This document shows, piece by piece, positions 1 to 64,000 of a DNA stretch of 64,000 nt (its first letter is position 1; each line of letters opens with the position of its first letter). This stretch comes from Spironucleus salmonicida. Taxonomy: Eukaryota; Fornicata; Diplomonadida; Hexamitidae. The position numbers were made by a program, and so were the translations under genes. Location: positions 820,001-884,000 of the forward strand of contig CM035316.1 of the NCBI GenBank assembly GCA_000497125.2. Direction: 5' to 3'. The notes under the pieces were generated by a model, which saw only the letters and a list, made by a program, of their open reading frames with translations, made no database searches and was not told the DNA's origin.

Positions 1-253
1 TGTTGCTATCGAGCCGCGACGGGACCAAAAACTCGCCCTATTACTGCAATGTGTTACCGCGCTGTATCTTGTAGCTGCCCAAACTCACAGAATTCGAGGC
101 AGTGACCGACGTTTTTATCGACGAAATTCGCTGTTGAATGAGGGGGTTAACGAAGGAATTTGGGTCAATCTTTGCGTTCGACCCGAAATGGGCGTCAGTT
201 TCGTCGGTTTCGTTCGCTAGAAACTCAAGTTTCGACTGCGAGCCCGTTCCCAT
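1..253 (-). CDS. Met-Gly family small protein, 3' end beyond window
   Basis: The gene starts at the ATG complementary to 251-253 and stays open to the window edge, so the C-terminus is missing; at least 84 residues are visible. It begins MGTGSQSKLEF and has the motif TDAHFGS about 20 residues in. Reading through two consecutive TAA/TAG codons (as Gln) continues a protein-like sequence. The upstream sequence TTTCCAGTAAAATGGG is nearly repeated before the gene at 36519-36707. Glycine at position 2 followed by small polar residues fits an N-myristoylation signal. It belongs to a dispersed family seen at 4679, 9519, 18886 and 36707. Function unknown. Confidence 0.55.
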
Positions 254-811
254 TTTACTGGAAATAATAGTTGTATATTATTATATAATATTGATAATAT
301 GATAATTTTTAATTTGGAGCGTATTAACAATATGGATAATTTGGTTAGGGATTGTATATATATTAAAATGTCAATTTTCTACTGTTGTGAGTCTAAATGA
401 TAACTCTGAGTTCAGAGTTAAAGGTGAATATTTGAAAAGTTAAAAATTCTTAAAAATGAAGAATAGAGTGAGCTAAAATAGAACCTCACTTGCGGTACCT
501 TTTTACAGAGTAGTAGACTGTTGCGGAGATTACCGATAGCCCTACGTAACAGCAGCAGCAAATTATTAGTATTTGTTCTGTATCCATTATGGTTATTATT
601 ATTATGGTTATTATACATTAATATGTATTATTATTATTATTATTATTATACATTATTATATTATTATTATTATTATTATTATACATAACATATTTTATTT
701 TTATAATTATTATACATTGTTAATACTATATTTCGAAAAAATTCTACCGCGCTGAAAATCGTAAATTTACAAAAATACTATTATTATATATTAAAATACA
801 ACCAAAAGAAA
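254..811. other. AT-rich intergenic region with ATT-rich low complexity
   Basis: No convincing gene. A simple (ATT/TTA)n tract spans about 571-705. TATATAATA-like promoter motifs lie near both neighbouring genes, around 278-300 and 780-790. Confidence 0.6.
571..705. repeat. (ATT)n low-complexity tract
   Basis: Imperfect runs of ATT/TTA trinucleotides; apparent short reading frames inside it are artefacts of the repeat. Confidence 0.8.
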
Positions 812-1732
812 ATGAATTTCGACACGCTAATCCTCACGAACTCACCAATCGCCCTGCTTAATCGACCAGCCCCCACTGATTTCGTCCTAAACACAACATT
901 TTAGCTCCCTTTCAACCCACAATTCGGCTTCCAGCCGGACCCCCAAAACTACCCGATTTTTGCTCACGATTCCGCCGCGCGCGCAGCGGTGCAGAACCCA
1001 AATTTTTTGACTTTGGAGCCAGTAAAAATTCTAATTCAAAATCGACTTTTCACTCCTTTTTCGAAAAATATCGAAAACGGGCCGTACTCGAAAACTGACA
1101 AAAGGAGGCTGCTAAAGTACTTCCAACGGCACGTTTCCGCTGCGATTTCGGCCTTCGATTTGGACGATTTTGAGCTCCAAAAATGCCTCGAATTCGGCCT
1201 CGAAAACGTCGAAAACTTCGTCAAAGGATACGAGGAATTGCAGGAGAACTTTTACGTCGTTTTCCAGTTCAACAAGAGCGAGTTTTACGAGTTTCTGGGC
1301 CGAAAAATGTACCGCGCCGGGGGCGTTTATATGTGCTAAAATGAGTATTCGCTGGTCGGAAAATAGCTTACATTCCATAATACGGTCGCAGAATTTAAGT
1401 CCGTCCGCCGCGAAATGATAATTCCAAAGTACGCTTTTTATTATTATTATATTGTAAATGATATATTCGAAGAAACCGAAAATGCCGTAGAATTTTTTGC
1501 GGATCACATTCGGCTGCTGCGGAGGGGAGCTGGGAAGCATTTAAAGGTAGGTTTTGCGAGCGTCGAAATTTGGAGCAAAAGTGATATCGCGGAGGAGCTA
1601 AGAAATTAGTATGAAGATGCGCTGCTTAGCGGGAAGTGGGAATACGAAGAGTTGACTGGTTCAGATTGGGCTGATTGTGAGGTGTTTAGAGAGGAGGATC
1701 TAATTTACTTAGATTTGTGGGAGGATATTTGA
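812..1732 (+). CDS. hypothetical protein, 306 aa
   Basis: An open frame from ATG (AAAATG context) to TGA gives 306 residues and needs TAA/TAG read as Gln at only four places, for example NTTFQLPF and YMCQNEYS. It is rich in Phe, Glu and Asn, with no signal peptide or membrane segment. I do not recognise the family. The first 60% of the gene is GC-rich and the last 40% AT-rich, a composition switch also seen in the AK7-like gene. Confidence in coding is high because the frame is long and crosses both compositional zones; function is unknown. Confidence 0.75.
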
Positions 1733-1988
1733 AGAGTTGGTGGATTTAAGGATATTTGAGGATTTGGTTGTTATTGTTGTGAATAGACGTTTGAGCTATC
1801 ATTTTCATGCGTTAGTATTAGTTACGTTTGCGCTGTAGAGGGTAGTGAGGAAGTTTCGGGTTTATGTAGTGCAGAATAAGCTAATTTTATACATATATGT
1901 TATATCTGCTTTATGTAGTATTAAATGGGTAATGTGTTAATACAAATTATGATTATTATATAGTAATCAAATGATTATATTTAAAAAA

Positions 1989-2687
1989 ATGAAATGCTGC
2001 ATATTCGATATTGATTTAAATATCGATGAGATAGATTTTGCACAGAATTAGCATTATCCTCATTATTAACTTAGATCTAATCATTTTGAGCCTTTATTAT
2101 TCATTCCGTTCTATTTTGATAACTGTCAATTTTTTAGTATCGATGAGCCGGATGTGGTTGTTGAAAGCAAAAATTAGTCGAAACTTGAAAACATTTAAAT
2201 TAAAATAATACTGTAAATCTTTCTCAATCTATTTAAAATTCCATGTGATACCTAATTTCAGGTAATTAAAATTTTATATCCAGATGTTTCTCTAGAAAAT
2301 TTCATACCGATCAATATTTACATCAAATTAACTAGCGTATTTTACAATTACGAGGAAATTTCCTAATTTCCATTTTTAATTTATTTTTACTTCTGTGCGT
2401 GCTTTAATCAAAATTACTGTTTCAATGAAGAGATTGCTTAATTCCTGCCTAATGTGTTTCGCAAGAAATACTTATACCTGAAGAAATCATACTTTTTAAA
2501 AAAATGTGACGCTCTGAATTAACCCAAAATCGAATTACCACACATAAAATCAATCCCAGTGCCTAAAGACAGATTAGTTTCCTATGATGACACCCTGGAA
2601 AACGAGCTACTTGAAAGCCGGGTTAGAACCATTTTTGGAACGATGGAAGAGTACCTAATATTAGATGCCTACACCAGTGAGTAATGA
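1989..2687 (+). CDS. hypothetical protein, 232 aa
   Basis: An AT-rich frame of 232 residues opens at ATG within AAAAAAATG and closes with TAA(Gln) TGA. It starts MKCCIFDIDLNIDEID and contains an aromatic, Cys-rich stretch (LIYFYFCACFNQNYCF) near residue 140. No family recognised. It is tail-to-tail with the next gene, only 5 bp separating the two stop codons, which argues that both frames are real and that 3' untranslated regions overlap. Confidence 0.6.
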
Positions 2688-2692
2688 TGATA

Positions 2693-3094
2693 TCACTTAG
2701 ACTTCAATACCCCGCAAAATATTTAAATAATATTATTAGCAAAGTCATAATATTCTCTAAATTAACTAGAAATTATCAACTTTTTACTAACAAAAAACTC
2801 TGTAATTTCGCCATAGCAGGCGTCAGAATCAAAATTATCTAGTTTAAACTCAAAACAGTAACCATCTTCTTCCATAAATTAGATTATCTGGTAATCTGTA
2901 TCGATAGAAAGTAATTTTTCGGTTAGACTTTTTTGAATAGCGATTCCTGTGTAAAATTCTAGCTTATCCCGCACACGTACTGCGGATTTAACGAACACGT
3001 ATTCAGTTTTTCTGATTCCTAGTAAACCTTCGACGCTCTCAACGTCTAGACCTGGGAACCCAACGACCTACTCGGCCGGCCAGCGTTTTTCCAT
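2693..3094 (-). CDS. hypothetical protein, 133 aa
   Basis: The start ATG (3094) lies just upstream of a GC-rich 5' half and the frame closes at TGA 2693. The protein begins MEKRWPAEQVVGFPG and is acidic in the middle (LDNFDSDACYGEITEFF). Three internal TAA and one TAG codons read as Gln. Convergent with the preceding gene, and divergent from the long gene at 3131 with only 36 bp between the start codons. Function unknown. Confidence 0.65.
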
Positions 3095-3130
3095 TTTTAT
3101 AATTCATTATTGTATCATATAAACAGTATT

Positions 3131-4447
3131 ATGAAAATGTACGAAATCGTTGTCTTTCAGCCGATCACAGACCAGGTCTAGCTCACGCTTGAAACACACA
3201 CCACGTTCCGGGACCATAAAATAGTCCAGATGGCGCTCCGGTTCGACGCACTTCAGCCGCTGACGACCACAGAAAAAACCTCTACCGCCTGTGAAATACT
3301 CACGCAGCTACGCCCAATTGGCATCCTCCTCCGCTACTAGATCGACGGTGTGGCGTTCACCGGTTCCACGTCAGATTTGGAGGAGGTTTTGAGCAAAATC
3401 TCCCCTGCGCCTGCCCTTGGCGAGTGTGGGGCTTATCTGGACTACCCCGGCCTCTACGCAGCCACAATTAGTTCACCAACTAAACACTTCATTTATGCCG
3501 CCGCTGTGGCATCTGGGGCGCGCAAAATCGCTCATTTTGCGCTCGAAACCTGCGAGTTCGACACCGGATCGGCCGAGGTTTTGCGCCAGATCCGCGGTGA
3601 CTTCACCTGCAGGGCCGGATAGATACACCTACCGGCACCATAACGTTCGCGGGCCTACGTAGCCCCGCGGGTCGCGCCCCGCTACGTATTGTCTCGGCGG
3701 CGCGCAATTCCTGATGCGGCAGCTTGGTTCGAACGTTGCGGGGCAAGCCGAGAGCTTCTATCAATCCTAGCAGTCAACTCGCTCGGTCTCCGGGAGCTGT
3801 AGGTAGACCTTTAGCGCCTGTACGCGTTCCGCGCCCCTACAGCATACGTGAAAGCGCTGTTCCTGACCCCATGCATTACAGCGCAAAAGGCAGCGGTGGA
3901 GCGCGATGTAGCAGCGTTGCACTCTCGGTACTAGCGAGCCCGGCGAGTCTATTCTGGACTGCTCGTAGGGCGCGCCGACGCGCAAATTGAGGCAGCACAA
4001 ACCGAAATCGAGGAAGTTGTGCAGGTTCTGTAACGCACGGAACGGGCGCTGGTCGATTTTGAGCCCCGCTGGAGCGCTATCGGGGGTGAGCTACAGGCGC
4101 TGCTGTCCTTCTAGTTTCCGGACCTCGCGTACGACTTCTAACCGTCGCTGCCGGTTTCCACCGATTTTGTGGCCGATTTCGTGGCCGAATTCGCTGAGAA
4201 CATTGAGGACGTGATAGCGCGCGTGCGGGAGCGCTCCGAGGTCGAGAGTTTGCGGTTGCGCGTAGCCGAGATGCTCATGAAGCAAACCGCGATAACTGCA
4301 TTTTTTGCGGAGAACGAAAGCCTCGTGAATCGGCTTTTGGACATCCTCGATAACGCAACGTTGGTGTGTTTCGCTTTCGGAAACTGCGTGGAGGACGCCG
4401 AGGTGCTAGCTGAAGCTGCTGCGTTCAATGGGAGCCTGCTGGTGTGA
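3131..4447 (+). CDS. hypothetical helical protein, 438 aa
   Basis: A 439-codon GC-rich frame with nine in-frame TAA/TAG codons, bounded by ATG and TGA. N-terminal part (residues 1-170) looks globular (MKMYEIVVFQPITDQ); residues about 230-400 are predicted mostly helical with heptad-like stretches around AQIEAAQTEIEEVV and ENIEDVIARVRERSEVE. No transmembrane segment. The length and charge pattern resemble cytoskeletal or trafficking coiled-coil proteins, but I cannot name a family. GC content is far above the flanking spacers. Confidence 0.7.
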
Positions 4448-4678
4448 TCTATATTGTTGTGGTCAGAAGCGCTTCTAGGATGAAGCAAATCTCAACTTTT
4501 TACTTATTATATAATTATTTACAAATTAAGCTATGTTATCAAACTAGAAATGGGTTATATGAATAATAGAATAATAATAGATATATCTTTATGACAAAAA
4601 TTGTAAAAAAATAATTATTATAAAAATAATTATTATAAATAGAAATAAAATATGATTTCGTGTTTTAAAATTATTAAA

Positions 4679-4870
4679 ATGGGAGGAGTAGTATCTGCTA
4701 AATTAGAAACTCATAGTGACGATCACTTTAGGTGCCTCGACATACAGTCCGAGTATGACGCTATAATAGCATGTGTAGGAAAACTCCAAACCGAAGCTAA
4801 CCTTTTTTCTATCGACGCTTGTGAACTTTTTGTTATTGAAGAAGAACTCACTCTTAGCAGTGCTTTTTGA
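4679..4870 (+). CDS. Met-Gly family small protein, 63 aa
   Basis: Starts MGGVVSAKLETHSDDHF, matching the family pattern of a glycine at position 2, a KLE-like core and an acidic doublet followed by an aromatic residue; the Gly after Phe seen in other members is Arg here. A start 27 bp upstream is possible in the same frame, but the Met-Gly start matches the paralogues and has the AAAATGGG context. Length (63 aa) equals the member at 36519-36707 within one residue. No TAA/TAG codons are needed. Possible N-myristoylated protein; function unknown. Confidence 0.55.
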   Translation: MGGVVSAKLETHSDDHFRCLDIQSEYDAIIACVGKLQTEANLFSIDACELFVIEEELTLSSAF

Positions 4871-5067
4871 TTACAGATGGTTAATGTGAGTATATGTGAG
4901 CATGTTTGTTTCTGTTATGTCTATATGTGAATTTTATGATTTTCAATTTCTATTCTAATCAAATTTAGTTATAATTATTTTATAATTTATACCATATAAA
5001 TATGTTTACAATTAAGTTTGTAATTTGGATATATTATTTATAATGAATATTTCTTACAACCTCTAAA

Positions 5068-5760
5068 ATGAACACCAATCAATTTGACTTTTCTCTAGCT
5101 CCTCGCTACCATAAGGCACCTCCATCTCTCACATTTACTTCAACAGGAACTACTATTGTTGGATGCGTTTTTGACTAAGGCGTTGTACTAGCCGCAGATA
5201 CCCGTGCAACAGCTGGTACAGTAGTTGCTGACAGAAACTGTAACAAGCTAGAAGCAATATCATAGTTTATCTATTGTGCAGGTGCAGGAACGGCGGCTGA
5301 TACTTTTGCAGTGAAAAAGATGGCACGCGATTAATTAAAGTTGAATTAACTTAAAACAGAGCAAGAGCCCTTAGTCTCTGTAGCCGGCCATATAATGCAA
5401 AATCACCTTTTTAATTATTAAGGTCACGTGTCCGCTGCTCTCATTCTTGGAGGTATAGATGAAATGGGAGCCCATTTAATAAGCTTGTAACCTCATGGAT
5501 CAGCTGATTATTTACCATATAGCACACTAGGTTCTGGATCTTTGGCAGCTAGAGCAGTTTTCAACGACTAATGGACTGAAAATGTTACAGAATCATAGGC
5601 TAAAGACATGTGTGAAAAAGCAATCAGAGCAGGTATTATGAACGATTTAGGTAGCGGTAGTAATGTCGATTTGGTTGTTATTAAGAGAGGTGGCGTCGAA
5701 CATATAAGAGGTTATAAAGACGTCGGTAATTAGAGTGCAGGACTTGTTGGCGTTCAGTGA
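5068..5760 (+). CDS. PSMB7: 20S proteasome subunit beta type-7 (beta-2)
   Basis: Encodes a 230-residue proteasome beta subunit of the beta-2 (trypsin-like) class. The propeptide ends at TSTG and the mature chain begins TTIVG, so Thr28 is the catalytic N-terminal threonine; Asp17 (AADTRAT) and Lys33 (NCNKLE) of the mature numbering are in place, and IYCAGAGTAADT is characteristic of beta-2. Several TAA/TAG codons fall at positions compatible with Gln (FDQGVV, NYQGHVS). The 20S core degrades ubiquitinated proteins in cytosol and nucleus. Stop is TGA. Confidence 0.93.
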
Positions 5761-5836
5761 GATGTTACAAATAGTTATAGTTAATAAACGTAAGTCTACT
5801 GATTTTTATAGCAGGATATTAATTATAGGGAGAATT

Positions 5837-5983
5837 ATGCGTCTAGTTATCAATAGTTTATAGTTGATAAATTTTGATTAGTTACAATTCTCTAATATAC
5901 TAAATGACCAACTCTATAAATTCAGTATTCGATGTTTTTCTATTTAGTATCTACAGTTATTAAGTTGTCCAGTGAAGAACTGA
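5837..5983 (+). CDS. possible small protein, 48 aa
   Basis: A short AT-rich frame starting MRLVINSLQLINFDQLQF and ending at TGA. The Leu/Asn spacing is reminiscent of a leucine-rich repeat fragment, but an AT-rich spacer with one stop codon yields such frames by chance. The rest of 5761-6110 shows nothing convincing. Confidence 0.25.
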
Positions 5984-6110
5984 AAATTTGAATAAGTGTA
6001 TATTATAGACTAACTTTAATTTAATATGACAATATAAGATCTTAAGGTATCTATTGTATTATTAATTATTAATAACAATAATTATAGGATTAAAATTGAT
6101 ACAAAATCAT

Positions 6111-7313
6111 TCATATATTCTCTTTCTGTTCAACATCAACCACGCCGTCGACGATAATATCTGCAAGAATAGTCTCAGATTCCCTAATTTTCTGCTCCTC
6201 TTTACCACCCTTACCCATCCACCTGCCCTGTGATTTAATATTATACTACTTGAGGAAGGGGATAATTTTGAAAATGTTGTTGTAAATCAAGGCACCGAGC
6301 GTAACTAGGATGAAGCCTGCAATCCTCGTCAGCGTGGACTTCGTGTCCCAGGACTCCCAGCCGATGGCGAAGGAGATGATCCAGATAACGATGGTGACCT
6401 GGGCGCCCACGGTGGACCTGGTGGCGGCGGAGGCCCTGTTGGTGATCTCCATGCCGCTGGCGTTGAGGATGATCGTGAACACGAGGTAGATCGGGATGGT
6501 GTACTGCAGCACGGCGGAGGTCTTGACCTGGAATGCCCACCCGGCCAGGTTCTCCATCTTTTTTGTGGTGTCGAAGGGGTCGGGCACCACGTTGAAGATG
6601 GGGAGCAGGATCGCGTAGATGATCATGCCCCAGCCGCCCTCGTTGCTCACGCCCATCAGGCCGGTGGTCTGGATCTTGCGCAGGAAGACCTCCTCGGACA
6701 CGTAGAAGAAGCTCGCGAAGAGCGACCCCAGGATGGAGGTGACGACGCCGATGGTGGGGTTCTTGGCGGTCTCGGAGCTGGTGCTGAACATGATGGATGC
6801 GACCGCGGTGATGGCGGCGCCGGTGAAGAGCATGAGCAGCCCCACGACCTGCGGCAAGTCGAACTTCTTGCGGTAGTCGCGCCAGATGCAGAAGGAGAAG
6901 ATCGCGATGAAGAGCGTCGTGCAGCGGGACAGCACGAGCCGCACCGACGGGAGCGAGTAGTAGAGGGAGATGGTGTTGAAGGTGGACGAGATGAGGTCGC
7001 ACACGGTGGGCACCAGGAAGAGGAACACGTTCGGGTAGAACTTGTAGTAGCGCTTGCCCTCCTTCAGAGGGGGCGCCTCGACCTTGCGCTGCTTGTTCAC
7101 GAACTGGATCACGAGCCAGACGAAGATGCACATTAACTCGCCCATGAACATGAAGAAGGTCTGCATGTAGGAGTGGTTGAAGGATTCTGCAGTGCACCCC
7201 TAGCAGGGAGCCACAATTTGCAGCTGCTGGGCCTTCTGGGTCATGGTGGACCCGGCCCCGGACAGAATCATTGATGCAACGAGGATCCAGAGGAATACTC
7301 CATCTTTCATCAT
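6111..7313 (-). CDS. DMT-superfamily transporter, SLC35F6-like
   Basis: A 400-residue multi-spanning membrane protein with about ten hydrophobic segments. It starts MMKDGVFLWILVASMILSG and carries the family-typical second segment around FFMFMGELMCIFVWL, a CDLISSTF segment and a repeated EamA-like half (GLLMLFTGAAITA, then AGFILVTLGALIYN). The C-terminal cytosolic tail is charged. A TAG codon read as Gln extends the protein 43 residues past the last membrane segment. Related proteins sit in lysosome or Golgi membranes and some carry nucleotide sugars; substrate cannot be inferred. The body is GC-rich, the tail and flanks AT-rich. Confidence 0.8.
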
Positions 7314-7615
7314 TTCTAAAAACTAGACTTTAAAAAATGCTGTCTATCTTATAAACCTTTTATAAACTCAAAAACTTATTTTTAATATACCCTAGTATAC
7401 TCTAATTATGCATACTTTAAAGTTGGTTTTAGTTTTATGAAATTTGTAATTAAATACATTATAAATACTAATTTATAAAAATACAATTTTATATAATAAT
7501 TAATAATTAATCCTTAATACTTATACTCGCTATCTCACTAAAACAAGCTGAAAAACTTACTCAATATGTAAGGTCTGTCAAGCGCAATTCTACTCACTAA
7601 AACCGCCCCGTTACG

Positions 7616-7792
7616 TCATAAGCACAAATTTATTCTGCTTCCAAATTGCAAAATATACTCACTTATATCATGTGCAAAATTGCATTTAACGCCCAGAAAC
7701 GAAAATTCAGCCACGACTAAAGATTTTTAGGCGGCCAATTTGTGACAATAAAACGTTACATTAATACTCAGTTCTCTGCCACAACTTGTCAT
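7616..7792 (-). CDS. possible small protein, 58 aa
   Basis: Frame from ATG (context GCTAATGACA) to TGA, starting MTSCGRELSINVTFYC. One TAA is read as Gln. No family recognised; a frame on the other strand is also open, so coding status is uncertain. Confidence 0.4.
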
Positions 7793-7857
7793 TAGCACTG
7801 CTAATCAAATTTTTACACACGCAAAAAGCAGCATTTGGTGAATTTCAGCGCTGCAAA

Positions 7858-8283
7858 ATGCTTGAAATGGTATCCGTGAAAATGCGCGTTTTTAGTCTAT
7901 TTTGCACCTATTTTAGGAATTTTTCATTTAATTTTTAATTTTTTATGCTAGTTTTGCTGTTCATTTGCGTCAATTTTCTCTCATTTTGCGTTATTTTTTG
8001 CTATTTTTGCACCTATTTTGCATAATATTTTGGCCCGTTTCTTCTCTCAATTTTGATGATTTTTGATGATTTTGGAGGTGATTTTGGCCCAGAAACCCCC
8101 AAAAATGCGCGCACTCCGCGGAATCGCCGTTTGGGGCAAAGCAGAATTCGGCTGAAAGTGGGATGGAAACTTTGGCGGCGGGTGAGAGCGAAATCGCTTG
8201 GTGGGTTTTTCGGGTTCGGGGTGGAAAATTTAATCTTAGCAAAGTATTAAATAAGTAGTTGTGATTATAGTGAGTGCTGCTGA
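7858..8283 (+). CDS. doubtful membrane-protein-like ORF, 141 aa
   Basis: An ATG-to-TGA frame whose first half is strongly hydrophobic (FFMLVLLFICVNFLSF) and second half GC-rich and basic. The T-rich first half would give hydrophobic residues by chance, and the opposite strand is also open at 7970-8242 but lacks an ATG. I cannot decide between a real small membrane protein and non-coding DNA. Confidence 0.25.
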
Positions 8284-8509
8284 GGCGGTAGCGCGCTGGT
8301 TCGGGTAGGGAGCATTTGGCTGCTAATGCTAATTTACGTATATTCGATTAATTCGTGTAGCTATTATATAATAATAATATTTTTAATTATTTTTTACTTA
8401 AATTTTGCAGATTAAAACTTGTACGTTGGGTAGGAAGTGCGGTAAGCGCTGCTTTAGTTAAGCGGGCCTAGAATTATCTTGAATAGCAGAATTCGTCTCA
8501 AAAACCAAC

Positions 8510-9004
8510 TCACTGACTTCTCATCACCGTCTAACCGCCAAAAATTGTATCCATAGTAGTATCTTTTACGGCCTAGGTTTAATTTTGAGCAAAGCGACTC
8601 TTCCGCTTCAAAAAGTAGCACACCGTGCCCACTGCAATCCCAATAACCAAAATACTGCCAACGGCGATGCCGGCAATCGCGCCACCGGATATCCCTCCCT
8701 TGACGATATCGTCATCGTCACCCTAGCCCTAGGGAAGGCATAATTTTCCTACCTTGTCGAAACCGTCAGTGCAATTAGTACAAGACCCACTATCAATTGA
8801 GTAACCTTCCATGCATTCCTCGCAAGCAGATGGATCTGTATTGCTACCAGTAACTGGGGCACAAGTCTTGCAATTTAGTGCAATTATACTACAATTGCAC
8901 TATGTGACTTGTCCAGTGATTCCACAATTAACACTGTTGCCATTCACGCATGTCTGGTTGAATCCCTGCTTGCACTTATCGATGCAGGCCTGCGCGGTGC
9001 TCAT
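8510..9004 (-). pseudogene. cysteine-rich membrane protein, 5'-truncated
   Basis: Encodes about 164 residues from an internal ATG: a cysteine-rich ectodomain with CxxC pairs (LNCKTCAP, CEECMEG, CTNCTDG), then GGISGGAIAGIAVGSI and a hydrophobic transmembrane helix, then a basic stop-transfer KRKSR and a short tail. This architecture is that of diplomonad cysteine-rich membrane or variant-surface-like proteins. No signal peptide is visible; the frame stays open upstream without an ATG until AT-rich sequence begins near 9090, so the 5' end seems to have been lost. Most likely a surface-protein gene fragment, though a short functional form cannot be ruled out. Confidence 0.7.
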
Positions 9005-9518
9005 CTCGGCGTAGACCTTGCACTCGGTTTACTGAAGATTGTGAGGCGTTTAATGAAGATTTTGAAGGATTTTATGTATTTGTCCGCTTTATACTAAATA
9101 TAATATATTATTAAAAATTGTAAAAACTGTTTTTGTAGTTTGAATTGAAAGTTGACTAAACTTATCTAAAAACACAGTAACCTCTTCAGCTGTTTCATAA
9201 GAACTAGACAAATTAGAAAAATAGATTTAATCTTTTTGCGTGTGACTAGTATTAAACTACTTAGTAAGCATATAATAATATATTATTTTACTGTATAATT
9301 TTTATGATAAATAATTTTATTAATATTTTATATATAATGATAAAATAGTTGCTCCAAAGATATAAAATCTATATTTTAATTAAAGTAAGTTTCACTATCT
9401 AGTTATTAAAGGTAGATGATCAAAAAATAGATTATTTCATACTAATAATTTTGTTATGAATAGAAAATTTATACACAATAATATACTACATATTTTAAAA
9501 ATACTAAATATTGTATAA
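9005..9518. other. AT-rich spacer
   Basis: Beyond the in-frame continuation of the cysteine-rich remnant to about 9090, no gene seen. TATATAAT-type motifs near 9320-9340 and 9490 could be promoter elements for the next gene. Confidence 0.5.
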
Positions 9519-9860
9519 ATGGGAATGGGTCCTTAATGTGGTTTAGAATAAGAATTTGAGGAACAGTAAGAGGCAGATGCTATGTTTGGGAATTTAGCAA
9601 CAGTATCTACAATTCGAAATACAATGCTGGAATTAAAAACTCCTACACTAGTTTCTAGAACAAATACGTTAAATCGGTAGTCAACTACTACATCTTATAG
9701 AAATCAGGTAAAAATTAAGCTAGAAGATGATCCTGTTAATGTGATTCCTTTGTAAAAACCATTAATGTACCATCCTTCTGATAGAGTTGTAATAAATAAA
9801 TAACGAAGTATTTTAAGTAGCAGTATTTCGTTTAATTTAGATGAAGATCGATTTATTTGA
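9519..9860 (+). CDS. Met-Gly family small protein, 113 aa
   Basis: Starts MGMGPQCGLEQEFEE and has ADAMFGN around residue 20, aligning with TDAHFGS, ADDCFGQ and DSNFGS of its paralogues. Position-2 glycine plus Cys7 would allow myristoylation and palmitoylation. The remaining 90 residues are Ser/Thr/Asn-rich and probably disordered (RTNTLNRQSTTTSYRN). Several TAA/TAG codons read as Gln; closes at TGA. Function unknown. Confidence 0.6.
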
Positions 9861-10894
9861 TTAGTGCATGTATAAAATAATGAGATTATTATAGTTACAT
9901 CATTAAAATATTAATAACTAACCTATTACAGTTTATTATTACAATAATTAAAGTGTGATTACTCGTGAACGATCATATGGGGTTACTTATTATTAATTTA
10001 AAAGATAAATCAATCAACAGTTGTATATAAAAGTGTCAAACGATATTATATACTTATATTGTAACTATGATAGATATTTACTGTAAATTGAAACTGTTAT
10101 TCCAGATATTTTAACTTTGTTGTATGGCATTACTATTTAATGCAATATGACCATTATGATCTATAATAGATTGATTAAATAATATTATTATGAGAAATGT
10201 TGTAAAAGATTATTAACTATAATAAATAAATTTAAAATTATATATAATCAATCTTCGCAATGGTGCTTCTAATATGAAAGTTACAAAGCAATCAATTTAA
10301 CTTTATTCAGTTGAAAGTTCTTATAATAATGAATAATAGCGAAATTAGCAAAGTATAGAACTGTTATAGACAAACTTTTTGAAAATAAATTAATTTAACA
10401 TTATCTTCACTAGAAACGATTAAATTGCATTGTGAATTAGTAATTTAGTAACTTAAAAGATTTTTTCGTATATTATATAAATATATATTATTTAACCTGT
10501 TTTTAATCAAAAATTTTGTGATAACATTTAGTATTGCCTAAATTATTTGAATTACCAATTTGTAGAATGTTAAGAAACGCAAATTGTTAATATAAAGTTT
10601 CATGAGAAATAATACATACTTTGATTATAAGTAGAACGGTTTTTCTCACATTATTATACATATTTATAAAATACTGTATATTATTAATTCGTATATTCAT
10701 TCATTTAGCCAAATTATATATATAATACTATTATTTTTTATTATGTGGTTTTAAATTTTTATGTATTTATGTTCAACAACAAACTAATAAATATATGCTG
10801 GAATGCAACAATTTTACCGTATATGTTTCTTTGATTTTGATAATATATAATTAAGTCATTATTAATAAATATTTGGAAAAGAATCATTTATTAA
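9861..10894. other. AT-rich spacer with a marginal ORF
   Basis: Very AT-rich. A frame at 10190-10435 (+), starting MRNVVKDYQLQQ and ending at TGA (81 aa, Gln/Asn-rich), is the best candidate but can be explained by chance. No RNA gene or repeat recognised. Confidence 0.4.
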
Positions 10895-11113
10895 ATGATC
10901 GTTAGAATGCTTAATTTTGATGAAGATGTAAAACCTTAAATATCAAATTATAGAAAATCTAAGCTATATTATAACAAATAAGCAGTCATAGACATCTTAG
11001 AGATATCAATACATACTAATATGGTGATAATTAAGCAGATGATTAAAAAAGCTAATACATTAAGTAATAATTGCCAAATTATCTTAGATCACATACACAA
11101 AGTATCAAAATGA
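10895..11113 (+). CDS. possible small protein, 72 aa
   Basis: Frame MIVRMLNFDEDVKPQ to TGA, with a helical-looking middle. It overlaps the 3' tail of the antisense coiled-coil gene copy whose end was altered by duplication, so one of the two is probably not expressed. No family recognised. Confidence 0.4.
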
Positions 11114-12041
11114 CATAATAAGTGAATTTATATCTATTAATAAGATAAAACTTTCTATCTAATATTAAAATGTATGATATTTAGTTAAATATTCGATCAA
11201 ATTCGATGTACACGTCATTCTGGATCTATTGTATGCTCTTCACCATCTGCTACTTATTCCGTTTCTGTCTCTTAAGCATTTACACATACCCTATAAAGTC
11301 CTTTCCCAGAAAGCTCTGCTCCTTCTGTGAGCGGAATTGGTGAACCTGTGCGTCTAATATTTCGTGATCACTTTTAAGAATCGACTAGTTTCTGCGGATA
11401 CCACATACCTGTATAGATGCACACTGGGACTATTTCCACGCGTAGATGTCCTCCGTCGAGATCCTGCCAGACTTCCCGCGTAGCGCATCTGCAATGTTAC
11501 ACGTCATGTGAGATATTACACTGCTCCTGGACTTACTCGTCCTGAGATTCTAATTCAGTATGTACAAATTAGCAAGTATATTTTTAGAGTCCGCAGTTGC
11601 CTCGAGTTCTGCATGGCTGGACGACAAGGAGCAGTTCCGCTCCGTCGAGAGTGGCGAGATAGCCTCCATAACCGGGGCACCTAACGCCTATATCGATGTC
11701 ACTGAGCAAACACCAAATCCGCCCAGCGTGCTAGACGGGTTTCGCACAAGGCGGGCGCTGGAGAGCTGCGGTTGCTGTCCCTTGAGGCGCTGCACTCGCT
11801 CTGGGGTAACTCCGCTCTGCGTCATCTGGCTGTGGGAATTTTCCTGCTACGGAGGTCCTGGCTACCGAGCAGACAGCGGCCGCCCCGAAACGCGGCGCTA
11901 AAACTGATTGGGTGCGGCCGATGTGGATATGCTCAGCTTCTTGCAGGCGTCATCAATGAAGCGCTTCTGGTGGTAGTTTGGGCCGCGGTACGGCTGGAGT
12001 GACCGGTTCTCGATGATGGCCGGCTGGGCTCTGGGAATCAT
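10986..12041 (-). CDS. coiled-coil protein, copy 1 with replaced C-terminus, 351 aa
   Basis: Starts MIPRAQPAIIENRS and shares 285 of 286 codons' positions without gaps with the copy at 40017-40922; a third, diverged paralogue lies at 36912-37787 (MFPRAQ...FIENRS). The C-terminal third is a conserved coiled coil (FLGKDFIGYVQMLKRQKR). The repeat ends inside this gene at 11184, after ...FDRIFN, and the next 66 codons come from unrelated AT-rich DNA until TGA. The paralogue suggests the true tail is short (IFN then about 12 residues), as in copy 2, so this copy is chimeric. Divergently transcribed from eS12. Function unknown; seven or more TAA/TAG codons read as Gln. Confidence 0.65.
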
Positions 12042-12516
12042 TTTTGCATCTTGCACAATATAATGCATAAAGCTCTTAAATCATGAAACTGGATTTTTTG
12101 TTTCTGTGGGATGGCTGAGATTTGCAGAAATAGGCCGAAGGGATACATATGGCAGCGTAGGTCTATCTGTCGTATCTAAGAGGGCCTACGAGCGCTACCA
12201 GTCTTTCTGTATCATGTACGAAACTTGACCCAGCAGGATGACCGCTAGCTAAATCACGCCTGGCACTGCACTTTGCTGAAACTCCGACTAGTTTTCGTAC
12301 TTCAACCTGTTTGGAGGGTGCCGTATCCAGCATCGTCATACTGCCTGGCCACTTCGATGGCAAGAATCAGGGGTAGGGGGCTGCTAGAAGAGAGCTTGGG
12401 GCGCGTGCCGGACTGCCTTTACCGCCTCGCCAGTGCGCACGCAGCCTCGCCCAGCCCCTGTGGCATCCCCAAAATACCCGAACCCGGTTTCATTCTAAAT
12501 TTCCACTCCACGCACA
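12042..12516. other. GC-rich divergent intergenic spacer, conserved in both B copies
   Basis: 475 bp between divergent start codons, unusually GC-rich for a spacer. Reading frames exist on both strands, but the few differences between the two copies are mostly non-synonymous in each of them (for example at 12273-12280 and 12358), so coding is unlikely. An inverted motif GTAGG...CCTAC flanked by AGCG...CGCT lies at about 12160-12200 and could form a hairpin. Could hold promoters for both genes or an RNA gene. Confidence 0.4.
12499..12512 (+). promoter_or_regulatory. TTTCCACTCCACG element before eS12
   Basis: Sits immediately upstream of the eS12 ATG; near-identical elements precede Snu13, uS9 and uL11, suggesting a shared promoter or 5' leader motif of translation-related genes. 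Confidence 0.6.
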
Positions 12517-12900
12517 ATGGCTGACCAGTTATCCTCCTTCTTCAGAAAGATCAGAGTTCACGGTAACCTCGTTTCCGGCCTCCGCCAGGTCGTCAAGGCC
12601 CTCGAAGCCAAGCAGGGCGTCAAGGTTGTCATCCTCGCCAACGACTGCAATGAGAACGCCTACAAGGCCCTCATCAAGGCTCTCTGCAAGAAGCACGGCG
12701 TCTCCATCGTCGAGAAGTTCCCCAAGAAGCAGATCGGCGAGCTCGCCGGCCAGTTCAGACTCAAGGGTACCATCTGCGAAGAGAAGACCGCCGACGCTCG
12801 TAACAAGGGTAAGATCGTCGGTGCCTCCGTCCTCGCCATCACCGACTTCGGCACCCTCACCGAGGAAGACCAGAAGTGTTTCAACGAAATGCTCCAGTGA
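12517..12900 (+). CDS. RPS12: 40S ribosomal protein eS12, copy 1
   Basis: 127 residues with the L7Ae/L30e-like fold signature of eS12: GLRQVVKALE, VVILANDCNENAY, a mid KKHGVSIV and the C-terminal ITDFGTLTEED. Length fits the family. No reassigned codons are present; the stop is TGA. The protein is identical to the copy at 41398-41781. Strongly GC3-biased codons fit high expression. eS12 is part of the small ribosomal subunit beak. Confidence 0.95.
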   Translation: MADQLSSFFRKIRVHGNLVSGLRQVVKALEAKQGVKVVILANDCNENAYKALIKALCKKHGVSIVEKFPKKQIGELAGQFRLKGTICEEKTADARNKGKIVGASVLAITDFGTLTEEDQKCFNEMLQ

Positions 12901-13077
12901 TATTAACGTGATAGTTTTTGACTAGAGGACCGTTACCAGGTTGCCTATGTATTTATTTTTAATAATAGCTATCTAACCTCTGTTTTATATTAATTCTCTA
13001 AGTATATTTTAAGTTGTTGTAACTATTATTTTAGATTCTTTAATTCACTTATCGTTATTATATAATAATATTACATA

Positions 13078-13103
13078 TTTCCACTCCATTTTTCACTCCA
13101 CTT
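13078..13103 (+). promoter_or_regulatory. tandem CACTCCA element before Snu13
   Basis: Two adjacent copies, TTTCCACTCCA and TTTTTCACTCCACTT, end 3 bp before the ATG. A TATTATATAATAATA box lies just upstream at about 13055-13070. Confidence 0.55.
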
Positions 13104-13106
13104 ACA

Positions 13107-13472
13107 ATGACAGATTCAAGAATAACTATTTCTGCTAAATCGATACAGGACGACGTCCTCGCCATCGTGAAGCAGGCGAAAACTATCAACCGCATTGCAC
13201 GGGGCATAAACGAGTGCACTAAGCAGGCCGCAAAATCACGTACCAGACTCGTTGTTATTGCTGCTGACGCAGTACCGATTGAAATAGCACTCCACCTTCC
13301 AGAACTATGCGAGGACAAAGGAATTATCTGTGTTTTCGTCAACTCGAGAGTCGAGCTTGGCCGTGCGTGCGGTTTGGGAAGACCAGCCGTTGCCTGCTGT
13401 ATCAAAAACGCCAACAAAGAAACTCCTTTGGACAAAAAGGTTGCTGAGGTGATACTCAAGATCGAGATGTGA
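13107..13472 (+). CDS. SNU13: Snu13/15.5K small nuclear RNP protein
   Basis: 121-residue L7Ae-family protein. Signature features: RGINECTKQ (kink-turn binding loop, RGxNE), VVIAADAVPIEI, LPELCEDKGI and CVFVNSRVELGRACGL. These match Snu13/NHP2L1, which binds kink-turns in U4 snRNA and box C/D snoRNAs. Its presence implies a spliceosome and/or box C/D snoRNPs. It sits 200 bp downstream of eS12 on the same strand but outside duplication B. Stop TGA; no reassigned codons needed. Confidence 0.92.
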   Translation: MTDSRITISAKSIQDDVLAIVKQAKTINRIARGINECTKQAAKSRTRLVVIAADAVPIEIALHLPELCEDKGIICVFVNSRVELGRACGLGRPAVACCIKNANKETPLDKKVAEVILKIEM

Positions 13473-13611
13473 TTGGTTTTGTTATTATTATGGGCAACGT
13501 GGCAAATATGTTTGATAACACTTTTTCCACATTAGTGCGAATGGGTGAATTACTATATGTTCTTATAAGTTAATTCCGAAAACGCAAAGTTTCGCAAAAT
13601 ATGCAATTCAC

Positions 13612-13998
13612 TCATTGGCGCACCTCACCCCGCAGCGCTGCTGTAAGCTATCCCACAAAGCCCTGGAACGGCACCTGTTTAGCCTGCAGCCGTTTCAGCA
13701 GCTTCAGCAGCCCAGCGACGCCCATCCCACTATCGCTTTGACGCGCCTACGTGTAGGCAGCCCAGAATACTGCCAGCTCCCAGATTTCGTCGTGGTCTCT
13801 CAGAAGTAGCGACCGTTACAGCTGGTTTGCCTTCAAAACCGGTAGGGAGTGCTGCTTAGTATGTTACAAAATACCGATCATTATGTCGAGCAGGTCATCT
13901 GGGGTATATGGCGGGGGTCCCGGGGCGCTGCTCGTTTGAATGTTGTGTTCGCAGGTGTGGGTGTCAGATTGTTGAGGGGTTTTCCGGATTTCGCACAT
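13612..13998 (-). CDS. hypothetical protein, 128 aa
   Basis: GC-rich frame with four TAA/TAG codons read as Gln, starting MCEIRKTPQQSDTHTC and ending QLTAALRGEVRQ then TGA. The N-terminus is Pro-rich (SSAPGPPPYTPDD), the C-terminal 60 residues helical (GVAGLLKLLKRLQAKQ). A TTATTCACTCCGCTCC sequence resembling the CACTCC element precedes the ATG. Not recognised. Confidence 0.7.
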
Positions 13999-14669
13999 GT
14001 AGATGGAGCGGAGTGAATAAACATTAGTAAGGATAAAGTTTAGTGAGTGATGGTTCGGGGAAGTGAGATTTTAGGATATAGAAATTTCCGATTCGGTAGA
14101 TAAAATTTTGATCGGAAAATATTTATTAGTAACTAGTTTGATCTGTAAGTATATCAATATTATATTTTTAGAAATTGTATATGTTGTTTGCTATGTAAAA
14201 ATAGGGTTGGTTAAATGGGTTTCTCCGGACGGAACCTAGTAAAGTGGAGATTTAAATAGTGTTAATGAACAGTCATATCGCTATGTCGACGAGAAACGAT
14301 TTTTATATATGGAAACTAAGAAAAGTACTTTAAATGAAAGTAGAAACAAAGTTGAGATAAACAAAGGAATCATTTCGTTGATGAGATATCGGATGTTTAC
14401 ATTTAGTATGTGAATATTATGTTTATAGAGTTTCGTATAGAATCACTTTTTTCTAATTATTATTCGGATTTAATTATCATATTAATTTGCAATTGATAGC
14501 TGAATATTCGTAACAATGATAAAGTAAAATCATATAATGATTTGAATGTCGTGCTAAGTGATAAAAATAAAAATCAGATATAGATAGGCGTTTTGTTGGA
14601 TAGTTACTAACTTTATATATAAGTTTATTTAACCAATCCTTTGATAAAATACTACAAATACTATTTTAT
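13999..14669. other. AT-rich spacer
   Basis: No gene supported. Short frames such as ATG at about 14215 close within 20 codons. Confidence 0.5.
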
Positions 14670-14894
14670 TCACTGATTACACTTTGTAATTTCTTAAATG
14701 AGAGTTTTAGTCAACGAAGCACAATCATTTAATTTCTAAATTACTGCTTAGATCTAAGTTACGCAATCCAGTTCGAGAAAGTCTTTTGGGAATTAATTTA
14801 CATATTATGCAATTTAGTCTGGAGAATCTGGTTCCGTCAAATTAATCCTTTTCTCGACATTTTCTAAAATCTATATAACTTGCTCGATTTCCAT
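14670..14894 (-). CDS. small helical protein, 74 aa
   Basis: Starts MEIEQVIQILENVEKR and ends LIQEITKCNQ at TGA; seven TAA/TAG codons read as Gln. Acidic and helical throughout, with heptad-like Leu/Ile/Val spacing. Context: 41 bp downstream of the next upstream gene on the same strand (14936-15217). Function unknown. Confidence 0.6.
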
Positions 14895-14935
14895 TTTTCG
14901 AATTTTTACTATATAATTATATAATATTAAAGTGA

Positions 14936-15217
14936 TCATTCATCAGTTTCAGCAAATTCAGCCTTTTTGATTTATTTAGCTATCAATTTTTTCTCATATA
15001 TAGCAATAAGCTTATGTACCTTCTCAAATGCAGCAAAATCTTCCTCTTAGATTGTATAATTCGAAGGCCCCTTGAGTGCAAGAAGTCTTACATCTTTTGG
15101 TCGTTTTACTAGTCTTTCTGAATGATTTTATATATAAAAACACCGTGAGTTTATGAATTCCGTAATATAGTAAGGTCTTCCTTCAAATAAAACAAGGTTT
15201 CCTACTAGGAACGGCAT
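14936..15217 (-). CDS. hypothetical protein, 93 aa
   Basis: Starts MPFLVGNLVLFEGRPYYI; the first 50 residues are beta-rich and could form a small SH3/Tudor-like barrel, followed by a basic helix (KLIAIYEKKLIAKQ). Two TAA codons and one more read as Gln. Divergent from 15282 with 64 bp between start codons that contain TATATTATATTATAA, a likely bidirectional promoter. Domain guess is weak. Confidence 0.65.
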
Positions 15218-15281
15218 TTGTGAAATGGAAAAACTTATATTATATTATAATACTCAAATAAATTTCTAAAACTTTCCTTTG

Positions 15282-15797
15282 ATGGAAAATTCCAACCCAT
15301 AACCTGACTATGATGATATCCTTAATAATTATCCATTTGAGTAAGTATAAGGACACTTTATACCATATTTTGACATATTATTGAATCCTAATATTAACAA
15401 TGATAATGCATAATATTAATAAATTAGAGCATAGGTACTGGCTGACTTAGTTATTTATTTTACTGAGCTTTATGAAGAATAATAAATTTGTTAAATTTCT
15501 AGTCTATCCTGTTCAGTTATTAAAGGGGAATAATAGCATGATGCTTAAGTCAATTAAGAATTAGTTGAAATTAGATTGAGAAACGCTCTTTTAGAAACAA
15601 TAGTTAAGGAAGTAGATAAAGATACCTTTGATGCAGGAGTTATTAAAGCAACATTGTCTGGAAAAATATAACCTGGTAAGTCATGTACAGACGCTGTAGT
15701 TGATCTTGTATTGGAGAATAGATGCTTAGAATCAGAAAATGAAAAGCTACGGTAAATGGTTAATCAGTTATAATTATAACTGCACAAAGGTATCTGA
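15282..15797 (+). CDS. hypothetical coiled-coil protein, 171 aa
   Basis: Acidic protein starting MENSNPQPDYDDILNN. Residues 85-171 form a likely coiled coil (VEIRLRNALLETIVKE, LENRCLESENEKLRQM). About fifteen TAA/TAG codons read as Gln, an unusually high share, without any TGA. Shares a short divergent promoter region with the preceding minus-strand gene. Confidence 0.7.
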
Positions 15798-16013
15798 ATG
15801 TTTTACTTCTCAGTATTATATTTTGTAAAACTAAGATAATTAAAGTTAATGTAATAATAATGCTTAATCTATCAAATTATACTATTTTTATCCTAAGAAA
15901 ATTTATCATCGTAAACCTTTATTGACATAAAAAGCTTAATTAAAATTGGAAATGTAATAATAATTGTAACTTAAGCAAAGCCAATTTATCATAAAAATAA
16001 AAACCTGAATCAT

Positions 16014-16460
16014 TCAAATTTTAGCTGTGAAGTTATTGACAAATCCCACAACCATAGCTTCTGGATCATCACCACCGTCAGTATCGCACTTAATAGTGTC
16101 TTATATCTTGATACCACCAGCTTTGGCAAAACATTCCTCAGCCATCTGAGAGGCAGCATTAAAATTTTCAAAACTGGTACTTCCAAGACCAAAAACAGCA
16201 AATTTTTATCCTTTAATAACAGAAACAAAGCTATTCTGTGCAGCAAAAAATTCATCTGCTATCAATGCGACAGCAGGGTGCTCACCATCGTTGTAAGTAG
16301 AAGTGAGGTAGATAAAAGATTATTAGAACATCTCAGGAGTAGCAGAATCAGCAGGTGATAATGTGACCTTCAAGCCAGCTTTAGTTAATAAGCCTTTGGC
16401 AATATTGGCAACGCCTTCTGTGGTTCCTGTTTCGGTAGCGTATATAACTGATACGGACAT
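16014..16460 (-). CDS. flavodoxin-like protein, paralogue 1
   Basis: 148 residues with a flavodoxin fold: phosphate-binding loop YATETGTTEG at residues 7-16, second FMN loop TSTYNDGEHP and third FGLGSTSFENF. Length is that of a short-chain flavodoxin. Such proteins carry electrons via FMN in anaerobic metabolism. In-frame TAA/TAG at EMFQQSF and KGQKFAV read as Gln. A paralogue lies at 29121-29567. Confidence 0.88.
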
Positions 16461-17213
16461 TAAGGAGAGGATTTCTGCTAAGACGCTTTATAAGTAATTT
16501 TAGTATGGTTAGAATTGTATACAAAACTATACAAGTGCATATACAAAATTGAGAGTTTATTATTGAAAATCCTATTATATTATAACATAATATGTAAATT
16601 TAGTATTGTAGCGTTAAGTAGAATATAGTGATAAATACAACCTGCTAAATATATTTTATCGCTATTTACATGTTTCGAAAATTAAATATAGTTTTTGAAA
16701 GTCTACAATGCAAATATTAAAAAACACTAATCAGAGATCTTATTTCAACTGTTAATTCACATCTTAGATAGAAACTGAGTATTAGTTATTACCTAATCTA
16801 AATTAGACATTAAAATTATTTTTAGGTAATGAATTTATATGTGCAAAAAATTTCTACCCACACACGATAAATAGACTGCGACTAATACCCCTATAGCGAA
16901 AATCTAACGCCTTTTATGAAAAGAGCAATGTATATTGCTTGCTATCTATAAATTTCCTTTCTAATTATGAACTTTACCTTATTAGCATAAATTAGCTAAA
17001 CCTAACCCCAATCAACCAACAGCACTAATACTTATATTATCCCTACTTTATTTCACATTGTTTTCACTCCAAAAACAAAATTTCTTTTTACTTCCTAATT
17101 AAGCTAATACTCGTGCACCATCTATCATCATATCGACTGCAATTTTTCACAAATCCTACCACCATACAAGCAATATCCCCAAAAACTAGCTAAAGAAACT
17201 GAAACAAATCAAC
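16461..17213. other. AT-rich spacer, ambiguous frames
   Basis: A long plus-strand frame without TGA runs from about 16829 to 17602, but it is antisense to better candidates at 17231-18050 and has poor residue composition. No other feature recognised. Confidence 0.35.
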
Positions 17214-17230
17214 TCATTCACCATATAATA

Positions 17231-17467
17231 TCATCGGATAGAAAACATCCTCTTCCCTAAAATGCTGAAACTCAATCTCCGCAGCATGAGCCAGAAGCTC
17301 ATCACAACGCCGGCGACCTCCTCGCGGTAGCCAATTTCTGCGCGGTAATAACAATCTTTGATCGACAAGCTAGAGATCAACATCCACGTAAACATCATAC
17401 ACACGAAGCAAATGCATAAAAAAGCCAACTTTCTGATATCGAAACTAGAACAGTTGCAGCACGACAT
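17231..17467 (-). CDS. possible small membrane protein, 78 aa
   Basis: Starts MSCCNCSSFDIRKLAF, with a Cys-rich N-terminus that could be palmitoylated, and a hydrophobic segment (FLCICFVCMMFTWMLI). Third codon positions are C/G-rich, like other GC-rich genes here. An alternative frame on the same strand (17214-17489, starting MTLIFPIDVVLQ, 91 aa) is also open; I favour the first by codon pattern but only weakly. Confidence 0.4.
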   Translation of the reverse strand: MSCCNCSSFDIRKLAFLCICFVCMMFTWMLISSLSIKDCYYRAEIGYREEVAGVVMSFWLMLRRLSFSILGKRMFSIR

Positions 17468-17522
17468 CAATAGGGAAAATTAGGGTCATCTGTAGTGAGT
17501 TTCTTCGTCTAAATACTCAACT

Positions 17523-18050
17523 TCACGTAGCGGCGTGGAACCTGTAGATTTTGGCAGAGAATTTTGCTTAACACAAGATCGGAGATAGAGGTTTTTAGAT
17601 GAGCTGACGGGAATTGTTCGGTTTATTTCCATGAAAACTTGCAGACAATTTAGGAAACAGCAACGTTATAAGCAGTGAGTTAGCAAGTTCCATATGGATA
17701 GTTACTAGAATGTCATTTCGAACTAATCTGCTATAGGATAACGATTAGCTTATTACCTTTACGTGTGTAGTTAAATGCACTAGATCTGCCAATTCTAATT
17801 ATTAATGTTTCATGGATGTGGTGCAGTAGGTGAACATGTAACGTAAATTTATCAAATGGGTTCCCTTGTAGTATAAAGAAAGGAAATTAGGCAGCTTTAG
17901 TGTCTTTATTACTTCGTTAGTAAACCTGTAATATCTCTCAAAACTTCTGTTATGGCCCTGATAAGCCCGTTTTGAAGCTAAAAAATATACGACTGAACCC
18001 TCCCAAATCATCTGAAGTCTCTACAGCTTAATACTGAATGAAATATTCAT
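17523..18050 (-). CDS. hypothetical protein, 175 aa
   Basis: Starts MNISFSIKLQRLQMIW and includes RYYRFTNEVIKTLKLP; several TAA/TAG codons read as Gln. It starts 24 bp after the stop of the next upstream gene. The C-terminal third overlaps an antisense open frame. No family recognised. Confidence 0.4.
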
Positions 18051-18073
18051 AAAACTACTAAAATCTCATATAC

Positions 18074-18403
18074 TCATTCGTCCAATCGCTAGTTGATGTC
18101 TATTTCATTCAATAGGCTCATTATGGTCTTCGATACTGACTGATCGATTGAGGACTTCATGAACGAGTGGCTATCGTTATCTAGAAAATTGCAGGAGATG
18201 GTCGATTCCAGCGGTGTCAGATAGTGCGAGGAGTCTTGTGTCGAGTCTTGGCATGAAACGCTCTATTTTATGTACTTCGGGCTTTACCGCTGATGAAATT
18301 TGAGGGTTAAAATATTGAGATCGATACAGTCAATATCGCTGTTGCAAACTATAACTGGCGCAAACAGTTCTTGCTCAACTCTGGAGCTCAGTTGAGTACC
18401 CAT
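18074..18403 (-). CDS. hypothetical protein with Met-Gly start, 109 aa
   Basis: Starts MGTQLSSRVEQELFAP, so a myristoylation-type N-terminus is possible, but the acidic FG motif of the dispersed family is absent. Ser/Asp-rich middle (SCQDSTQDSSHYL). Ends NEIDINQRLDE at TGA. Start ATG lies 3' of TATAATGG. Confidence 0.5.
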
Positions 18404-18885
18404 TATAATGGTAAATATTATTTAACACTTATTATATATAGGGTAAATGGTTTGAAGAAAAATACAGTATGTACTTAATAATATAAATATAGGAAAATCT
18501 TTCTGTTGTTAGTGTAAAAATTGTCTCATAATTATTTGGTTGAGTATAATAAACAAGCTGTAAATGGTTTTAAGTTAAAATCTTCAAAAAGAGGTTTTAA
18601 GAAATTCTAGTAAAGATTTAAAAATAAATTATTTTAGAATAAGTGATTTTTTAGGGTTGTATATCTAAGAATTAATTATTATAGTAAATTTATGAAGGAA
18701 AGTACATTTCCGTACATGTTAAATTGAGTTTTTGTTTATATTATTATCGCTTATATTAAAACTTAATAAAGACTTTTTAATAAATATTAATTGGTTTCAG
18801 ATACGTATTTATTTATAATATGAGTATAAATTTAATAAATTTAAATTACTATAAATAGTATATAAATATTAAACATTTCCTAAGT
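18404..18885. other. AT-rich spacer
   Basis: No gene or repeat recognised. Confidence 0.5.
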
Positions 18886-19098
18886 ATGGGAAAAACAAGC
18901 TCAAGTGTTATCTAGAATATTGAGCAATAAGTTGATTCAAATTTTGGATCATTTAGTTGTTTAAATTAAACTTATAAAGAATCTCCAAAGATCACAGCAA
19001 ATGATAAATCGATTGGTAAAATATATGTATAAATAAAGTTTTAAATAGAATAACCTTAAGTATTTGAGCCTCTCCTTTTTAAGCAAGTTACTTAATGA
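18886..19098 (+). CDS. Met-Gly family small protein, 70 aa
   Basis: Starts MGKTSSSVIQNIEQQ and continues VDSNFGSFSC, aligning with the D-x-x-FG motif of paralogues at 1-253, 9519 and 36519. The rest is basic and Gln-rich (IKFQIEQPQVFEP). Thirteen TAA/TAG codons (Gln) without a TGA until the end. Isolated in AT-rich sequence. Function unknown. Confidence 0.55.
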
Positions 19099-20057
19099 AT
19101 CTATGATTAATGATAATTAAAAAATCATATATAGTCGAATAAATTGTTTCATTCACAAAAATCACGATAAAACTGCCTATCATGTTATAAACTTCTAGAT
19201 TTTTCTTGATTAAAATGATATATAATTCTAGGTATTCTAAGCATGCAGTTAAATTAAAATGTAATAGCAGTTTGCTGCGTATTTAACTTATGTAACTATA
19301 ATGTAGTAAAAATATCAACCGGTTTGTTTTCTTAATGTACATTCAAATATTTTATTTTTCTTGGTGTAAGTAAGAAGCTAGTATCAGGGATAATTGCAGG
19401 CATCTAATGCAATCTCTTGGACGCACAGAACATTTTTATTATTTTTGTAATGTTTAATAGTTAGACGGTATATTAACTTACTCTGATAAGAAAAATAAAT
19501 CTAAAATAAGTATATGCATATTTAATGGGATAACTTATTTCTAATTCAATAATGAAAACATTGAGCATTAGTTTTTGATCTTAATATAAATAACTTTTTT
19601 ATTATAGTTTTTTATTTTTTAATTATAAATATTATGCATGAAAATATCTGATTACTAAGAATTTGTTGTTCATTTTAAGTTAGCTATCAAACCAAAAAAA
19701 ATATTAATATATTCTATTTTTATACGTAATTATTACGGATCTTTGATGCCTTGTTTCTTGATACCATAATGTTATTTCAACAACTACCAATTTATGAATA
19801 TTTTTCTAGTCAATAAAAAATGAAAGAAACATTCATAATACTTTTTTTGAATGTAATTTTATTTATGAATATGAACTGAGAATACTAATGCTAACTTCAC
19901 TAATATATGTTAGTTCATCTTTTTATACTAATAGTAAAATTACTAACTAACGCAATATTGATTAATAAAAATGGTATTATAAGATTTCATTCAATACCCT
20001 ACTTATAGATAAAATATATTTTTAACCTCCGTAATCTAAATAAATATATCAATTAGA
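19099..20057. other. AT-rich spacer
   Basis: Nearly 1 kb of AT-rich DNA; I see no gene, RNA or repeat I can support. Confidence 0.5.
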
Positions 20058-20648
20058 TCACTCTAATTCCCGCTTACGTCCTCTCTTCTCTACTTCTTTA
20101 AGCCGCTTTTTTACTAGATCATTTTGATAAGCACTGATAAAATACTCAAAAAACTCTCCTTTTCCCATTGCATTTAAACTTCTCTCTAGTACATATAAAT
20201 CTACTGCTAAATCTTCAACTGATGTTTTCCCACGTTGGGCTAGACCAAAATCTATGATAATAGCTTTTTAGCCATCGAAAAGAACATTAGAAGGCGTGAG
20301 ATCATTGTGTACTATCTGTAGATCGTGTAACTATGATATTACTTATGCTAAGGAAATAAGAGCATTTTTAGATTCTTCATTTTTGTTTTCATTTAAAATG
20401 GATGTAAGCTATGGAAAATCTAAAAACTCCATTACAATAGTATCATCATTGTAAGAAATCATTATAGGTGCGCTTATACCGCGCTCGTTGAGGATCTGGA
20501 GAATCTTGGCCTCGCCCTTGGTCCTGCGCGCCCGGTGCCTCTGGTCTATGGTGGGGTGCTTGTACTTCTTGGAGAAGCGCGTCTTCACTATCTGGTTGTG
20601 CTCGTTGAGCAGGATCTTGGACTCGGCGCCCTGGAACACGACCTTCAT
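20058..20648 (-). CDS. BUD32: Bud32/PRPK protein kinase (EKC/KEOPS complex)
   Basis: 196 residues, the size of the minimal Bud32 kinase. Motifs: FQGAESKI, KTRFSKKYKHP, HRARRTKGEAKIL, catalytic loop VHNDLTPSNVL, DFGLA (DFG) and the conserved basic tail KEVEKRGRKRE. Bud32 works in the KEOPS complex that makes tRNA threonylcarbamoyladenosine. The first 59 codons are GC-rich and lie inside duplication A; the rest is AT-rich with TAA/TAG as Gln (FPQLTSI, LAQVISQL). The second copy of A keeps only the 5' part, so this is the intact gene. Confidence 0.93.
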
Positions 20649-21747
20649 TCTTGGGACGGGAGGAAGTGGTATATTATGCAGGAGTCTGCACTTTGCGGAA
20701 GGGTACCCCTAGTACTTTCAGGCAGAATGCCCCATCGCCCCCAACGCGGGGCAGCTCCAGAGGCGGCGCAGAGGCAAGAGGCCCAATTCCATTCCACTCT
20801 TCGCCCTCCCTAAAATGGGAGAGTCCGCGTACTTCTCGGCCTAGGTCAGACGCCTGCTGCAGCACCTGAACCAGGTGCACACCTCAGAGGACAGGATGCT
20901 CTCGATAGTAACCACCAATTGCTGGTTCAACGTCTACTACGAGCTCCAGGACGCCTTCAAGGGCTCCAAGGGCTCCAAGGACGGCCAGTAGAAGGGCCTG
21001 TACAGGACCGCCATGGCGCTGACCGAGGGACACTATCAGCGCACAAACCAGAACGGACAGTTCATCTTCGTTGGCACCGTCGCGGGGCACGACTTCGCCT
21101 TCAGCTACGAGCCGGACGCCAAGATTGACTGCCGCGGCAGCCACCGCTTCATGAAGTGCGAGACTCAGTTCCGGGCAGACTTCTACGACTACCTGGGGGA
21201 CGCCCAGCGCACCGCGATCTGCATCTTTGGCAACCAGACCGTACGAATGTTCACGCACGAGTTCGGCAGATTCGCCGTGGAGGAGCGGGCCATCAAGAAG
21301 GGCGCCAAGAGCCAGCAGCAGGTCATCCAGCTGTTCCAGGAATGGAGCGCGGTCTACACCAACATCCAGTGCCCCGGGGCCGCCTTCGTCGCGGGGGAGA
21401 ACCTGGATGACTTCCTGGCGGCCATCCCCGAGTTCAGCGTGCAGAGGGACCTGGTGCTCCGGGCCGCGACTCTGGACGGCGGGGTGGTTTTCGGGCCAGA
21501 GGCGGTCCTGGCGTGCGCGTTCGAGGGAAACTACACCTAGATCGCGATCAGCACGGCGCTCCTGACCCACTACACTGTCCTGAGTGAGGATGGCCAGGCG
21601 AACCTCAAGTACATGTACGAGGGCGAGTTCTATGGTCAGTACCTCCTGGAGTAGTGCGGTGCCGTGCTGGTCTCCAGCGGATGGCAGGAGGGCGATGCAT
21701 TTTTCGAAGAGTACAGAGGGATTTGCTGCTGGAAAAAATATGATTGA
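20472..21747 (+). repeat. segmental duplication A, copy 1 (direct)
   Basis: 1,276 bp matching 38168-39443 at constant offset 17,696. Left edge falls in Bud32, right edge exactly at the TGA of the unknown gene. Differences cluster in the non-coding part (20690-20725) and three synonymous third positions near the 3' end. Confidence 0.95.
20815..21747 (+). CDS. hypothetical protein, 310 aa (copy 1)
   Basis: GC-rich gene starting MGESAYFSAQVRRLLQ and ending GICCWKKYD at TGA; in-frame TAG at SAQVR, DGQQKG, YTQIAI and LEQCGA read as Gln. Globular alpha/beta-looking sequence with several aromatic Tyr/Phe clusters (DFYDYLGDA, QFIFVGTVAGHDF). No signal peptide. A TTCCACTC element lies about 25 bp upstream of the ATG. 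Protein identical to copy 2 (38511-39443), the differences being silent, which implies constraint. Family not recognised. Confidence 0.8.
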
Positions 21748-21849
21748 ATGAATTCGCCTTAGTAACAGGAATTCATTCCTATGCGTGTAGTTTATTTGAA
21801 TAAACTATCGATTTGTTGGTTTTATGTAAGAATATAGTGTGTTTTGCTA

Positions 21850-22773
21850 ATGACATTTTTAATAATTTTTCTTATATTACGAGACAGATTCTATAATACT
21901 ACTCTTTTATACTCCGAGTCGGCACCACCGATCATCAAACCTGACACTGCAAAGCAGAATCCATCTGCGTTCAACGAAAAGCATTGGCTGAATCCGGTAT
22001 TCTGGCTGAACGACGATACGGGTTTCAACTGCTCCCAGTCGCTGATTTAGATAAAGTTGCGGGCGTCTGGCATGTAAACTACTGATGCTACTCAAATCAA
22101 GTACCTCAAGTCCTTCCTGGCGAGGGGTATAGCCGTCTCGGGGCGCCAGCTGGTCCCGTTCGAGGGGGCCGAGGCGCTCAGCTACTCCCAGTACAGGGGC
22201 GGCATCCTCACGAATATTACTAACCCCTGCCCCAAGTCATCCTACCAGCAGTCCAACCACCAGGTCACCTTCATCGGCTACGGAACCGTGAAGGGCACCG
22301 AGGTGTGGGTGCTGATGAACTCGTGGGGGACCCAGTGGGGCGTCGGTGGCTCCTTCTACGTGGAGATCGGGTCCAACGCGCTCTGCAACGAGTACGACGC
22401 AGTTGCCGTTTTGCCCAGGTTCTCGAAGTACAATACCACTAAGGAGCCACTTGGCATGCCCTACAACCAGTCGGAACTCTACAAGCAGGGGCACAACAAG
22501 TACGTCTACGACCTCTTCCCCGAGGTGCGCTGGGGCATGAACGGCCTGGACAGCGTGGATACAGACGGCAAACCGTAGTTCCTAGAGGGGAAGATTTCCA
22601 ACTCCGTCTGGATCCTGGCCGGCATTGTCTGCGTCTTCTTCATGGTCATCATGAGCTTCGTCTGCAAGTGCCTCTGCTGCCCGCCGCCGAAGAAGATCAA
22701 GGTGGCGCTGTACGAGAACCTGTCTGGCGCGCAGGTGCAGGAGATCAACTGGAGCGAGGGTGTCACAGGATGA
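21850..22773 (+). pseudogene. 5'-truncated cathepsin copy
   Basis: Corresponds to the C-terminal half of the cathepsin gene at 42693-44294, inverted. The propeptide and the catalytic cysteine segment are missing: homology begins at 21919, preceded by unrelated AT-rich DNA that happens to be open back to an ATG at 21850. The active-site His (SNHQVTF) and Asn (LMNSWG) and the C-terminal membrane helix remain. Compared with the intact copy it has several amino-acid changes (for example near 22435-22460), consistent with relaxed constraint. Not a functional protease. Confidence 0.85.
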
Positions 22774-22816
22774 CCCTCTGCGTGAACGCATTACTGTATT
22801 ACCTATATGTTAAAGC

Positions 22817-23308
22817 TCACTTCAACCTGAATGCCCCGCGCGCAGCTTCCTCTCCATCACGCGATTCGCTACGAGCTCGACCGGTAGGAGCACGGTGGTC
22901 ACCGCCACCACGTACTGCAGTACCGTCTTCGCCGTGAACCAGGCCTGCATTCTGCGGGTGGGTTTTGTTTGGACTATGTAAGAATCGTGGGTATTATATA
23001 CAATGCGATGGTAAGGGAAAAGGAATGCGAGGCTCACTGGGGTACTCGCCAGCGCCCCGGAGGGAGACCCACAGCTCGGTTAGCTGCCGCTCCAGAGGGA
23101 TGTGCTCGGTCCCCACCAGGAGCGTCATGCCGGACTTCGCGTCGTGGAACTCCGTGAACCGGCCCTGGTGCCTGGTGTCGATGCCGCAGTCTATCGCGAG
23201 GGTCTGCTAGAAGTTTGGCGCGGTGAGCCTGGCGAAGCTGCCGCAGATCCGGACGGAGCACGGACCGGTGGAGGCGCCGCGTCGCAGCAGGCAGTTTGTG
23301 AGTTCCAT
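22817..23308 (-). CDS. hypothetical protein, copy 1 (163 aa)
   Basis: Second copy of the gene at 42158-42649, starting MELTNCLLRRGAST. See that entry for the unresolved relation to the overlapping small membrane protein. Confidence 0.5.
22822..22950 (-). CDS. small membrane protein, copy 1 (42 aa)
   Basis: Second copy of the ORF at 42516-42644 (MQAWFTAKTVLQYV); one hydrophobic segment. It may be an independent gene or the last exon of the preceding gene. Confidence 0.45.
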   Translation of the reverse strand: MQAWFTAKTVLQYVVAVTTVLLPVELVANRVMERKLRAGHSG

Positions 23309-23425
23309 TTCTGCGACTCAATGGGCTTGGTAAGTTACCATATAAATATCGGTTTGTTTTTAAACTGCGTCCGGATTTTACTCGAGAAGGTAAATATAAA
23401 TCCATATTCGATAACTTAAGAAAAA

Positions 23426-23498
23426 TACCTGTTCTAGGAATCGAACCAAGGACCGACAGAACTTCAGTCTGACGCTCTACCATCTGAGCTAAACAGGC
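23426..23498 (-). tRNA. tRNA-Phe(GAA), copy 1
   Basis: 73 nt with a 7-bp acceptor stem (a G-U at the first pair), D stem GCTC/GAGC, anticodon loop CTGAAGT (anticodon GAA) and TTCGATT T-loop. Identical to the copy at 41968-42040. The first anticodon-stem pair is a U-U mismatch. A T5 tract follows the 3' end. The 5' end coincides with the edge of duplication C, so the two copies have different upstream sequences. Confidence 0.93.
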
Positions 23499-23605
23499 AT
23501 AATATAATTATTCATAATATATTATGATAGATATAAATGATTATAATTGAAATTACAATTCTAGATACATTAATATAACTAAACATGAAAATGAAAGAAT
23601 GCGAA

Positions 23606-24676
23606 TCAGAATTCCTTTCTAGCCCAATCGGAATCGGCATCAAATCTGAAATCAAGAGCTTCTATGACTTCACCTTCTTTGAATCTGAGAGTAACAGTAC
23701 CGACTGTTCTGAAAGTTATGGAACCAACGCCGTGTCTCTTACCATTTTGATAATCTCCTTGATAAATATTACCTAACTTATCAATAAACTTACCTTTACC
23801 GTCACGAACATCATTTCTAAACTGACCCTCATAAACAGTACCATCCTGAGATTTGAAAATACCTTTACCACAAGCAACACCAGCTTTCCATTCACCTTCG
23901 TAAACAGAGCCATCTTAAAATGTGTGGATACCAAAACCATCCTTAACGCCGTCTTTGAATTCACCTTCATAGACATTGCCAGTTGCTAAGGTAAGGGTAC
24001 CTTTACCATTGAACATATCGTTTCTAAATTCACCCTCGTAAACGAACTATCTGCATCTTAGCGTACCAAACCCGTGTCTAGCTTCATTGACGTATTCACC
24101 TTCATAAACGGTACCATCAGTAGAAGTATACTTGCCTTTGCCTTACTTCTTTTCATGCTCGAATTAACCTTCATAAACATCTCCATTAGAATAAGTATAT
24201 TTACCGACACCATGGAATTCACCATTCACAAATGAACCCTCATATGTTTCGACAACTTTTCCATTTTCTAAAAAGCGGAGTATACCTTAGCCGTGTCTCA
24301 TATCATTCTTCCAATCACCATCAAATTCTTCTTCATCACCTAAAGTTTGAACACCTTTACCGTGTCTTTCACCTTAAACCCAGTTACCAACATAGATATC
24401 GCCATCAGCTTTGGTTAAGCGACCGAAACCATGAATTTCATTATTAGCCCATTCTCCATCATATACATCACCTGATGGGAATCTGCAGATACCTTTACCA
24501 TGGACTTAGTTATTTTACCATTATCCTTCATATTCAGCTCCGTCAGGATAAATGAATTTACCTTAACCATGCTTCATACCCATATTGAATTAACCAATAT
24601 ACTGAGAACCGTCATCGTATTCAAGATGGCCAGATCCATGCATCTTACCTTCAACAATATCACCGCAGTACTTCAT
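23606..24676 (-). CDS. MORN-repeat protein, 356 aa
   Basis: Built from about 14 MORN repeats of ~23 residues with the pattern YxGxFxxGxxHGxGxx, for example GHLEYDDGSQYIGQF and DGDIYVGNWVQGERHGKG. Starts MKYCGDIVEGKMHG, ends SDWARKEF at TGA; over ten TAA/TAG codons lie at repeat positions normally holding Gln (HGQGKF, YEGQW). MORN proteins scaffold membrane-cytoskeleton structures such as basal bodies or flagellar attachment in protists. No kinase or SET domain is appended. Confidence 0.92.
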
Positions 24677-25184
24677 TAAGTGAAAGGGAAGTAATCAAAG
24701 CGGAAAATCTGGAGAGAAGTGATTTATATTGAATGTTATTATATATTGAAAACGTAATTATAAAAATTTCGTTTTTCATAAATACACACATATACTAATA
24801 TTTATAATATATAGCGCATACTACTAACTTATACTACCATGATAACAAAAAATAACGTATATACATAAGTCAGTATTTTAAGTCTCAGAATACCTTCAGG
24901 CTACTATCCTAGATTTATTGTTTTGGAGACTATCAATTAAAGCATAATTATATATATATCCATTTTTCAGACGATTTCCAAAGAATCACTAATTTAAATT
25001 ACATAAGTTTCTTTTTTCATTCCCGGAACTGTTAACCACCATTATATTAAATATTTTATCAAATTAACAAAAATTACTAACTAAAACTGGGAATTATAAA
25101 AATAGAGTTTTTGAATTTTACAATATAAATTATATTATATAATATTATATAATTATTTCTAAAACCGAACTTGTCAATTTTTCC
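24677..25184. other. AT-rich spacer
   Basis: No gene recognised; TATATTATATAATATTATATAATTA at 25130-25155 is a plausible promoter for the following gene. Confidence 0.5.
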
Positions 25185-25685
25185 ATGCACCCTTATTTCG
25201 CTCGATAATAAACGATTCTCAAACCCGTCGAACCACGAATGCTGCGGAAAACCTAGTCCCTAAATACTTAGCATCAAACTTTCATATCGCAGTACGTGAA
25301 GTCTATCAGTCCAAAATTGCTCAAATTCTCCACAATTCCGTCCTTCAAGGATGCGCTGCTTGATAATTCCTCAAGCGAACGCTGCTTCGTGCCACAGCGA
25401 AGCCTGTGCCTCAACAGTCGGCCTGTTCTGAGCATTAGCAGCAGAGGCGACTTCGCGGAGCGGATCTCCAATGAGATGTACTTGAAGCAAAGGCAAGCAG
25501 ATGAGCACTTCCAGAAGGTCAGCAAAATTAAAAAAGCAGTAGTCCTTACGGCCCTGGCACATGAGGTAGTGGTCTAGATTAAAAATCTACGGTTGGAGGT
25601 TGTCAAGGAGCTGAAGATGATTCAGCGGCTTAAGGGGGCGCAGGAGTAGTAGCGGCAGGACATTTTGTGTTATTTTGATTTTTGA
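25185..25685 (+). CDS. hypothetical protein, 166 aa
   Basis: Starts MHPYFARQQTILKPVEP and ends QDILCYFDF at TGA. N-terminal half is Ser-rich and probably disordered; residues 95-160 form a basic coiled coil (MYLKQRQADEHFQKV, QIKNLRLEVVKELKM). Seven TAA/TAG codons as Gln. Not recognised. Confidence 0.65.
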
Positions 25686-25857
25686 CTAGGTATTGTTATT
25701 AGTATTATTATATTATGTTTAATAGAAAGTGTACGTTTTCCAATTGGTATTATATAATTATTATATTAATATAAATATACTTGTGTTTTCATTGGTTTTT
25801 TGAATTCAAGTATTGGTAATAATTTTAATTGCCTACTATATTCTCCAAATGCTAAAG

Positions 25858-26325
25858 ATGAATACAAGAACACTAACAAAGTCACTAAGACCAAACTTTT
25901 CAGTCACTTTCGGCAAGAATGCGAGCCCGCAATTATACAAAATCCCTCAGTTTCTGTCGTTTAAGTAGCTGTTGATCGAGAACGCGCAAGACGAGTCATT
26001 AGAGATCAGCGAAGGTAGCCTGCCGCGGATTGAACTGGAAACACTACCAGATGATGATAATATCCCAGATAGCGAACTATCAGACTTCGCGGAGCTCATA
26101 TCTAGCCAGCTGAAGCAGTTAGAAAAGGCAAAAGAGCGGCCGGAGACACCGAGGTAGCGGCTACGACACCTCCTGGGAACCGCAAAAGATGAAGTTGAAT
26201 GCTTGCTCAAAGCAGTGGACCAGATCGATGTCCTCCTGGAAAGACTAGATAAAAAAGTCAGGAAGTTCATCTAGAGGCAGGACAAGTTGCATTAAACAGC
26301 ATAATATTATCTAGATGCAGTTTGA
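25858..26325 (+). CDS. hypothetical acidic coiled-coil protein, 155 aa
   Basis: Starts MNTRTLTKSLRPNFSV; acidic centre (LETLPDDDNIPDSELS) and C-terminal helices (ISSQLKQLEKAKERPE, VDQIDVLLERLDKKV). Ends AQYYLDAV at TGA; TAA/TAG as Gln at five places. Same orientation as the flanking genes. Function unknown. Confidence 0.65.
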
Positions 26326-26388
26326 AGTGTGAATTTTATCGCTTATTAATATATTTAAATATTTTATAATTTTTGATTCGATTTCCGG

Positions 26389-26402
26389 TTTTCACTCCAC
26401 TT
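26389..26402 (+). promoter_or_regulatory. TTTTCACTCCACTT element before uS9
   Basis: Ends 5 bp before the uS9 ATG; same motif as before eS12, Snu13 and uL11. Confidence 0.6.
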
Positions 26403-26407
26403 CGTCA

Positions 26408-26818
26408 ATGTCCACTACCATCATTGCCAAGAAGAAGACTGCAGTAGCCCGTGCTATCATTTCCAACGGTAAGGGTGAAATCCGCGTTAATAATGTTCCT
26501 CTTTCCCTTATCCGCCCTGAAATCCTCAGAGAAAAAGCCATGGAAGCCGTTGCTCTCGTTGGTGAGAAAAATCTTTCTCATATCAACATCAACATTACCG
26601 TACGTGGTGGTGGTTATGTTTCCCAGCTCTACGCCGTTAGACAGGCTATTGCTAAGTCTATTGTTGCTTCTATCACTGATGCTGAACAGAAGGAGAATAT
26701 CAAGAAACTCTATCTTTCAGTAGACAGATAAATGCTCGTCGCCGATACTCGCGTTTGTGAGGCTAAGAAATTCGGCGGCCGTGGTGCCCGTGCCAGACGT
26801 CAAAAGTCTTATAGATGA
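26408..26818 (+). CDS. RPS16: 40S ribosomal protein uS9 (S16)
   Basis: 136 residues with uS9 signatures: KKKTAVARAIIS, VNNVPLSLIRPEILREK, NITVRGGGYVSQLYA, RQAIAKSIVAS and the C-terminal FGGRGARARRQKSYR that reaches the P-site tRNA. A TAA at the SVDRQMLV junction must be read as Gln to keep the conserved tail, direct evidence for the altered code. Stop TGA. Confidence 0.95.
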
Positions 26819-26941
26819 TTTAATTAACTTTAAATTTAATATATGACTCAAAAGAGCAATATGTGACGAGTAAACTATGATGTTTACCCAATTTTATTGC
26901 AATTTCGAGACTCTTTTATATATATTATACATTAAACAACT

Positions 26942-28732
26942 TCACTTTGAAATTTGTCTCCAAATTTCTATTCCTGCCTAAGCTCTAATTTCGGCGGCTA
27001 GAGTCTCATCAAGTAATATTTGCGCATGCATTTCTACATCAAACGATTTCTACGCTGTTATTTTTCTTTAACTCGTAGATTTCTACTATGGTTATGATTA
27101 GTTAATGACTGACTTTTCTATAGCTTTACTTGTTTACGTTGACACTATTTTAACATCAGGTTTACTATGCCCTATAGGCCGAATTTATTTTAACTTAATT
27201 TATATTTTAAAAATTTCTTATTTAAGCTTATTTTCGCGATCTTTATAGTATTCTTCTAAGTTATTATATGATTCCTAATTTTAAACTTTACTACCTTTTT
27301 CCAATTTTACCTAATTGAAGGAAATTTGCAATTGATCATAGTCTATCCTAGTTTAGTTGTATTTATTTTCTAAGTTTTACAGTTACTTGGATTTAAAAGA
27401 CATTGTATTTCGCATAGATAAATTTTCATTTAGTAATAACGTTCCACGTTTTTCAGTTATATTAACCTTATTCTATAATAAATCAATATTTTATAATAAT
27501 TTAAGCTCTCTTGTTTCCATTTATTAATTCATGGTCTTAAAATATTCCACATTTTCAACTAGACCTAATCGTGAAGATAATTTCTAGTTCCAAGTACTGA
27601 AATCTACATCATCTATATCAAATAAATTCATTACTAAATTAATTAGTTTTTTATACTTAATCATGCCCATTCCTTGGTTTTATACTTCTTACTTCAATGT
27701 TTCGATTTCTTTATTTTTAGATAAAATCTTTTCAGTTTCTTTTTTGAATTTAAACTTTAATCGCTTTTCTGCAACTACTTACCTCTAAATCTCATTGCGC
27801 AACCCATCTAATATTTCAGTATTGTCATTAACTATCAGCGTTTGCTCAATAAGTTGTGATATTTTTAGGTCTTTCTCTGTTATCTCAGCAGCATAGTCTT
27901 TACTTTATGGAATATCTTCTAATGTTAAATTAGTTTCTAAAAGTTCAGATCTCTATTATAAATGTAAGTTTTAGCTTTAGAGTGTCTTTATTTGGTTAGA
28001 ATATACTTACAAACTATTGTTTAGTGAATTTATTTCCTCTTTTGAGATATCACATTATATATGCTTGTCTTAGTTAGGTTTTTAACCCAATTATGCTTTT
28101 AAATTATCAATTTCAGTGATATATATTGTATAGTCTTGCTGTTAATGTTCTTATGTTTCTGTAACAGAGTCAATCAAAGTACGTCTATTAAGCTGCTTTT
28201 TCATTCTTAGTTTTTCTTCAATAAGCTCGTTTTTATCATCTAGCAACTCTTAAATTCTAACTTCTAGACGAGAAATCTTTTCATTTTGATCAATTTACTA
28301 TAATTATGAATGGAGCTTCGACTAGAGTTAAAAAGGAATTTTAGGAGAATTAATCAATAATGGCGTCTGAGTGATAAGTTTAACATTATTTAAATCTTAC
28401 TTGAGTGTAGTCAAATCGGTAGAAAATTTTTATACACGTTCCAACATAGTCTTATTTGTAGATATAAGTTCTGCTCGTTTTTCTTGTAAGTATTCATTTT
28501 ATTCAGTCTTATTATGCATCTTTTCACGAAATCTGTCGTTAAGCTCATCTAGTTATTAATGCAAGCTAATAATCTCATGGCCTTGATCTTCGTTTTACAT
28601 TAAAGCTAACTCGTGCTCCTCACTAAATTGTATGAGCTAAATTTAAATTCCTTCTATATCTATCTATGGAAACTTTGGGAGTTAATCCTTTAATTCTTTT
28701 AGAATTTATTTTATAGATGTGAACTCTTCCAT
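26942..28732 (-). CDS. long coiled-coil protein, 596 aa
   Basis: A 597-codon frame with roughly sixty TAA/TAG codons and no internal TGA. Almost entirely coiled coil (for example QELLDDKNELIEEKL, DGLRNEIQRQVVAEK) with a basic Gln/Ser-rich stretch near residue 545 and a final helix AEIRAQAGIEIWRQISK. Gln encoded by TAR dominates, as expected of a coiled-coil protein. Likely a cytoskeletal or basal-body component by analogy only. Its ATG directly abuts the stop of the upstream gene (TGAATG). Confidence 0.8.
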
Positions 28733-29053
28733 TCAAATTAGTTAATTTAATATATGTATATATAAGATACATTTACTGAATTAAAGGCACAATGATTTAT
28801 ATAAGTTTAAAACTGAATATATAGAAAATTGAGTACCATTATCAGGGCCGACTGAATATTTAAAATACACCGCCAGATTTGTACTTGCCTCAAACGGTCT
28901 CAAAATTAAAAACGAATTATTTCTACCGTTTATATAATTAACTATCGTAAAACACATCTCACCAGCATTTAAGTTTCGACAACTGCACTTTTTCATTGAG
29001 TCCTTAACATTAGTCACAAATAATTATACAATTTTTTTTATACAATTGTACAT
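28733..29053 (-). CDS. hypothetical protein, 106 aa
   Basis: Starts MYNCIKKIVQLFVTN, Cys-containing middle (KKCSCRNLNAGEMCF). The TGA is immediately followed by the ATG of the coiled-coil gene. Divergent from the flavodoxin at 29121 with 67 bp between starts. The C-terminal 30 residues are low complexity, so the true end or coding status is uncertain. Confidence 0.45.
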
Positions 29054-29120
29054 TTTCGACTAGCAGATCTTACCAGTTACTACCTAAATATATAAATTTA
29101 AAATCGCCGCTCCCCAATTC

Positions 29121-29567
29121 ATGCCAATTTCACTCGTATACGCTTCAGAAACTGGTACCGCGCAGGGACTCGCGGATGCTGCCAAGGCTATTTTAGAGCA
29201 AAAAGGACTCACGTGCGAAATTTTCAGCGCTGATGCCGCCTGCGCAAGCGTATTTGGGAGCAATTTCGTATATATCACCTGCACTTTCTACGATGGTGAG
29301 CACCCGGCATCAGCATAGATAAACGGCGAGTTCTTTGCTAAATCAGCTCCGTACATTGGAGCGTGTAGCGGTGCGAAATTTGCAGTGTTTGGTATCGGTA
29401 GCACCAGTTACGAACAATTTAACGTCGCTGCCATCGAGGCCGAAACGGTGTTTACAGGCCTCGGGGGAACTATGGTGGTTGATACAGTAAAACACGACAT
29501 GGACGGTAGTGAAGATGTAAATTAGGTACTTGAAGCGTTCATTAAGGAGTTCGCTTCAAAAATTTGA
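29121..29567 (+). CDS. flavodoxin-like protein, paralogue 2
   Basis: 148 residues, same length as the paralogue at 16014-16460. FMN-binding loops: YASETGTAQGLAD at residues 7-19, CTFYDGEHP and FGIGSTSYEQF. TAG at SAQING and TAG at VNQVLE read as Gln. GC-rich coding sequence against AT-rich flanks. Function as a soluble electron carrier is inferred from the fold. Confidence 0.88.
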
Positions 29568-29643
29568 CAAAGTGATGGTTAACATTTGATGTTTGGGCGA
29601 AAATAGATTCTTTAGAGTAGATTCGAGAGGATATATGAATACT

Positions 29644-30039
29644 ATGATTAAATTATATATAACTATTCCATCGGAACCTTCAAATGCTAGAAAAAGAAAA
29701 TTTTTAACTGAAGAAGGTTAAGGCGGTATAGATGAATAATAAACTGATTTTAGATTTATAATAATTTTTATCTGTTTAACTTAAGTATAAGTTTCTGTGC
29801 TTTTGTCGGTACTATTTATGAAGTTTATAGAGTTTATTTATGTAAACATAAAATATACAAAAATAATATAAAGTAATATATTAAATAAATATAATATTAA
29901 CATGAATATATATTTTTTTCAACATCCAGTTTACTCACTAAATTATAAATTCGTACATGTTTAATATTATTCGAACACTTAGCTTAAACTACTAGTTTGT
30001 TATATTAGGAACCCTTAGTAACGTTTTCTAATTTTGTGA
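29644..30039 (+). CDS. possible small membrane protein, 131 aa
   Basis: Starts MIKLYITIPSEPSNARK, followed by a charged segment and a hydrophobic stretch (FRFIIIFICLTQVQVSVL). The distal half is AT-driven low complexity. Coding is plausible for the first 75 residues only. Confidence 0.35.
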
Positions 30040-30277
30040 CATAAATTGCGGTTAGATAAATGAATTATTAATAGAAAATTGGTGATAATCTTATTTAATA
30101 TTGTCAACCAAGCTAAGTATTTACAAGGGCTATCTAATAAAACGCTATCTTTAGATTTTTGAGAGTTATATAATTAGAATAATTTTAATCTTTATATATT
30201 AAAATTATAAATATTTTAATTCTATATAGGATTTTATAGTTTAATGTATATAACTATTTTTAATTTAACTCACAGAA

Positions 30278-30730
30278 ATGGAAGAGCCCCAAATATTTTT
30301 GGACTTCATTGTATACACCGAACCAGGTTTTTAAAACACAGTGAAGAGAGTGGTTAAGTAGGATCTTTCATGTCATAAGCGGTTTTGGACTGAAAACGAG
30401 CATACTATTATAAATAATGGTTTATTACGTTATGGGTACAGACCATCTGTTATTTCTAGAAGCCTACGTTATCGATCAACAGCACAAGTTATTTCTCATT
30501 TATAAAAAGTTTGTCATCGTTTTGATAAGATTTTGGAAAAAGATGGGGTTGAGTTTGATGATACAAAAAGAGTAATGAATATTGATCCCCGAAAAATGTT
30601 TACTATTTTATAAAAATAAGGTTTAGGTACAGGAATCGTATCCCATTATATAGCACGTGTATTTGATCTAACAATAGAGAAAATATGTGGTATTATAGCT
30701 GAGAAAGATTCCAGTTTAAGTGATTGTTGA
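30278..30730 (+). CDS. Myb/SANT-like DNA-binding protein
   Basis: 150 residues to the first TGA. Residues 36-85 form a Myb-like repeat: FWTENEHTIINNGLL, RYGYRPSVISRSL, then YRSTAQVISHLQK, the latter like the SHAQK-type third helix. Starts MEEPQIFLDFIVYT; TAA/TAG read as Gln (GFQNTV, VKQDLS). A coding-like frame without a start codon follows at 30793-31185, and a GT...AG interval 30720-30793 would join the two in frame, so the end given may be an unspliced artefact. Probably a transcription regulator. Confidence 0.7.
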
Positions 30731-30792
30731 CATATCACCATTTAACATTCTTTTTGTCAATATAACTAAATTCTTATAAATGACTTATATAA

Positions 30793-31185
30793 GTACTAGG
30801 AGGAGATTATCTAAATCTTTTAGGAGGATGTGAAGGAGTCCAATACGACCTTACATATACATTAGGCTAAGTAAGATGTGCTTATTAAATTATTTTTTAT
30901 GTTTAATCATTCTTCGAAGAAATAGGTAACTCCTATGAAGTGAATAATCTTTCTTACACAGGTGTTTTAGATATTTAAGATCTAGATAAGTTAAGACCTT
31001 ATCGCATACTGTGCATCGTGGAGTCGTATATTTATTATATTTCACTAATATTATTAGATGACTAAATATATTTAGTTATATTATCAATTACTTCAATACC
31101 ATATGGGCGTAACTTATACTGTATTTTATTTGATGATGATTTAGGCATTTAAAAATTATTATAATATTTATATATAATATTATGA
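30793..31185 (+). CDS. possible second exon or start-less gene fragment
   Basis: A coding-like frame (VLGGDYLNLLGGCEGV, later VLDIQDLDKLRPYRIL) of about 130 codons, open only after an in-frame TGA at 30781 and without any ATG. Joining 30719 to 30794 would fuse it to the Myb-like gene. Otherwise it is a fragment of a broken gene. It ends at TGA 31183-31185. Family not recognised. Confidence 0.45.
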
Positions 31186-31224
31186 TTTCTTATTTTATAA
31201 AATAGTATAATATACTTAATTTAG

Positions 31225-34200
31225 ATGTATATTTATTTTCTTTCCAATCCGCAAAATATGAAGCGAGTTTTCATTTCGCATTTGGATACTTCAACAGGTA
31301 AGGCTTGTGCCCATGTATTCCGCTGCTTTGGTTATGAAATTTATGGCACTTTGCAGGATAATGATGATTCAGTTCCAGCTCCAGTTGATGCAGCGTAAAT
31401 TGTTCCACCACCTACATCTGATTATGAGACATTTAAGCAGCAAATATTATCTTGCTCTGTTATTGTTTATGATCTTCTCACTCCAAAAGAAGCAGTAACC
31501 GCGTTTGAAATAGTTTCAAAATCTCCAAACTAAAGAAAAATGATTTGCATTTCTACTTTTATGACATGGGCTCGTACTGAATTACCACCACTCGGTGAGC
31601 AAGAACCAGATCCATTAGATGAGGACGAAGACACATTGCCGAATGAAAAGGAAATGGAGCCAGAAGAAGTAGCAGAACTTTATAAATAAGCAAAGTAAGA
31701 GACTCCCCAATGGATACTTGATAAAATTAAAGAAATCAAACGCAAGAAACGAGAAGAGGAGGAAGGTGAAGAGGAAGCTGTCGAAGAAGAAGCCCCATCC
31801 AATCCTGAGCCAGTAGAAGACGCTGCTAAAGAACCCGAAGAAGACCAAGAAACACCAGAAGAACCCGAAGAGGACCTCGAAGAACTCGAAGACCTAGAAG
31901 TCCCCGACGAAGAAGAGCTCCTCCTAGCGCTCCCCACGTACGGAATTACAGAGCAAGACTTCTAAAACCGCCGCCCCCACCCAGACTTCCGCGCCCACTT
32001 AGCAGCCGAAAACAACATCATCCAAATCCTTTCAACGTCCGAAAATTTAACTGGCGCTATTGTGACGCCAGGAATAATCTACGGCTACGGCGAGACGTCC
32101 CTAGCACCGCTTTTCCGCAAAATTTACGCTCAAGAAATCCAAAAAGCGCCGCTTTTCTACGGTGGCCATTAACGTTCTCTGCCGTTCGTGCACGCCCTAG
32201 ATCTGGCCATTTTGGTCCATTCTTTGACCCAAGAAGCCCAGCCGCCAAAAGAATTTCCGTTCGTTTTCGCGGTTCAGAGGCAGCAAATTACGGCCAGAGA
32301 ATTCGCTGAAATTCTCGGTTTGAAGCTCTTTTTGGACGACCCAAAACGCGAGGAAATCGCTCTCCAGCAGCGCGAAATCGCGCTAAAAATCAAGCCAAAA
32401 CCGCTCACTTTGCAGACTTTTAAGCTCTGGAAAGCGAGGCGAACGGCCCCAAAAAGCCTCCCAAAATACGTCAAAGAGTACGGAAAAACCGAAACGCTCA
32501 CGACCGAAAACGCGATTTCAGAGCTCCTCTAGAACGTTCCGATGGTGCCAGGATTCGCCTGCAGCGAAATTCTGAACGCCAAATGGCCACTTTTCGCCCG
32601 AAAAGGCGTTCTTGAAAATCTCGAATTGGCGTTTAGCGAATATCTGGCCGCTTGGGGCCTGAAACCCGTCAGAATAATGATCTAGACGCGTCCTGACTGC
32701 AAAATCACTTTAGGAAAGGAAATTGGCGTTTTTCTTAGCAAAATGCTCAGCGTCGATCCCAGGGACGACGGGCGCCAAAAGAACGCATTTCTGACGGATT
32801 TGGCGAATTCTGTCGGCCGGCAGCGCGAGGAACAGACCGAAAACGCGTTTTTCGCGGCCGAAGACGACCCAAAAAGCGTCAAAATCGTCGATTGTCAACT
32901 TTACGACAAATTGTCTCTGGAATCGCTTTTTGAGAAACTGGCGCTTGACAGAAACATCAGAAATCGCGGATTCGTTCTCATAAATTTGCCGATTGACGTT
33001 TTCGTGGACGAAATGTTCGGGAAACCGGCGATTTCGAACGTTTTCGAGCGATACGCCGATTTGGGTTTAAAAGAAGCGAAAAAGAAGAGAAAAACGGATG
33101 AAAATGACGAAATTGACGAAATTGAAGAGGAGGAAATTCCGGAATGGCTGAATGAGCCGGACGTGCAAATTGACGAGGAGGAGAAGATTCAGCGCGTTAG
33201 AGAGCGCATTTTGGTGCCGTACACTGCGCCGCAGGAAATCTTCACTTTTGGCAAATAAGGGCTGTAAAAGCTAGCGGATCCGCCGCATGACAAATATGAG
33301 TTTTACGACGCAAATATCTGTTTAGAGCATCCTGAGGGCTTCAGAATACCGTATCCTGACTATCTGATCGATTTGACGAAGATTTTGAGGTACGAATAGG
33401 CGCCTGAGGCGAGTTTTAATGACTTTTTTGTGCGGTCTGAGGAGAAAGCTTTGTAGATCTATAAGGAAAGGGAGTTTAATCGGCTGTCGAATGTGCGAAA
33501 GGAGTATATCCTGAGAGTCAAAAATCAGCTTATTAAGGTTATTAATAAGTAGGCTGAAAAATCTGGCGAGGCCGAATACGACGAGGAGGGCTATAACTGG
33601 GTTGAAAATTATAACTTATAGGGGTTAAATCCGAAAATTGATCTCCCCAATTTCCCTATTCCTAAAAAAGAAGGTTTGCCGGAAGATCCAGAACCTGAAG
33701 AACCAGCTGAAGAAGGTGAAGAGGTCGAACCTGTGGTAAAGGAAATTAATCCTGAAGATTATAACTTAGGATTAGAGGACGAATAAGTCTATATTTTAAG
33801 GCGTTAGGAATAGGCTGAGCGTAGAGCGTCTAGAAAACAAAGAAATCAGTCACGTAAGGATAGGGAATAAAACGGTGATGAAAATATTTCAGATTTAGAG
33901 GAAGAAAAATCAGAACCTCAAATGGATGAAAATGGCAAAGAACTTCGCATGCAACCTAAGTTAAGACCATTCCTTAATGTTCCAAAGGTTCCTAAAACTA
34001 TTGATAATGTCAAAGTACCTGAGAAAACTTTACATGGTTTCATCTATCATATGTTAGAGTATATTAACTCATAATCAAAAATAAAATTACTGACCCCTTC
34101 AAATTCCCAACATTTCTCTGAAATCGCTTTAGAAACTGCTCAGTTTATTGGCCCATCTAGGGGATTCTAAAGAACTAAGAAGGAAAGAAAAGAACAATTG

Positions 34201-34509
34201 GAGAGAGAAAGGCTTATGCAAGAAATACAGAAGAGAATTGAGGAGGAAGAAAAAATGCGTGAAGCAGAAGCCAAGAGGATAGCAGAAGAACTTAGAATTA
34301 AAGAATTGAAAGAGCTTAGAGAAAAGTATGTCAAAGATGAAGAAAGACGTGTGTTGGATTTGAGTATACCATTAAGAAAATATATTAGCATCACGGTTCT
34401 TGGTGATTTATTGGATGGGCTTATCGAGGTAAGTAAAATTAGGCCTAGTGACCCGATAAGGTTTTTAGGTGAATTTTTGCTTGATAGAAGCGTCAAGGAC
34501 ATAGAGTGA
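31225..34509 (+). CDS. AK7: adenylate kinase 7-like protein with Dpy-30 tail
   Basis: A 1,094-residue protein. N-terminus KRVFISHLDTSTGKA and SCSVIVYDLL resemble the dehydratase-like domain of AK7, interrupted by an acidic linker (about residues 150-240); TPGIIYGYGETSLAPLF continues that domain. Around residue 490 TRPDCKITLGKEIG sits where the adenylate kinase P-loop is expected but is degenerate. A long charged coiled coil (RLMQEIQKRIEEEEKM) precedes a C-terminal Dpy-30 motif (PLRKYISITVLGDLL, IRPSDPIRFLGEFLL). AK7 is a motile-cilium protein. TAA/TAG are Gln at about twenty sites. Base composition switches from AT- to GC-rich (about 31.95-33.25 kb) and back within the gene. The start could also be the ATG at 31258. 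Confidence 0.8.
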
Positions 34510-34704
34510 TGGTGGTTTAAATTTTTTAGTATTTGCAAATGATCTTTGAGCAGTTTGGGATTTTAATCATAATTCTGAATCATTTTAAGTTTACCTCGTA
34601 ACCTTAAGTCTTCAGATTCAAATATTACTATAGTGAGACTCATAATAACGAAACATTTAGTGTTATGTAAATTAAAATTTACTAACCTTTACAATGTAAA
34701 CACA

Positions 34705-34896
34705 ATGGAAGAGTTATCATAATCACAAATTTCATTTGTTAACCACGAAATTTGTGTTATTACTTCCATACAAGCCTCACCACTAACCGATAAGATGAAA
34801 GATGTTAAAATAATCCAGCCTGAGAAAGGTAAATCCTCTGTGCATGAGACGACAGATAATAGTGAAGTATCTGACATGGAAGATAGTAATAAGTGA
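34705..34896 (+). CDS. small acidic protein, 63 aa
   Basis: Starts MEELSQSQISFVNHE and ends VSDMEDSNK at TGA; one TAA read as Gln. Ser/Glu/Asp-rich tail. Not recognised. Confidence 0.5.
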
Positions 34897-35284
34897 TAAC
34901 TTATATGTTAATCATATATGCTTGTAACCTAATAACTATCTATTCGCTAGAAATCTACAAAACAAAAATATTATTTATCGTAACTTATAGTATTTTATAC
35001 TAATTATTAGTAAATGCTGGAAATTACTGATGTTATATTTCTTACAAATTCATAGTTTTTCTATTTAATATTTATTTAACCAACAATAAGCTCTATAAAG
35101 TTTTTCCCGGTTTATAATAATTATATTTATATAAAATAATTAATAAGTACTCAAAATATTTTGTAATTCATAATCATTATAATTATATAAATTTATATAA
35201 GATTCTCTAAAAACTAATCTATAAACAAAAAACCTACTTTATTATAACTTAAATTAAAATAAGTAGAATATCTGTTTACTTAAA
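34897..35284. other. AT-rich spacer
   Basis: No gene recognised; AATTATAATTATATAAATTTATATAA near 35170-35200 may be promoter sequence for the next gene. Confidence 0.5.
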
Positions 35285-35527
35285 ATGTTCAAACTTAACC
35301 TTAACAGTGTAGATACCAAGTAATCTAAGACCCCAGTCAACTCTTCAAGGTAACAAATTTCAGCTAGATAATAATAGACCCTAATAGATAGGCTGGAAAT
35401 CTAAATCCATGTAAATATAATAACTACTTAATAGTTGTATAAGAGAATTAAAAGCTTAACAAGTAGCAGTTTGAAATTAGAAAAAATGATTTAAGAGAAA
35501 ATAGAAAATTTTAAGTGTATTTAGTGA
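35285..35527 (+). CDS. small coiled-coil protein, 80 aa (maybe longer)
   Basis: Starts MFKLNLNSVDTKQSK and runs through a helical region (RLEIQIHVNIITTQQL, KLEKMIQEKIENF) to TGA at 35525. Nine or more TAR codons. After this TGA the same frame remains open and protein-like for another 50 codons (SRNTISDLYQSHEIND), so this TGA may be a nonsense mutation or read through. Confidence 0.5.
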
Positions 35528-36518
35528 GTTTTTGAGTCTAGGAATACCATTAGTGATTTGTACCAATCCCATGAAATTAATGATAATTTATCCTTATTTG
35601 TCCATGACTATTACAATTTATTCTACGAAAAGTACACAATTAAATAAAATCTAAAATACATATACAATTTTAATGCATAAGGTTGATCGCAAACTTGGTC
35701 TCTTAGCATTATTTTTTAAAAGTTACTAGTATTTATAGCAAATCAAATATTTTAAAATTGATAGGAACTAAGTTTAAAATGTATTATTGTTATTCTATTT
35801 TATGTAAAATCTGCGAAATTTAAGTTCCAATAAAGGTATTATCAAAGAAAATATAATCATAAATTTTTAAAAAGTATATAATATTGATACTTATGATACT
35901 AGAAATTACTGTAATATAAACATAATTTTACTGCCATGATCTTCATAAAACAGCTAGATATAGTTAAATATTAACCTTAAAGCTACTCTTTTCATTTCAT
36001 TTTATTATAATCTACATACCATGAGTTAAATATTCACATATAATTTTTCATTCATAATATTAGTACTTAAACATGTGTAGATTTAAAAAATTGAATATAA
36101 ATAAATTAAACAGAATAATAAACTCTTAGTATACTTATACTGGTAGTTCCTATAATATATAATTAGAATAAAAGTATATTATATATAATAATCATATGTG
36201 AGAAACAATTCACAACAACTAAAAGTCATAATGTAATGTCTATTGAGTCTTCTTCAGAGTCTACTTAACACATCGGGACATTAAGTTTAATTATTTCGAA
36301 TTTTTCGGGATAAATAATATTTTAAACTACGTCAAAACTGTCATTTATATTTTAGGGTTTCATTAAGGAAAGGTGAATTAATATACACATATTTTATCAG
36401 ATAATATATGGTTTCTTATTATAGTTGAATATAATTTAGAGAATCCTGAAAGTCTAGCACTTTTACTGTAAATAGAGAAAATGGATTGCTGATAATGGAT
36501 TTTACAGTAATCTATAGT
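35528..36518. other. AT-rich spacer
   Basis: Apart from the in-frame extension of the preceding gene (35528-35680) no gene can be supported; short ATG frames near 35571 and 36236 are weak. Confidence 0.4.
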
Positions 36519-36707
36519 TCACTCTAATACAATATCCAAATTACTCCTCGAAGTAAATACTTATTTTGCCTACGTTCTTAGGCTGATCGTTGACTATGTT
36601 TATGATCTGATTAGCTTAAATTCAAACTCTTAATATGTCTTCTGGCCAAAACAATCGTCTGCATCGGTCTACTCGACATATTTTAATTTAGGTGGACATA
36701 TTCCCAT
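36519..36707 (-). CDS. Met-Gly family small protein, 62 aa
   Basis: Starts MGICPPKLKYVEQTDADDCFGQK, here given only as its key features: Gly2, Cys4, KLK core and ADDCFG about 20 residues in, aligning with TDAHFG of the member at 1-253. The 5' context TTTCCAGTAAAATGGG is the same as at that gene. Seven TAA/TAG codons read as Gln; ends NLDIVLE at TGA. Gly2 and Cys4 would allow dual acylation. Function unknown. Confidence 0.6.
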
Positions 36708-36911
36708 TTTACTGGAAAGTATTATAATTGTTATTTAATTAAAATGATGTTGACAGAAAAACAAATCCAATAAATTCCATATTATTTACTTATATAACTT
36801 TATATTAATCTAATTAATATCTGAAAGTATCTTGTGGTTCGAAAATGTAAACCTTAAATTATTATTTGTAAATAATTATAAATACTATAATAATAAAAGT
36901 AACTTTAAACT

Positions 36912-37787
36912 TCAATCATACAAATTATCCATATAATTCACCATAACACGATTAAAAATTTTATCGAACGCAAAATACACATCCCCCTCAATCTCCTGAA
37001 TTTTGGTAACCGTCTTGTCCTTCAACCTTTTCTGGCGCCGGATCATTTAAATATATGCTAGGAAGTCACGACCCAGGAAGTTCTCGCAATGCTGCGCATG
37101 CAGCTGTTCTATCTACTCGTTAATCACCTCTGTATCGGTCTTCAAAATCGACATATTTCGTCGTATTCCGATGGTCCGCGTAACCGTCTGCTACACTTTG
37201 CGCCATACTTAGAGGTCCTGGAGCGTCACAATGTATGTTTTGGGTTCGAACTACTCAGTGATACTCCTAACCAAAAAAGCGGTTCGCTCTTTCCGGCGCC
37301 TAAAGCTGGATAGTTTTTGATTTACGAAAAGCAAGTTTGCGACTATAGCTTTTGAGGCTTCTACAACGGGCTAGAAAATGGATCCCGATACGCTAACAGA
37401 GCTATGATGCGCTTCGGAATGCTCGTTTATTGTCTGTATCACTGGTGCACCGAGCTCTTGGAGGTAGTTAGCGGTACATAGGTCCTGCCTGCTCTGGGTT
37501 TGGCCCCGTACTAGCCTGGCGCTAGACATGCTGCCCTGCTTTTTTAGCGGTCTGGCTTGTTGTGTTGAGGGTGCATTTAGATCTTTTGGGCTGGTAGCTC
37601 TATTTTTGAAGAATGAGGTGTGTGGCGAGAGAACTAGCCCTGTGATTATGCGCTGTGGAGAGCTTGTTGTTAGGATGTTCTTTTGCCTGCAAAATGTTTC
37701 AATTTATCTGCGCTGCTGGTAGTTAGCTCGAAACTGAGGCGATACCGAGCGGTTTTCGATAAAAATCTACTGTGCCCGTGGGAACAT
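36912..37787 (-). CDS. coiled-coil protein, diverged paralogue, 291 aa
   Basis: Starts MFPRAQQIFIENRSVSP, matching MIPRAQPAIIENRS of the two B-block copies, and keeps ELGAPVIQT, ANLLFVNQKL, IGIRRNMSILKTD and FLGRDFLAYIQMIRRQKR. It ends KIFNRVMVNYMDNLYD at TGA, showing the natural length of the tail. Eight TAA/TAG codons as Gln. It lies 2.2 kb from B copy 2, suggesting an older tandem duplication. Function unknown; predicted C-terminal coiled coil. Confidence 0.75.
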
Positions 37788-38167
37788 TTTTGTAAATTAA
37801 TGGTAATCACAGTTAATAATAATTTATATAGTCGCTAAGTATTCAAAACTCTGTTTTACATAATCCTATAAAATATATTAGAATATATAAGTTTTAAATA
37901 AAAATAAAAAACAAACATAAGTTTTTCCATTTAATTTTAATGAGTATTGATGAATATAGTAATTTGGAAGCATCCTTAGCAGAGTTTGAAGTTGAGAAAC
38001 TAGTATAAACATATTAAGGTTTATTTTACTTAATAATTTGGTTGGTTAAGGAACGAGTGAGAAAGTAAAAAATATGAGAATTATGTTTGTATATACACAA
38101 AATAATAATATTTTGACACTAAAATAGTCGGATACTTTATATTTTCATATTAAGTCTACTTGAGTGA
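37788..38167. other. AT-rich spacer
   Basis: No gene supported; precedes the left edge of duplication A copy 2. Confidence 0.5.
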
Positions 38168-38344
38168 GCTTATACCGCGCTCGTTGAGGATCTGGAGAAT
38201 CTTGGCCTCGCCCTTGGTCCTGCGCGCCCGGTGCCTCTGGTCTATGGTGGGGTGCTTGTACTTCTTGGAGAAGCGCGTCTTCACTATCTGGTTGTGCTCG
38301 TTGAGCAGGATCTTGGACTCGGCGCCCTGGAACACGACCTTCAT
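38168..38344 (-). pseudogene. truncated Bud32 copy
   Basis: Only the first 59 codons of Bud32 (through ILNERGIS) are present; the duplication edge then joins unrelated AT-rich DNA that lacks the catalytic loop and DFG motif. The frame reads on without homology. A non-functional kinase fragment. Confidence 0.9.
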
Positions 38345-38510
38345 TCTTGGGACGGGAGGAAGTGGTATATTATGCAGGGGTCTGCACTTTACGGAAGGGT
38401 GCCTCTAGCACTTTCAGGCAGAATGCCCCATCGCCCCCAACGCGGGGCAGCTCCAGAGGCGGCGCAGAGGCAAGAGGCCCAATTCCATTCCACTCTTCGC
38501 CCTCCCTAAA

Positions 38511-39443
38511 ATGGGAGAGTCCGCGTACTTCTCGGCCTAGGTCAGACGCCTGCTGCAGCACCTGAACCAGGTGCACACCTCAGAGGACAGGATGCTCTCG
38601 ATAGTAACCACCAATTGCTGGTTCAACGTCTACTACGAGCTCCAGGACGCCTTCAAGGGCTCCAAGGGCTCCAAGGACGGCCAGTAGAAGGGCCTGTACA
38701 GGACCGCCATGGCGCTGACCGAGGGACACTATCAGCGCACAAACCAGAACGGACAGTTCATCTTCGTTGGCACCGTCGCGGGGCACGACTTCGCCTTCAG
38801 CTACGAGCCGGACGCCAAGATTGACTGCCGCGGCAGCCACCGCTTCATGAAGTGCGAGACTCAGTTCCGGGCAGACTTCTACGACTACCTGGGGGACGCC
38901 CAGCGCACCGCGATCTGCATCTTTGGCAACCAGACCGTACGAATGTTCACGCACGAGTTCGGCAGATTCGCCGTGGAGGAGCGGGCCATCAAGAAGGGCG
39001 CCAAGAGCCAGCAGCAGGTCATCCAGCTGTTCCAGGAATGGAGCGCGGTCTACACCAACATCCAGTGCCCCGGGGCCGCCTTCGTCGCGGGGGAGAACCT
39101 GGATGACTTCCTGGCGGCCATCCCCGAGTTCAGCGTGCAGAGGGACCTGGTGCTCCGGGCCGCGACTCTGGACGGCGGGGTGGTTTTCGGGCCAGAGGCG
39201 GTCCTGGCGTGCGCGTTCGAGGGAAACTACACCTAGATCGCGATCAGCACGGCGCTCCTGACCCACTACACTGTCCTGAGTGAGGATGGCCAGGCGAACC
39301 TCAAGTACATGTACGAGGGCGAGTTCTATGGTCAGTATCTCCTGGAGTAGTGCGGCGCCGTGCTGGTCTCCAGCGGATGGCAGGAGGGCGACGCATTTTT
39401 CGAAGAGTACAGAGGGATTTGCTGCTGGAAAAAATATGATTGA
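38511..39443 (+). CDS. hypothetical protein, 310 aa (copy 2)
   Basis: Identical protein to 20815-21747 with silent differences near the 3' end (three third-position changes between about 39334 and 39392). The upstream 165 bp is duplicated too, so both copies could be expressed. The repeat ends at the stop codon, so the 3' untranslated regions differ. Confidence 0.8.
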
Positions 39444-40016
39444 TCGAGATACCAGTAGAAATATATATATATATTATGTTTATGGGATATTTATAAATTT
39501 TAGTTTACTCTTTTTGATCATTTTATTTGATATCATAATTCTATTACGACTGATTTTATTATAAAACACGTATTTCAGCAGTTTATATATCTTTAAGATT
39601 TCTGTTTTATCTACGTAGTGTGTTATTTACTTTTTAATTTCAATATTTCAATAAATAGTACTACCATGTATAAGTTATCATGTTTATTTTCCAAATTTAG
39701 ATTTTTATATATGTCCTAATATTAGCAGTATACAAAGCATATTAGAATAGATCATCTACATAAAAATGAAGTTATTTATTTAAAATTTATAAGCAGCAAA
39801 TAACACATCTACTCCTGTATGCTCTTCAAGATTACCGAGATCTGCGCGATCATAGTAGAGTTTACTTGATAAGTTAGAACTATAGGTTCATGTAAATATG
39901 GTTCTTACAAAATAGATGTTAAAAAAAGTTAAGACTTTAACTCATAACTGTGATATTATATTAGAGCATATCCATTAATAGTTAAAATGATATATTTAGT
40001 TCATTAATTTTATATG
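39444..40016. other. AT-rich spacer
   Basis: Separates duplications A and B at this locus. A minus-strand open stretch near 39800-39930 looks weakly coding but has no usable start; nothing else seen. Confidence 0.4.
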
Positions 40017-40922
40017 TCACTCAATTAGAAATATTCTGCTATGAATATAATGCATCCAAATTTTGTTAAATATTCGATCAAATTCGATGTACACGTCATT
40101 CTGGATCTATTGTATGCTCTTCACCATCTGCTACTTATTCCGTTTCTGTCTCTTAAGCATTTACACATACCCTATAAAGTCCTTTCCCAGAAAGCTCTGC
40201 TCCTTCTGTGAGCGGAATCGGTGAACCTGTGCGTCTAATATTTCGTGATCACTTTTAAGAATCGACTAGTTTCTGCGGATACCACATACCTGTATAGAGG
40301 CACACTGGGACTATTTCCACGCGTAGATGTCCTCCGTCGAGATCCTGCCCGATTTCCCGCGTAGCGCATCTGCAATGTTACACGTCATGTGAGATATTAC
40401 ACTGCTCCTGGACTTACTCGTCCTGAGATTCTAATTCAGTATGTACAAATTAGCAAGTATATTTTTAGAGTCCGCAATCGCCTCGAGTTCTGCATGGCTG
40501 GACGACAAGGAGCAGTTCCGCTCCGTCGAGAGTGGCGAGATGGCCTCCATAACCGGGGCACCTAACGCCTATAGCGATGTCACTGAGCAAACGCGAAATC
40601 CGCCCAGCGTGCTAGACGGGTTTCGCACAAGGCGGGCGCTGGAGAGCTGCGGTTGCTGCCCCTTGAGGCGCTGCACTCGCTCTGGGGTAACTCCGCTCTG
40701 CGTCATCTGACTGTGGGAATTTTCCCGCTACGGAGGTCCTGGCTACCGAGCAGACAGCGGCCGCCCCGAAACGCGGCGCTAAAACTGATTGGGTGCGGCC
40801 GATGTGGATATGCTCAGCTTCTTGCAGGCGTCATCAATGAAGCGCTTCTGGTGGTAGTTTGGGCCGCGGTACGGCTGGAGTGACCGGTTCTCGATGATGG
40901 CCGGCTGGGCTCTGGGAATCAT
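40017..40922 (-). CDS. coiled-coil protein, copy 2, 301 aa
   Basis: Starts MIPRAQPAIIENRS. Shares the body of the copy at 10986-12041, but ends FDRIFNKIWMHYIHS and a few more residues, similar in spacing to IFNRVMVNYMDN of the paralogue at 36912-37787. This is therefore probably the original gene and the other the copy. Divergent from eS12 copy 2. TAA/TAG as Gln at many positions. Function unknown. Confidence 0.7.
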
Positions 40923-41379
40923 TTTTGCATCTTGCACAATATAATGCATAAAGCTCTTAAATCATGAAACTGGATTTTTTGTTTCTGTGGGATGGCTGAG
41001 ATTTGCAGAAATAGGCCGAAGGGATACATATGGCAGCGTAGGTCTATCTGTCGTATCTAAGAGGGCCTACGAGCGCTACCAGTCTTTCTGTATCATGTAC
41101 GAAACTTGACCCAGCAGGATGACCGCTAGCTAAATCACGCCTGGCACTGCAATTCGCTGAAACTCCGACTAGTTTTCGTACTTCAACCTGTTTGGAGGGT
41201 GCCGTATCCAGCATCGTCATACTGCCTGGCCACTTCGACGGCAAGAATCAGGGGTAGGGAGCTGCTAGAAGAGAGCTTGGGGCGCGTGCCGGACTGCCTT
41301 TACCGCCTCGCCAGTGCGCACGCAGCCTCGCCCAGCCCCTGTGGCATCCCCAAAATACCCGAACCCGGTTTCATTCTAA

Positions 41380-41393
41380 ATTTCCACTCCACG
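41380..41393 (+). promoter_or_regulatory. TTTCCACTCCACG element before eS12 copy 2
   Basis: Same element as at 12499-12512. Confidence 0.6.
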
Positions 41394-41397
41394 CACA

Positions 41398-41781
41398 ATG
41401 GCTGACCAGTTATCCTCCTTCTTCAGAAAGATCAGAGTTCACGGTAACCTCGTTTCCGGCCTCCGCCAGGTCGTCAAGGCCCTCGAAGCCAAGCAGGGCG
41501 TCAAGGTTGTCATCCTCGCCAACGACTGCAATGAGAACGCCTACAAGGCCCTCATCAAGGCTCTCTGCAAGAAGCACGGCGTCTCCATCGTCGAGAAGTT
41601 CCCCAAGAAGCAGATCGGCGAGCTCGCCGGCCAGTTCAGACTCAAGGGTACCATCTGCGAAGAGAAGACCGCCGACGCTCGTAACAAGGGTAAGATCGTC
41701 GGTGCCTCCGTCCTCGCCATCACCGACTTCGGCACCCTCACCGAGGAAGACCAGAAGTGTTTCAACGAAATGCTCCAGTGA
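41398..41781 (+). CDS. RPS12: 40S ribosomal protein eS12, copy 2
   Basis: Identical protein to 12517-12900, with the same 5' element; I see no nucleotide differences in the coding part although the shared upstream spacer has several, which points to strong constraint or recent conversion. The 3' flank diverges 58 bp after the stop. Confidence 0.95.
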   Translation: MADQLSSFFRKIRVHGNLVSGLRQVVKALEAKQGVKVVILANDCNENAYKALIKALCKKHGVSIVEKFPKKQIGELAGQFRLKGTICEEKTADARNKGKIVGASVLAITDFGTLTEEDQKCFNEMLQ

Positions 41782-41967
41782 TATTAACGTGATAGTTTTT
41801 GACTAGAGGACCGTTACCAGGTTGCCTATGTATTTATTTATTATACTAACATATTATTTTTTCATACGATGTAATATTTGTTCATATGTTTTCCTATTTG
41901 AAATTAAATGGTATATTGCTAACATATTTTACTAAATATTCGTAAAATACCTAAATTGTATCTATAC

Positions 41968-42040
41968 GCCTGTTTAGCTCAGATGGTAGAGCGTCAGACT
42001 GAAGTTCTGTCGGTCCTTGGTTCGATTCCTAGAACAGGTA
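41968..42040 (+). tRNA. tRNA-Phe(GAA), copy 2
   Basis: Identical to 23426-23498 on the other strand. Followed by TTTTT, a Pol III terminator. Its 5' end is the edge of duplication C. Confidence 0.93.
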
Positions 42041-42157
42041 TTTTTCTTAAGTTATCGAATATGGATTTATATTTACCTTCTCGAGTAAAATCCGGACGCA
42101 GTTTAAAAACAAACCGATATTTATATGGTAACTTACCAAGCCCATTGAGTCGCAGAA

Positions 42158-42649
42158 ATGGAACTCACAAACTGCCTGCTGCGACGCGGCGCCTCCACCG
42201 GTCCGTGCTCCGTCCGGATCTGCGGCAGCTTCGCCAGGCTCACCGCGCCAAACTTCTAGCAGACCCTCGCGATAGACTGCGGCATCGACACCAGGCACCA
42301 GGGCCGGTTCACGGAGTTCCACGACGCGAAGTCCGGCATGACGCTCCTGGTGGGGACCGAGCACATCCCTCTGGAGCGGCAGCTAACCGAGCTGTGGGTC
42401 TCCCTCCGGGGCGCTGGCGAGTACCCCAGTGAGCCTCGCATTCCTTTTCCCTTACCATCGCATTGTATATAATACCCACGATTCTTACATAGTCCAAACA
42501 AAACCCACCCGCAGAATGCAGGCCTGGTTCACGGCGAAGACGGTACTGCAGTACGTGGTGGCGGTGACCACCGTGCTCCTACCGGTCGAGCTCGTAGCGA
42601 ATCGCGTGATGGAGAGGAAGCTGCGCGCGGGGCATTCAGGTTGAAGTGA
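42158..42649 (+). CDS. hypothetical protein, copy 2 (163 aa)
   Basis: Starts MELTNCLLRRGAST; residues 1-90 are GC-rich and coding-like (LAIDCGIDTRHQGRF, TLLVGTEHIPLERQL). After about residue 90 (EYPSEP) the frame runs through an AT-richer stretch and then out of phase with the better-looking ORF at 42516-42644. If 42420-42514 (GTACCC...CCGCAG) were removed, the first 88 residues would fuse in frame to that membrane segment, giving a tail-anchored protein. Either two overlapping genes or one spliced gene. Confidence 0.55.
42516..42644 (+). CDS. small single-pass membrane protein, 42 aa
   Basis: MQAWFTAKTVLQYVV... with one hydrophobic helix ending before a basic tail (RVMERKLRAGHSG). Almost all third codon positions are G or C, supporting this frame over the overlapping one. 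Preceded by TATATAATA at 42465-42475 and CCGCAG at the start. Convergent with the cathepsin, 48 bp between stops. Confidence 0.5.
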   Translation: MQAWFTAKTVLQYVVAVTTVLLPVELVANRVMERKLRAGHSG

Positions 42650-42692
42650 GCTTTAACATATAGGTAATACAGTAATGCGTTCACGCAGAGGG

Positions 42693-44294
42693 TCATCCTG
42701 TGACACCCTCGCTCCAGTTGATCTCCTGCACCTGCGCGCCAGACAGGTTCTCGTACAGCGCCACCTTGATCTTCTTCGGCGGCGGGCAGCAGAGGCACTT
42801 GCAGACGAAGCTCATGATGACCATGAAGAAGACGCAGACAATGCCGGCCAGGATCCAGACGGAGTTGGAAATCTTCCCCTCTAGGAACTACGGTTTGCCG
42901 TCTGTATCCACGCTGTCCAGGCCGTTCATGCCCCAGCGCACCTCGGGGAAGAGGTCGTACACGTACTTGTTGTGCCCTTGCTTGTAGAGTTCCGACTGGT
43001 TGTAGGGAATGTCAAGTGGCTCCTTAGTGGCATTGTACTTCGAGAACCTGGGCAAAACGGCAACCGCGTCGTACTCGTTGCATAGCGCGTTGGACCCGAT
43101 CTCCACGTAGAAGGAGCCACCGACGCCCCACTGGGTCCCCCACGAGTTCATCAGCACCCACACCTCGGTGCCCTTCACGGTTCCGTAGCCGATGAAGGTG
43201 ACCTGGTGGTTGGACTGCTGGTAGGATGACTTGGGGCAGGGGTTAGTAATATTCGTGAGGATGCCGCCCCTGTACTGGGAGTAGCTGAGCGCCTCGGCCC
43301 CCTCGAACGGGACCAGCTGGCGCCCCGAGACGGCTATACCCCTCGCCAGGAAGGACTTGAGGTACTTGATTTGAGTAGCATCAGTAGTTTACATGCCAGA
43401 CGCCCGCAACTTTATCTAAATCAGCGACTGGGAGCAGTTGAAACCCGTATCGTCGTTCAGCCAGAATACCGGATTCAGCCAATGCTTTTCGTTGAACGCA
43501 GATGGATTCTGCTTTGCAGTGTCAGGTTTGATGATAGGTGGTGCCGAGTCAGAGTCGAAAATCGAAACGTAAGGGGCATCCTCCTCGTAGTTCAGGGACG
43601 AAACCTTGTAGTCGGCGATGTCCTGCGCTGCATACTAATAGTTACCGCCTGCACAGAACAGATTCTGCCCGTACGAGTTGTTCATGATGTACTCGACAGA
43701 AAATACCAAATCGATGTTCGTCTGGTTTTCGAGCGAAGTCCCTGCGTGTATTTCCCTATAGTAGGTAATATCGTGCATGAACAGAGAGTGCATCACGAAC
43801 CTCGTGGCCTAAGCCCAGCAGGACCCGCAAGTCCCCTGGTCGATAGACCTCATGGTGAGCCCGTCCTTCCGCAGGTCTACAGACTGCGGCAAGTTAGCTC
43901 CAGAAAACACGTTAGTCGTGATAAAAGCGTCATCTAACGTCACATACTTGATGCTGGAAGCCGTAGAATCCGAGCAAATCGCTTTGACGATTTCTAGAGA
44001 TTTTCTGTTGTACGTTTCAAGTTTCGCATCTGCCGGATCCACAGCAGCCGCGGTGTAGCTGACCAGCTCTTCCGGGAGGTTTGGAGCCATATAGCCTGTC
44101 GCCGGTGCGTGCAGGCGGTCCGAAAACTGGGAAATGTAGAGCTTCCGGGAGGGGTGCGCCTTGATTACTTGCAGATTCGCGCAGAAATATTTCTGCGCCT
44201 GGTCTTCTAGCTCTTTAGTTTCGTAGCTCTTCGAATACTGGTGCTTGAATGCCTTGAACTTTGCATTGCAGTTAAATGCTAGGAGCAGCAGCAT
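42693..44294 (-). CDS. papain-like cysteine protease with C-terminal membrane anchor
   Basis: 533 residues. A short signal-like N-terminus (MLLLLAFNCNA), an I29-type propeptide (FKAFKHQYSKSYETKE), then the C1A domain: Gln and catalytic Cys in DQGTCGSCWA (Cys159), His in SNHQVTFIGYG and Asn in LMNSWGTQWG. After the protease domain comes a transmembrane helix (SVWILAGIVCVFFMVIM) and a Cys-rich cytosolic tail. TAA/TAG read as Gln at five sites, including directly after GSCWA. Membrane-anchored cathepsins are known in diplomonads and act in endo-lysosomal compartments. The frame is also open upstream to an ATG at 44591, but an AT-rich promoter-like stretch favours 44294. Confidence 0.9.
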
Positions 44295-44647
44295 TTTATA
44301 ATAAATATAGATATTATAATATATTATATTAAATAGTAGTAAGACATCTTTATAATCAGTTTTTTCAGTTTTATCAATACTAATATATAATAGTATAAAA
44401 TAGAGTAATTCAAATAAATAAAAACCTGATAAAATATTGAGCGAAGATAACTGAGATATATGCAGCAAACTGAAATTTCTAATAACTTCATAGGCGCAAA
44501 ACTCGCGAATCTAGTCCGACTTGGAAGTCATCTGGCCGCCTAAAATTCTAATCAAAGTGTACGGATGTGCAGTTTGACGAAGATTTGGCATTCTGAAACA
44601 CCGTCCAACTGGTTTACTCAAATCGAAAATTGTGTCATGTAAAAACA

Positions 44648-44708
<61 letters not shown>

Positions 44709-44727
44709 AAATGTAGAAGTAATTTAA
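44295..44727. other. spacer with a coding-like relic and TA microsatellite
   Basis: 44470-44595 is GC-richer and, on the minus strand, reads HPYTLIRILGGQMTSK in frame with the cathepsin; possibly a relic or an upstream extension. The rest is AT-rich. Confidence 0.4.
44653..44703. repeat. (TA)n microsatellite
   Basis: About 25 uninterrupted TA units just downstream of uL11; a likely site of length variation. Confidence 0.95.
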
Positions 44728-45267
44728 TCAAGCAAGCTGGTCAACGGGAGCGTCATACTGAGGGACATCGACTTCACCGTCCTGGATCTTTTCGATTAAG
44801 TCGTGAGGGTGCATAACAGAGTTGTTATAGTTGACATTGCAACCGATAGAGTGGCAAGTACCAAGGATTTCACGAACGGTACCGGAAAGCTCCTGAGAGT
44901 AAGACTTGAAACGGAGCTGCTTGGCAATATCGATGATGGACTCAAAAGGTATAGTACCTTCATGAGTATGAGCGGTACCCTTAGGCTCGCTACGAGGTCC
45001 TTCCTTAAGAGCCTTGATGATCAAGGTAGAAGAAGAGGGGAGGATGAAAACGGTGGGCTGTCTCTGCTTAGAATGGAGTCTAATAGAAACTTTGATACCT
45101 TTATAGCCCTGAGCAGCTGTTTCTTGCATGATTTTATCACCAACCATCTTAGGGTTAAGACCGTAAGGACCTACCTTAGGGGCGATGGATTAGGCGGGAA
45201 GTGCAACACCACCCTTAACACGGAGGTATAAATCAAATTCACCATTGGGATCGACTTTAGGAGGCAT
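44728..45267 (-). CDS. RPL12: 60S ribosomal protein uL11 (L12)
   Basis: 179 residues with uL11 features: MPPKVDPNGEFDLYLRV, VGPYGLNPKMVGDKI, GIKVSIRLHSKQRQPTV and the C-terminal VREILGTCHSIGCNV. A TAA codon lies within PAQSIAPKVG where the family is conserved, forcing the Gln reading. uL11 forms part of the GTPase-associated stalk base. Stop TGA. The CACTCCAC element precedes the ATG. Confidence 0.95.
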
Positions 45268-45273
45268 TCTCGG

Positions 45274-45287
45274 CGTGGAGTGGAAAT
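45274..45287 (-). promoter_or_regulatory. TTTCCACTCCACG element before uL11
   Basis: Lies 6 bp upstream of the uL11 start; matches the element before eS12. Confidence 0.6.
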
Positions 45288-45515
45288 AGCAAAGTGAAAT
45301 GAAAGAAATTAATATATAATTATATATAATAATGTGGATATACTAGAATTCTATAAAAATTTGTTTTTAAACGTTAGAAAATAAAAGGATAATATATATG
45401 ACACCTAAAATGCAGTTATTTAAAATTGCACTGTACTTGATACGGTTTTCAGTAATAATATAAATAAGCAAATAAAATATTGTAAATATAAAAATAAAAT
45501 AATTTTTCTCACAAT

Positions 45516-45641
45516 TCACACACCAATATCATCATTAGAGTCAAAAAATCTAAACCTAGGGTCTGAAAATATGCATAACTTAGTTTCCATTTGATGTTAA
45601 AGTTCCTCATATGATTCGATTACGATCGAGTCGTATTCCAT
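45516..45641 (-). CDS. small acidic protein, 41 aa
   Basis: MEYDSIVIESYEELQHQ to FFDSNDDIGV then TGA; one TAA read as Gln. Clear ATG in an AT-rich setting with balanced codon use, but too short to be sure. Confidence 0.4.
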
Positions 45642-45950
45642 TATAAAATTGAAAGGAAGGTGGGAAAGTAAAAATATGTAGCTTTAATTAGTATAATAAT
45701 ATAATAAATTATATTTTTATATTAATTATATAGTTATTATATAATTATTTCCAGATTATAAAAATACAATTTATAAAGTATAGAATCCAAGACTAAACTT
45801 AGAAATATAATATATTTTAAATATGTATTTACAAATTTTGCATTAGTTTAAGTTTTGAAGTGCAAAATTAATTTATACTATCTATATAATAAAATATATT
45901 AATAAAGAACTAAGCCATTCTGTAAATAAAATAAATATGAAGTATAACCA
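45642..45950. other. AT-rich spacer
   Basis: Nothing recognised. Confidence 0.5.
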
Positions 45951-46355
45951 TCATTTCTTGCCACCGAGTTAAACATTCATCTTACCACCTAGGGTAAGTT
46001 GGATTATTCCTACTACAACACCGATAATGCCAACGATTGTCTCAAAGCACCCAAATCCGCTACCTCTACAAAAACCAGTAAAAGTGAATCCACCTAGGAA
46101 GAAGCAAGCTAAGATTATTATCATAACTGCTGCACCTGGTCCAACTAAAAACTTAAAATAAGGTGCTAATGCACCAATAGGTGGAGTCAATATGATAAAT
46201 AACGAGATTACTACAATTAAGATGATTCTGAATGCACGACTCATGTCACCACCACTACCAATACTACCAACACCAGCATTATCAACACCACCCCATATGG
46301 AGACAACCATATAAAGTATGGCGATAATCATATCGATAATCCACCAGAGATCCAT
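45951..46355 (-). CDS. four-pass membrane protein, COPI-associated-like
   Basis: 134 residues, four hydrophobic segments (MDLWWIIDMIIAILYM at the N-terminus; AFRIILIVVISLFIIL; KFLVGPGAAVMIIILA; FETIVGIIGVVVGII). The arrangement with a conserved Arg before TM2 and a Gly-rich third segment resembles the COPI-associated/TVP15 family of Golgi membrane proteins. The last residues need a TAA read as Gln (NVQLGGKK). Head-to-head with a second such gene at 46618. Assignment moderate. Confidence 0.6.
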
Positions 46356-46617
46356 TTTACGGAATGGCTAAAAATAAATTATAAATTACTCATATTATTA
46401 CGACTTTTTAATTTTAACAGTAAAATATATTTTTACAATAGAGCCTTTATAGGTGAAAATTTCATAATTTTAGCATGTTATTTTACTGTTTTTTAGTAAG
46501 AAAAATCTTTATTTATATATATAATATAAAAATATTTATATTAACTATAAATAGTTTAATTCTATAGTTAACCTTATGATGTAATATCTATATAATATAA
46601 TTGCCATTTTACTTAAA

Positions 46618-47013
46618 ATGGTTAGTGCTCCCGATGTTTTCAATATTATCACAGCTATCGTATGTATCTTCTTAGCTTGCATTATTTTCTTCCTTTCAAT
46701 TATTAAGTATATAGCTAAGGTCATTGTTGATCTATTCTTTTTAATATCAGTTATCCTCATTGCCGTTGTCCCATTTTGGAATAATGGTATGTTTGGTATA
46801 CTTAATAATCCAATTGGAAGACCTTTATATCTATTTATCATGTGTGGTTCTCTAATGGCTGACCTAGATAAATTTGATGGTATTTGCAATAATGGTGGGG
46901 ATACATGTGCTTATCAGGTATCCATGGCTATTGGTTTCTTCTATGCCGTTCTTTTACTCATTGTAAACATTATATTCATGGCTTTGAAACAGGAAGATGT
47001 TGCTAAATCTTGA
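46618..47013 (+). CDS. four-pass membrane protein, COPI-associated-like
   Basis: 131 residues with four hydrophobic segments: DVFNIITAIVCIFLACII, VIVDLFFLISVILIAVV, GRPLYLFIMCGSLMADL and GFFYAVLLLIVNIIF. The GRPLYLF motif between segments 2 and 3 is typical of TVP15/COPI-associated proteins. Two cysteines flank the loop before TM4. Diverged neighbour of the gene at 45951-46355, 262 bp between starts, so an old inverted duplication is likely. No reassigned codons. Probably Golgi or endosomal. Confidence 0.65.
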   Translation: MVSAPDVFNIITAIVCIFLACIIFFLSIIKYIAKVIVDLFFLISVILIAVVPFWNNGMFGILNNPIGRPLYLFIMCGSLMADLDKFDGICNNGGDTCAYQVSMAIGFFYAVLLLIVNIIFMALKQEDVAKS

Positions 47014-47153
47014 AAGTGACTGTTAAAGCATTTTATTTTCTCTATGCGGAACTCGAGTTTATCATCATATATGATATTATCAATTAAGCTACATCTCTAC
47101 TATACGCTGCAAAGATCAGTTAAACATTGAAAAAATATTTTATTCAAATTAAT

Positions 47154-47528
47154 ATGAATGTCCATATTATCGTTTATTATAAATTACGTTACTATTAATA
47201 CTCCATCACTTACGTTATTATTTTTACTAGTTTATGGGCAATCTTTATCGAGCACTTTTCGGCTTCGACAGATGCTCAGAAAGTTATTTTTACTACTATA
47301 CAGATGTAGACTTTTTTGGAAGTTCTCGCTATTAGATTTAACTTTATTTCCCTACAAATAAAGATTCTATTTGATGTATAACCGAAAGATCAGTCTCAAC
47401 TTAGTTGTAATTTATATTGTGAACCACAATTTTGGAAGGGAAATCAAAATTTAAGCACTAATTTATATATATAATATCTGTTTCAGATATTAATTATTTT
47501 TCTTTTTCTAAGATTTCTTTTCTAGTGA
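47154..47528 (+). CDS. possible membrane protein, decaying, 124 aa
   Basis: Starts MNVHIIVYYKLRYYQYS; two hydrophobic segments around FTSLWAIFIEHFSAS and TTIQMQTFLEVLAIR are coding-like, later residues less so. Another coding-like hydrophobic frame without a start (KSIVVLPYSIYGLAYN) lies at 47533-47747, so the two may be parts of one broken gene. A weak likeness to 3-hydroxyacyl-CoA dehydratases (TFLEVLAI) is not enough to name it. Confidence 0.4.
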
Positions 47529-48006
47529 CAGGCCCATGAAATAACTGCGAATTGAACTATTTACTTTTAGAGACGAATAAAACGGGTTAGGCTGAAATTT
47601 CAAAATCAATTGTTGTGCTTCCCTATTCAATATATGGTCTAGCTTATAATTTACTATTTTTATGCTCCTCCTTTTGGTTGAAAATCATTCTTTTAACATC
47701 TATGGGGTTTTGTTAAATTTTAACACTTTATTGTTTTCTTTTGAGATCAATTTGAGGTTCAAACTGAGAAAATTTCATATCAGAAAGCTTTAACACCTAG
47801 CTACCAGTTCTCAACAACGAATCTTTTTTCATTTTATTCTTTATTTTAATTTTATATAATAATCCAAAATATTTTATAAATTTTTAATTATTGATGAAAA
47901 ATAGTTGTGAAACACTGCGTATCTAGGCTTAAAGAAAAAGTTAACACATAAAACTTGAATATAAGACAGATGTGGAGCCTTAATATAATTCCAGTTGAAT
48001 AATATA
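47529..48006. other. spacer with gene relic
   Basis: Contains the 47533-47747 start-less membrane-protein-like frame noted above; otherwise AT-rich. Confidence 0.4.
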
Positions 48007-48306
48007 TCACTACTGCTCTAGCGATGTATAAACCTTAGAGCCTTGGTTCATAACGGTGTAGCTCACGCTATTGTCCTCTACTGCCAGAGTTTACTCGATT
48101 TTGATAGCTGCTGAAATTTTTTGCTGCTTATCCACGTAAATAATACAGTCTTCCCGATGCAGCTGTGAAATTTTTGGGGAAGACATATTGATCTTGTATT
48201 TCTAGTCTGGCGCCAGTATTTGCAGCTAATCGTTCAGAATCTGAAACTTGCACTCCTGCTTTGTCTTCCTAAACCACTTTTACGTCGTGAGCTCGCAGGT
48301 GGACAT
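48007..48306 (-). CDS. hypothetical protein, 99 aa
   Basis: Starts MSTCELTTQKWFRKTKQ and ends KVYTSLEQQ at TGA; about eight TAA/TAG codons read as Gln. Alternating hydrophobic pattern suggests a beta-rich fold (DCIIYVDKQQKISAA, SVSYTVMNQGSKVY). Divergent from DJ-1 at 48417. Not recognised. Confidence 0.6.
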
Positions 48307-48416
48307 TTACGGAAACAAAAAATTGCATCCTAAAAATTATACAATAAAATCAAAAAATTATTAAAATAATAATTTAATATAACTATATAATATTAACTAT
48401 TTTGACTAAATCCAAA

Positions 48417-48938
48417 ATGTCAGTTTTGGTCTATGCGTACCCCCGCTGCGAGGACATCGAGCTAGTAGCCAGCGTTGACACGCTGCGCAGATGCGGCGCC
48501 AAGGTTACCGTCTACGCGGAAACGTCCCCAATTCTTTGCGCGCACGGCACGCAAATCGTCCCCGACACGACGACGCTCCCAAGCGGCGAAATGGACGCCA
48601 TTTTGCTTCCAGGGGGCGCCGGATGCGCCGAATTCGCCAAAAACGCGAAAGCTGCAGCCGTTTTCGAGGCCTTCAAAGCCCAAAAAAAGCTCATTTTTGC
48701 GATTTGCGCGGCGCCGGGAACGCTGGTGCGCTGGGGAATTTTGTCTGGAGAAACCGTTTGCGGCTACCCCGGCTGCGAGGCGGAGGGCGCAAAATTCACT
48801 GACGAGCGCGTCGTCGCCGGGGCGTTTTTCGTGACCGCGCGGGGCCCCGGAGTCGCCATCGAATTCGGGCTCGCCTGCGCCCAGAAACTTGGGTTGGACG
48901 CCGCAAAAATTGGCGCGCAAATGCTCGTTAAATAGTGA
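48417..48938 (+). CDS. DJ-1/PfpI family protein
   Basis: 173 residues in the DJ-1 size range. The start MSVLVYAYPRCEDIELV carries the conserved Glu after the first strand; ILLPGGAGCAEF is the PGG turn and FAICAAPGTLVRWGIL the nucleophile elbow with the reactive cysteine. C-terminal ARGPGVAIEFGLACAQKL fits the family. DJ-1 proteins are redox-sensitive and some act on glyoxal adducts. The frame reads TAG as a final Gln before TGA. Strongly GC-rich in an AT-rich neighbourhood. Confidence 0.88.
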
Positions 48939-49087
48939 GCAGAACGCCCGTTTTGATTTGTTTTTTCGAGAAACTGGGATTGAAAAATTCGTATTTAAAT
49001 CATATATTATTGATATATAAAATTCCCTTCCAAATCGAAAAAACTCAATACACCTTTATTATACAATATATATCATTATATTTTTAA

Positions 49088-49387
49088 ATGCTGCCAAAGC
49101 TGCTGCCGAAGCCGATCTACCGGTCGACATCGCCGCCCCCGAAGCGGCACGTCCTGGCGATCCTGCCGCCCATCAGATCCACGTCCGTTCAGGTGCAGAA
49201 GCAGCTCGAGCAGACCGCAGATTTCGGCGAGCTGCGGAATTTCATAATGCGCGAAAGGAAGACGTTTGGCGCAATTTCGAGCAAAATCGACGTCCTGGGT
49301 TACAAATGCAGCGATTTGCTGAACAAATTGGCGTTTCTGATCAAGGAAATGAAGCGGGAAAAGATGGCCCTGAGGCCGCGCAGATGA
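49088..49387 (+). CDS. hypothetical basic protein, 99 aa
   Basis: Starts MLPKLLPKPIYRSTSPPPKR, Pro-rich basic N-terminus, then a helical region (LRNFIMRERKTFGAI, KLAFLIKEMKREKMA). TGA stop; convergent with the next gene, 13 bp apart. Not recognised. Confidence 0.6.
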   Translation: MLPKLLPKPIYRSTSPPPKRHVLAILPPIRSTSVQVQKQLEQTADFGELRNFIMRERKTFGAISSKIDVLGYKCSDLLNKLAFLIKEMKREKMALRPRR

Positions 49388-49400
49388 GCATTTAGTGAAG

Positions 49401-49697
49401 TCACTCTTTCAGCACTTAGCCCTCCTGGTAGCTGAAGTACATAATTTCGTGGAAGGGAACGGCTATAAGGCCGTCGCACTCCTCGGGGAGCTGCCTTATG
49501 ATGTCCACGTCCTGGTTGATTATTTTTATGTTCGGGAACGACGACAGGGCGTAGTTTTCGTACGACTTAAAGTCGCCCGTTATGTTCTCGATGTACCTGA
49601 ACAGCTGCGCTGGCGTCTTGTCCTGGATAATCGTCTGCGAAATGATGAACTTGATCCCGTCTATGTGAATGAAAATTATCGCATGATCAGAGTTCAT
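49401..49697 (-). CDS. hypothetical protein, 98 aa
   Basis: Starts MNSDHAIIFIHIDGIKF and ends FSYQEGQVLKE at TGA, with one TAA read as Gln. Alpha/beta-looking small protein. A start further upstream (49778) would add an AT-rich segment without merit. Not recognised. Confidence 0.6.
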
Positions 49698-49860
49698 TTT
49701 TAAGGGAAGGGATAATAATACTTGATTATTATATAATAATATTAATTTATCGTAGATTATCAAAATTGAGAATTCCAAAATTATAGAGATAATTAAAATT
49801 ATTTAAAAATAATATATAGAAACATTTTTTTATTTTTTTATTCTTATATGATATTATTAT

Positions 49861-50280
49861 ATGAAAAATAGCCAGATATCTGATCTCCAAATGATCAAAC
49901 TGACTCCGGACGAGCAGAACCTGCTGATCCAGCTCACACAGGCCTATGAGAAGAACAGAATCAACTGGCAGTAGGTTGTAGCGTATTTTCCGGCGTAGAA
50001 CATGAAGGACCTCTCGATTTTTTACCATTCGATTATCAAAACCAAATCGGTGCAGCCAGTGGAGAAAGTGCACTGGAACTGCTGCAAAGACAAGGAGCTT
50101 ATGGTGTACGTTCAGCAGTATGGGAAGAGCTGGAAGCAAATTGGCGATTTGATGAAAATCCACTTCGTCCAGGCCAAGAACAGGTACTACGTCATCAACA
50201 AGAAGATGCTGGGCGAGGGGCAGCTGAAACCGCAGCAGATCAGCATAAATTTGAATTTCAACGTTTTCAACGTGAAGTGA
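49861..50280 (+). CDS. two-repeat Myb/SANT protein, 139 aa
   Basis: Residues 13-60 (KLTPDEQNLLIQLTQ ... INWQQVVAYFP) and 73-118 (VHWNCCKDKELMVYV, YGKSWKQIGDLM, AKNRYYVINKK) each show the spaced tryptophans and three-helix pattern of Myb repeats. TAG codons at WQQVV and PAQNM read as Gln. Likely a nuclear transcription factor; diplomonads use R2R3-type Myb proteins in stage-specific control. Stop TGA. Confidence 0.75.
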
Positions 50281-50947
50281 TTTTTCTGATAACAGCTATA
50301 TTAATATATAATAATGCTAATATATGGTAAAAATTTCCCTCCAAATGATCACTTTCGTGTACCGCGTATACGGTGGTTCCAAAGCGGGGTAGCCGGAAAT
50401 TACTTGAAAATTGGGTTGTTAGGTTTCGATATAGATGTTTTTAGCTCTTTTACTGCTTGAATAGACAGCTTATGTTGATAATATCCTGGCTAGTGATGGG
50501 AAGGCTGCGGTGGCATTTGGATGAGAATTAAAATAAGCGATAGCTGCAAATTTTTGTGATTTAGTAAGCTTAAAATTCAGCTCGTATGCAATTTCCGCTG
50601 TGTAGTGTATATGCTTAGTTTCGGTCGATATCGGCCCGTGTGAAGAGACTTAATTGGCGTATTATATGCGTTAAAATTAAAGTAAAAGAATATAATACTA
50701 CAAGATAGGCGAATGTGCAGCATTTTGAGTTGTTATGTTGTCGCCCTACTGAGAATACGTAGATATGGATCAGAAAAGCATAAAAAATATTATTTAGTTT
50801 CATAGATGGTTAAGCTTAATACTGTCTGATATACCACAATAATGTATAGCTAAGGTTTTTAGCAAGTTGTCCGTCTAGAGATATTTTTAGTATCAGATCA
50901 AAATTGGCATGTAATGAACTAAAGGTGTAAATATAATAGAGAGAAAA
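50281..50947. pseudogene. decayed gene remnant, strand unresolved
   Basis: Both strands look protein-like. Plus strand begins MITFVYRVYGGSKAG but meets TGA after 20 codons and three more later; minus strand has YTAEIAYELNFKLTKS and YFNSHPNATAAFPSL without an ATG or a sensible end. Best read as a broken gene. Confidence 0.4.
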
Positions 50948-53487
50948 TCAGTCAGGGTATTCTACTTAAGTTATAGAGCAAAGTTTTAATATATATTTTA
51001 ACCTAGCTTTTTAAATGATATTTTCCAACGATTTTGGAAGTTACACTTCAGTTTTATTTTCACAGCCTTCATTTTCTGAACCAAGTAGCTAGCCAAATTT
51101 AAGAGTATTTAAGTAGAGCATCCTGTTGTTCTTTTAAATAAAAAGCTATTTAATATCTACATTTAAGCTAAAAGTAAGGTTTTCTCGTATAATAAATATA
51201 TTTATATCTATTAGACGTCTTTATTTTGTATGATTTGATATTATTTAGATATTTGACAGCTGTAAGTTATTTATAGATCTACATTTTAATATTTTCGTAA
51301 GATCTGACACGTAGCAGCTAGAAATATATACATTCTTTATTGTTAGAGTTAAAATAGGTGGAATAAATTTGTAGATAAGTGTTTATATATTTATATATTC
51401 CAGACTTAATAATTTTATAGTACTATGTAAGTACAGGTTGTACAAATTAGTGACAGAATTGTTTTTAGTGCCAATAATAGATAAATTTTCTAGCTAACTA
51501 GCGGTTTATAGTAGCAAAAACAAAGCTTCGTCTACAGTATCTATTAACGTATTTTCCGTAATTTGTATTTTTTCAATTTTAGTATAATGTTAACCTTTAT
51601 ATTATAATTTGAGATTTAGCAACCCGTTATATTAAGATTTAACACGGATGAGCTCAGTTCAATTTCCTCCCTAATATCAGATAATGTTAATTATTCAAGA
51701 TTTAACGCATATTTAAGAATGATACAATTACTATTTTTAAGATTTAAGCTCAATAAATCAGAAAATGTTTTTAAATTTTCTAACTTAAAAGTAGTTTTGT
51801 CCAGGGATAAGGCCTTAGTAAATTTAGATAATTGAATCTCACATATATCATTATAATAATATATTTATTTTACAATGTTGTTGTTTTCTGTATTAATTAC
51901 TTTTAAGTCGGAAATTTCTTTAAAAGTATTACAATCATTATAGTAAATATGAGCTGGAATAATTAGTTATTTGATTCTGTACATTTCGATCTAGGTAAAT
52001 GTTTAGTGTGTCAAAATTTTTAAAATTGATGTTAACTATTACTTATTTATGGCAATATTATCTAGATATATATAAGCTAAATAAGATGACTTAAGAATAC
52101 AATCAATTAAAAATGTATCATGCAATGAAAATAGTTCGCTTTCCTACCCATTTCCGTAAATATATGCATTCTTTTATTAATGAATAGATATGAAATGTTC
52201 AGGGTACGAATATGCGAACTAACTGATAACTACATCGTTAAGAATATATTTGTCAACGGGACATTTGATTTCAATGGAATTAATATTAAACCCAGCAATT
52301 TCAAGTACTTCAAGTTTATCTGTACATTCCCCCAGTAGTAATTTTTCTATATTATCATATTTCTGGTTAGAATATTATTCATTATCCCCATATAGATATA
52401 ATTTCTTTAGATTTTTGAACTATCATAGCGCCTCAAAAATATTACTATAACTAATAGATTAGATAGATGATACTTGAAACACAGTTTATAAAACGAAAGA
52501 ATTATTTATTCTAATAGCCTCAATGTTAGTTAATATTGGAACCTCTAATCGTGATATTGTTACATTAGTAAGATCTAGTTTTTATACTGAATTGTTGAAG
52601 CTACTGTCGTTATGTTTTAATTTTAGCAATTGAATATCTCTACTAATATAAATTGCTCCTTGATATGCGGTTTCAAGACATTCAAGTGGAAACCTGATCC
52701 ATTGTGCATTCAAATTTTAACCAGTAGCTTAATAATCATTTTCTGAAATTGAAAATTATTCATCATTTTTTATGGATATTCTATAGAATTATATACATTG
52801 AATACGACAGTATTTTCTAGTAATAGTATACATTGACACAGATCCCAAAGCTAAATCACAGTTTTCTAACACATTATCTAAAACTCTTTTTGAATTTAAG
52901 AAACATGAATCATGACATTGTATTTAATGACAATAAGAGAGAAATAAATCCGGTACTAAACTTAGTTGACTATCCAGTAGTTTGATCGATACTACTTATA
53001 TAGGATACTATTCGAATATTTTTTAATCATTAATATAACAAGAGTAATTGAATATGACTTTAATACCATTTATTATAAGAGTAGATAATTTTTCAGCGCT
53101 CTTAATATCTATAATCTTTATATTATTTAGCTCACATATTCTAGTATTGGTATAAATCTCGACCATATTAAAGTTTTCTAAAATCAAAGTTTTATACATT
53201 ATGTAACTATCATCTTTATTCTGAAAATATCTTTATTTATTTCCATTATAATTTAGTAAACTATTATTCTCAAAACATTATAATATTTTATTTTTATCAA
53301 CTAAGGATTCTGGAATATTTACTATTTATAAAAATACGTTAGATACTAATATGCCGTCTTTGATATCAGATTTAAATGGTAAGTGTACATGATCTGCATT
53401 AATAATCTTTACGTCCTTATAACCATATACCACAAAAACACCTAACCCTGTGTAGTCTAAAATGTTTGGATCGTAATTTACCTTCAT
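50948..53487 (-). pseudogene. leucine-rich-repeat protein pseudogene
   Basis: ATG at 53487 (MKVNYDPNILDYTGLG) opens 354 codons to a TGA at 52423-52425. The same frame then continues with leucine-rich repeats (NLKKLYLYGDNEQ, LEVLEIAGFNIN, LKTFSDLLSLNLKN) to about 51.6 kb. There the LRR sequence moves to another frame (QLENLSIIGTKNN, LLSLEYINIQTL) and ends at TGA 50948. One in-frame TGA plus one frameshift indicate decay, sequencing error or unusual decoding. Intact it would be about 845 residues. Very AT-rich, with many TAR codons. Confidence 0.7.
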
Positions 53488-54163
53488 TTTGTAATATATA
53501 TATGCAATTATTATATCACATACAGAAGGTATTCCAATTTAAGGATATAATATCATTTTTATGCAAGGAGTGAAGATGTTATTATTACACGAAGAGATTC
53601 ATATTTTACAAATAATTTTTGCCAGCAAACACTGACGAATTGCGGCCAAATCTTCGTAATTCCAAACTCAATTTTTCGCATTATTATATGTGCAGTAGCC
53701 GCCCTAAAATAGCCCAAACGCAAAATCCGACTACTGGGGCGCTGCTGTTATATCAGTTCCGCTTCGATACGAAATCGCCCTGCAACACTACGGTTTAAAA
53801 TTAAAAAATTGGAGTAGAAAATCAAAATCAAAATCAAATTCTATTTTATTTCAATTTCACTTAAATCGGAATTCTGAACTGATGTAACATGTGAAGCGGA
53901 AAATCAAAATTGAATCTCAATTAAATCAAAATTAGACCGCAATCCGGCCCCATATGGCACGTTTTCGGAGGAAACGCGTTGCAGCTTCCAGCCCGGGCAG
54001 TTCGGGCCCTCAAAATGTAAAAACTGCCAGCAGTGGCAACGATCGCAGTGCTCGTCTGGCGAAACTTCGCTTTGGCGCTCCAATTTCGCTGTTTGCCGTA
54101 GAAAATCAGTTTCTGAATTATTGTATTCTAAATTATATAATAATAATATTTTTTTCTGAAGCC
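53488..54163. other. spacer with gene fragments
   Basis: 53640-53780 and 53904-54150 contain GC-rich, minus-strand coding-like pieces without start codons (for example DEHCDRCHCWQFLHF ending at TGA 53904). A plus-strand frame from 53954 (MARFRRKRVAASS) is also open. None can be called confidently. An (AAATC)n-like short repeat lies at 53820-53836. Confidence 0.4.
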
Positions 54164-54622
54164 TCACACCGTCCGCTGCATTTCCTCCGCGACCTCCACC
54201 AGCTGCAGCCGCCGGCAGACCGCGCGCCACAGCGCCTCGTCTACGCTTCTCAGCGCGTCCAGAACGTCCTGTTTGCTGAAAACGCTGATTTCGTCCACGC
54301 GCAGAATCCTGACGCTGCTGGCGCTCGTCTCGCTAACGGGCCGAAAGATTGCCGCTAGGTTCTCGCGCTGCAGGCGTTCCCGCACTGGTAGCGCGTCCAG
54401 CAGCTCTTGGAGGTAGGCTATGACCGTTTCCGTGTACTTCCTGCTCTGCAGCGCAGAGGAGACCGCGAGGGCCAAAATACGGTCGTAGGAGCTCGATGAG
54501 AGTGATTTCTTGTAGAGGTTGTAGGATGCGTTGGGGGTGAGATTATTGAACGGTGTTCTCGCGGATCTCGTGTGAGCAATTAAGATGAGGTGCTAAATGA
54601 TCTAGGCCTCAGGCCTTGGCAT
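54164..54622 (-). CDS. hypothetical protein, 152 aa
   Basis: Starts MPRPEAQIIQHLILIAH, ends VAEEMQRTV at TGA. Mostly helical (SYDRILALAVSSALQ, TVIAYLQELLDALPV, QDVLDALRSVDEALW). Two TAG codons at the N-terminus read as Gln. GC-rich. Not recognised. Confidence 0.7.
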
Positions 54623-54793
54623 TATAGGAGTGGCAAATAGTAGTGTGAGTGGTGTATTTAGGAGAAAATTAATGTTAAAATAGTTAATTATTATATAATA
54701 ATAATTATTTGGTTTTCTGTAGAATTGATATTTCTTGCGTTTGAAAATAAAATATATTTGTTTATATATAGTAGTAACGAGGGTTTATTCAAT

Positions 54794-55153
54794 ATGAAAT
54801 CCTACCGTCTCATAAAATCGCTACCTAAGATCAAGTTTTCTAAGTCAATGGAACCCAAAAAAAGGTTAACACCATTATTTACTATTAAATACTCGCATCT
54901 GCCTACAATTTAAGAGTATTCGGATGAGAGCCATATTTCCATTTTAGAGCAGCCAGTGATCTCCAATCGTGGTAGTGAGTTTAGACGCATAATTAATCTG
55001 CTTATAAAATTATCTAATGAAATGGTTTGTAAAATACAAAAGATTGAAAGTCATGCATCAGATTTATAAGGATAAATTGCCCTTTTAGAGTCTCTTTAAA
55101 AATACGCTAGAGATAAAATTGATGATAATTAGGATATCTTTGGTATATTTTGA
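54794..55153 (+). CDS. hypothetical protein, 119 aa
   Basis: Starts MKSYRLIKSLPKIKFSK; basic N-terminus, C-terminal coiled coil (INLLIKLSNEMVCKI, QIALLESLQKYARDK). Ends DIFGIF at TGA; five TAR codons. Not recognised. Confidence 0.6.
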
Positions 55154-56111
55154 TAAACTTCAAGCTGAATTTCGATATATATTAACAAATTTGTTGTCTA
55201 AATATTTAGCCAAATAAATAAGTTCAGTAATAGAAATTAATATAGTAGGATTACAATTTTAGCTTTATTAGATTAATTATAACAATTAATAAATCATATT
55301 AATAATATAGTGAAATACATATTGTAGTTAATTAAAGATTATTAGAAAAAGATAAGCAATAAACTAGCATCATAATATACTTTGTTGTGTATTGGTTATA
55401 TGGTTTCGTTATTTTATCTAAATGTTTATTTTCCTTGTCAGATAAATATTTAATATACTCAATTCTAAGTGCGAAACCATCTAAAATTATATTAATTTAT
55501 GCATATGTGATTATTATATTATTATATATTGTATTAGTTTAAATTTTATACTAATACGTATTTAGTTGGTAAATATAGTATTTATTTAGCTACTTTGTTT
55601 ACTTTATACACTCAGCTAAAGATAATAGTAGGAGAGAATTGTATTGTAGATAATATTATTCAAATAGATACATACTAAAAATTAAATTAAGTTACTTACA
55701 AATCACACTTTTCATAAAATAATGCATCTAATATATGTTAAAAAAATAAAATTAATATTGAGTAATGAAATATAAAATAATAGATTAAATCGCATGATGT
55801 AAGTATTTCCGGAAAATTATATTTATTATGTATACTAATACAATTTTATATATACTTTGCATACTATTACACGTTAATCACACAAAATAATAATCGTGTT
55901 TATGAAGTCTATAATAATATAGATGTATTCAATTCATAAAACCTAATTAATTTTTATATTTTAAATTATAAATATTACTTATACGTAAAAGTTTGTAAAA
56001 AATAATTTATACATATAAAGTTATAATTTAGTATTTTCATAAAATAAGTATTAGATAAATATCAAATAATCCATATAATAATAAGATTTAATTGTTAACC
56101 AAATCTGTTAA
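55154..56111. other. AT-rich spacer
   Basis: Almost 1 kb without a supportable gene, RNA or repeat. Confidence 0.5.
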
Positions 56112-56483
56112 ATGGATCTGTTTTTGCAAGAGATTTCCGATTATTAATTCTCTTAGGCATTAATGTAATTGAAGCTGAACTAGTTAAACACACGATAGAA
56201 ATTTATATGGACGATCGAGAGATCAAACAGGTTTTCTAAAATATGTGCAGTCTGTGGAGTTGCAACTGTCACTCCTTCAATTATTCAAAGATATTTTAAA
56301 GATAATTCTGCTGATAGATAGATCATATCTTCAAGACTTTAAAAGCATAGATTAAAATTACTATCACATTACAGAGTCGATAAACTTTAAAATTGTATGG
56401 GTGGCGAAGGAAGCGAAAAATGGAGAGAGGAAACATTTAGAGGATATAGAGATAGCGAAATTAGAGATTTACTTCAAGAGTGA
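56112..56483 (+). CDS. hypothetical protein, 123 aa
   Basis: Starts MDLFLQEISDYQFSQ and contains KICAVCGVATVTPSI (a single CxxC) and a basic RQIISSRLQKHRLK; ends EIRDLLQE at TGA. Ten TAR codons read as Gln. Possibly a nucleic-acid-binding protein given the basic region, but no family identified. Confidence 0.55.
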
Positions 56484-57449
56484 TTAGATACAATATATGT
56501 ATTTTATTTAAGTATCTGAGTTAGTAAAACAATAGGCAATACTCATAATAACTATAATTTTTTAATACTAAAGGTAAATTTCAAAACTTATTATATAATA
56601 AAGGCTTGCTACATTATAAACATAGATGCGAAAAATAACTTGACGAAAAAATTATATTTGCCTGTTATGATTTGATTTATATAACAATAATATAAAAATA
56701 TCAATTAATAGTATGAATATTTGAATTATTGAAGATATTATTCACTTATTGATTCAATTATTTTATTCTCAAATAACATATATATGATAGTGTTTAATAT
56801 TATAAATATATAGTTTTAAATCTAATTCTTAACTATCACATTAATTAAGCAGTTTTAGGATGGAATCTCTATTAAAATGTTATTTAATATATAAAATATA
56901 AATAATAAGTTGCTTTTTCTAAAATTAAGAAACATTATGTATAACATGTAATATATATAATTAACCTAAAATTAAAAATCAGTAAATTTTTAGTTTCTAT
57001 ATGTTTCCGTTGATTTATACTAAATAATATCTAAAGATAATATATGAATTTAATAGGTAATTAACAATTATCGAAATATTAATTAGATAATGCTGAATAA
57101 TATGAAATTAGAAACAAGCTGATCTGATAAATATGAGGTAAATAATAATATACATACTTAGTAGAGTTTTTAATACACTAAGTTACATAATGAAGCAATA
57201 AGGAACTATGGCAATACCATAGATATTAGCTAGTTTATAGCTTAATTCATTGTAATAAATTCATTTTTGTGATAATACAGATTAAAGTTCACGAAATAAG
57301 ATAACAATTATTAGAATTATTTCAAAAATCAAGCAACTATAGAATATAACGCATTAGTGTCTTTTTAAAGTATAGAGTCTGGAGAAAAATATCACCAAGA
57401 TGGAGAAAAATTTATCCGTATTAGAGATTCATTGTTAGTGAAGTTTTTA
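56484..57449. other. AT-rich spacer
   Basis: No gene or repeat recognised. Confidence 0.5.
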
Positions 57450-58076
57450 TCACTAAATCATGCCTCCTCTTTTGCTGGGTCTTCCACTAATAGATATTCC
57501 ACCTTTCTTTAACGTACTGGATAAGGTATATGAACCTGGACCAGGATAATTATTAGTATATGGGCCTATGTTTGTTCTCCCTGCAAGTGAAATTTTGTTT
57601 CTACCTTAAATCACTGGAGAATAAGCCCCAGGGCCTGGTGTATCATTGTGATTTTCAATCATTGGTCTAGAGCCTAAACTACAACCAGATGAATTCATTG
57701 TACTGGGTAAATTATAAGCTCCTGGAGGTGGAGAACTAGAACGCTTTTTTACTTCCCAATCTGGAGATCCTGGAACATATGTTCTTCCTCCAAGTGTAGG
57801 TGAACTTGTCTTACCAATTTATTTTGGCGTGTAAGCACAAGGTGAAGGAGAAATACTTTTATCCTTAATAAAGGTACGTCCAGAAATACTAGATTTTTAT
57901 GCAGTATTAGATGAAGCGATAGAATAAGAACCCGGGCCTGGTGTTTGTGTGGAATTCTATAATGCCGGTATACGAGATTTCAGAGTGATACTATGAACTG
58001 CTTGAGATTATTTATAATTTGGAGAATATGAACCTGGTCCTGGAACAAAAACTGTTGGGCAATCAGATGTATTCAT
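57450..58076 (-). CDS. sperm-tail PG-rich repeat (STPGR) protein, 208 aa
   Basis: Contains five to six Pro-Gly-Pro-Gly-x-Tyr repeats: VPGPGSYSPNY, TPGPGSYSIAS, PPPGAYNLPS, TPGPGAYSPVI, YPGPGSYTLSS. Ends SISGRPSKRGGMIQ at TGA. STPGR (shippo/ODF3-like) proteins bind inside microtubules of flagellar axonemes. The C-terminus closely matches the partial gene at 63661-64000, so they are paralogues. TAA/TAG as Gln at five sites. Confidence 0.88.
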
Positions 58077-58133
58077 CTTACTGATTATACTAAAAATATA
58101 ATATGGGTATATTAACTATTGTTACAATCTTGA

Positions 58134-58850
58134 TCATTCAACTTTTTTAGCTTTTTTAGATTTCTTTGCTACACTTTCTTCAGCAACCACTTCTTCATGC
58201 TCTTCATTTTAAGTGCCATCATTATCTTCAGGAACTACTTCTTAAGCCAATGCAGCAGGTACTTGCTTGTTATTCTTGTTTTTCATTTTCATGGTAATAA
58301 ACATATTAACTACTAACATACCAGGCTAAATTAACTTAGAATACCAAGGTTTTTCGACTTTGTCAACTATTCTAGCAATATCCAAATGATAAGAAGTACC
58401 GTCTACGAAATAGTCAACAGTTAAATAAGCATTATTGTGAACAACAATTCTGTAAATATCAAATGTACCAATATATGTGGTGGTTTTATTATCCAAAACA
58501 AGAATAGTATCAATTAAAACTTTTTCGTCTTTAATGATTCTTAAATGAGTATTGTTGTCTGTTTCTATAATAATATTCTTAACATTAATTACTTAACGAT
58601 CAAAGGTAGTAACATTATCTTCAGATATAATATCATTATATTATACTTTCTCTAGGATCATCGATACTACTTTAGTTTCATTGTTTTATACTGGTTTACC
58701 TTCGTATATAAATTAAGTAGGAACATTATTGATGGTTTTAGTAATATTATAGGATCCTTTAGTTAATTAGAGTGTATCAAATTTTTATGAACCACCTTTA
58801 CCACCTTTGCCGCCCATCATTGGCATTGCTAAGATAACTAATCCAAACAT
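58134..58850 (-). CDS. membrane protein with acidic/lysine-rich tail, 238 aa
   Basis: A short hydrophobic N-terminus (MFGLVILAMPMM) may be a signal sequence; residues 20-180 look like a beta-rich lumenal domain with several N-x-T sites (YNITKTI, EDNVTTF, DNKTTTYIG); a weak hydrophobic segment (GMLVVNMFITM) near residue 190 is followed by KMKNKNN and a charged tail ending AKKSKKAKKVE. Type I ER membrane protein is likely; family not identified. Confidence 0.6.
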
Positions 58851-58934
58851 TTAGAGGAGTGGAAATATTAGATAAATAAATAGACAAATATTGTAAATTT
58901 ATATAATAATTGGCAATTTAATAATTGTTTCAGA

Positions 58935-60260
58935 TCAAAAGTGTCTTCCTTTATATCTTCCTCCCATCGTAAATCCTTAACTACTTTTTGCTCTAGTAAC
59001 ATTATATGATCCCACACCAGGATTTGTATTTTCAGCTCCTTTAGGTTCATATTTAGGGAATTTGCTACCCTTTCCTCTTTTACTCATATCAAGTTAATCT
59101 AATGTATAACTGCCAATACCAGGTGTATTATTTGTAAAATTGTACATGTTTCTAAATTTATCATGTCTTCCACTCATGCTTGATCCAAACTTTTCTTTGT
59201 CACTTCTATCAATATTATATGCTCCTACACCTGGATTTGTATTTAAATATAAATCTTTTGGTCTTCCAGAAACAGAATAACCTGATGTGCTTAAAGAACT
59301 TTTACCAATATCATAGTTACCAGGTCCAACATCCCCTGTTTATGATCTCACTAGCTGTGAATCTTCCTGCTTAGGGAAACTAAATTAGTTTGCAGAGGAT
59401 GCCAACTTACGATTATTATATGCTCCAGGACCAACATTAGCATATTTTTTTCTTTCTTTTAAATCAGTATCTTCATATTTGTTTGCTATTTTTCCGGCAC
59501 CAGAAGAATTTAGTTAAACCTTTTGATTATTTTAATATTCAGCAGGGCCTGGAATACCATTCTAAGTACCCGAAAATAAATCTCTTGATGGATTATTATA
59601 CCTGGAAGATAATGCAGTTGATATTTATTTTCTTTAAAATGTTTTATTATAATCAGCAGGTCCTGGTCCAGGCTATATATCTTTTTATTCTTCATATTTA
59701 GGAAATTTAGAGCCATGACTATCAGGTGCAATGCTTGAGTAATTAGGATTATAATCACAACATGAAGGAGTTACTTTATTAGAATGTACTGAAGTTCTAC
59801 CTGACAACGTATATGCTGGATTTCTAGCTAAATTCTTCAGCTTTGCTGTTTCAGCATTATAGTCAGCGGGACCTGGAGTTTATGATGTGCTCAAATCTAC
59901 TGGACGGCCTGATATTGTGGCTCCTATTTATGATAATTCAGATTTAACATTATAATCACCTGGGCCAGGTGTTGGATTAATTTTTGAACCTCTTTCGGCT
60001 TTTGATATAGACCCACCAATCCTTGATAGTGACGAACCATTATTTTCATAATCACCTGGTCCAGTTGGATTTGACATAGATTTATCAGGAAAACGAGAAG
60101 CTAATGAATATGACGGGTCAGTATGGGAAGTCTTAAGAAATGAAGATGAAACATTATATGAACCAACTCCTGGGGTAAAAGACTGTTCAGCTTCTACAGC
60201 AACCATGGTTTATGACTATGCTACTGTAGATTTTCCTAATTAAGACATCGAAAGTGACAT
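58935..60260 (-). CDS. sperm-tail PG-rich repeat (STPGR) protein, 441 aa
   Basis: About ten PGxGxY repeats at roughly 35-45 residue spacing, for example TPGVGSYNVSS, TPGPGDYNVKS, GPGPADYNKTF, NVGPGAYNNRK and NPGVGSYNVTR, ending RYKGRHF at TGA. Starts MSLSMSQLGKSTVAQ; an internal Met (residue 19) is an alternative start. Probable axonemal or microtubule-associated protein. Many TAR codons as Gln. Same strand as its two relatives. Confidence 0.85.
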
Positions 60261-60527
60261 TTAGAAATTTGCAAATTTTTCATATGAATAATATATCATT
60301 TATAAATATCTATACTAATTTTGTAAATGCTCATTTCAACTGGTACTTATATATTTTGATCAATTAATATGCAGAATACGAAACTATATATATATATACA
60401 GTTTAGTTAAAAAGGACTAAATTTTAATCTAATTACTCCTACATTAAAATTTATTTATGTTCATTTAACACGTAGAGTATCTGATATATAAAATATTTTG
60501 AAATACGAGCGGTACACGCAACACAGC
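60261..60527. other. AT-rich divergent spacer
   Basis: Between divergent STPGR and FtsJ-like genes; contains a TATATATATA run near 60388-60400. The last 25 bp before the ATG are GC-rich and could be 5' leader. Confidence 0.5.
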
Positions 60528-62456
60528 ATGATGACGGCGGCCCTCCCGGCTGCGAAGACGGCCAAGACCACACTGCTAAAGTCGTACCAGCAGGTGTCGT
60601 CCCCGGAGGTGATTTCCTACCTGAAGCTAAAGCTGTTCTCGCTGGACATCAGGGCGACAGACGAGCAGAGCTTCGCACAGTCCTTCCGGGCAGTGAACCC
60701 CTACTCCTCTGGTTTCTTGCAGGACTACGCCAGCATGACGAAAACTCCGCAGAAGTCGCCGTCGTATGACGCGTTTAAGCTGCTCGAGTTCCACGCCAAG
60801 TTCGGCGTGCTGGACCTAATGAAGAACCTGTACACCACTTACTTCTCCCAGCTCAAGTAGAACGGCCTGCAACAAACGGACTCTCTGTTCACGATCGCAG
60901 CTGTGGGGAAGGTTCGATACAGCTCGGTCATCTCGCAGTTTGTGCACGGCCAGTTCGCGACACTGTACAAGGAGTTCTCGCATTTCCAGCTGGCTCCGCC
61001 GGGAAAGCTGATCAACATTTTCAACACGGAGCTGGAGCGGATCCACCAGAATGCGCAGGACTTCCAATAGATAGACGTGCCCTACTTCGACTACCTGCAG
61101 GACATCGAGCTGTTCCCGCAGTTTGTCAACAACATCCAAAAGCACTCCTTCGATATTGGGGTGAAGCTGCTGGTCCTGGACAACCTGGACACGCAGAACG
61201 ACTACTTCCTGTCCGTGTAGCAGTCCATGAATAACTTCTACCAGCTAATCTTACAGATTGCGGTAGCTATCTACCCGTAGGTCGTAATCTCCGGTGGGTC
61301 GGTCCTAATCAAGATCAGGGAGCTCACCAGTCCCGCCATGGCCTCTATACTGCAGATTCTGGCTTATTTCTACGAGGAGATATGCTATTTCCATCCGGAC
61401 TTTTCCCGCGTACTCACCCAGGAAAAGTGGGTTTACTGCACAGGGAAGAAACGCGTGGAGCGCTAGATCGCAAAGCAAGTGGCAGAGTAGCTGATTCAGT
61501 TCAGCTAGCAGGTAAAGGAATTCGAAGTTGGGGTGGACCTGGACGAGGAGTTTGAGTACTTGGAGCACCTTCTTCCGGTGAATTAGAAGCTTGTCGAGTA
61601 CATCAGAGGCGTAAATATTAAGAGCTTTAAAAATCAGCGAAATATTCTCTAGCATGGCCTCATTTATTACTCGAGAATTTATAAGCCAGATATATTTGAC
61701 CAGCTTTTAGAATTATAGGAGTTTGTATTTACGGCCAATACCGAGGAAATAACAGCGGCACAATTTCTAGAACTATATTCTGGTAATAATCCAGAAATTG
61801 GGTTGATATTTCCGTCGAACGAAAAGCGAGAGAAAATGGTATACAGATATCTTGAGCGCATTAACCCCGACATAAAAATGATTTAGGATTTTAAATATGT
61901 GCTAGAATTGGAAGAGAGGTCATTATCAGTGCGCTGGAATAACAAGGAAATCGAGCAGAAAACTATTAAAATGGTCGTTGTGGTTACAGAAAAAGAGCGT
62001 CTGATGAAAGAGAAAATTGAGCGTGAGAAGAAAGATAAAGAAGACAAAGAGCGAAAGGAACGCGAAAAACTAGAAGTTAAGGAAGTCAGATAGGAGCAGA
62101 TACAGGTGTAAAAGTAGGTAGTCGCTTAGATTGCAAAGAAGGCAGTTCCGTAAAAGTAAGTGTCCTAAGTTATGCAAAAGCCTAAAATATAAGCCTCAGA
62201 AACTGGTAAATCGGAGGAGCTCAACTAGATACTAAAAGACGTCCTTCTTAATCAAAATGTTGTGTCTAAACCATAATAAGTTGAGAAGGTGAAAGTTTCA
62301 TCTGAGCCTCCACAGAAAACGCTAAAAGGAGCAATGAAAGGAAAGAGTCTCCTTTTTGCAGGAAAAGGCAAGGGGATGGGGATGATAGAGAAGAAGGAAG
62401 AGCCTAAGGCCCAACCTAAAAGAAATTTGCTTAAGAATGTAAGAAAGCAAATGTGA
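60528..62456 (+). CDS. FtsJ/RrmJ-like methyltransferase-like protein, 642 aa
   Basis: Residues about 150-310 resemble an FtsJ 2'-O-methyltransferase: FQLAPPGKLINIF (SAM loop position), LLVLDNLD, ISGGSVLIKIREL (Lys) and FHPDFSRVLTQEKWVYC (Ser-Arg and Glu). The K-D-K-E tetrad may be partly kept but the SAM loop is atypical, so activity is uncertain. A highly charged region follows (KEKIEREKKDKEDKERKE), then a basic tail. FtsJ proteins methylate rRNA, tRNA or mRNA caps. More than twenty TAR codons in frame; TGA stop. The gene moves from GC-rich (5') to AT-rich (3'). Confidence 0.6.
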
Positions 62457-62662
62457 ACATTTTAACGCACCTAACTAAAGTCTTATTATATACTAGTATT
62501 AATGTTCAATCGACGGGTGAATCCGTTAATGTACCCCCAAACCAGACGAATGCTCAATATTGAATTGCTTGTATTGCAGTTACTAAGCTATCACAATATC
62601 GTAGGATTGTTAAAGTTATTCCACAGGTATTTCGTTTTTATGCTAGGCTGGCAACTATTCGA

Positions 62663-63070
62663 ATGATGGTATCAGATATATATTGGTATGGCATTGATAT
62701 ATGCGGTGTTATCGATAATTATATAATGTCTCGTCAAAACTACACGTGTTTATCAGAAAGAAGCGGACTGACAAGGTTTGATTTAAAACTATATTTTATA
62801 TTATAGTTATCAGAGTCTATCTGCCACCAGAGCCAGCATACTATAGGCAATCTGTAAATATAACAACAAAAGTTTCTAATTTTATGCAGCAATATATACT
62901 GCGAGAGGCCTGGCTTTCTTTCGCATTTTCAAGAATTTTAGTTTAAATATTTATGTATATTCTAAGGACTAAAGGTGATGAAATAAGTTATATCACCTTT
63001 ATAATTATATATTATTAAACACAAACAGGAAAGAAAAATTATTCCATCACCATAATATTAATCTTTGTGA
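62663..63070 (+). CDS. hypothetical protein, possibly truncated, 135 aa
   Basis: Starts MMVSDIYWYGIDICGV. Upstream, the same frame is protein-like (VTKLSQYRRIVKVIPQ) back to an in-frame TGA near 62560 and beyond it (INVQSTGESVNVPPN), so the gene may once have been longer and been broken by this TGA. C-terminal half is Gln-rich. Not recognised. Confidence 0.4.
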
Positions 63071-63087
63071 GTTATATTGTTCGCTGT

Positions 63088-63489
63088 ATGTTCCACTCCG
63101 TATACATGTTGGAATTCGGAAACCCTAAGAAACTAGATGCGTCCTAACGGGAGGACGATAGTCATGGCTCCGAGCAGATTACAGCAGCGTATTATAGTGC
63201 AAATGACCTACTAGATACTATGATAAACATTGTAGATAATGTCCATTCCCGTTCTCTTTCTACTACGCAGGCTAACTTTTTACAGCGCTCCTTGCTCCTT
63301 AAGCAATCAGACTAGATATCCGAGTTATCCAATTTTTGGATAGCGTATAAAACAGCGTAGTACAGCGAGAGTAACATGGGAATTATATGTATACGCAGAC
63401 TTTTAGCAAAGATGAAGGCGGAGTCTATATAATTCAGCGAGTTTAACATCAGGTTACAATCTGCACTTAGAGGCTGTATATTGGAGTGA
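63088..63489 (+). CDS. hypothetical protein, 133 aa
   Basis: Starts MFHSVYMLEFGNPKKLD and ends LRGCILE at TGA; helical (DLLDTMINIVDNVHS, ANFLQRSLLLKQ, CIRRLLAKMKAES). Five TAR codons as Gln. Not recognised. Confidence 0.65.
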
Positions 63490-63660
63490 TTTATATTGAT
63501 GAGTTTATGATGTTACATACTATTATTATATATAATTTATTTTGTTCAAATAAACCCAACACATTACATAATAAACGTATATAGTATCGCATTCTATTTC
63601 GAAACTCTGACCTATAATATTATATACTTGGGTAAAATAGTATTCCCGATTAATCATAAC

Positions 63661-64000
63661 TCAGTCACTGACAACTACGCCTCTTTTCGCTGGTCTGCTC
63701 GCCATAGAAATCCCACCTGACTTGAGGGTGCTCCCCAATGCATAGGTTCCAGGGCCTGGTACAGAATCCTTACCTGTACCTACTTCAGTTCTGCCGGCAA
63801 AAGATGCCCCTACTCCTTATCTATCGAAATCTCCTTTTATTGAATAGCTACCTGGTCCTGGATTTTCATTGCCAACCTTGATAGGACTTCTAGAAGCTAA
63901 GGATATATTTCTGCCTTTATCTCTATTATTTAGATTATAAGTATCGGGGCTTGGGGCATCAGCTTTCTTTCGAATTTCCCAGTCTTAGACTCCAGGTTTA
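63661..64000 (-). CDS. STPGR protein, 5' end beyond window
   Basis: At least 112 residues with NPGPGSYSIKG and VPGPGTYALGS repeats and a C-terminus GISMASRPAKRGVVVSD. Aligns along its length with the protein at 57450-58076 (DWEIRKKADAPSPDTYN vs DWEVKKRSSSPPPGAYN). Stop TGA 63661-63663. Confidence 0.85.

Follow-up and report, generated by a model that had tools for sequence, protein, structure and literature searches.

The window analysed here, a 64,000-nt stretch of the genome of Spironucleus salmonicida, a single-celled parasite of fish (contig CM035316.1, positions 820,001 to 884,000), carries three pairs of duplicated blocks, A, B and C, which show no mutual relatedness in BLASTN within the window. 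Comparison of the window with itself recovered blocks A and C of a preliminary description of this DNA at both of its loci, in direct and inverted orientation, respectively (E = 0, and therefore not chance matches); the pairing given there was right, while the true edges lie a few bases beyond those it reported. Block A (1280 bp, 9 mismatches, 99.3% identity) occupies 20468..21747 at locus 1 and 38164..39443 at locus 2, both on the plus strand, and its locus 1 copy contains the 5' part of a Bud32 gene (minus strand), a spacer and the whole P0008 gene. Block C (1597 bp, 13 mismatches, 99.2% identity), with a truncated cathepsin gene, a spacer and tRNA-Phe at locus 1, lies at 21905..23501 on the minus strand and at 41965..43561 on the plus strand of locus 2. 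The same description placed each block once per locus, which holds for the A and C pairs but misses a third partial copy of block C/cathepsin at C1:893596-895270, as well as block B. The latter extends over 11018..12967 and, in direct orientation, over 39895..41848 at locus 2 (both plus strand; 96.0% identity, 4 gap openings), and includes an L30e-type ribosomal protein gene (41398..41781, plus strand; GC3 0.83), with a second open frame of equal length at 12517-12900 in the first copy. Its left flank at locus 2 (39895..40059, plus strand), aligned to 11018-11178, is diverged and AT-rich (GC 0.22). Genome look-ups, which set lower bounds, found A and B at least twice each.

Several genes lie at the edges of these blocks. 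At locus 1, Bud32 (a TP53RK-like kinase of 196 aa; 20058..20648, minus strand) is intact and crossed by the block edge at codon 60, whereas locus 2 retains a 5' fragment of ~60 codons (38164..38344, minus strand) that equals the locus 1 sequence except for one base at the block edge, as had been proposed for the whole and cut versions of this gene. The intact protein aligns with solved TP53RK over residues 2-195; none of the best 120 of 180 matches in a protein search was named as diplomonad, and a genome look-up returned no other match to the gene part outside block A. P0008 (310 aa with a predicted start codon; 20815..21747, plus strand; second copy at 38511-39443) belongs to no Pfam family and has a GC3 of 0.86. 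In agreement with the earlier reading, the right edge of A falls on the final nucleotide of a TGA stop codon, and tRNA-Phe(GAA) sits 2-3 bp inside the C edge (41968..42040, plus strand, at locus 2; 23425..23499, minus strand, at locus 1). The cathepsin, a papain-family cysteine protease, is likewise whole at locus 2 (533 aa; 42693..44294, minus strand), where positions 1-212 of the 220 in the Pfam Peptidase_C1 profile are matched, and cut at locus 1 (21905..22773, plus strand), where the N-terminal half of the gene is missing and the match is confined to profile positions 113-212. Comparison of the tRNA-Phe flanks with three other tRNA-Phe loci exceeded 200 shuffles in one of three cases for locus 1 and in none for locus 2, a result from which we therefore draw nothing about the native locus. 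Many edge-spanning ORFs are overlapping frames and were left out of the analysis; edge-spanning genes with a Pfam family numbered three, namely Bud32, the tubulin-tyrosine ligase gene TTL, and cathepsin. In one set of seven ORFs, a Pfam family was assigned to one; five of the six others are at or across block edges.

The truncation of Bud32 and cathepsin at opposite loci had been taken to reflect a reciprocal exchange of cassettes, with A copied from locus 1 to locus 2 and C in the opposite sense. The truncations do suggest such first moves, but not an exchange between the loci: rather than each locus giving what the other receives, both keep both blocks, A is direct but C inverted, B is a third duplication that ends at locus 2, and no step requires the two copyings to be linked. 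Moreover, such pairs are common nearby. Searching the 264 kb around the window, together with genome look-ups of parts of it, we took 13 further duplicate pairs, making 16 with A, B and C, and sequence comparison of the pairs revealed near-identical copies with unrelated flanks; duplicates make up 30.9% of this region. A, B and C are thus separate duplications, and reciprocal exchange is hardly credible. Foreign GC-rich DNA that arrived recently, as mobile elements or as laterally transferred cassettes, would suit the sharp contrast in composition, but we consider such an origin extremely improbable, given that A, B and C are mutually unrelated, that ordinary Bud32 can be aligned with the GC-rich portion of the gene found here and that, as noted before, no transposase, terminal repeats or target-site duplications are seen: inspection by eye of the edges of 17 pairs disclosed neither such repeats nor target duplications, and Pfam scanning of 14 of the ORFs detected no transposase family. 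By eye, the block edges look blunt. Misassembly of the A, B and C loci is also unlikely, judging from published read lengths and from differences between copies: the blocks measure 1.3-2 kb, as compared with an N50 of 14.6 kb for the PacBio reads (161x, plus optical maps) given in the sections of the assembly paper used here (PMC9509377), and the copies differ at 9 (A), 13 (C) and 80 (B) alignment columns. An assembly artefact accordingly has a minimal chance of explaining these pairs.

Base composition changes abruptly where the duplications end, and this coincidence, to which the preliminary description had referred correctly but in passing, is the main finding of the analysis: GC goes from ~0.27 outside to ~0.54 inside. 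The 16 pairs yielded 64 edge-flanks, 49 of which had single-copy DNA outside; these 49 tested edges belong to 32 block ends and do not constitute independent observations. The step was positive at 45 of them. Outside, mean GC was 0.25-0.29 in the nearest 350 bp and 0.32-0.34 farther away, and inside it rose from 0.475 in the first 50 bp to 0.53-0.56 from 200 bp inward, whereas random single-copy positions gave a mean absolute step of 0.07. Changepoints mapped at a median distance of 15 bp from the edge, and at 25 bp or less in 29/49 cases, versus 9% with jittered edges. Block A, for example, has a GC of 0.60 at locus 1 against 0.30 and 0.38 in its 300-bp flanks, and the corresponding flanks at locus 2 have 0.22 and 0.21. 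The higher GC within duplicates extends to non-coding DNA (that is, with no ORF of 100 codons), with 0.463 inside (5,880 bases) versus 0.267 outside (9,557 bases), pair 971 being a partial exception.

These steps might simply mean that GC came first, that is, that pre-existing GC-rich segments produced by regional mutation bias break, are copied and insert into AT-rich DNA, leaving a GC step at the edge. The region does contain GC islands present in one copy, as well as single-copy ORFs whose GC3 shifts internally, and a 2007 survey of this species found the pattern compatible with a mutational bias that varies by region (PMC1805757). However, an insert accounts for the step at the recipient only. 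For the 19 block ends flanked by single-copy DNA at both copies, GC inside exceeded that of the richer outside in 16 (Wilcoxon p = 0.0008); the excess was above 0.1 in 12 of the 19 and just 0.01-0.07 in four, and three showed no step. The step is usually found at both copies and is therefore present at the donor too.

Two genes further place the step within a single reading frame. Bud32 has a GC3 of 0.90 (54/60) inside block A and 0.23 (31/136) outside it (p = 3e-19), with the changepoint at codon 56 and the block edge at codon 60.3. In TTL, GC3 goes from 0.54 outside to 0.97 inside the duplicate, with the changepoint at codon 360 and the duplication edge at codon 353.7; the part outside had no other match in a genome look-up. 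The cathepsin edge, examined as a third in-gene case, showed no GC3 step at the C edge (changepoint at codon 308, edge at codon 244), the other half of this gene being duplicated too. Steps inside intact genes, 4-7 codons from the edge, again speak against a GC-first origin, which we hold to be rather unlikely. They also strongly disfavour, for Bud32 and TTL, the proposal that expression-driven codon selection makes whole genes GC-rich and that gene-sized duplicates inherit this composition. Many blocks do contain whole genes, and the GC3 of the L30e gene fits this proposal, but blocks include GC-rich non-coding DNA, and the 2007 survey reported high GC3 in weakly expressed genes, which the optimal codons of highly expressed genes do not explain (PMC1805757). 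Codon selection is thus a very improbable source of the steps.

Divergence is uneven within single duplications. In block B, 17 of the block's 20 windows, each of 100 bp, are 97-100% identical, whereas 25-bp windows in the left flank are 48-76% identical, with an alignment score of 101 versus 67 for the highest of 500 shuffles; the flank is homologous and, apparently, no longer homogenised. Similarly, the two halves of the cathepsin gene have diverged unequally between copies X2 and X3, with 10/733 differing sites in one and 57/869 in the other (p = 6e-8); the 5' flanks of these copies match marginally (score 44, shuffle maximum 43). Because block B joins an old diverged flank to a near-identical core, an identity of 99% gives no date for the copying.

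The likeliest cause of the GC steps, and in our judgement a probable one, is that ectopic gene conversion with a strong GC bias has homogenised old duplicates. Dispersed duplications would arise by one-way copying of a DNA fragment to another site, and continuing ectopic conversion would hold the copies nearly identical, with heteroduplex mismatch repair preferring G and C. Since conversion is limited to homologous DNA, GC would rise within the shared tract and end at its edge, whether in coding DNA, in non-coding DNA or in the middle of a gene; flanks leaving conversion, such as the left end of block B, would diverge and stay AT-rich. That conversion is ongoing, that it caused the GC rise and how strong its bias may be are what we infer from these patterns.

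Several results count against this conversion reading. Were conversion alone to decide composition, simple arithmetic calls for a large bias of ~97:3 (scaled strength 3.4-4.7). The predicted correlation between identity and GC within pairs was not found over 404 windows (rho = -0.07) and was negative within pairs 913 (rho -0.65) and 885 (rho -0.40), and pair 971 is 100% identical across 3.6 kb, yet mostly AT-rich. The cathepsin triple provided just 12 polarised differences, all recent: four W-to-S, six S-to-W and two neutral, with no excess of W-to-S changes at these few sites. Furthermore, 26 of the 67 GC islands in the 264 kb fall outside the duplicates found in that region; genome-wide look-ups of 13 such islands (of three, a part each) returned no near-identical copy, one first-look candidate being left unscored in each of four look-ups. 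Strong internal GC3 steps also occur in at least five of 63 single-copy ORFs, chosen by length alone (at least 250 codons); genome look-ups for three of those stepped ORFs (C1:925519-928827, C1:948960-951830 and C1:730855-732765) returned no near-identical second copy.

A broader proposal, which we advance tentatively and at somewhat less than even chances, is that in this lineage ectopic conversion with extreme GC bias is the general maker of GC islands and drives the silent sites of any duplicated stretch to ~90-97% GC, and that single-copy islands would be decaying ghosts whose partners have been lost. Base composition would therefore record which DNA has undergone conversion and over what span of time, and the bias of ~97:3 would stand well above the ~70% given for primate X palindromes in the sections of that study consulted (PMC8981503).

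The genome-wide pattern is known from the 2022 assembly, of which the sections used here report that 19.2% of the genome is duplicated, with a mean GC of 44.7% versus 30.7% elsewhere, and suggest gene conversion for surface-protein families (PMC9509377); our own counts refer to the 264 kb. As here, those duplicated regions are GC-rich; the same sections contain no analysis of edges, mid-gene steps or cause of the GC level, and the edge and mid-gene steps come from the present work. The 2007 survey had noted that GC shifts sharply and that weakly expressed genes use codons in an odd way, for which neither mutational nor selection scenarios easily account (PMC1805757). Placing the GC shift at duplication edges and inside genes joins both sets of observations, and conversion at duplicates offers a testable cause for the GC islands that the survey called unexplained (PMC1805757), so that an old question can now be addressed with existing data. 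If true, gene conversion would here have a very strong effect on composition, and a single gene of two compositions would serve as a natural experiment. GC or codon bias would then be a poor guide here to lateral transfer or expression, and identity a poor guide to the age of duplicates.

The mouse gene Fxy/Mid1 spans the pseudoautosomal boundary and has a GC step within the gene where recombination begins; that case involves allelic recombination at a sex-chromosome boundary, whereas the copies described here lie within a chromosome. Ribosomal arrays, multi-copy histones and human segmental duplications are further cases, cited in PMC8981503, where converting copies reportedly become GC-rich; A and B, in contrast, are two-copy blocks with unrelated genes, and family function is therefore not the link. 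According to the sections consulted, primate X-chromosome palindromes are alike in having near-identical inverted copies with GC above that of their flanks, in non-genic DNA too, and differ in that direct substitution polarity has been shown for them (PMC8981503). The human contrast is 46.3% versus 41.2% (PMC8981503), as compared with ~0.54 versus 0.27 at the edges in S. salmonicida, where, unlike in those palindromes, the GC3 steps of Bud32 (0.90 versus 0.23) and TTL (0.97 versus 0.54) are resolved to a few codons.

Self-BLASTN of the window confirmed duplicated blocks A and C at locus 1 (~20-24 kb) and locus 2 (~38-44 kb), with edges a few bases past those of the preliminary description, and further uncovered a block B (11018-12967/39895-41848, direct, 96.0%). 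At locus 2 (38164-44371), the duplicated blocks A, B and C follow one another, and the cathepsin gene extends past C. Genome-wide look-ups revealed at least two copies each of A and B, and a third, partial copy of C, because C1:893596-895270 (C1 being contig CM035316.1) carries a paralogue of the entire cathepsin gene. Bud32, a TP53RK-like kinase (20058-20648, minus strand), is intact at locus 1, where it aligned to solved TP53RK across residues 2-195, and merely ~60 codons of it are present at locus 2. Cathepsin (Pfam Peptidase_C1) shows the converse, with a complete gene at locus 2 and a truncated one at locus 1. These truncations had been read as copying of A from locus 1 to 2 and of C from 2 to 1, in a reciprocal-looking exchange of cassettes. 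These directions are reasonable as regards the initial copying, but nothing ties the A and C events together, leaving reciprocal exchange unsupported. The block C edge at tRNA-Phe may be caused by the near-identity of tRNA-Phe genes at several places (98-99% across 80-84 bp). Each block A copy also carries an open frame of 310 aa (P0008; 20815-21747 and 38511-39443), for which Pfam returned no match.

Behind this confirmed repeat observation we found a stronger regularity. The window was extended by the surrounding 200 kb and the total of 264 kb compared with itself, scoring as duplicated any BLASTN match of at least 85% identity and at least 200 bp, tandem ones included. Duplicates accounted for 30.9% of this region, with a GC of 0.526 vs 0.335 elsewhere, and enclosed 90.3% of the bases with a 301-bp GC above 0.6; non-coding GC (no ORF of 100 codons) was 0.463 in duplicates vs 0.267 outside. 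For edge analysis we retained 16 dispersed pairs (at least 713 bp and at least 94% identical), after discarding matches that were tandem, of low complexity, shorter or redundant. Inverted pairs made up 11 of the 16, and the median midpoint distance was 11 kb. One inverted pair (C1:750034-753784/755961-759711; 3.75 kb, 100% identical), which contains the 3' portion of a gene for tubulin-tyrosine ligase (TTL), has a GC of 0.69 vs 0.26-0.36 in its flanks.

After removal of 15 of 64 edge-flanks, in which the outside DNA was also duplicated, mean GC across the remaining 49 edges was 0.25-0.29 up to 350 bp outside, rose to 0.475 over the first 50 bp inside and reached 0.53-0.56 at 200 bp and deeper. 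GC stepped up at 45 edges (mean absolute step at random single-copy positions, 0.07), and the GC changepoint lay at a median of 15 bp from the edge, being within 25 bp in 29 of the 49 vs 9% for jittered edges. Insertion of GC-rich DNA predicts a step at the recipient alone; yet, at the block ends with single-copy DNA outside both copies (19 of 32), inside GC surpassed even the richer outside in 16 of 19, by more than 0.1 in 12 of 19 (p = 0.0008). Among the three without a step is the left end of block B, whose outermost homologous stretch is a diverged AT-rich flank.

This flank, ~165 bp long, is homologous between copies (score 101 vs 67 for the best of 500 shuffles), with 25-bp windows 48-76% identical and a GC of 0.15-0.26. 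Identity climbs to 100% within ~25 bp at the transition to the core, and 17 of the 20 100-bp windows of block B are 97-100% identical. There are, therefore, two divergence levels within one duplication, which indicates that the core was homogenised. Similarly, the 5' halves of the two full-length cathepsin genes carry 10 differences in 733 sites, and the 3' halves 57 in 869 (p = 6e-8). In the 14 pairs with mismatches, those in the outer 100 bp were above expectation in 11, equal in one and below in two, an excess that local-alignment ending itself favours.

Two genes crossed by an edge, Bud32 and TTL, change composition close to it. In Bud32, third positions are G/C in 54 of 60 codons in block A vs 31 of 136 beyond, with the third-position GC (GC3) changepoint at codon 56 and the block edge at codon 60.3; the locus 2 fragment differs from locus 1 solely at the edge base. 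In the TTL gene (C1:753211-754845, minus strand; Pfam TTL at residues 118-410), GC3 is 0.54 over 360 codons and then 0.97 over 184, with the edge at codon 353.7. For the parts of both genes outside the duplicates, genome look-up returned no other match. The third family-assigned gene crossed, cathepsin, showed no step at the C edge (changepoint 308, edge 244); this is no clean test, because its other half is also duplicated, nor is it support. Had the Bud32 third positions once resembled the rest of the gene, ~40 of 60 would have turned G/C, with the same gains in both copies, one merely a fragment, a change that G/C-biased conversion could yield without selection. Were conversion alone deciding, simple equilibrium arithmetic (0.23 outside, 0.90-0.97 inside) would imply a bias of 97:3 to 99:1, or a scaled strength of 3.4-4.7. 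We regard these tracts as probably old duplicates homogenised by strongly GC-biased ectopic gene conversion.

Several observations run against conversion. Out of 67 GC-rich islands, 26 lie outside the duplicates detected in the region, and none of the 13 of these checked genome-wide (three partly) had a near-identical partner. Strong internal GC3 steps occur in at least five of 63 single-copy ORFs (C1:925519-928827, 948960-951830, 730855-732765, 983395-984357 and 780919-783834), the first three without a near-identical partner in a genome-wide look-up; four of the five have rich sides of 0.58-0.75 and the other one of 0.86, compared with 0.90-0.97 in Bud32 and TTL. These ORFs may be remnants with a lost partner; alternatively, GC may vary through some other cause. 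Across pairs, identity did not correlate with GC, the relation being negative in two, and 12 polarised recent changes showed no bias toward G/C. An inverted pair at C1:967541-971098/971740-975297 (3.56 kb, 100% identical) is mostly AT-rich (0.36), against the GC rule, and is perhaps a recent duplication.

Sharp GC shifts in S. salmonicida have been described in PMC1805757, which, in the portion consulted, disfavours optimal codons as their cause and, in most genes, lateral transfer as well, and finds no easy account in mutational or selection scenarios. The consulted parts of PMC9509377 report a GC of 44.7% in duplicated DNA vs 30.7% elsewhere, and mention gene conversion once, for surface-protein families; in those of PMC3916229 the phrase is absent. 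Biased gene conversion is mentioned for microsporidian chromosome ends in the consulted text of PMC4704409, and the closest mechanism to the S. salmonicida case, as far as the consulted text goes, is that in PMC8981503. Among open-access papers on biased gene conversion in diplomonads or Giardia, and on gene conversion and GC content in Spironucleus, no listed title or abstract opening proposed such a process for Spironucleus.

The genome comprises 14.47 Mb in 37 contigs; excerpts of the published accounts give 14.7 Mb, of which 284 kb are gaps, and 33.5% GC for ATCC 50377 (PMC9509377), with 36.2% GC in coding and 25.4% in intergenic DNA (PMC3916229). Window genes are open only with TAA and TAG as glutamine. 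An inverted pair at 60493-63751/C1:885138-888397 (3.26 kb, 99.9% identical; GC 0.42 inside, 0.22-0.43 in 300-bp flanks) stops ~250 bp short of the right end of the window. Another, near-identical (99.3%) inverted pair, 6148-7337/C1:812625-813814, has two diverged (69%) relatives, C2:1114911-1115854 and C2:1126569-1127512, ~11 kb apart in opposite orientation. Finally, self-BLASTN evidenced an imperfect repeat at 562-722, in two overlapping copies offset by ~68 bp and 80% identical, and a minus-strand self-match marks a near-perfect 58-bp palindrome at 44649-44707, ~350 bp upstream of the cathepsin gene.
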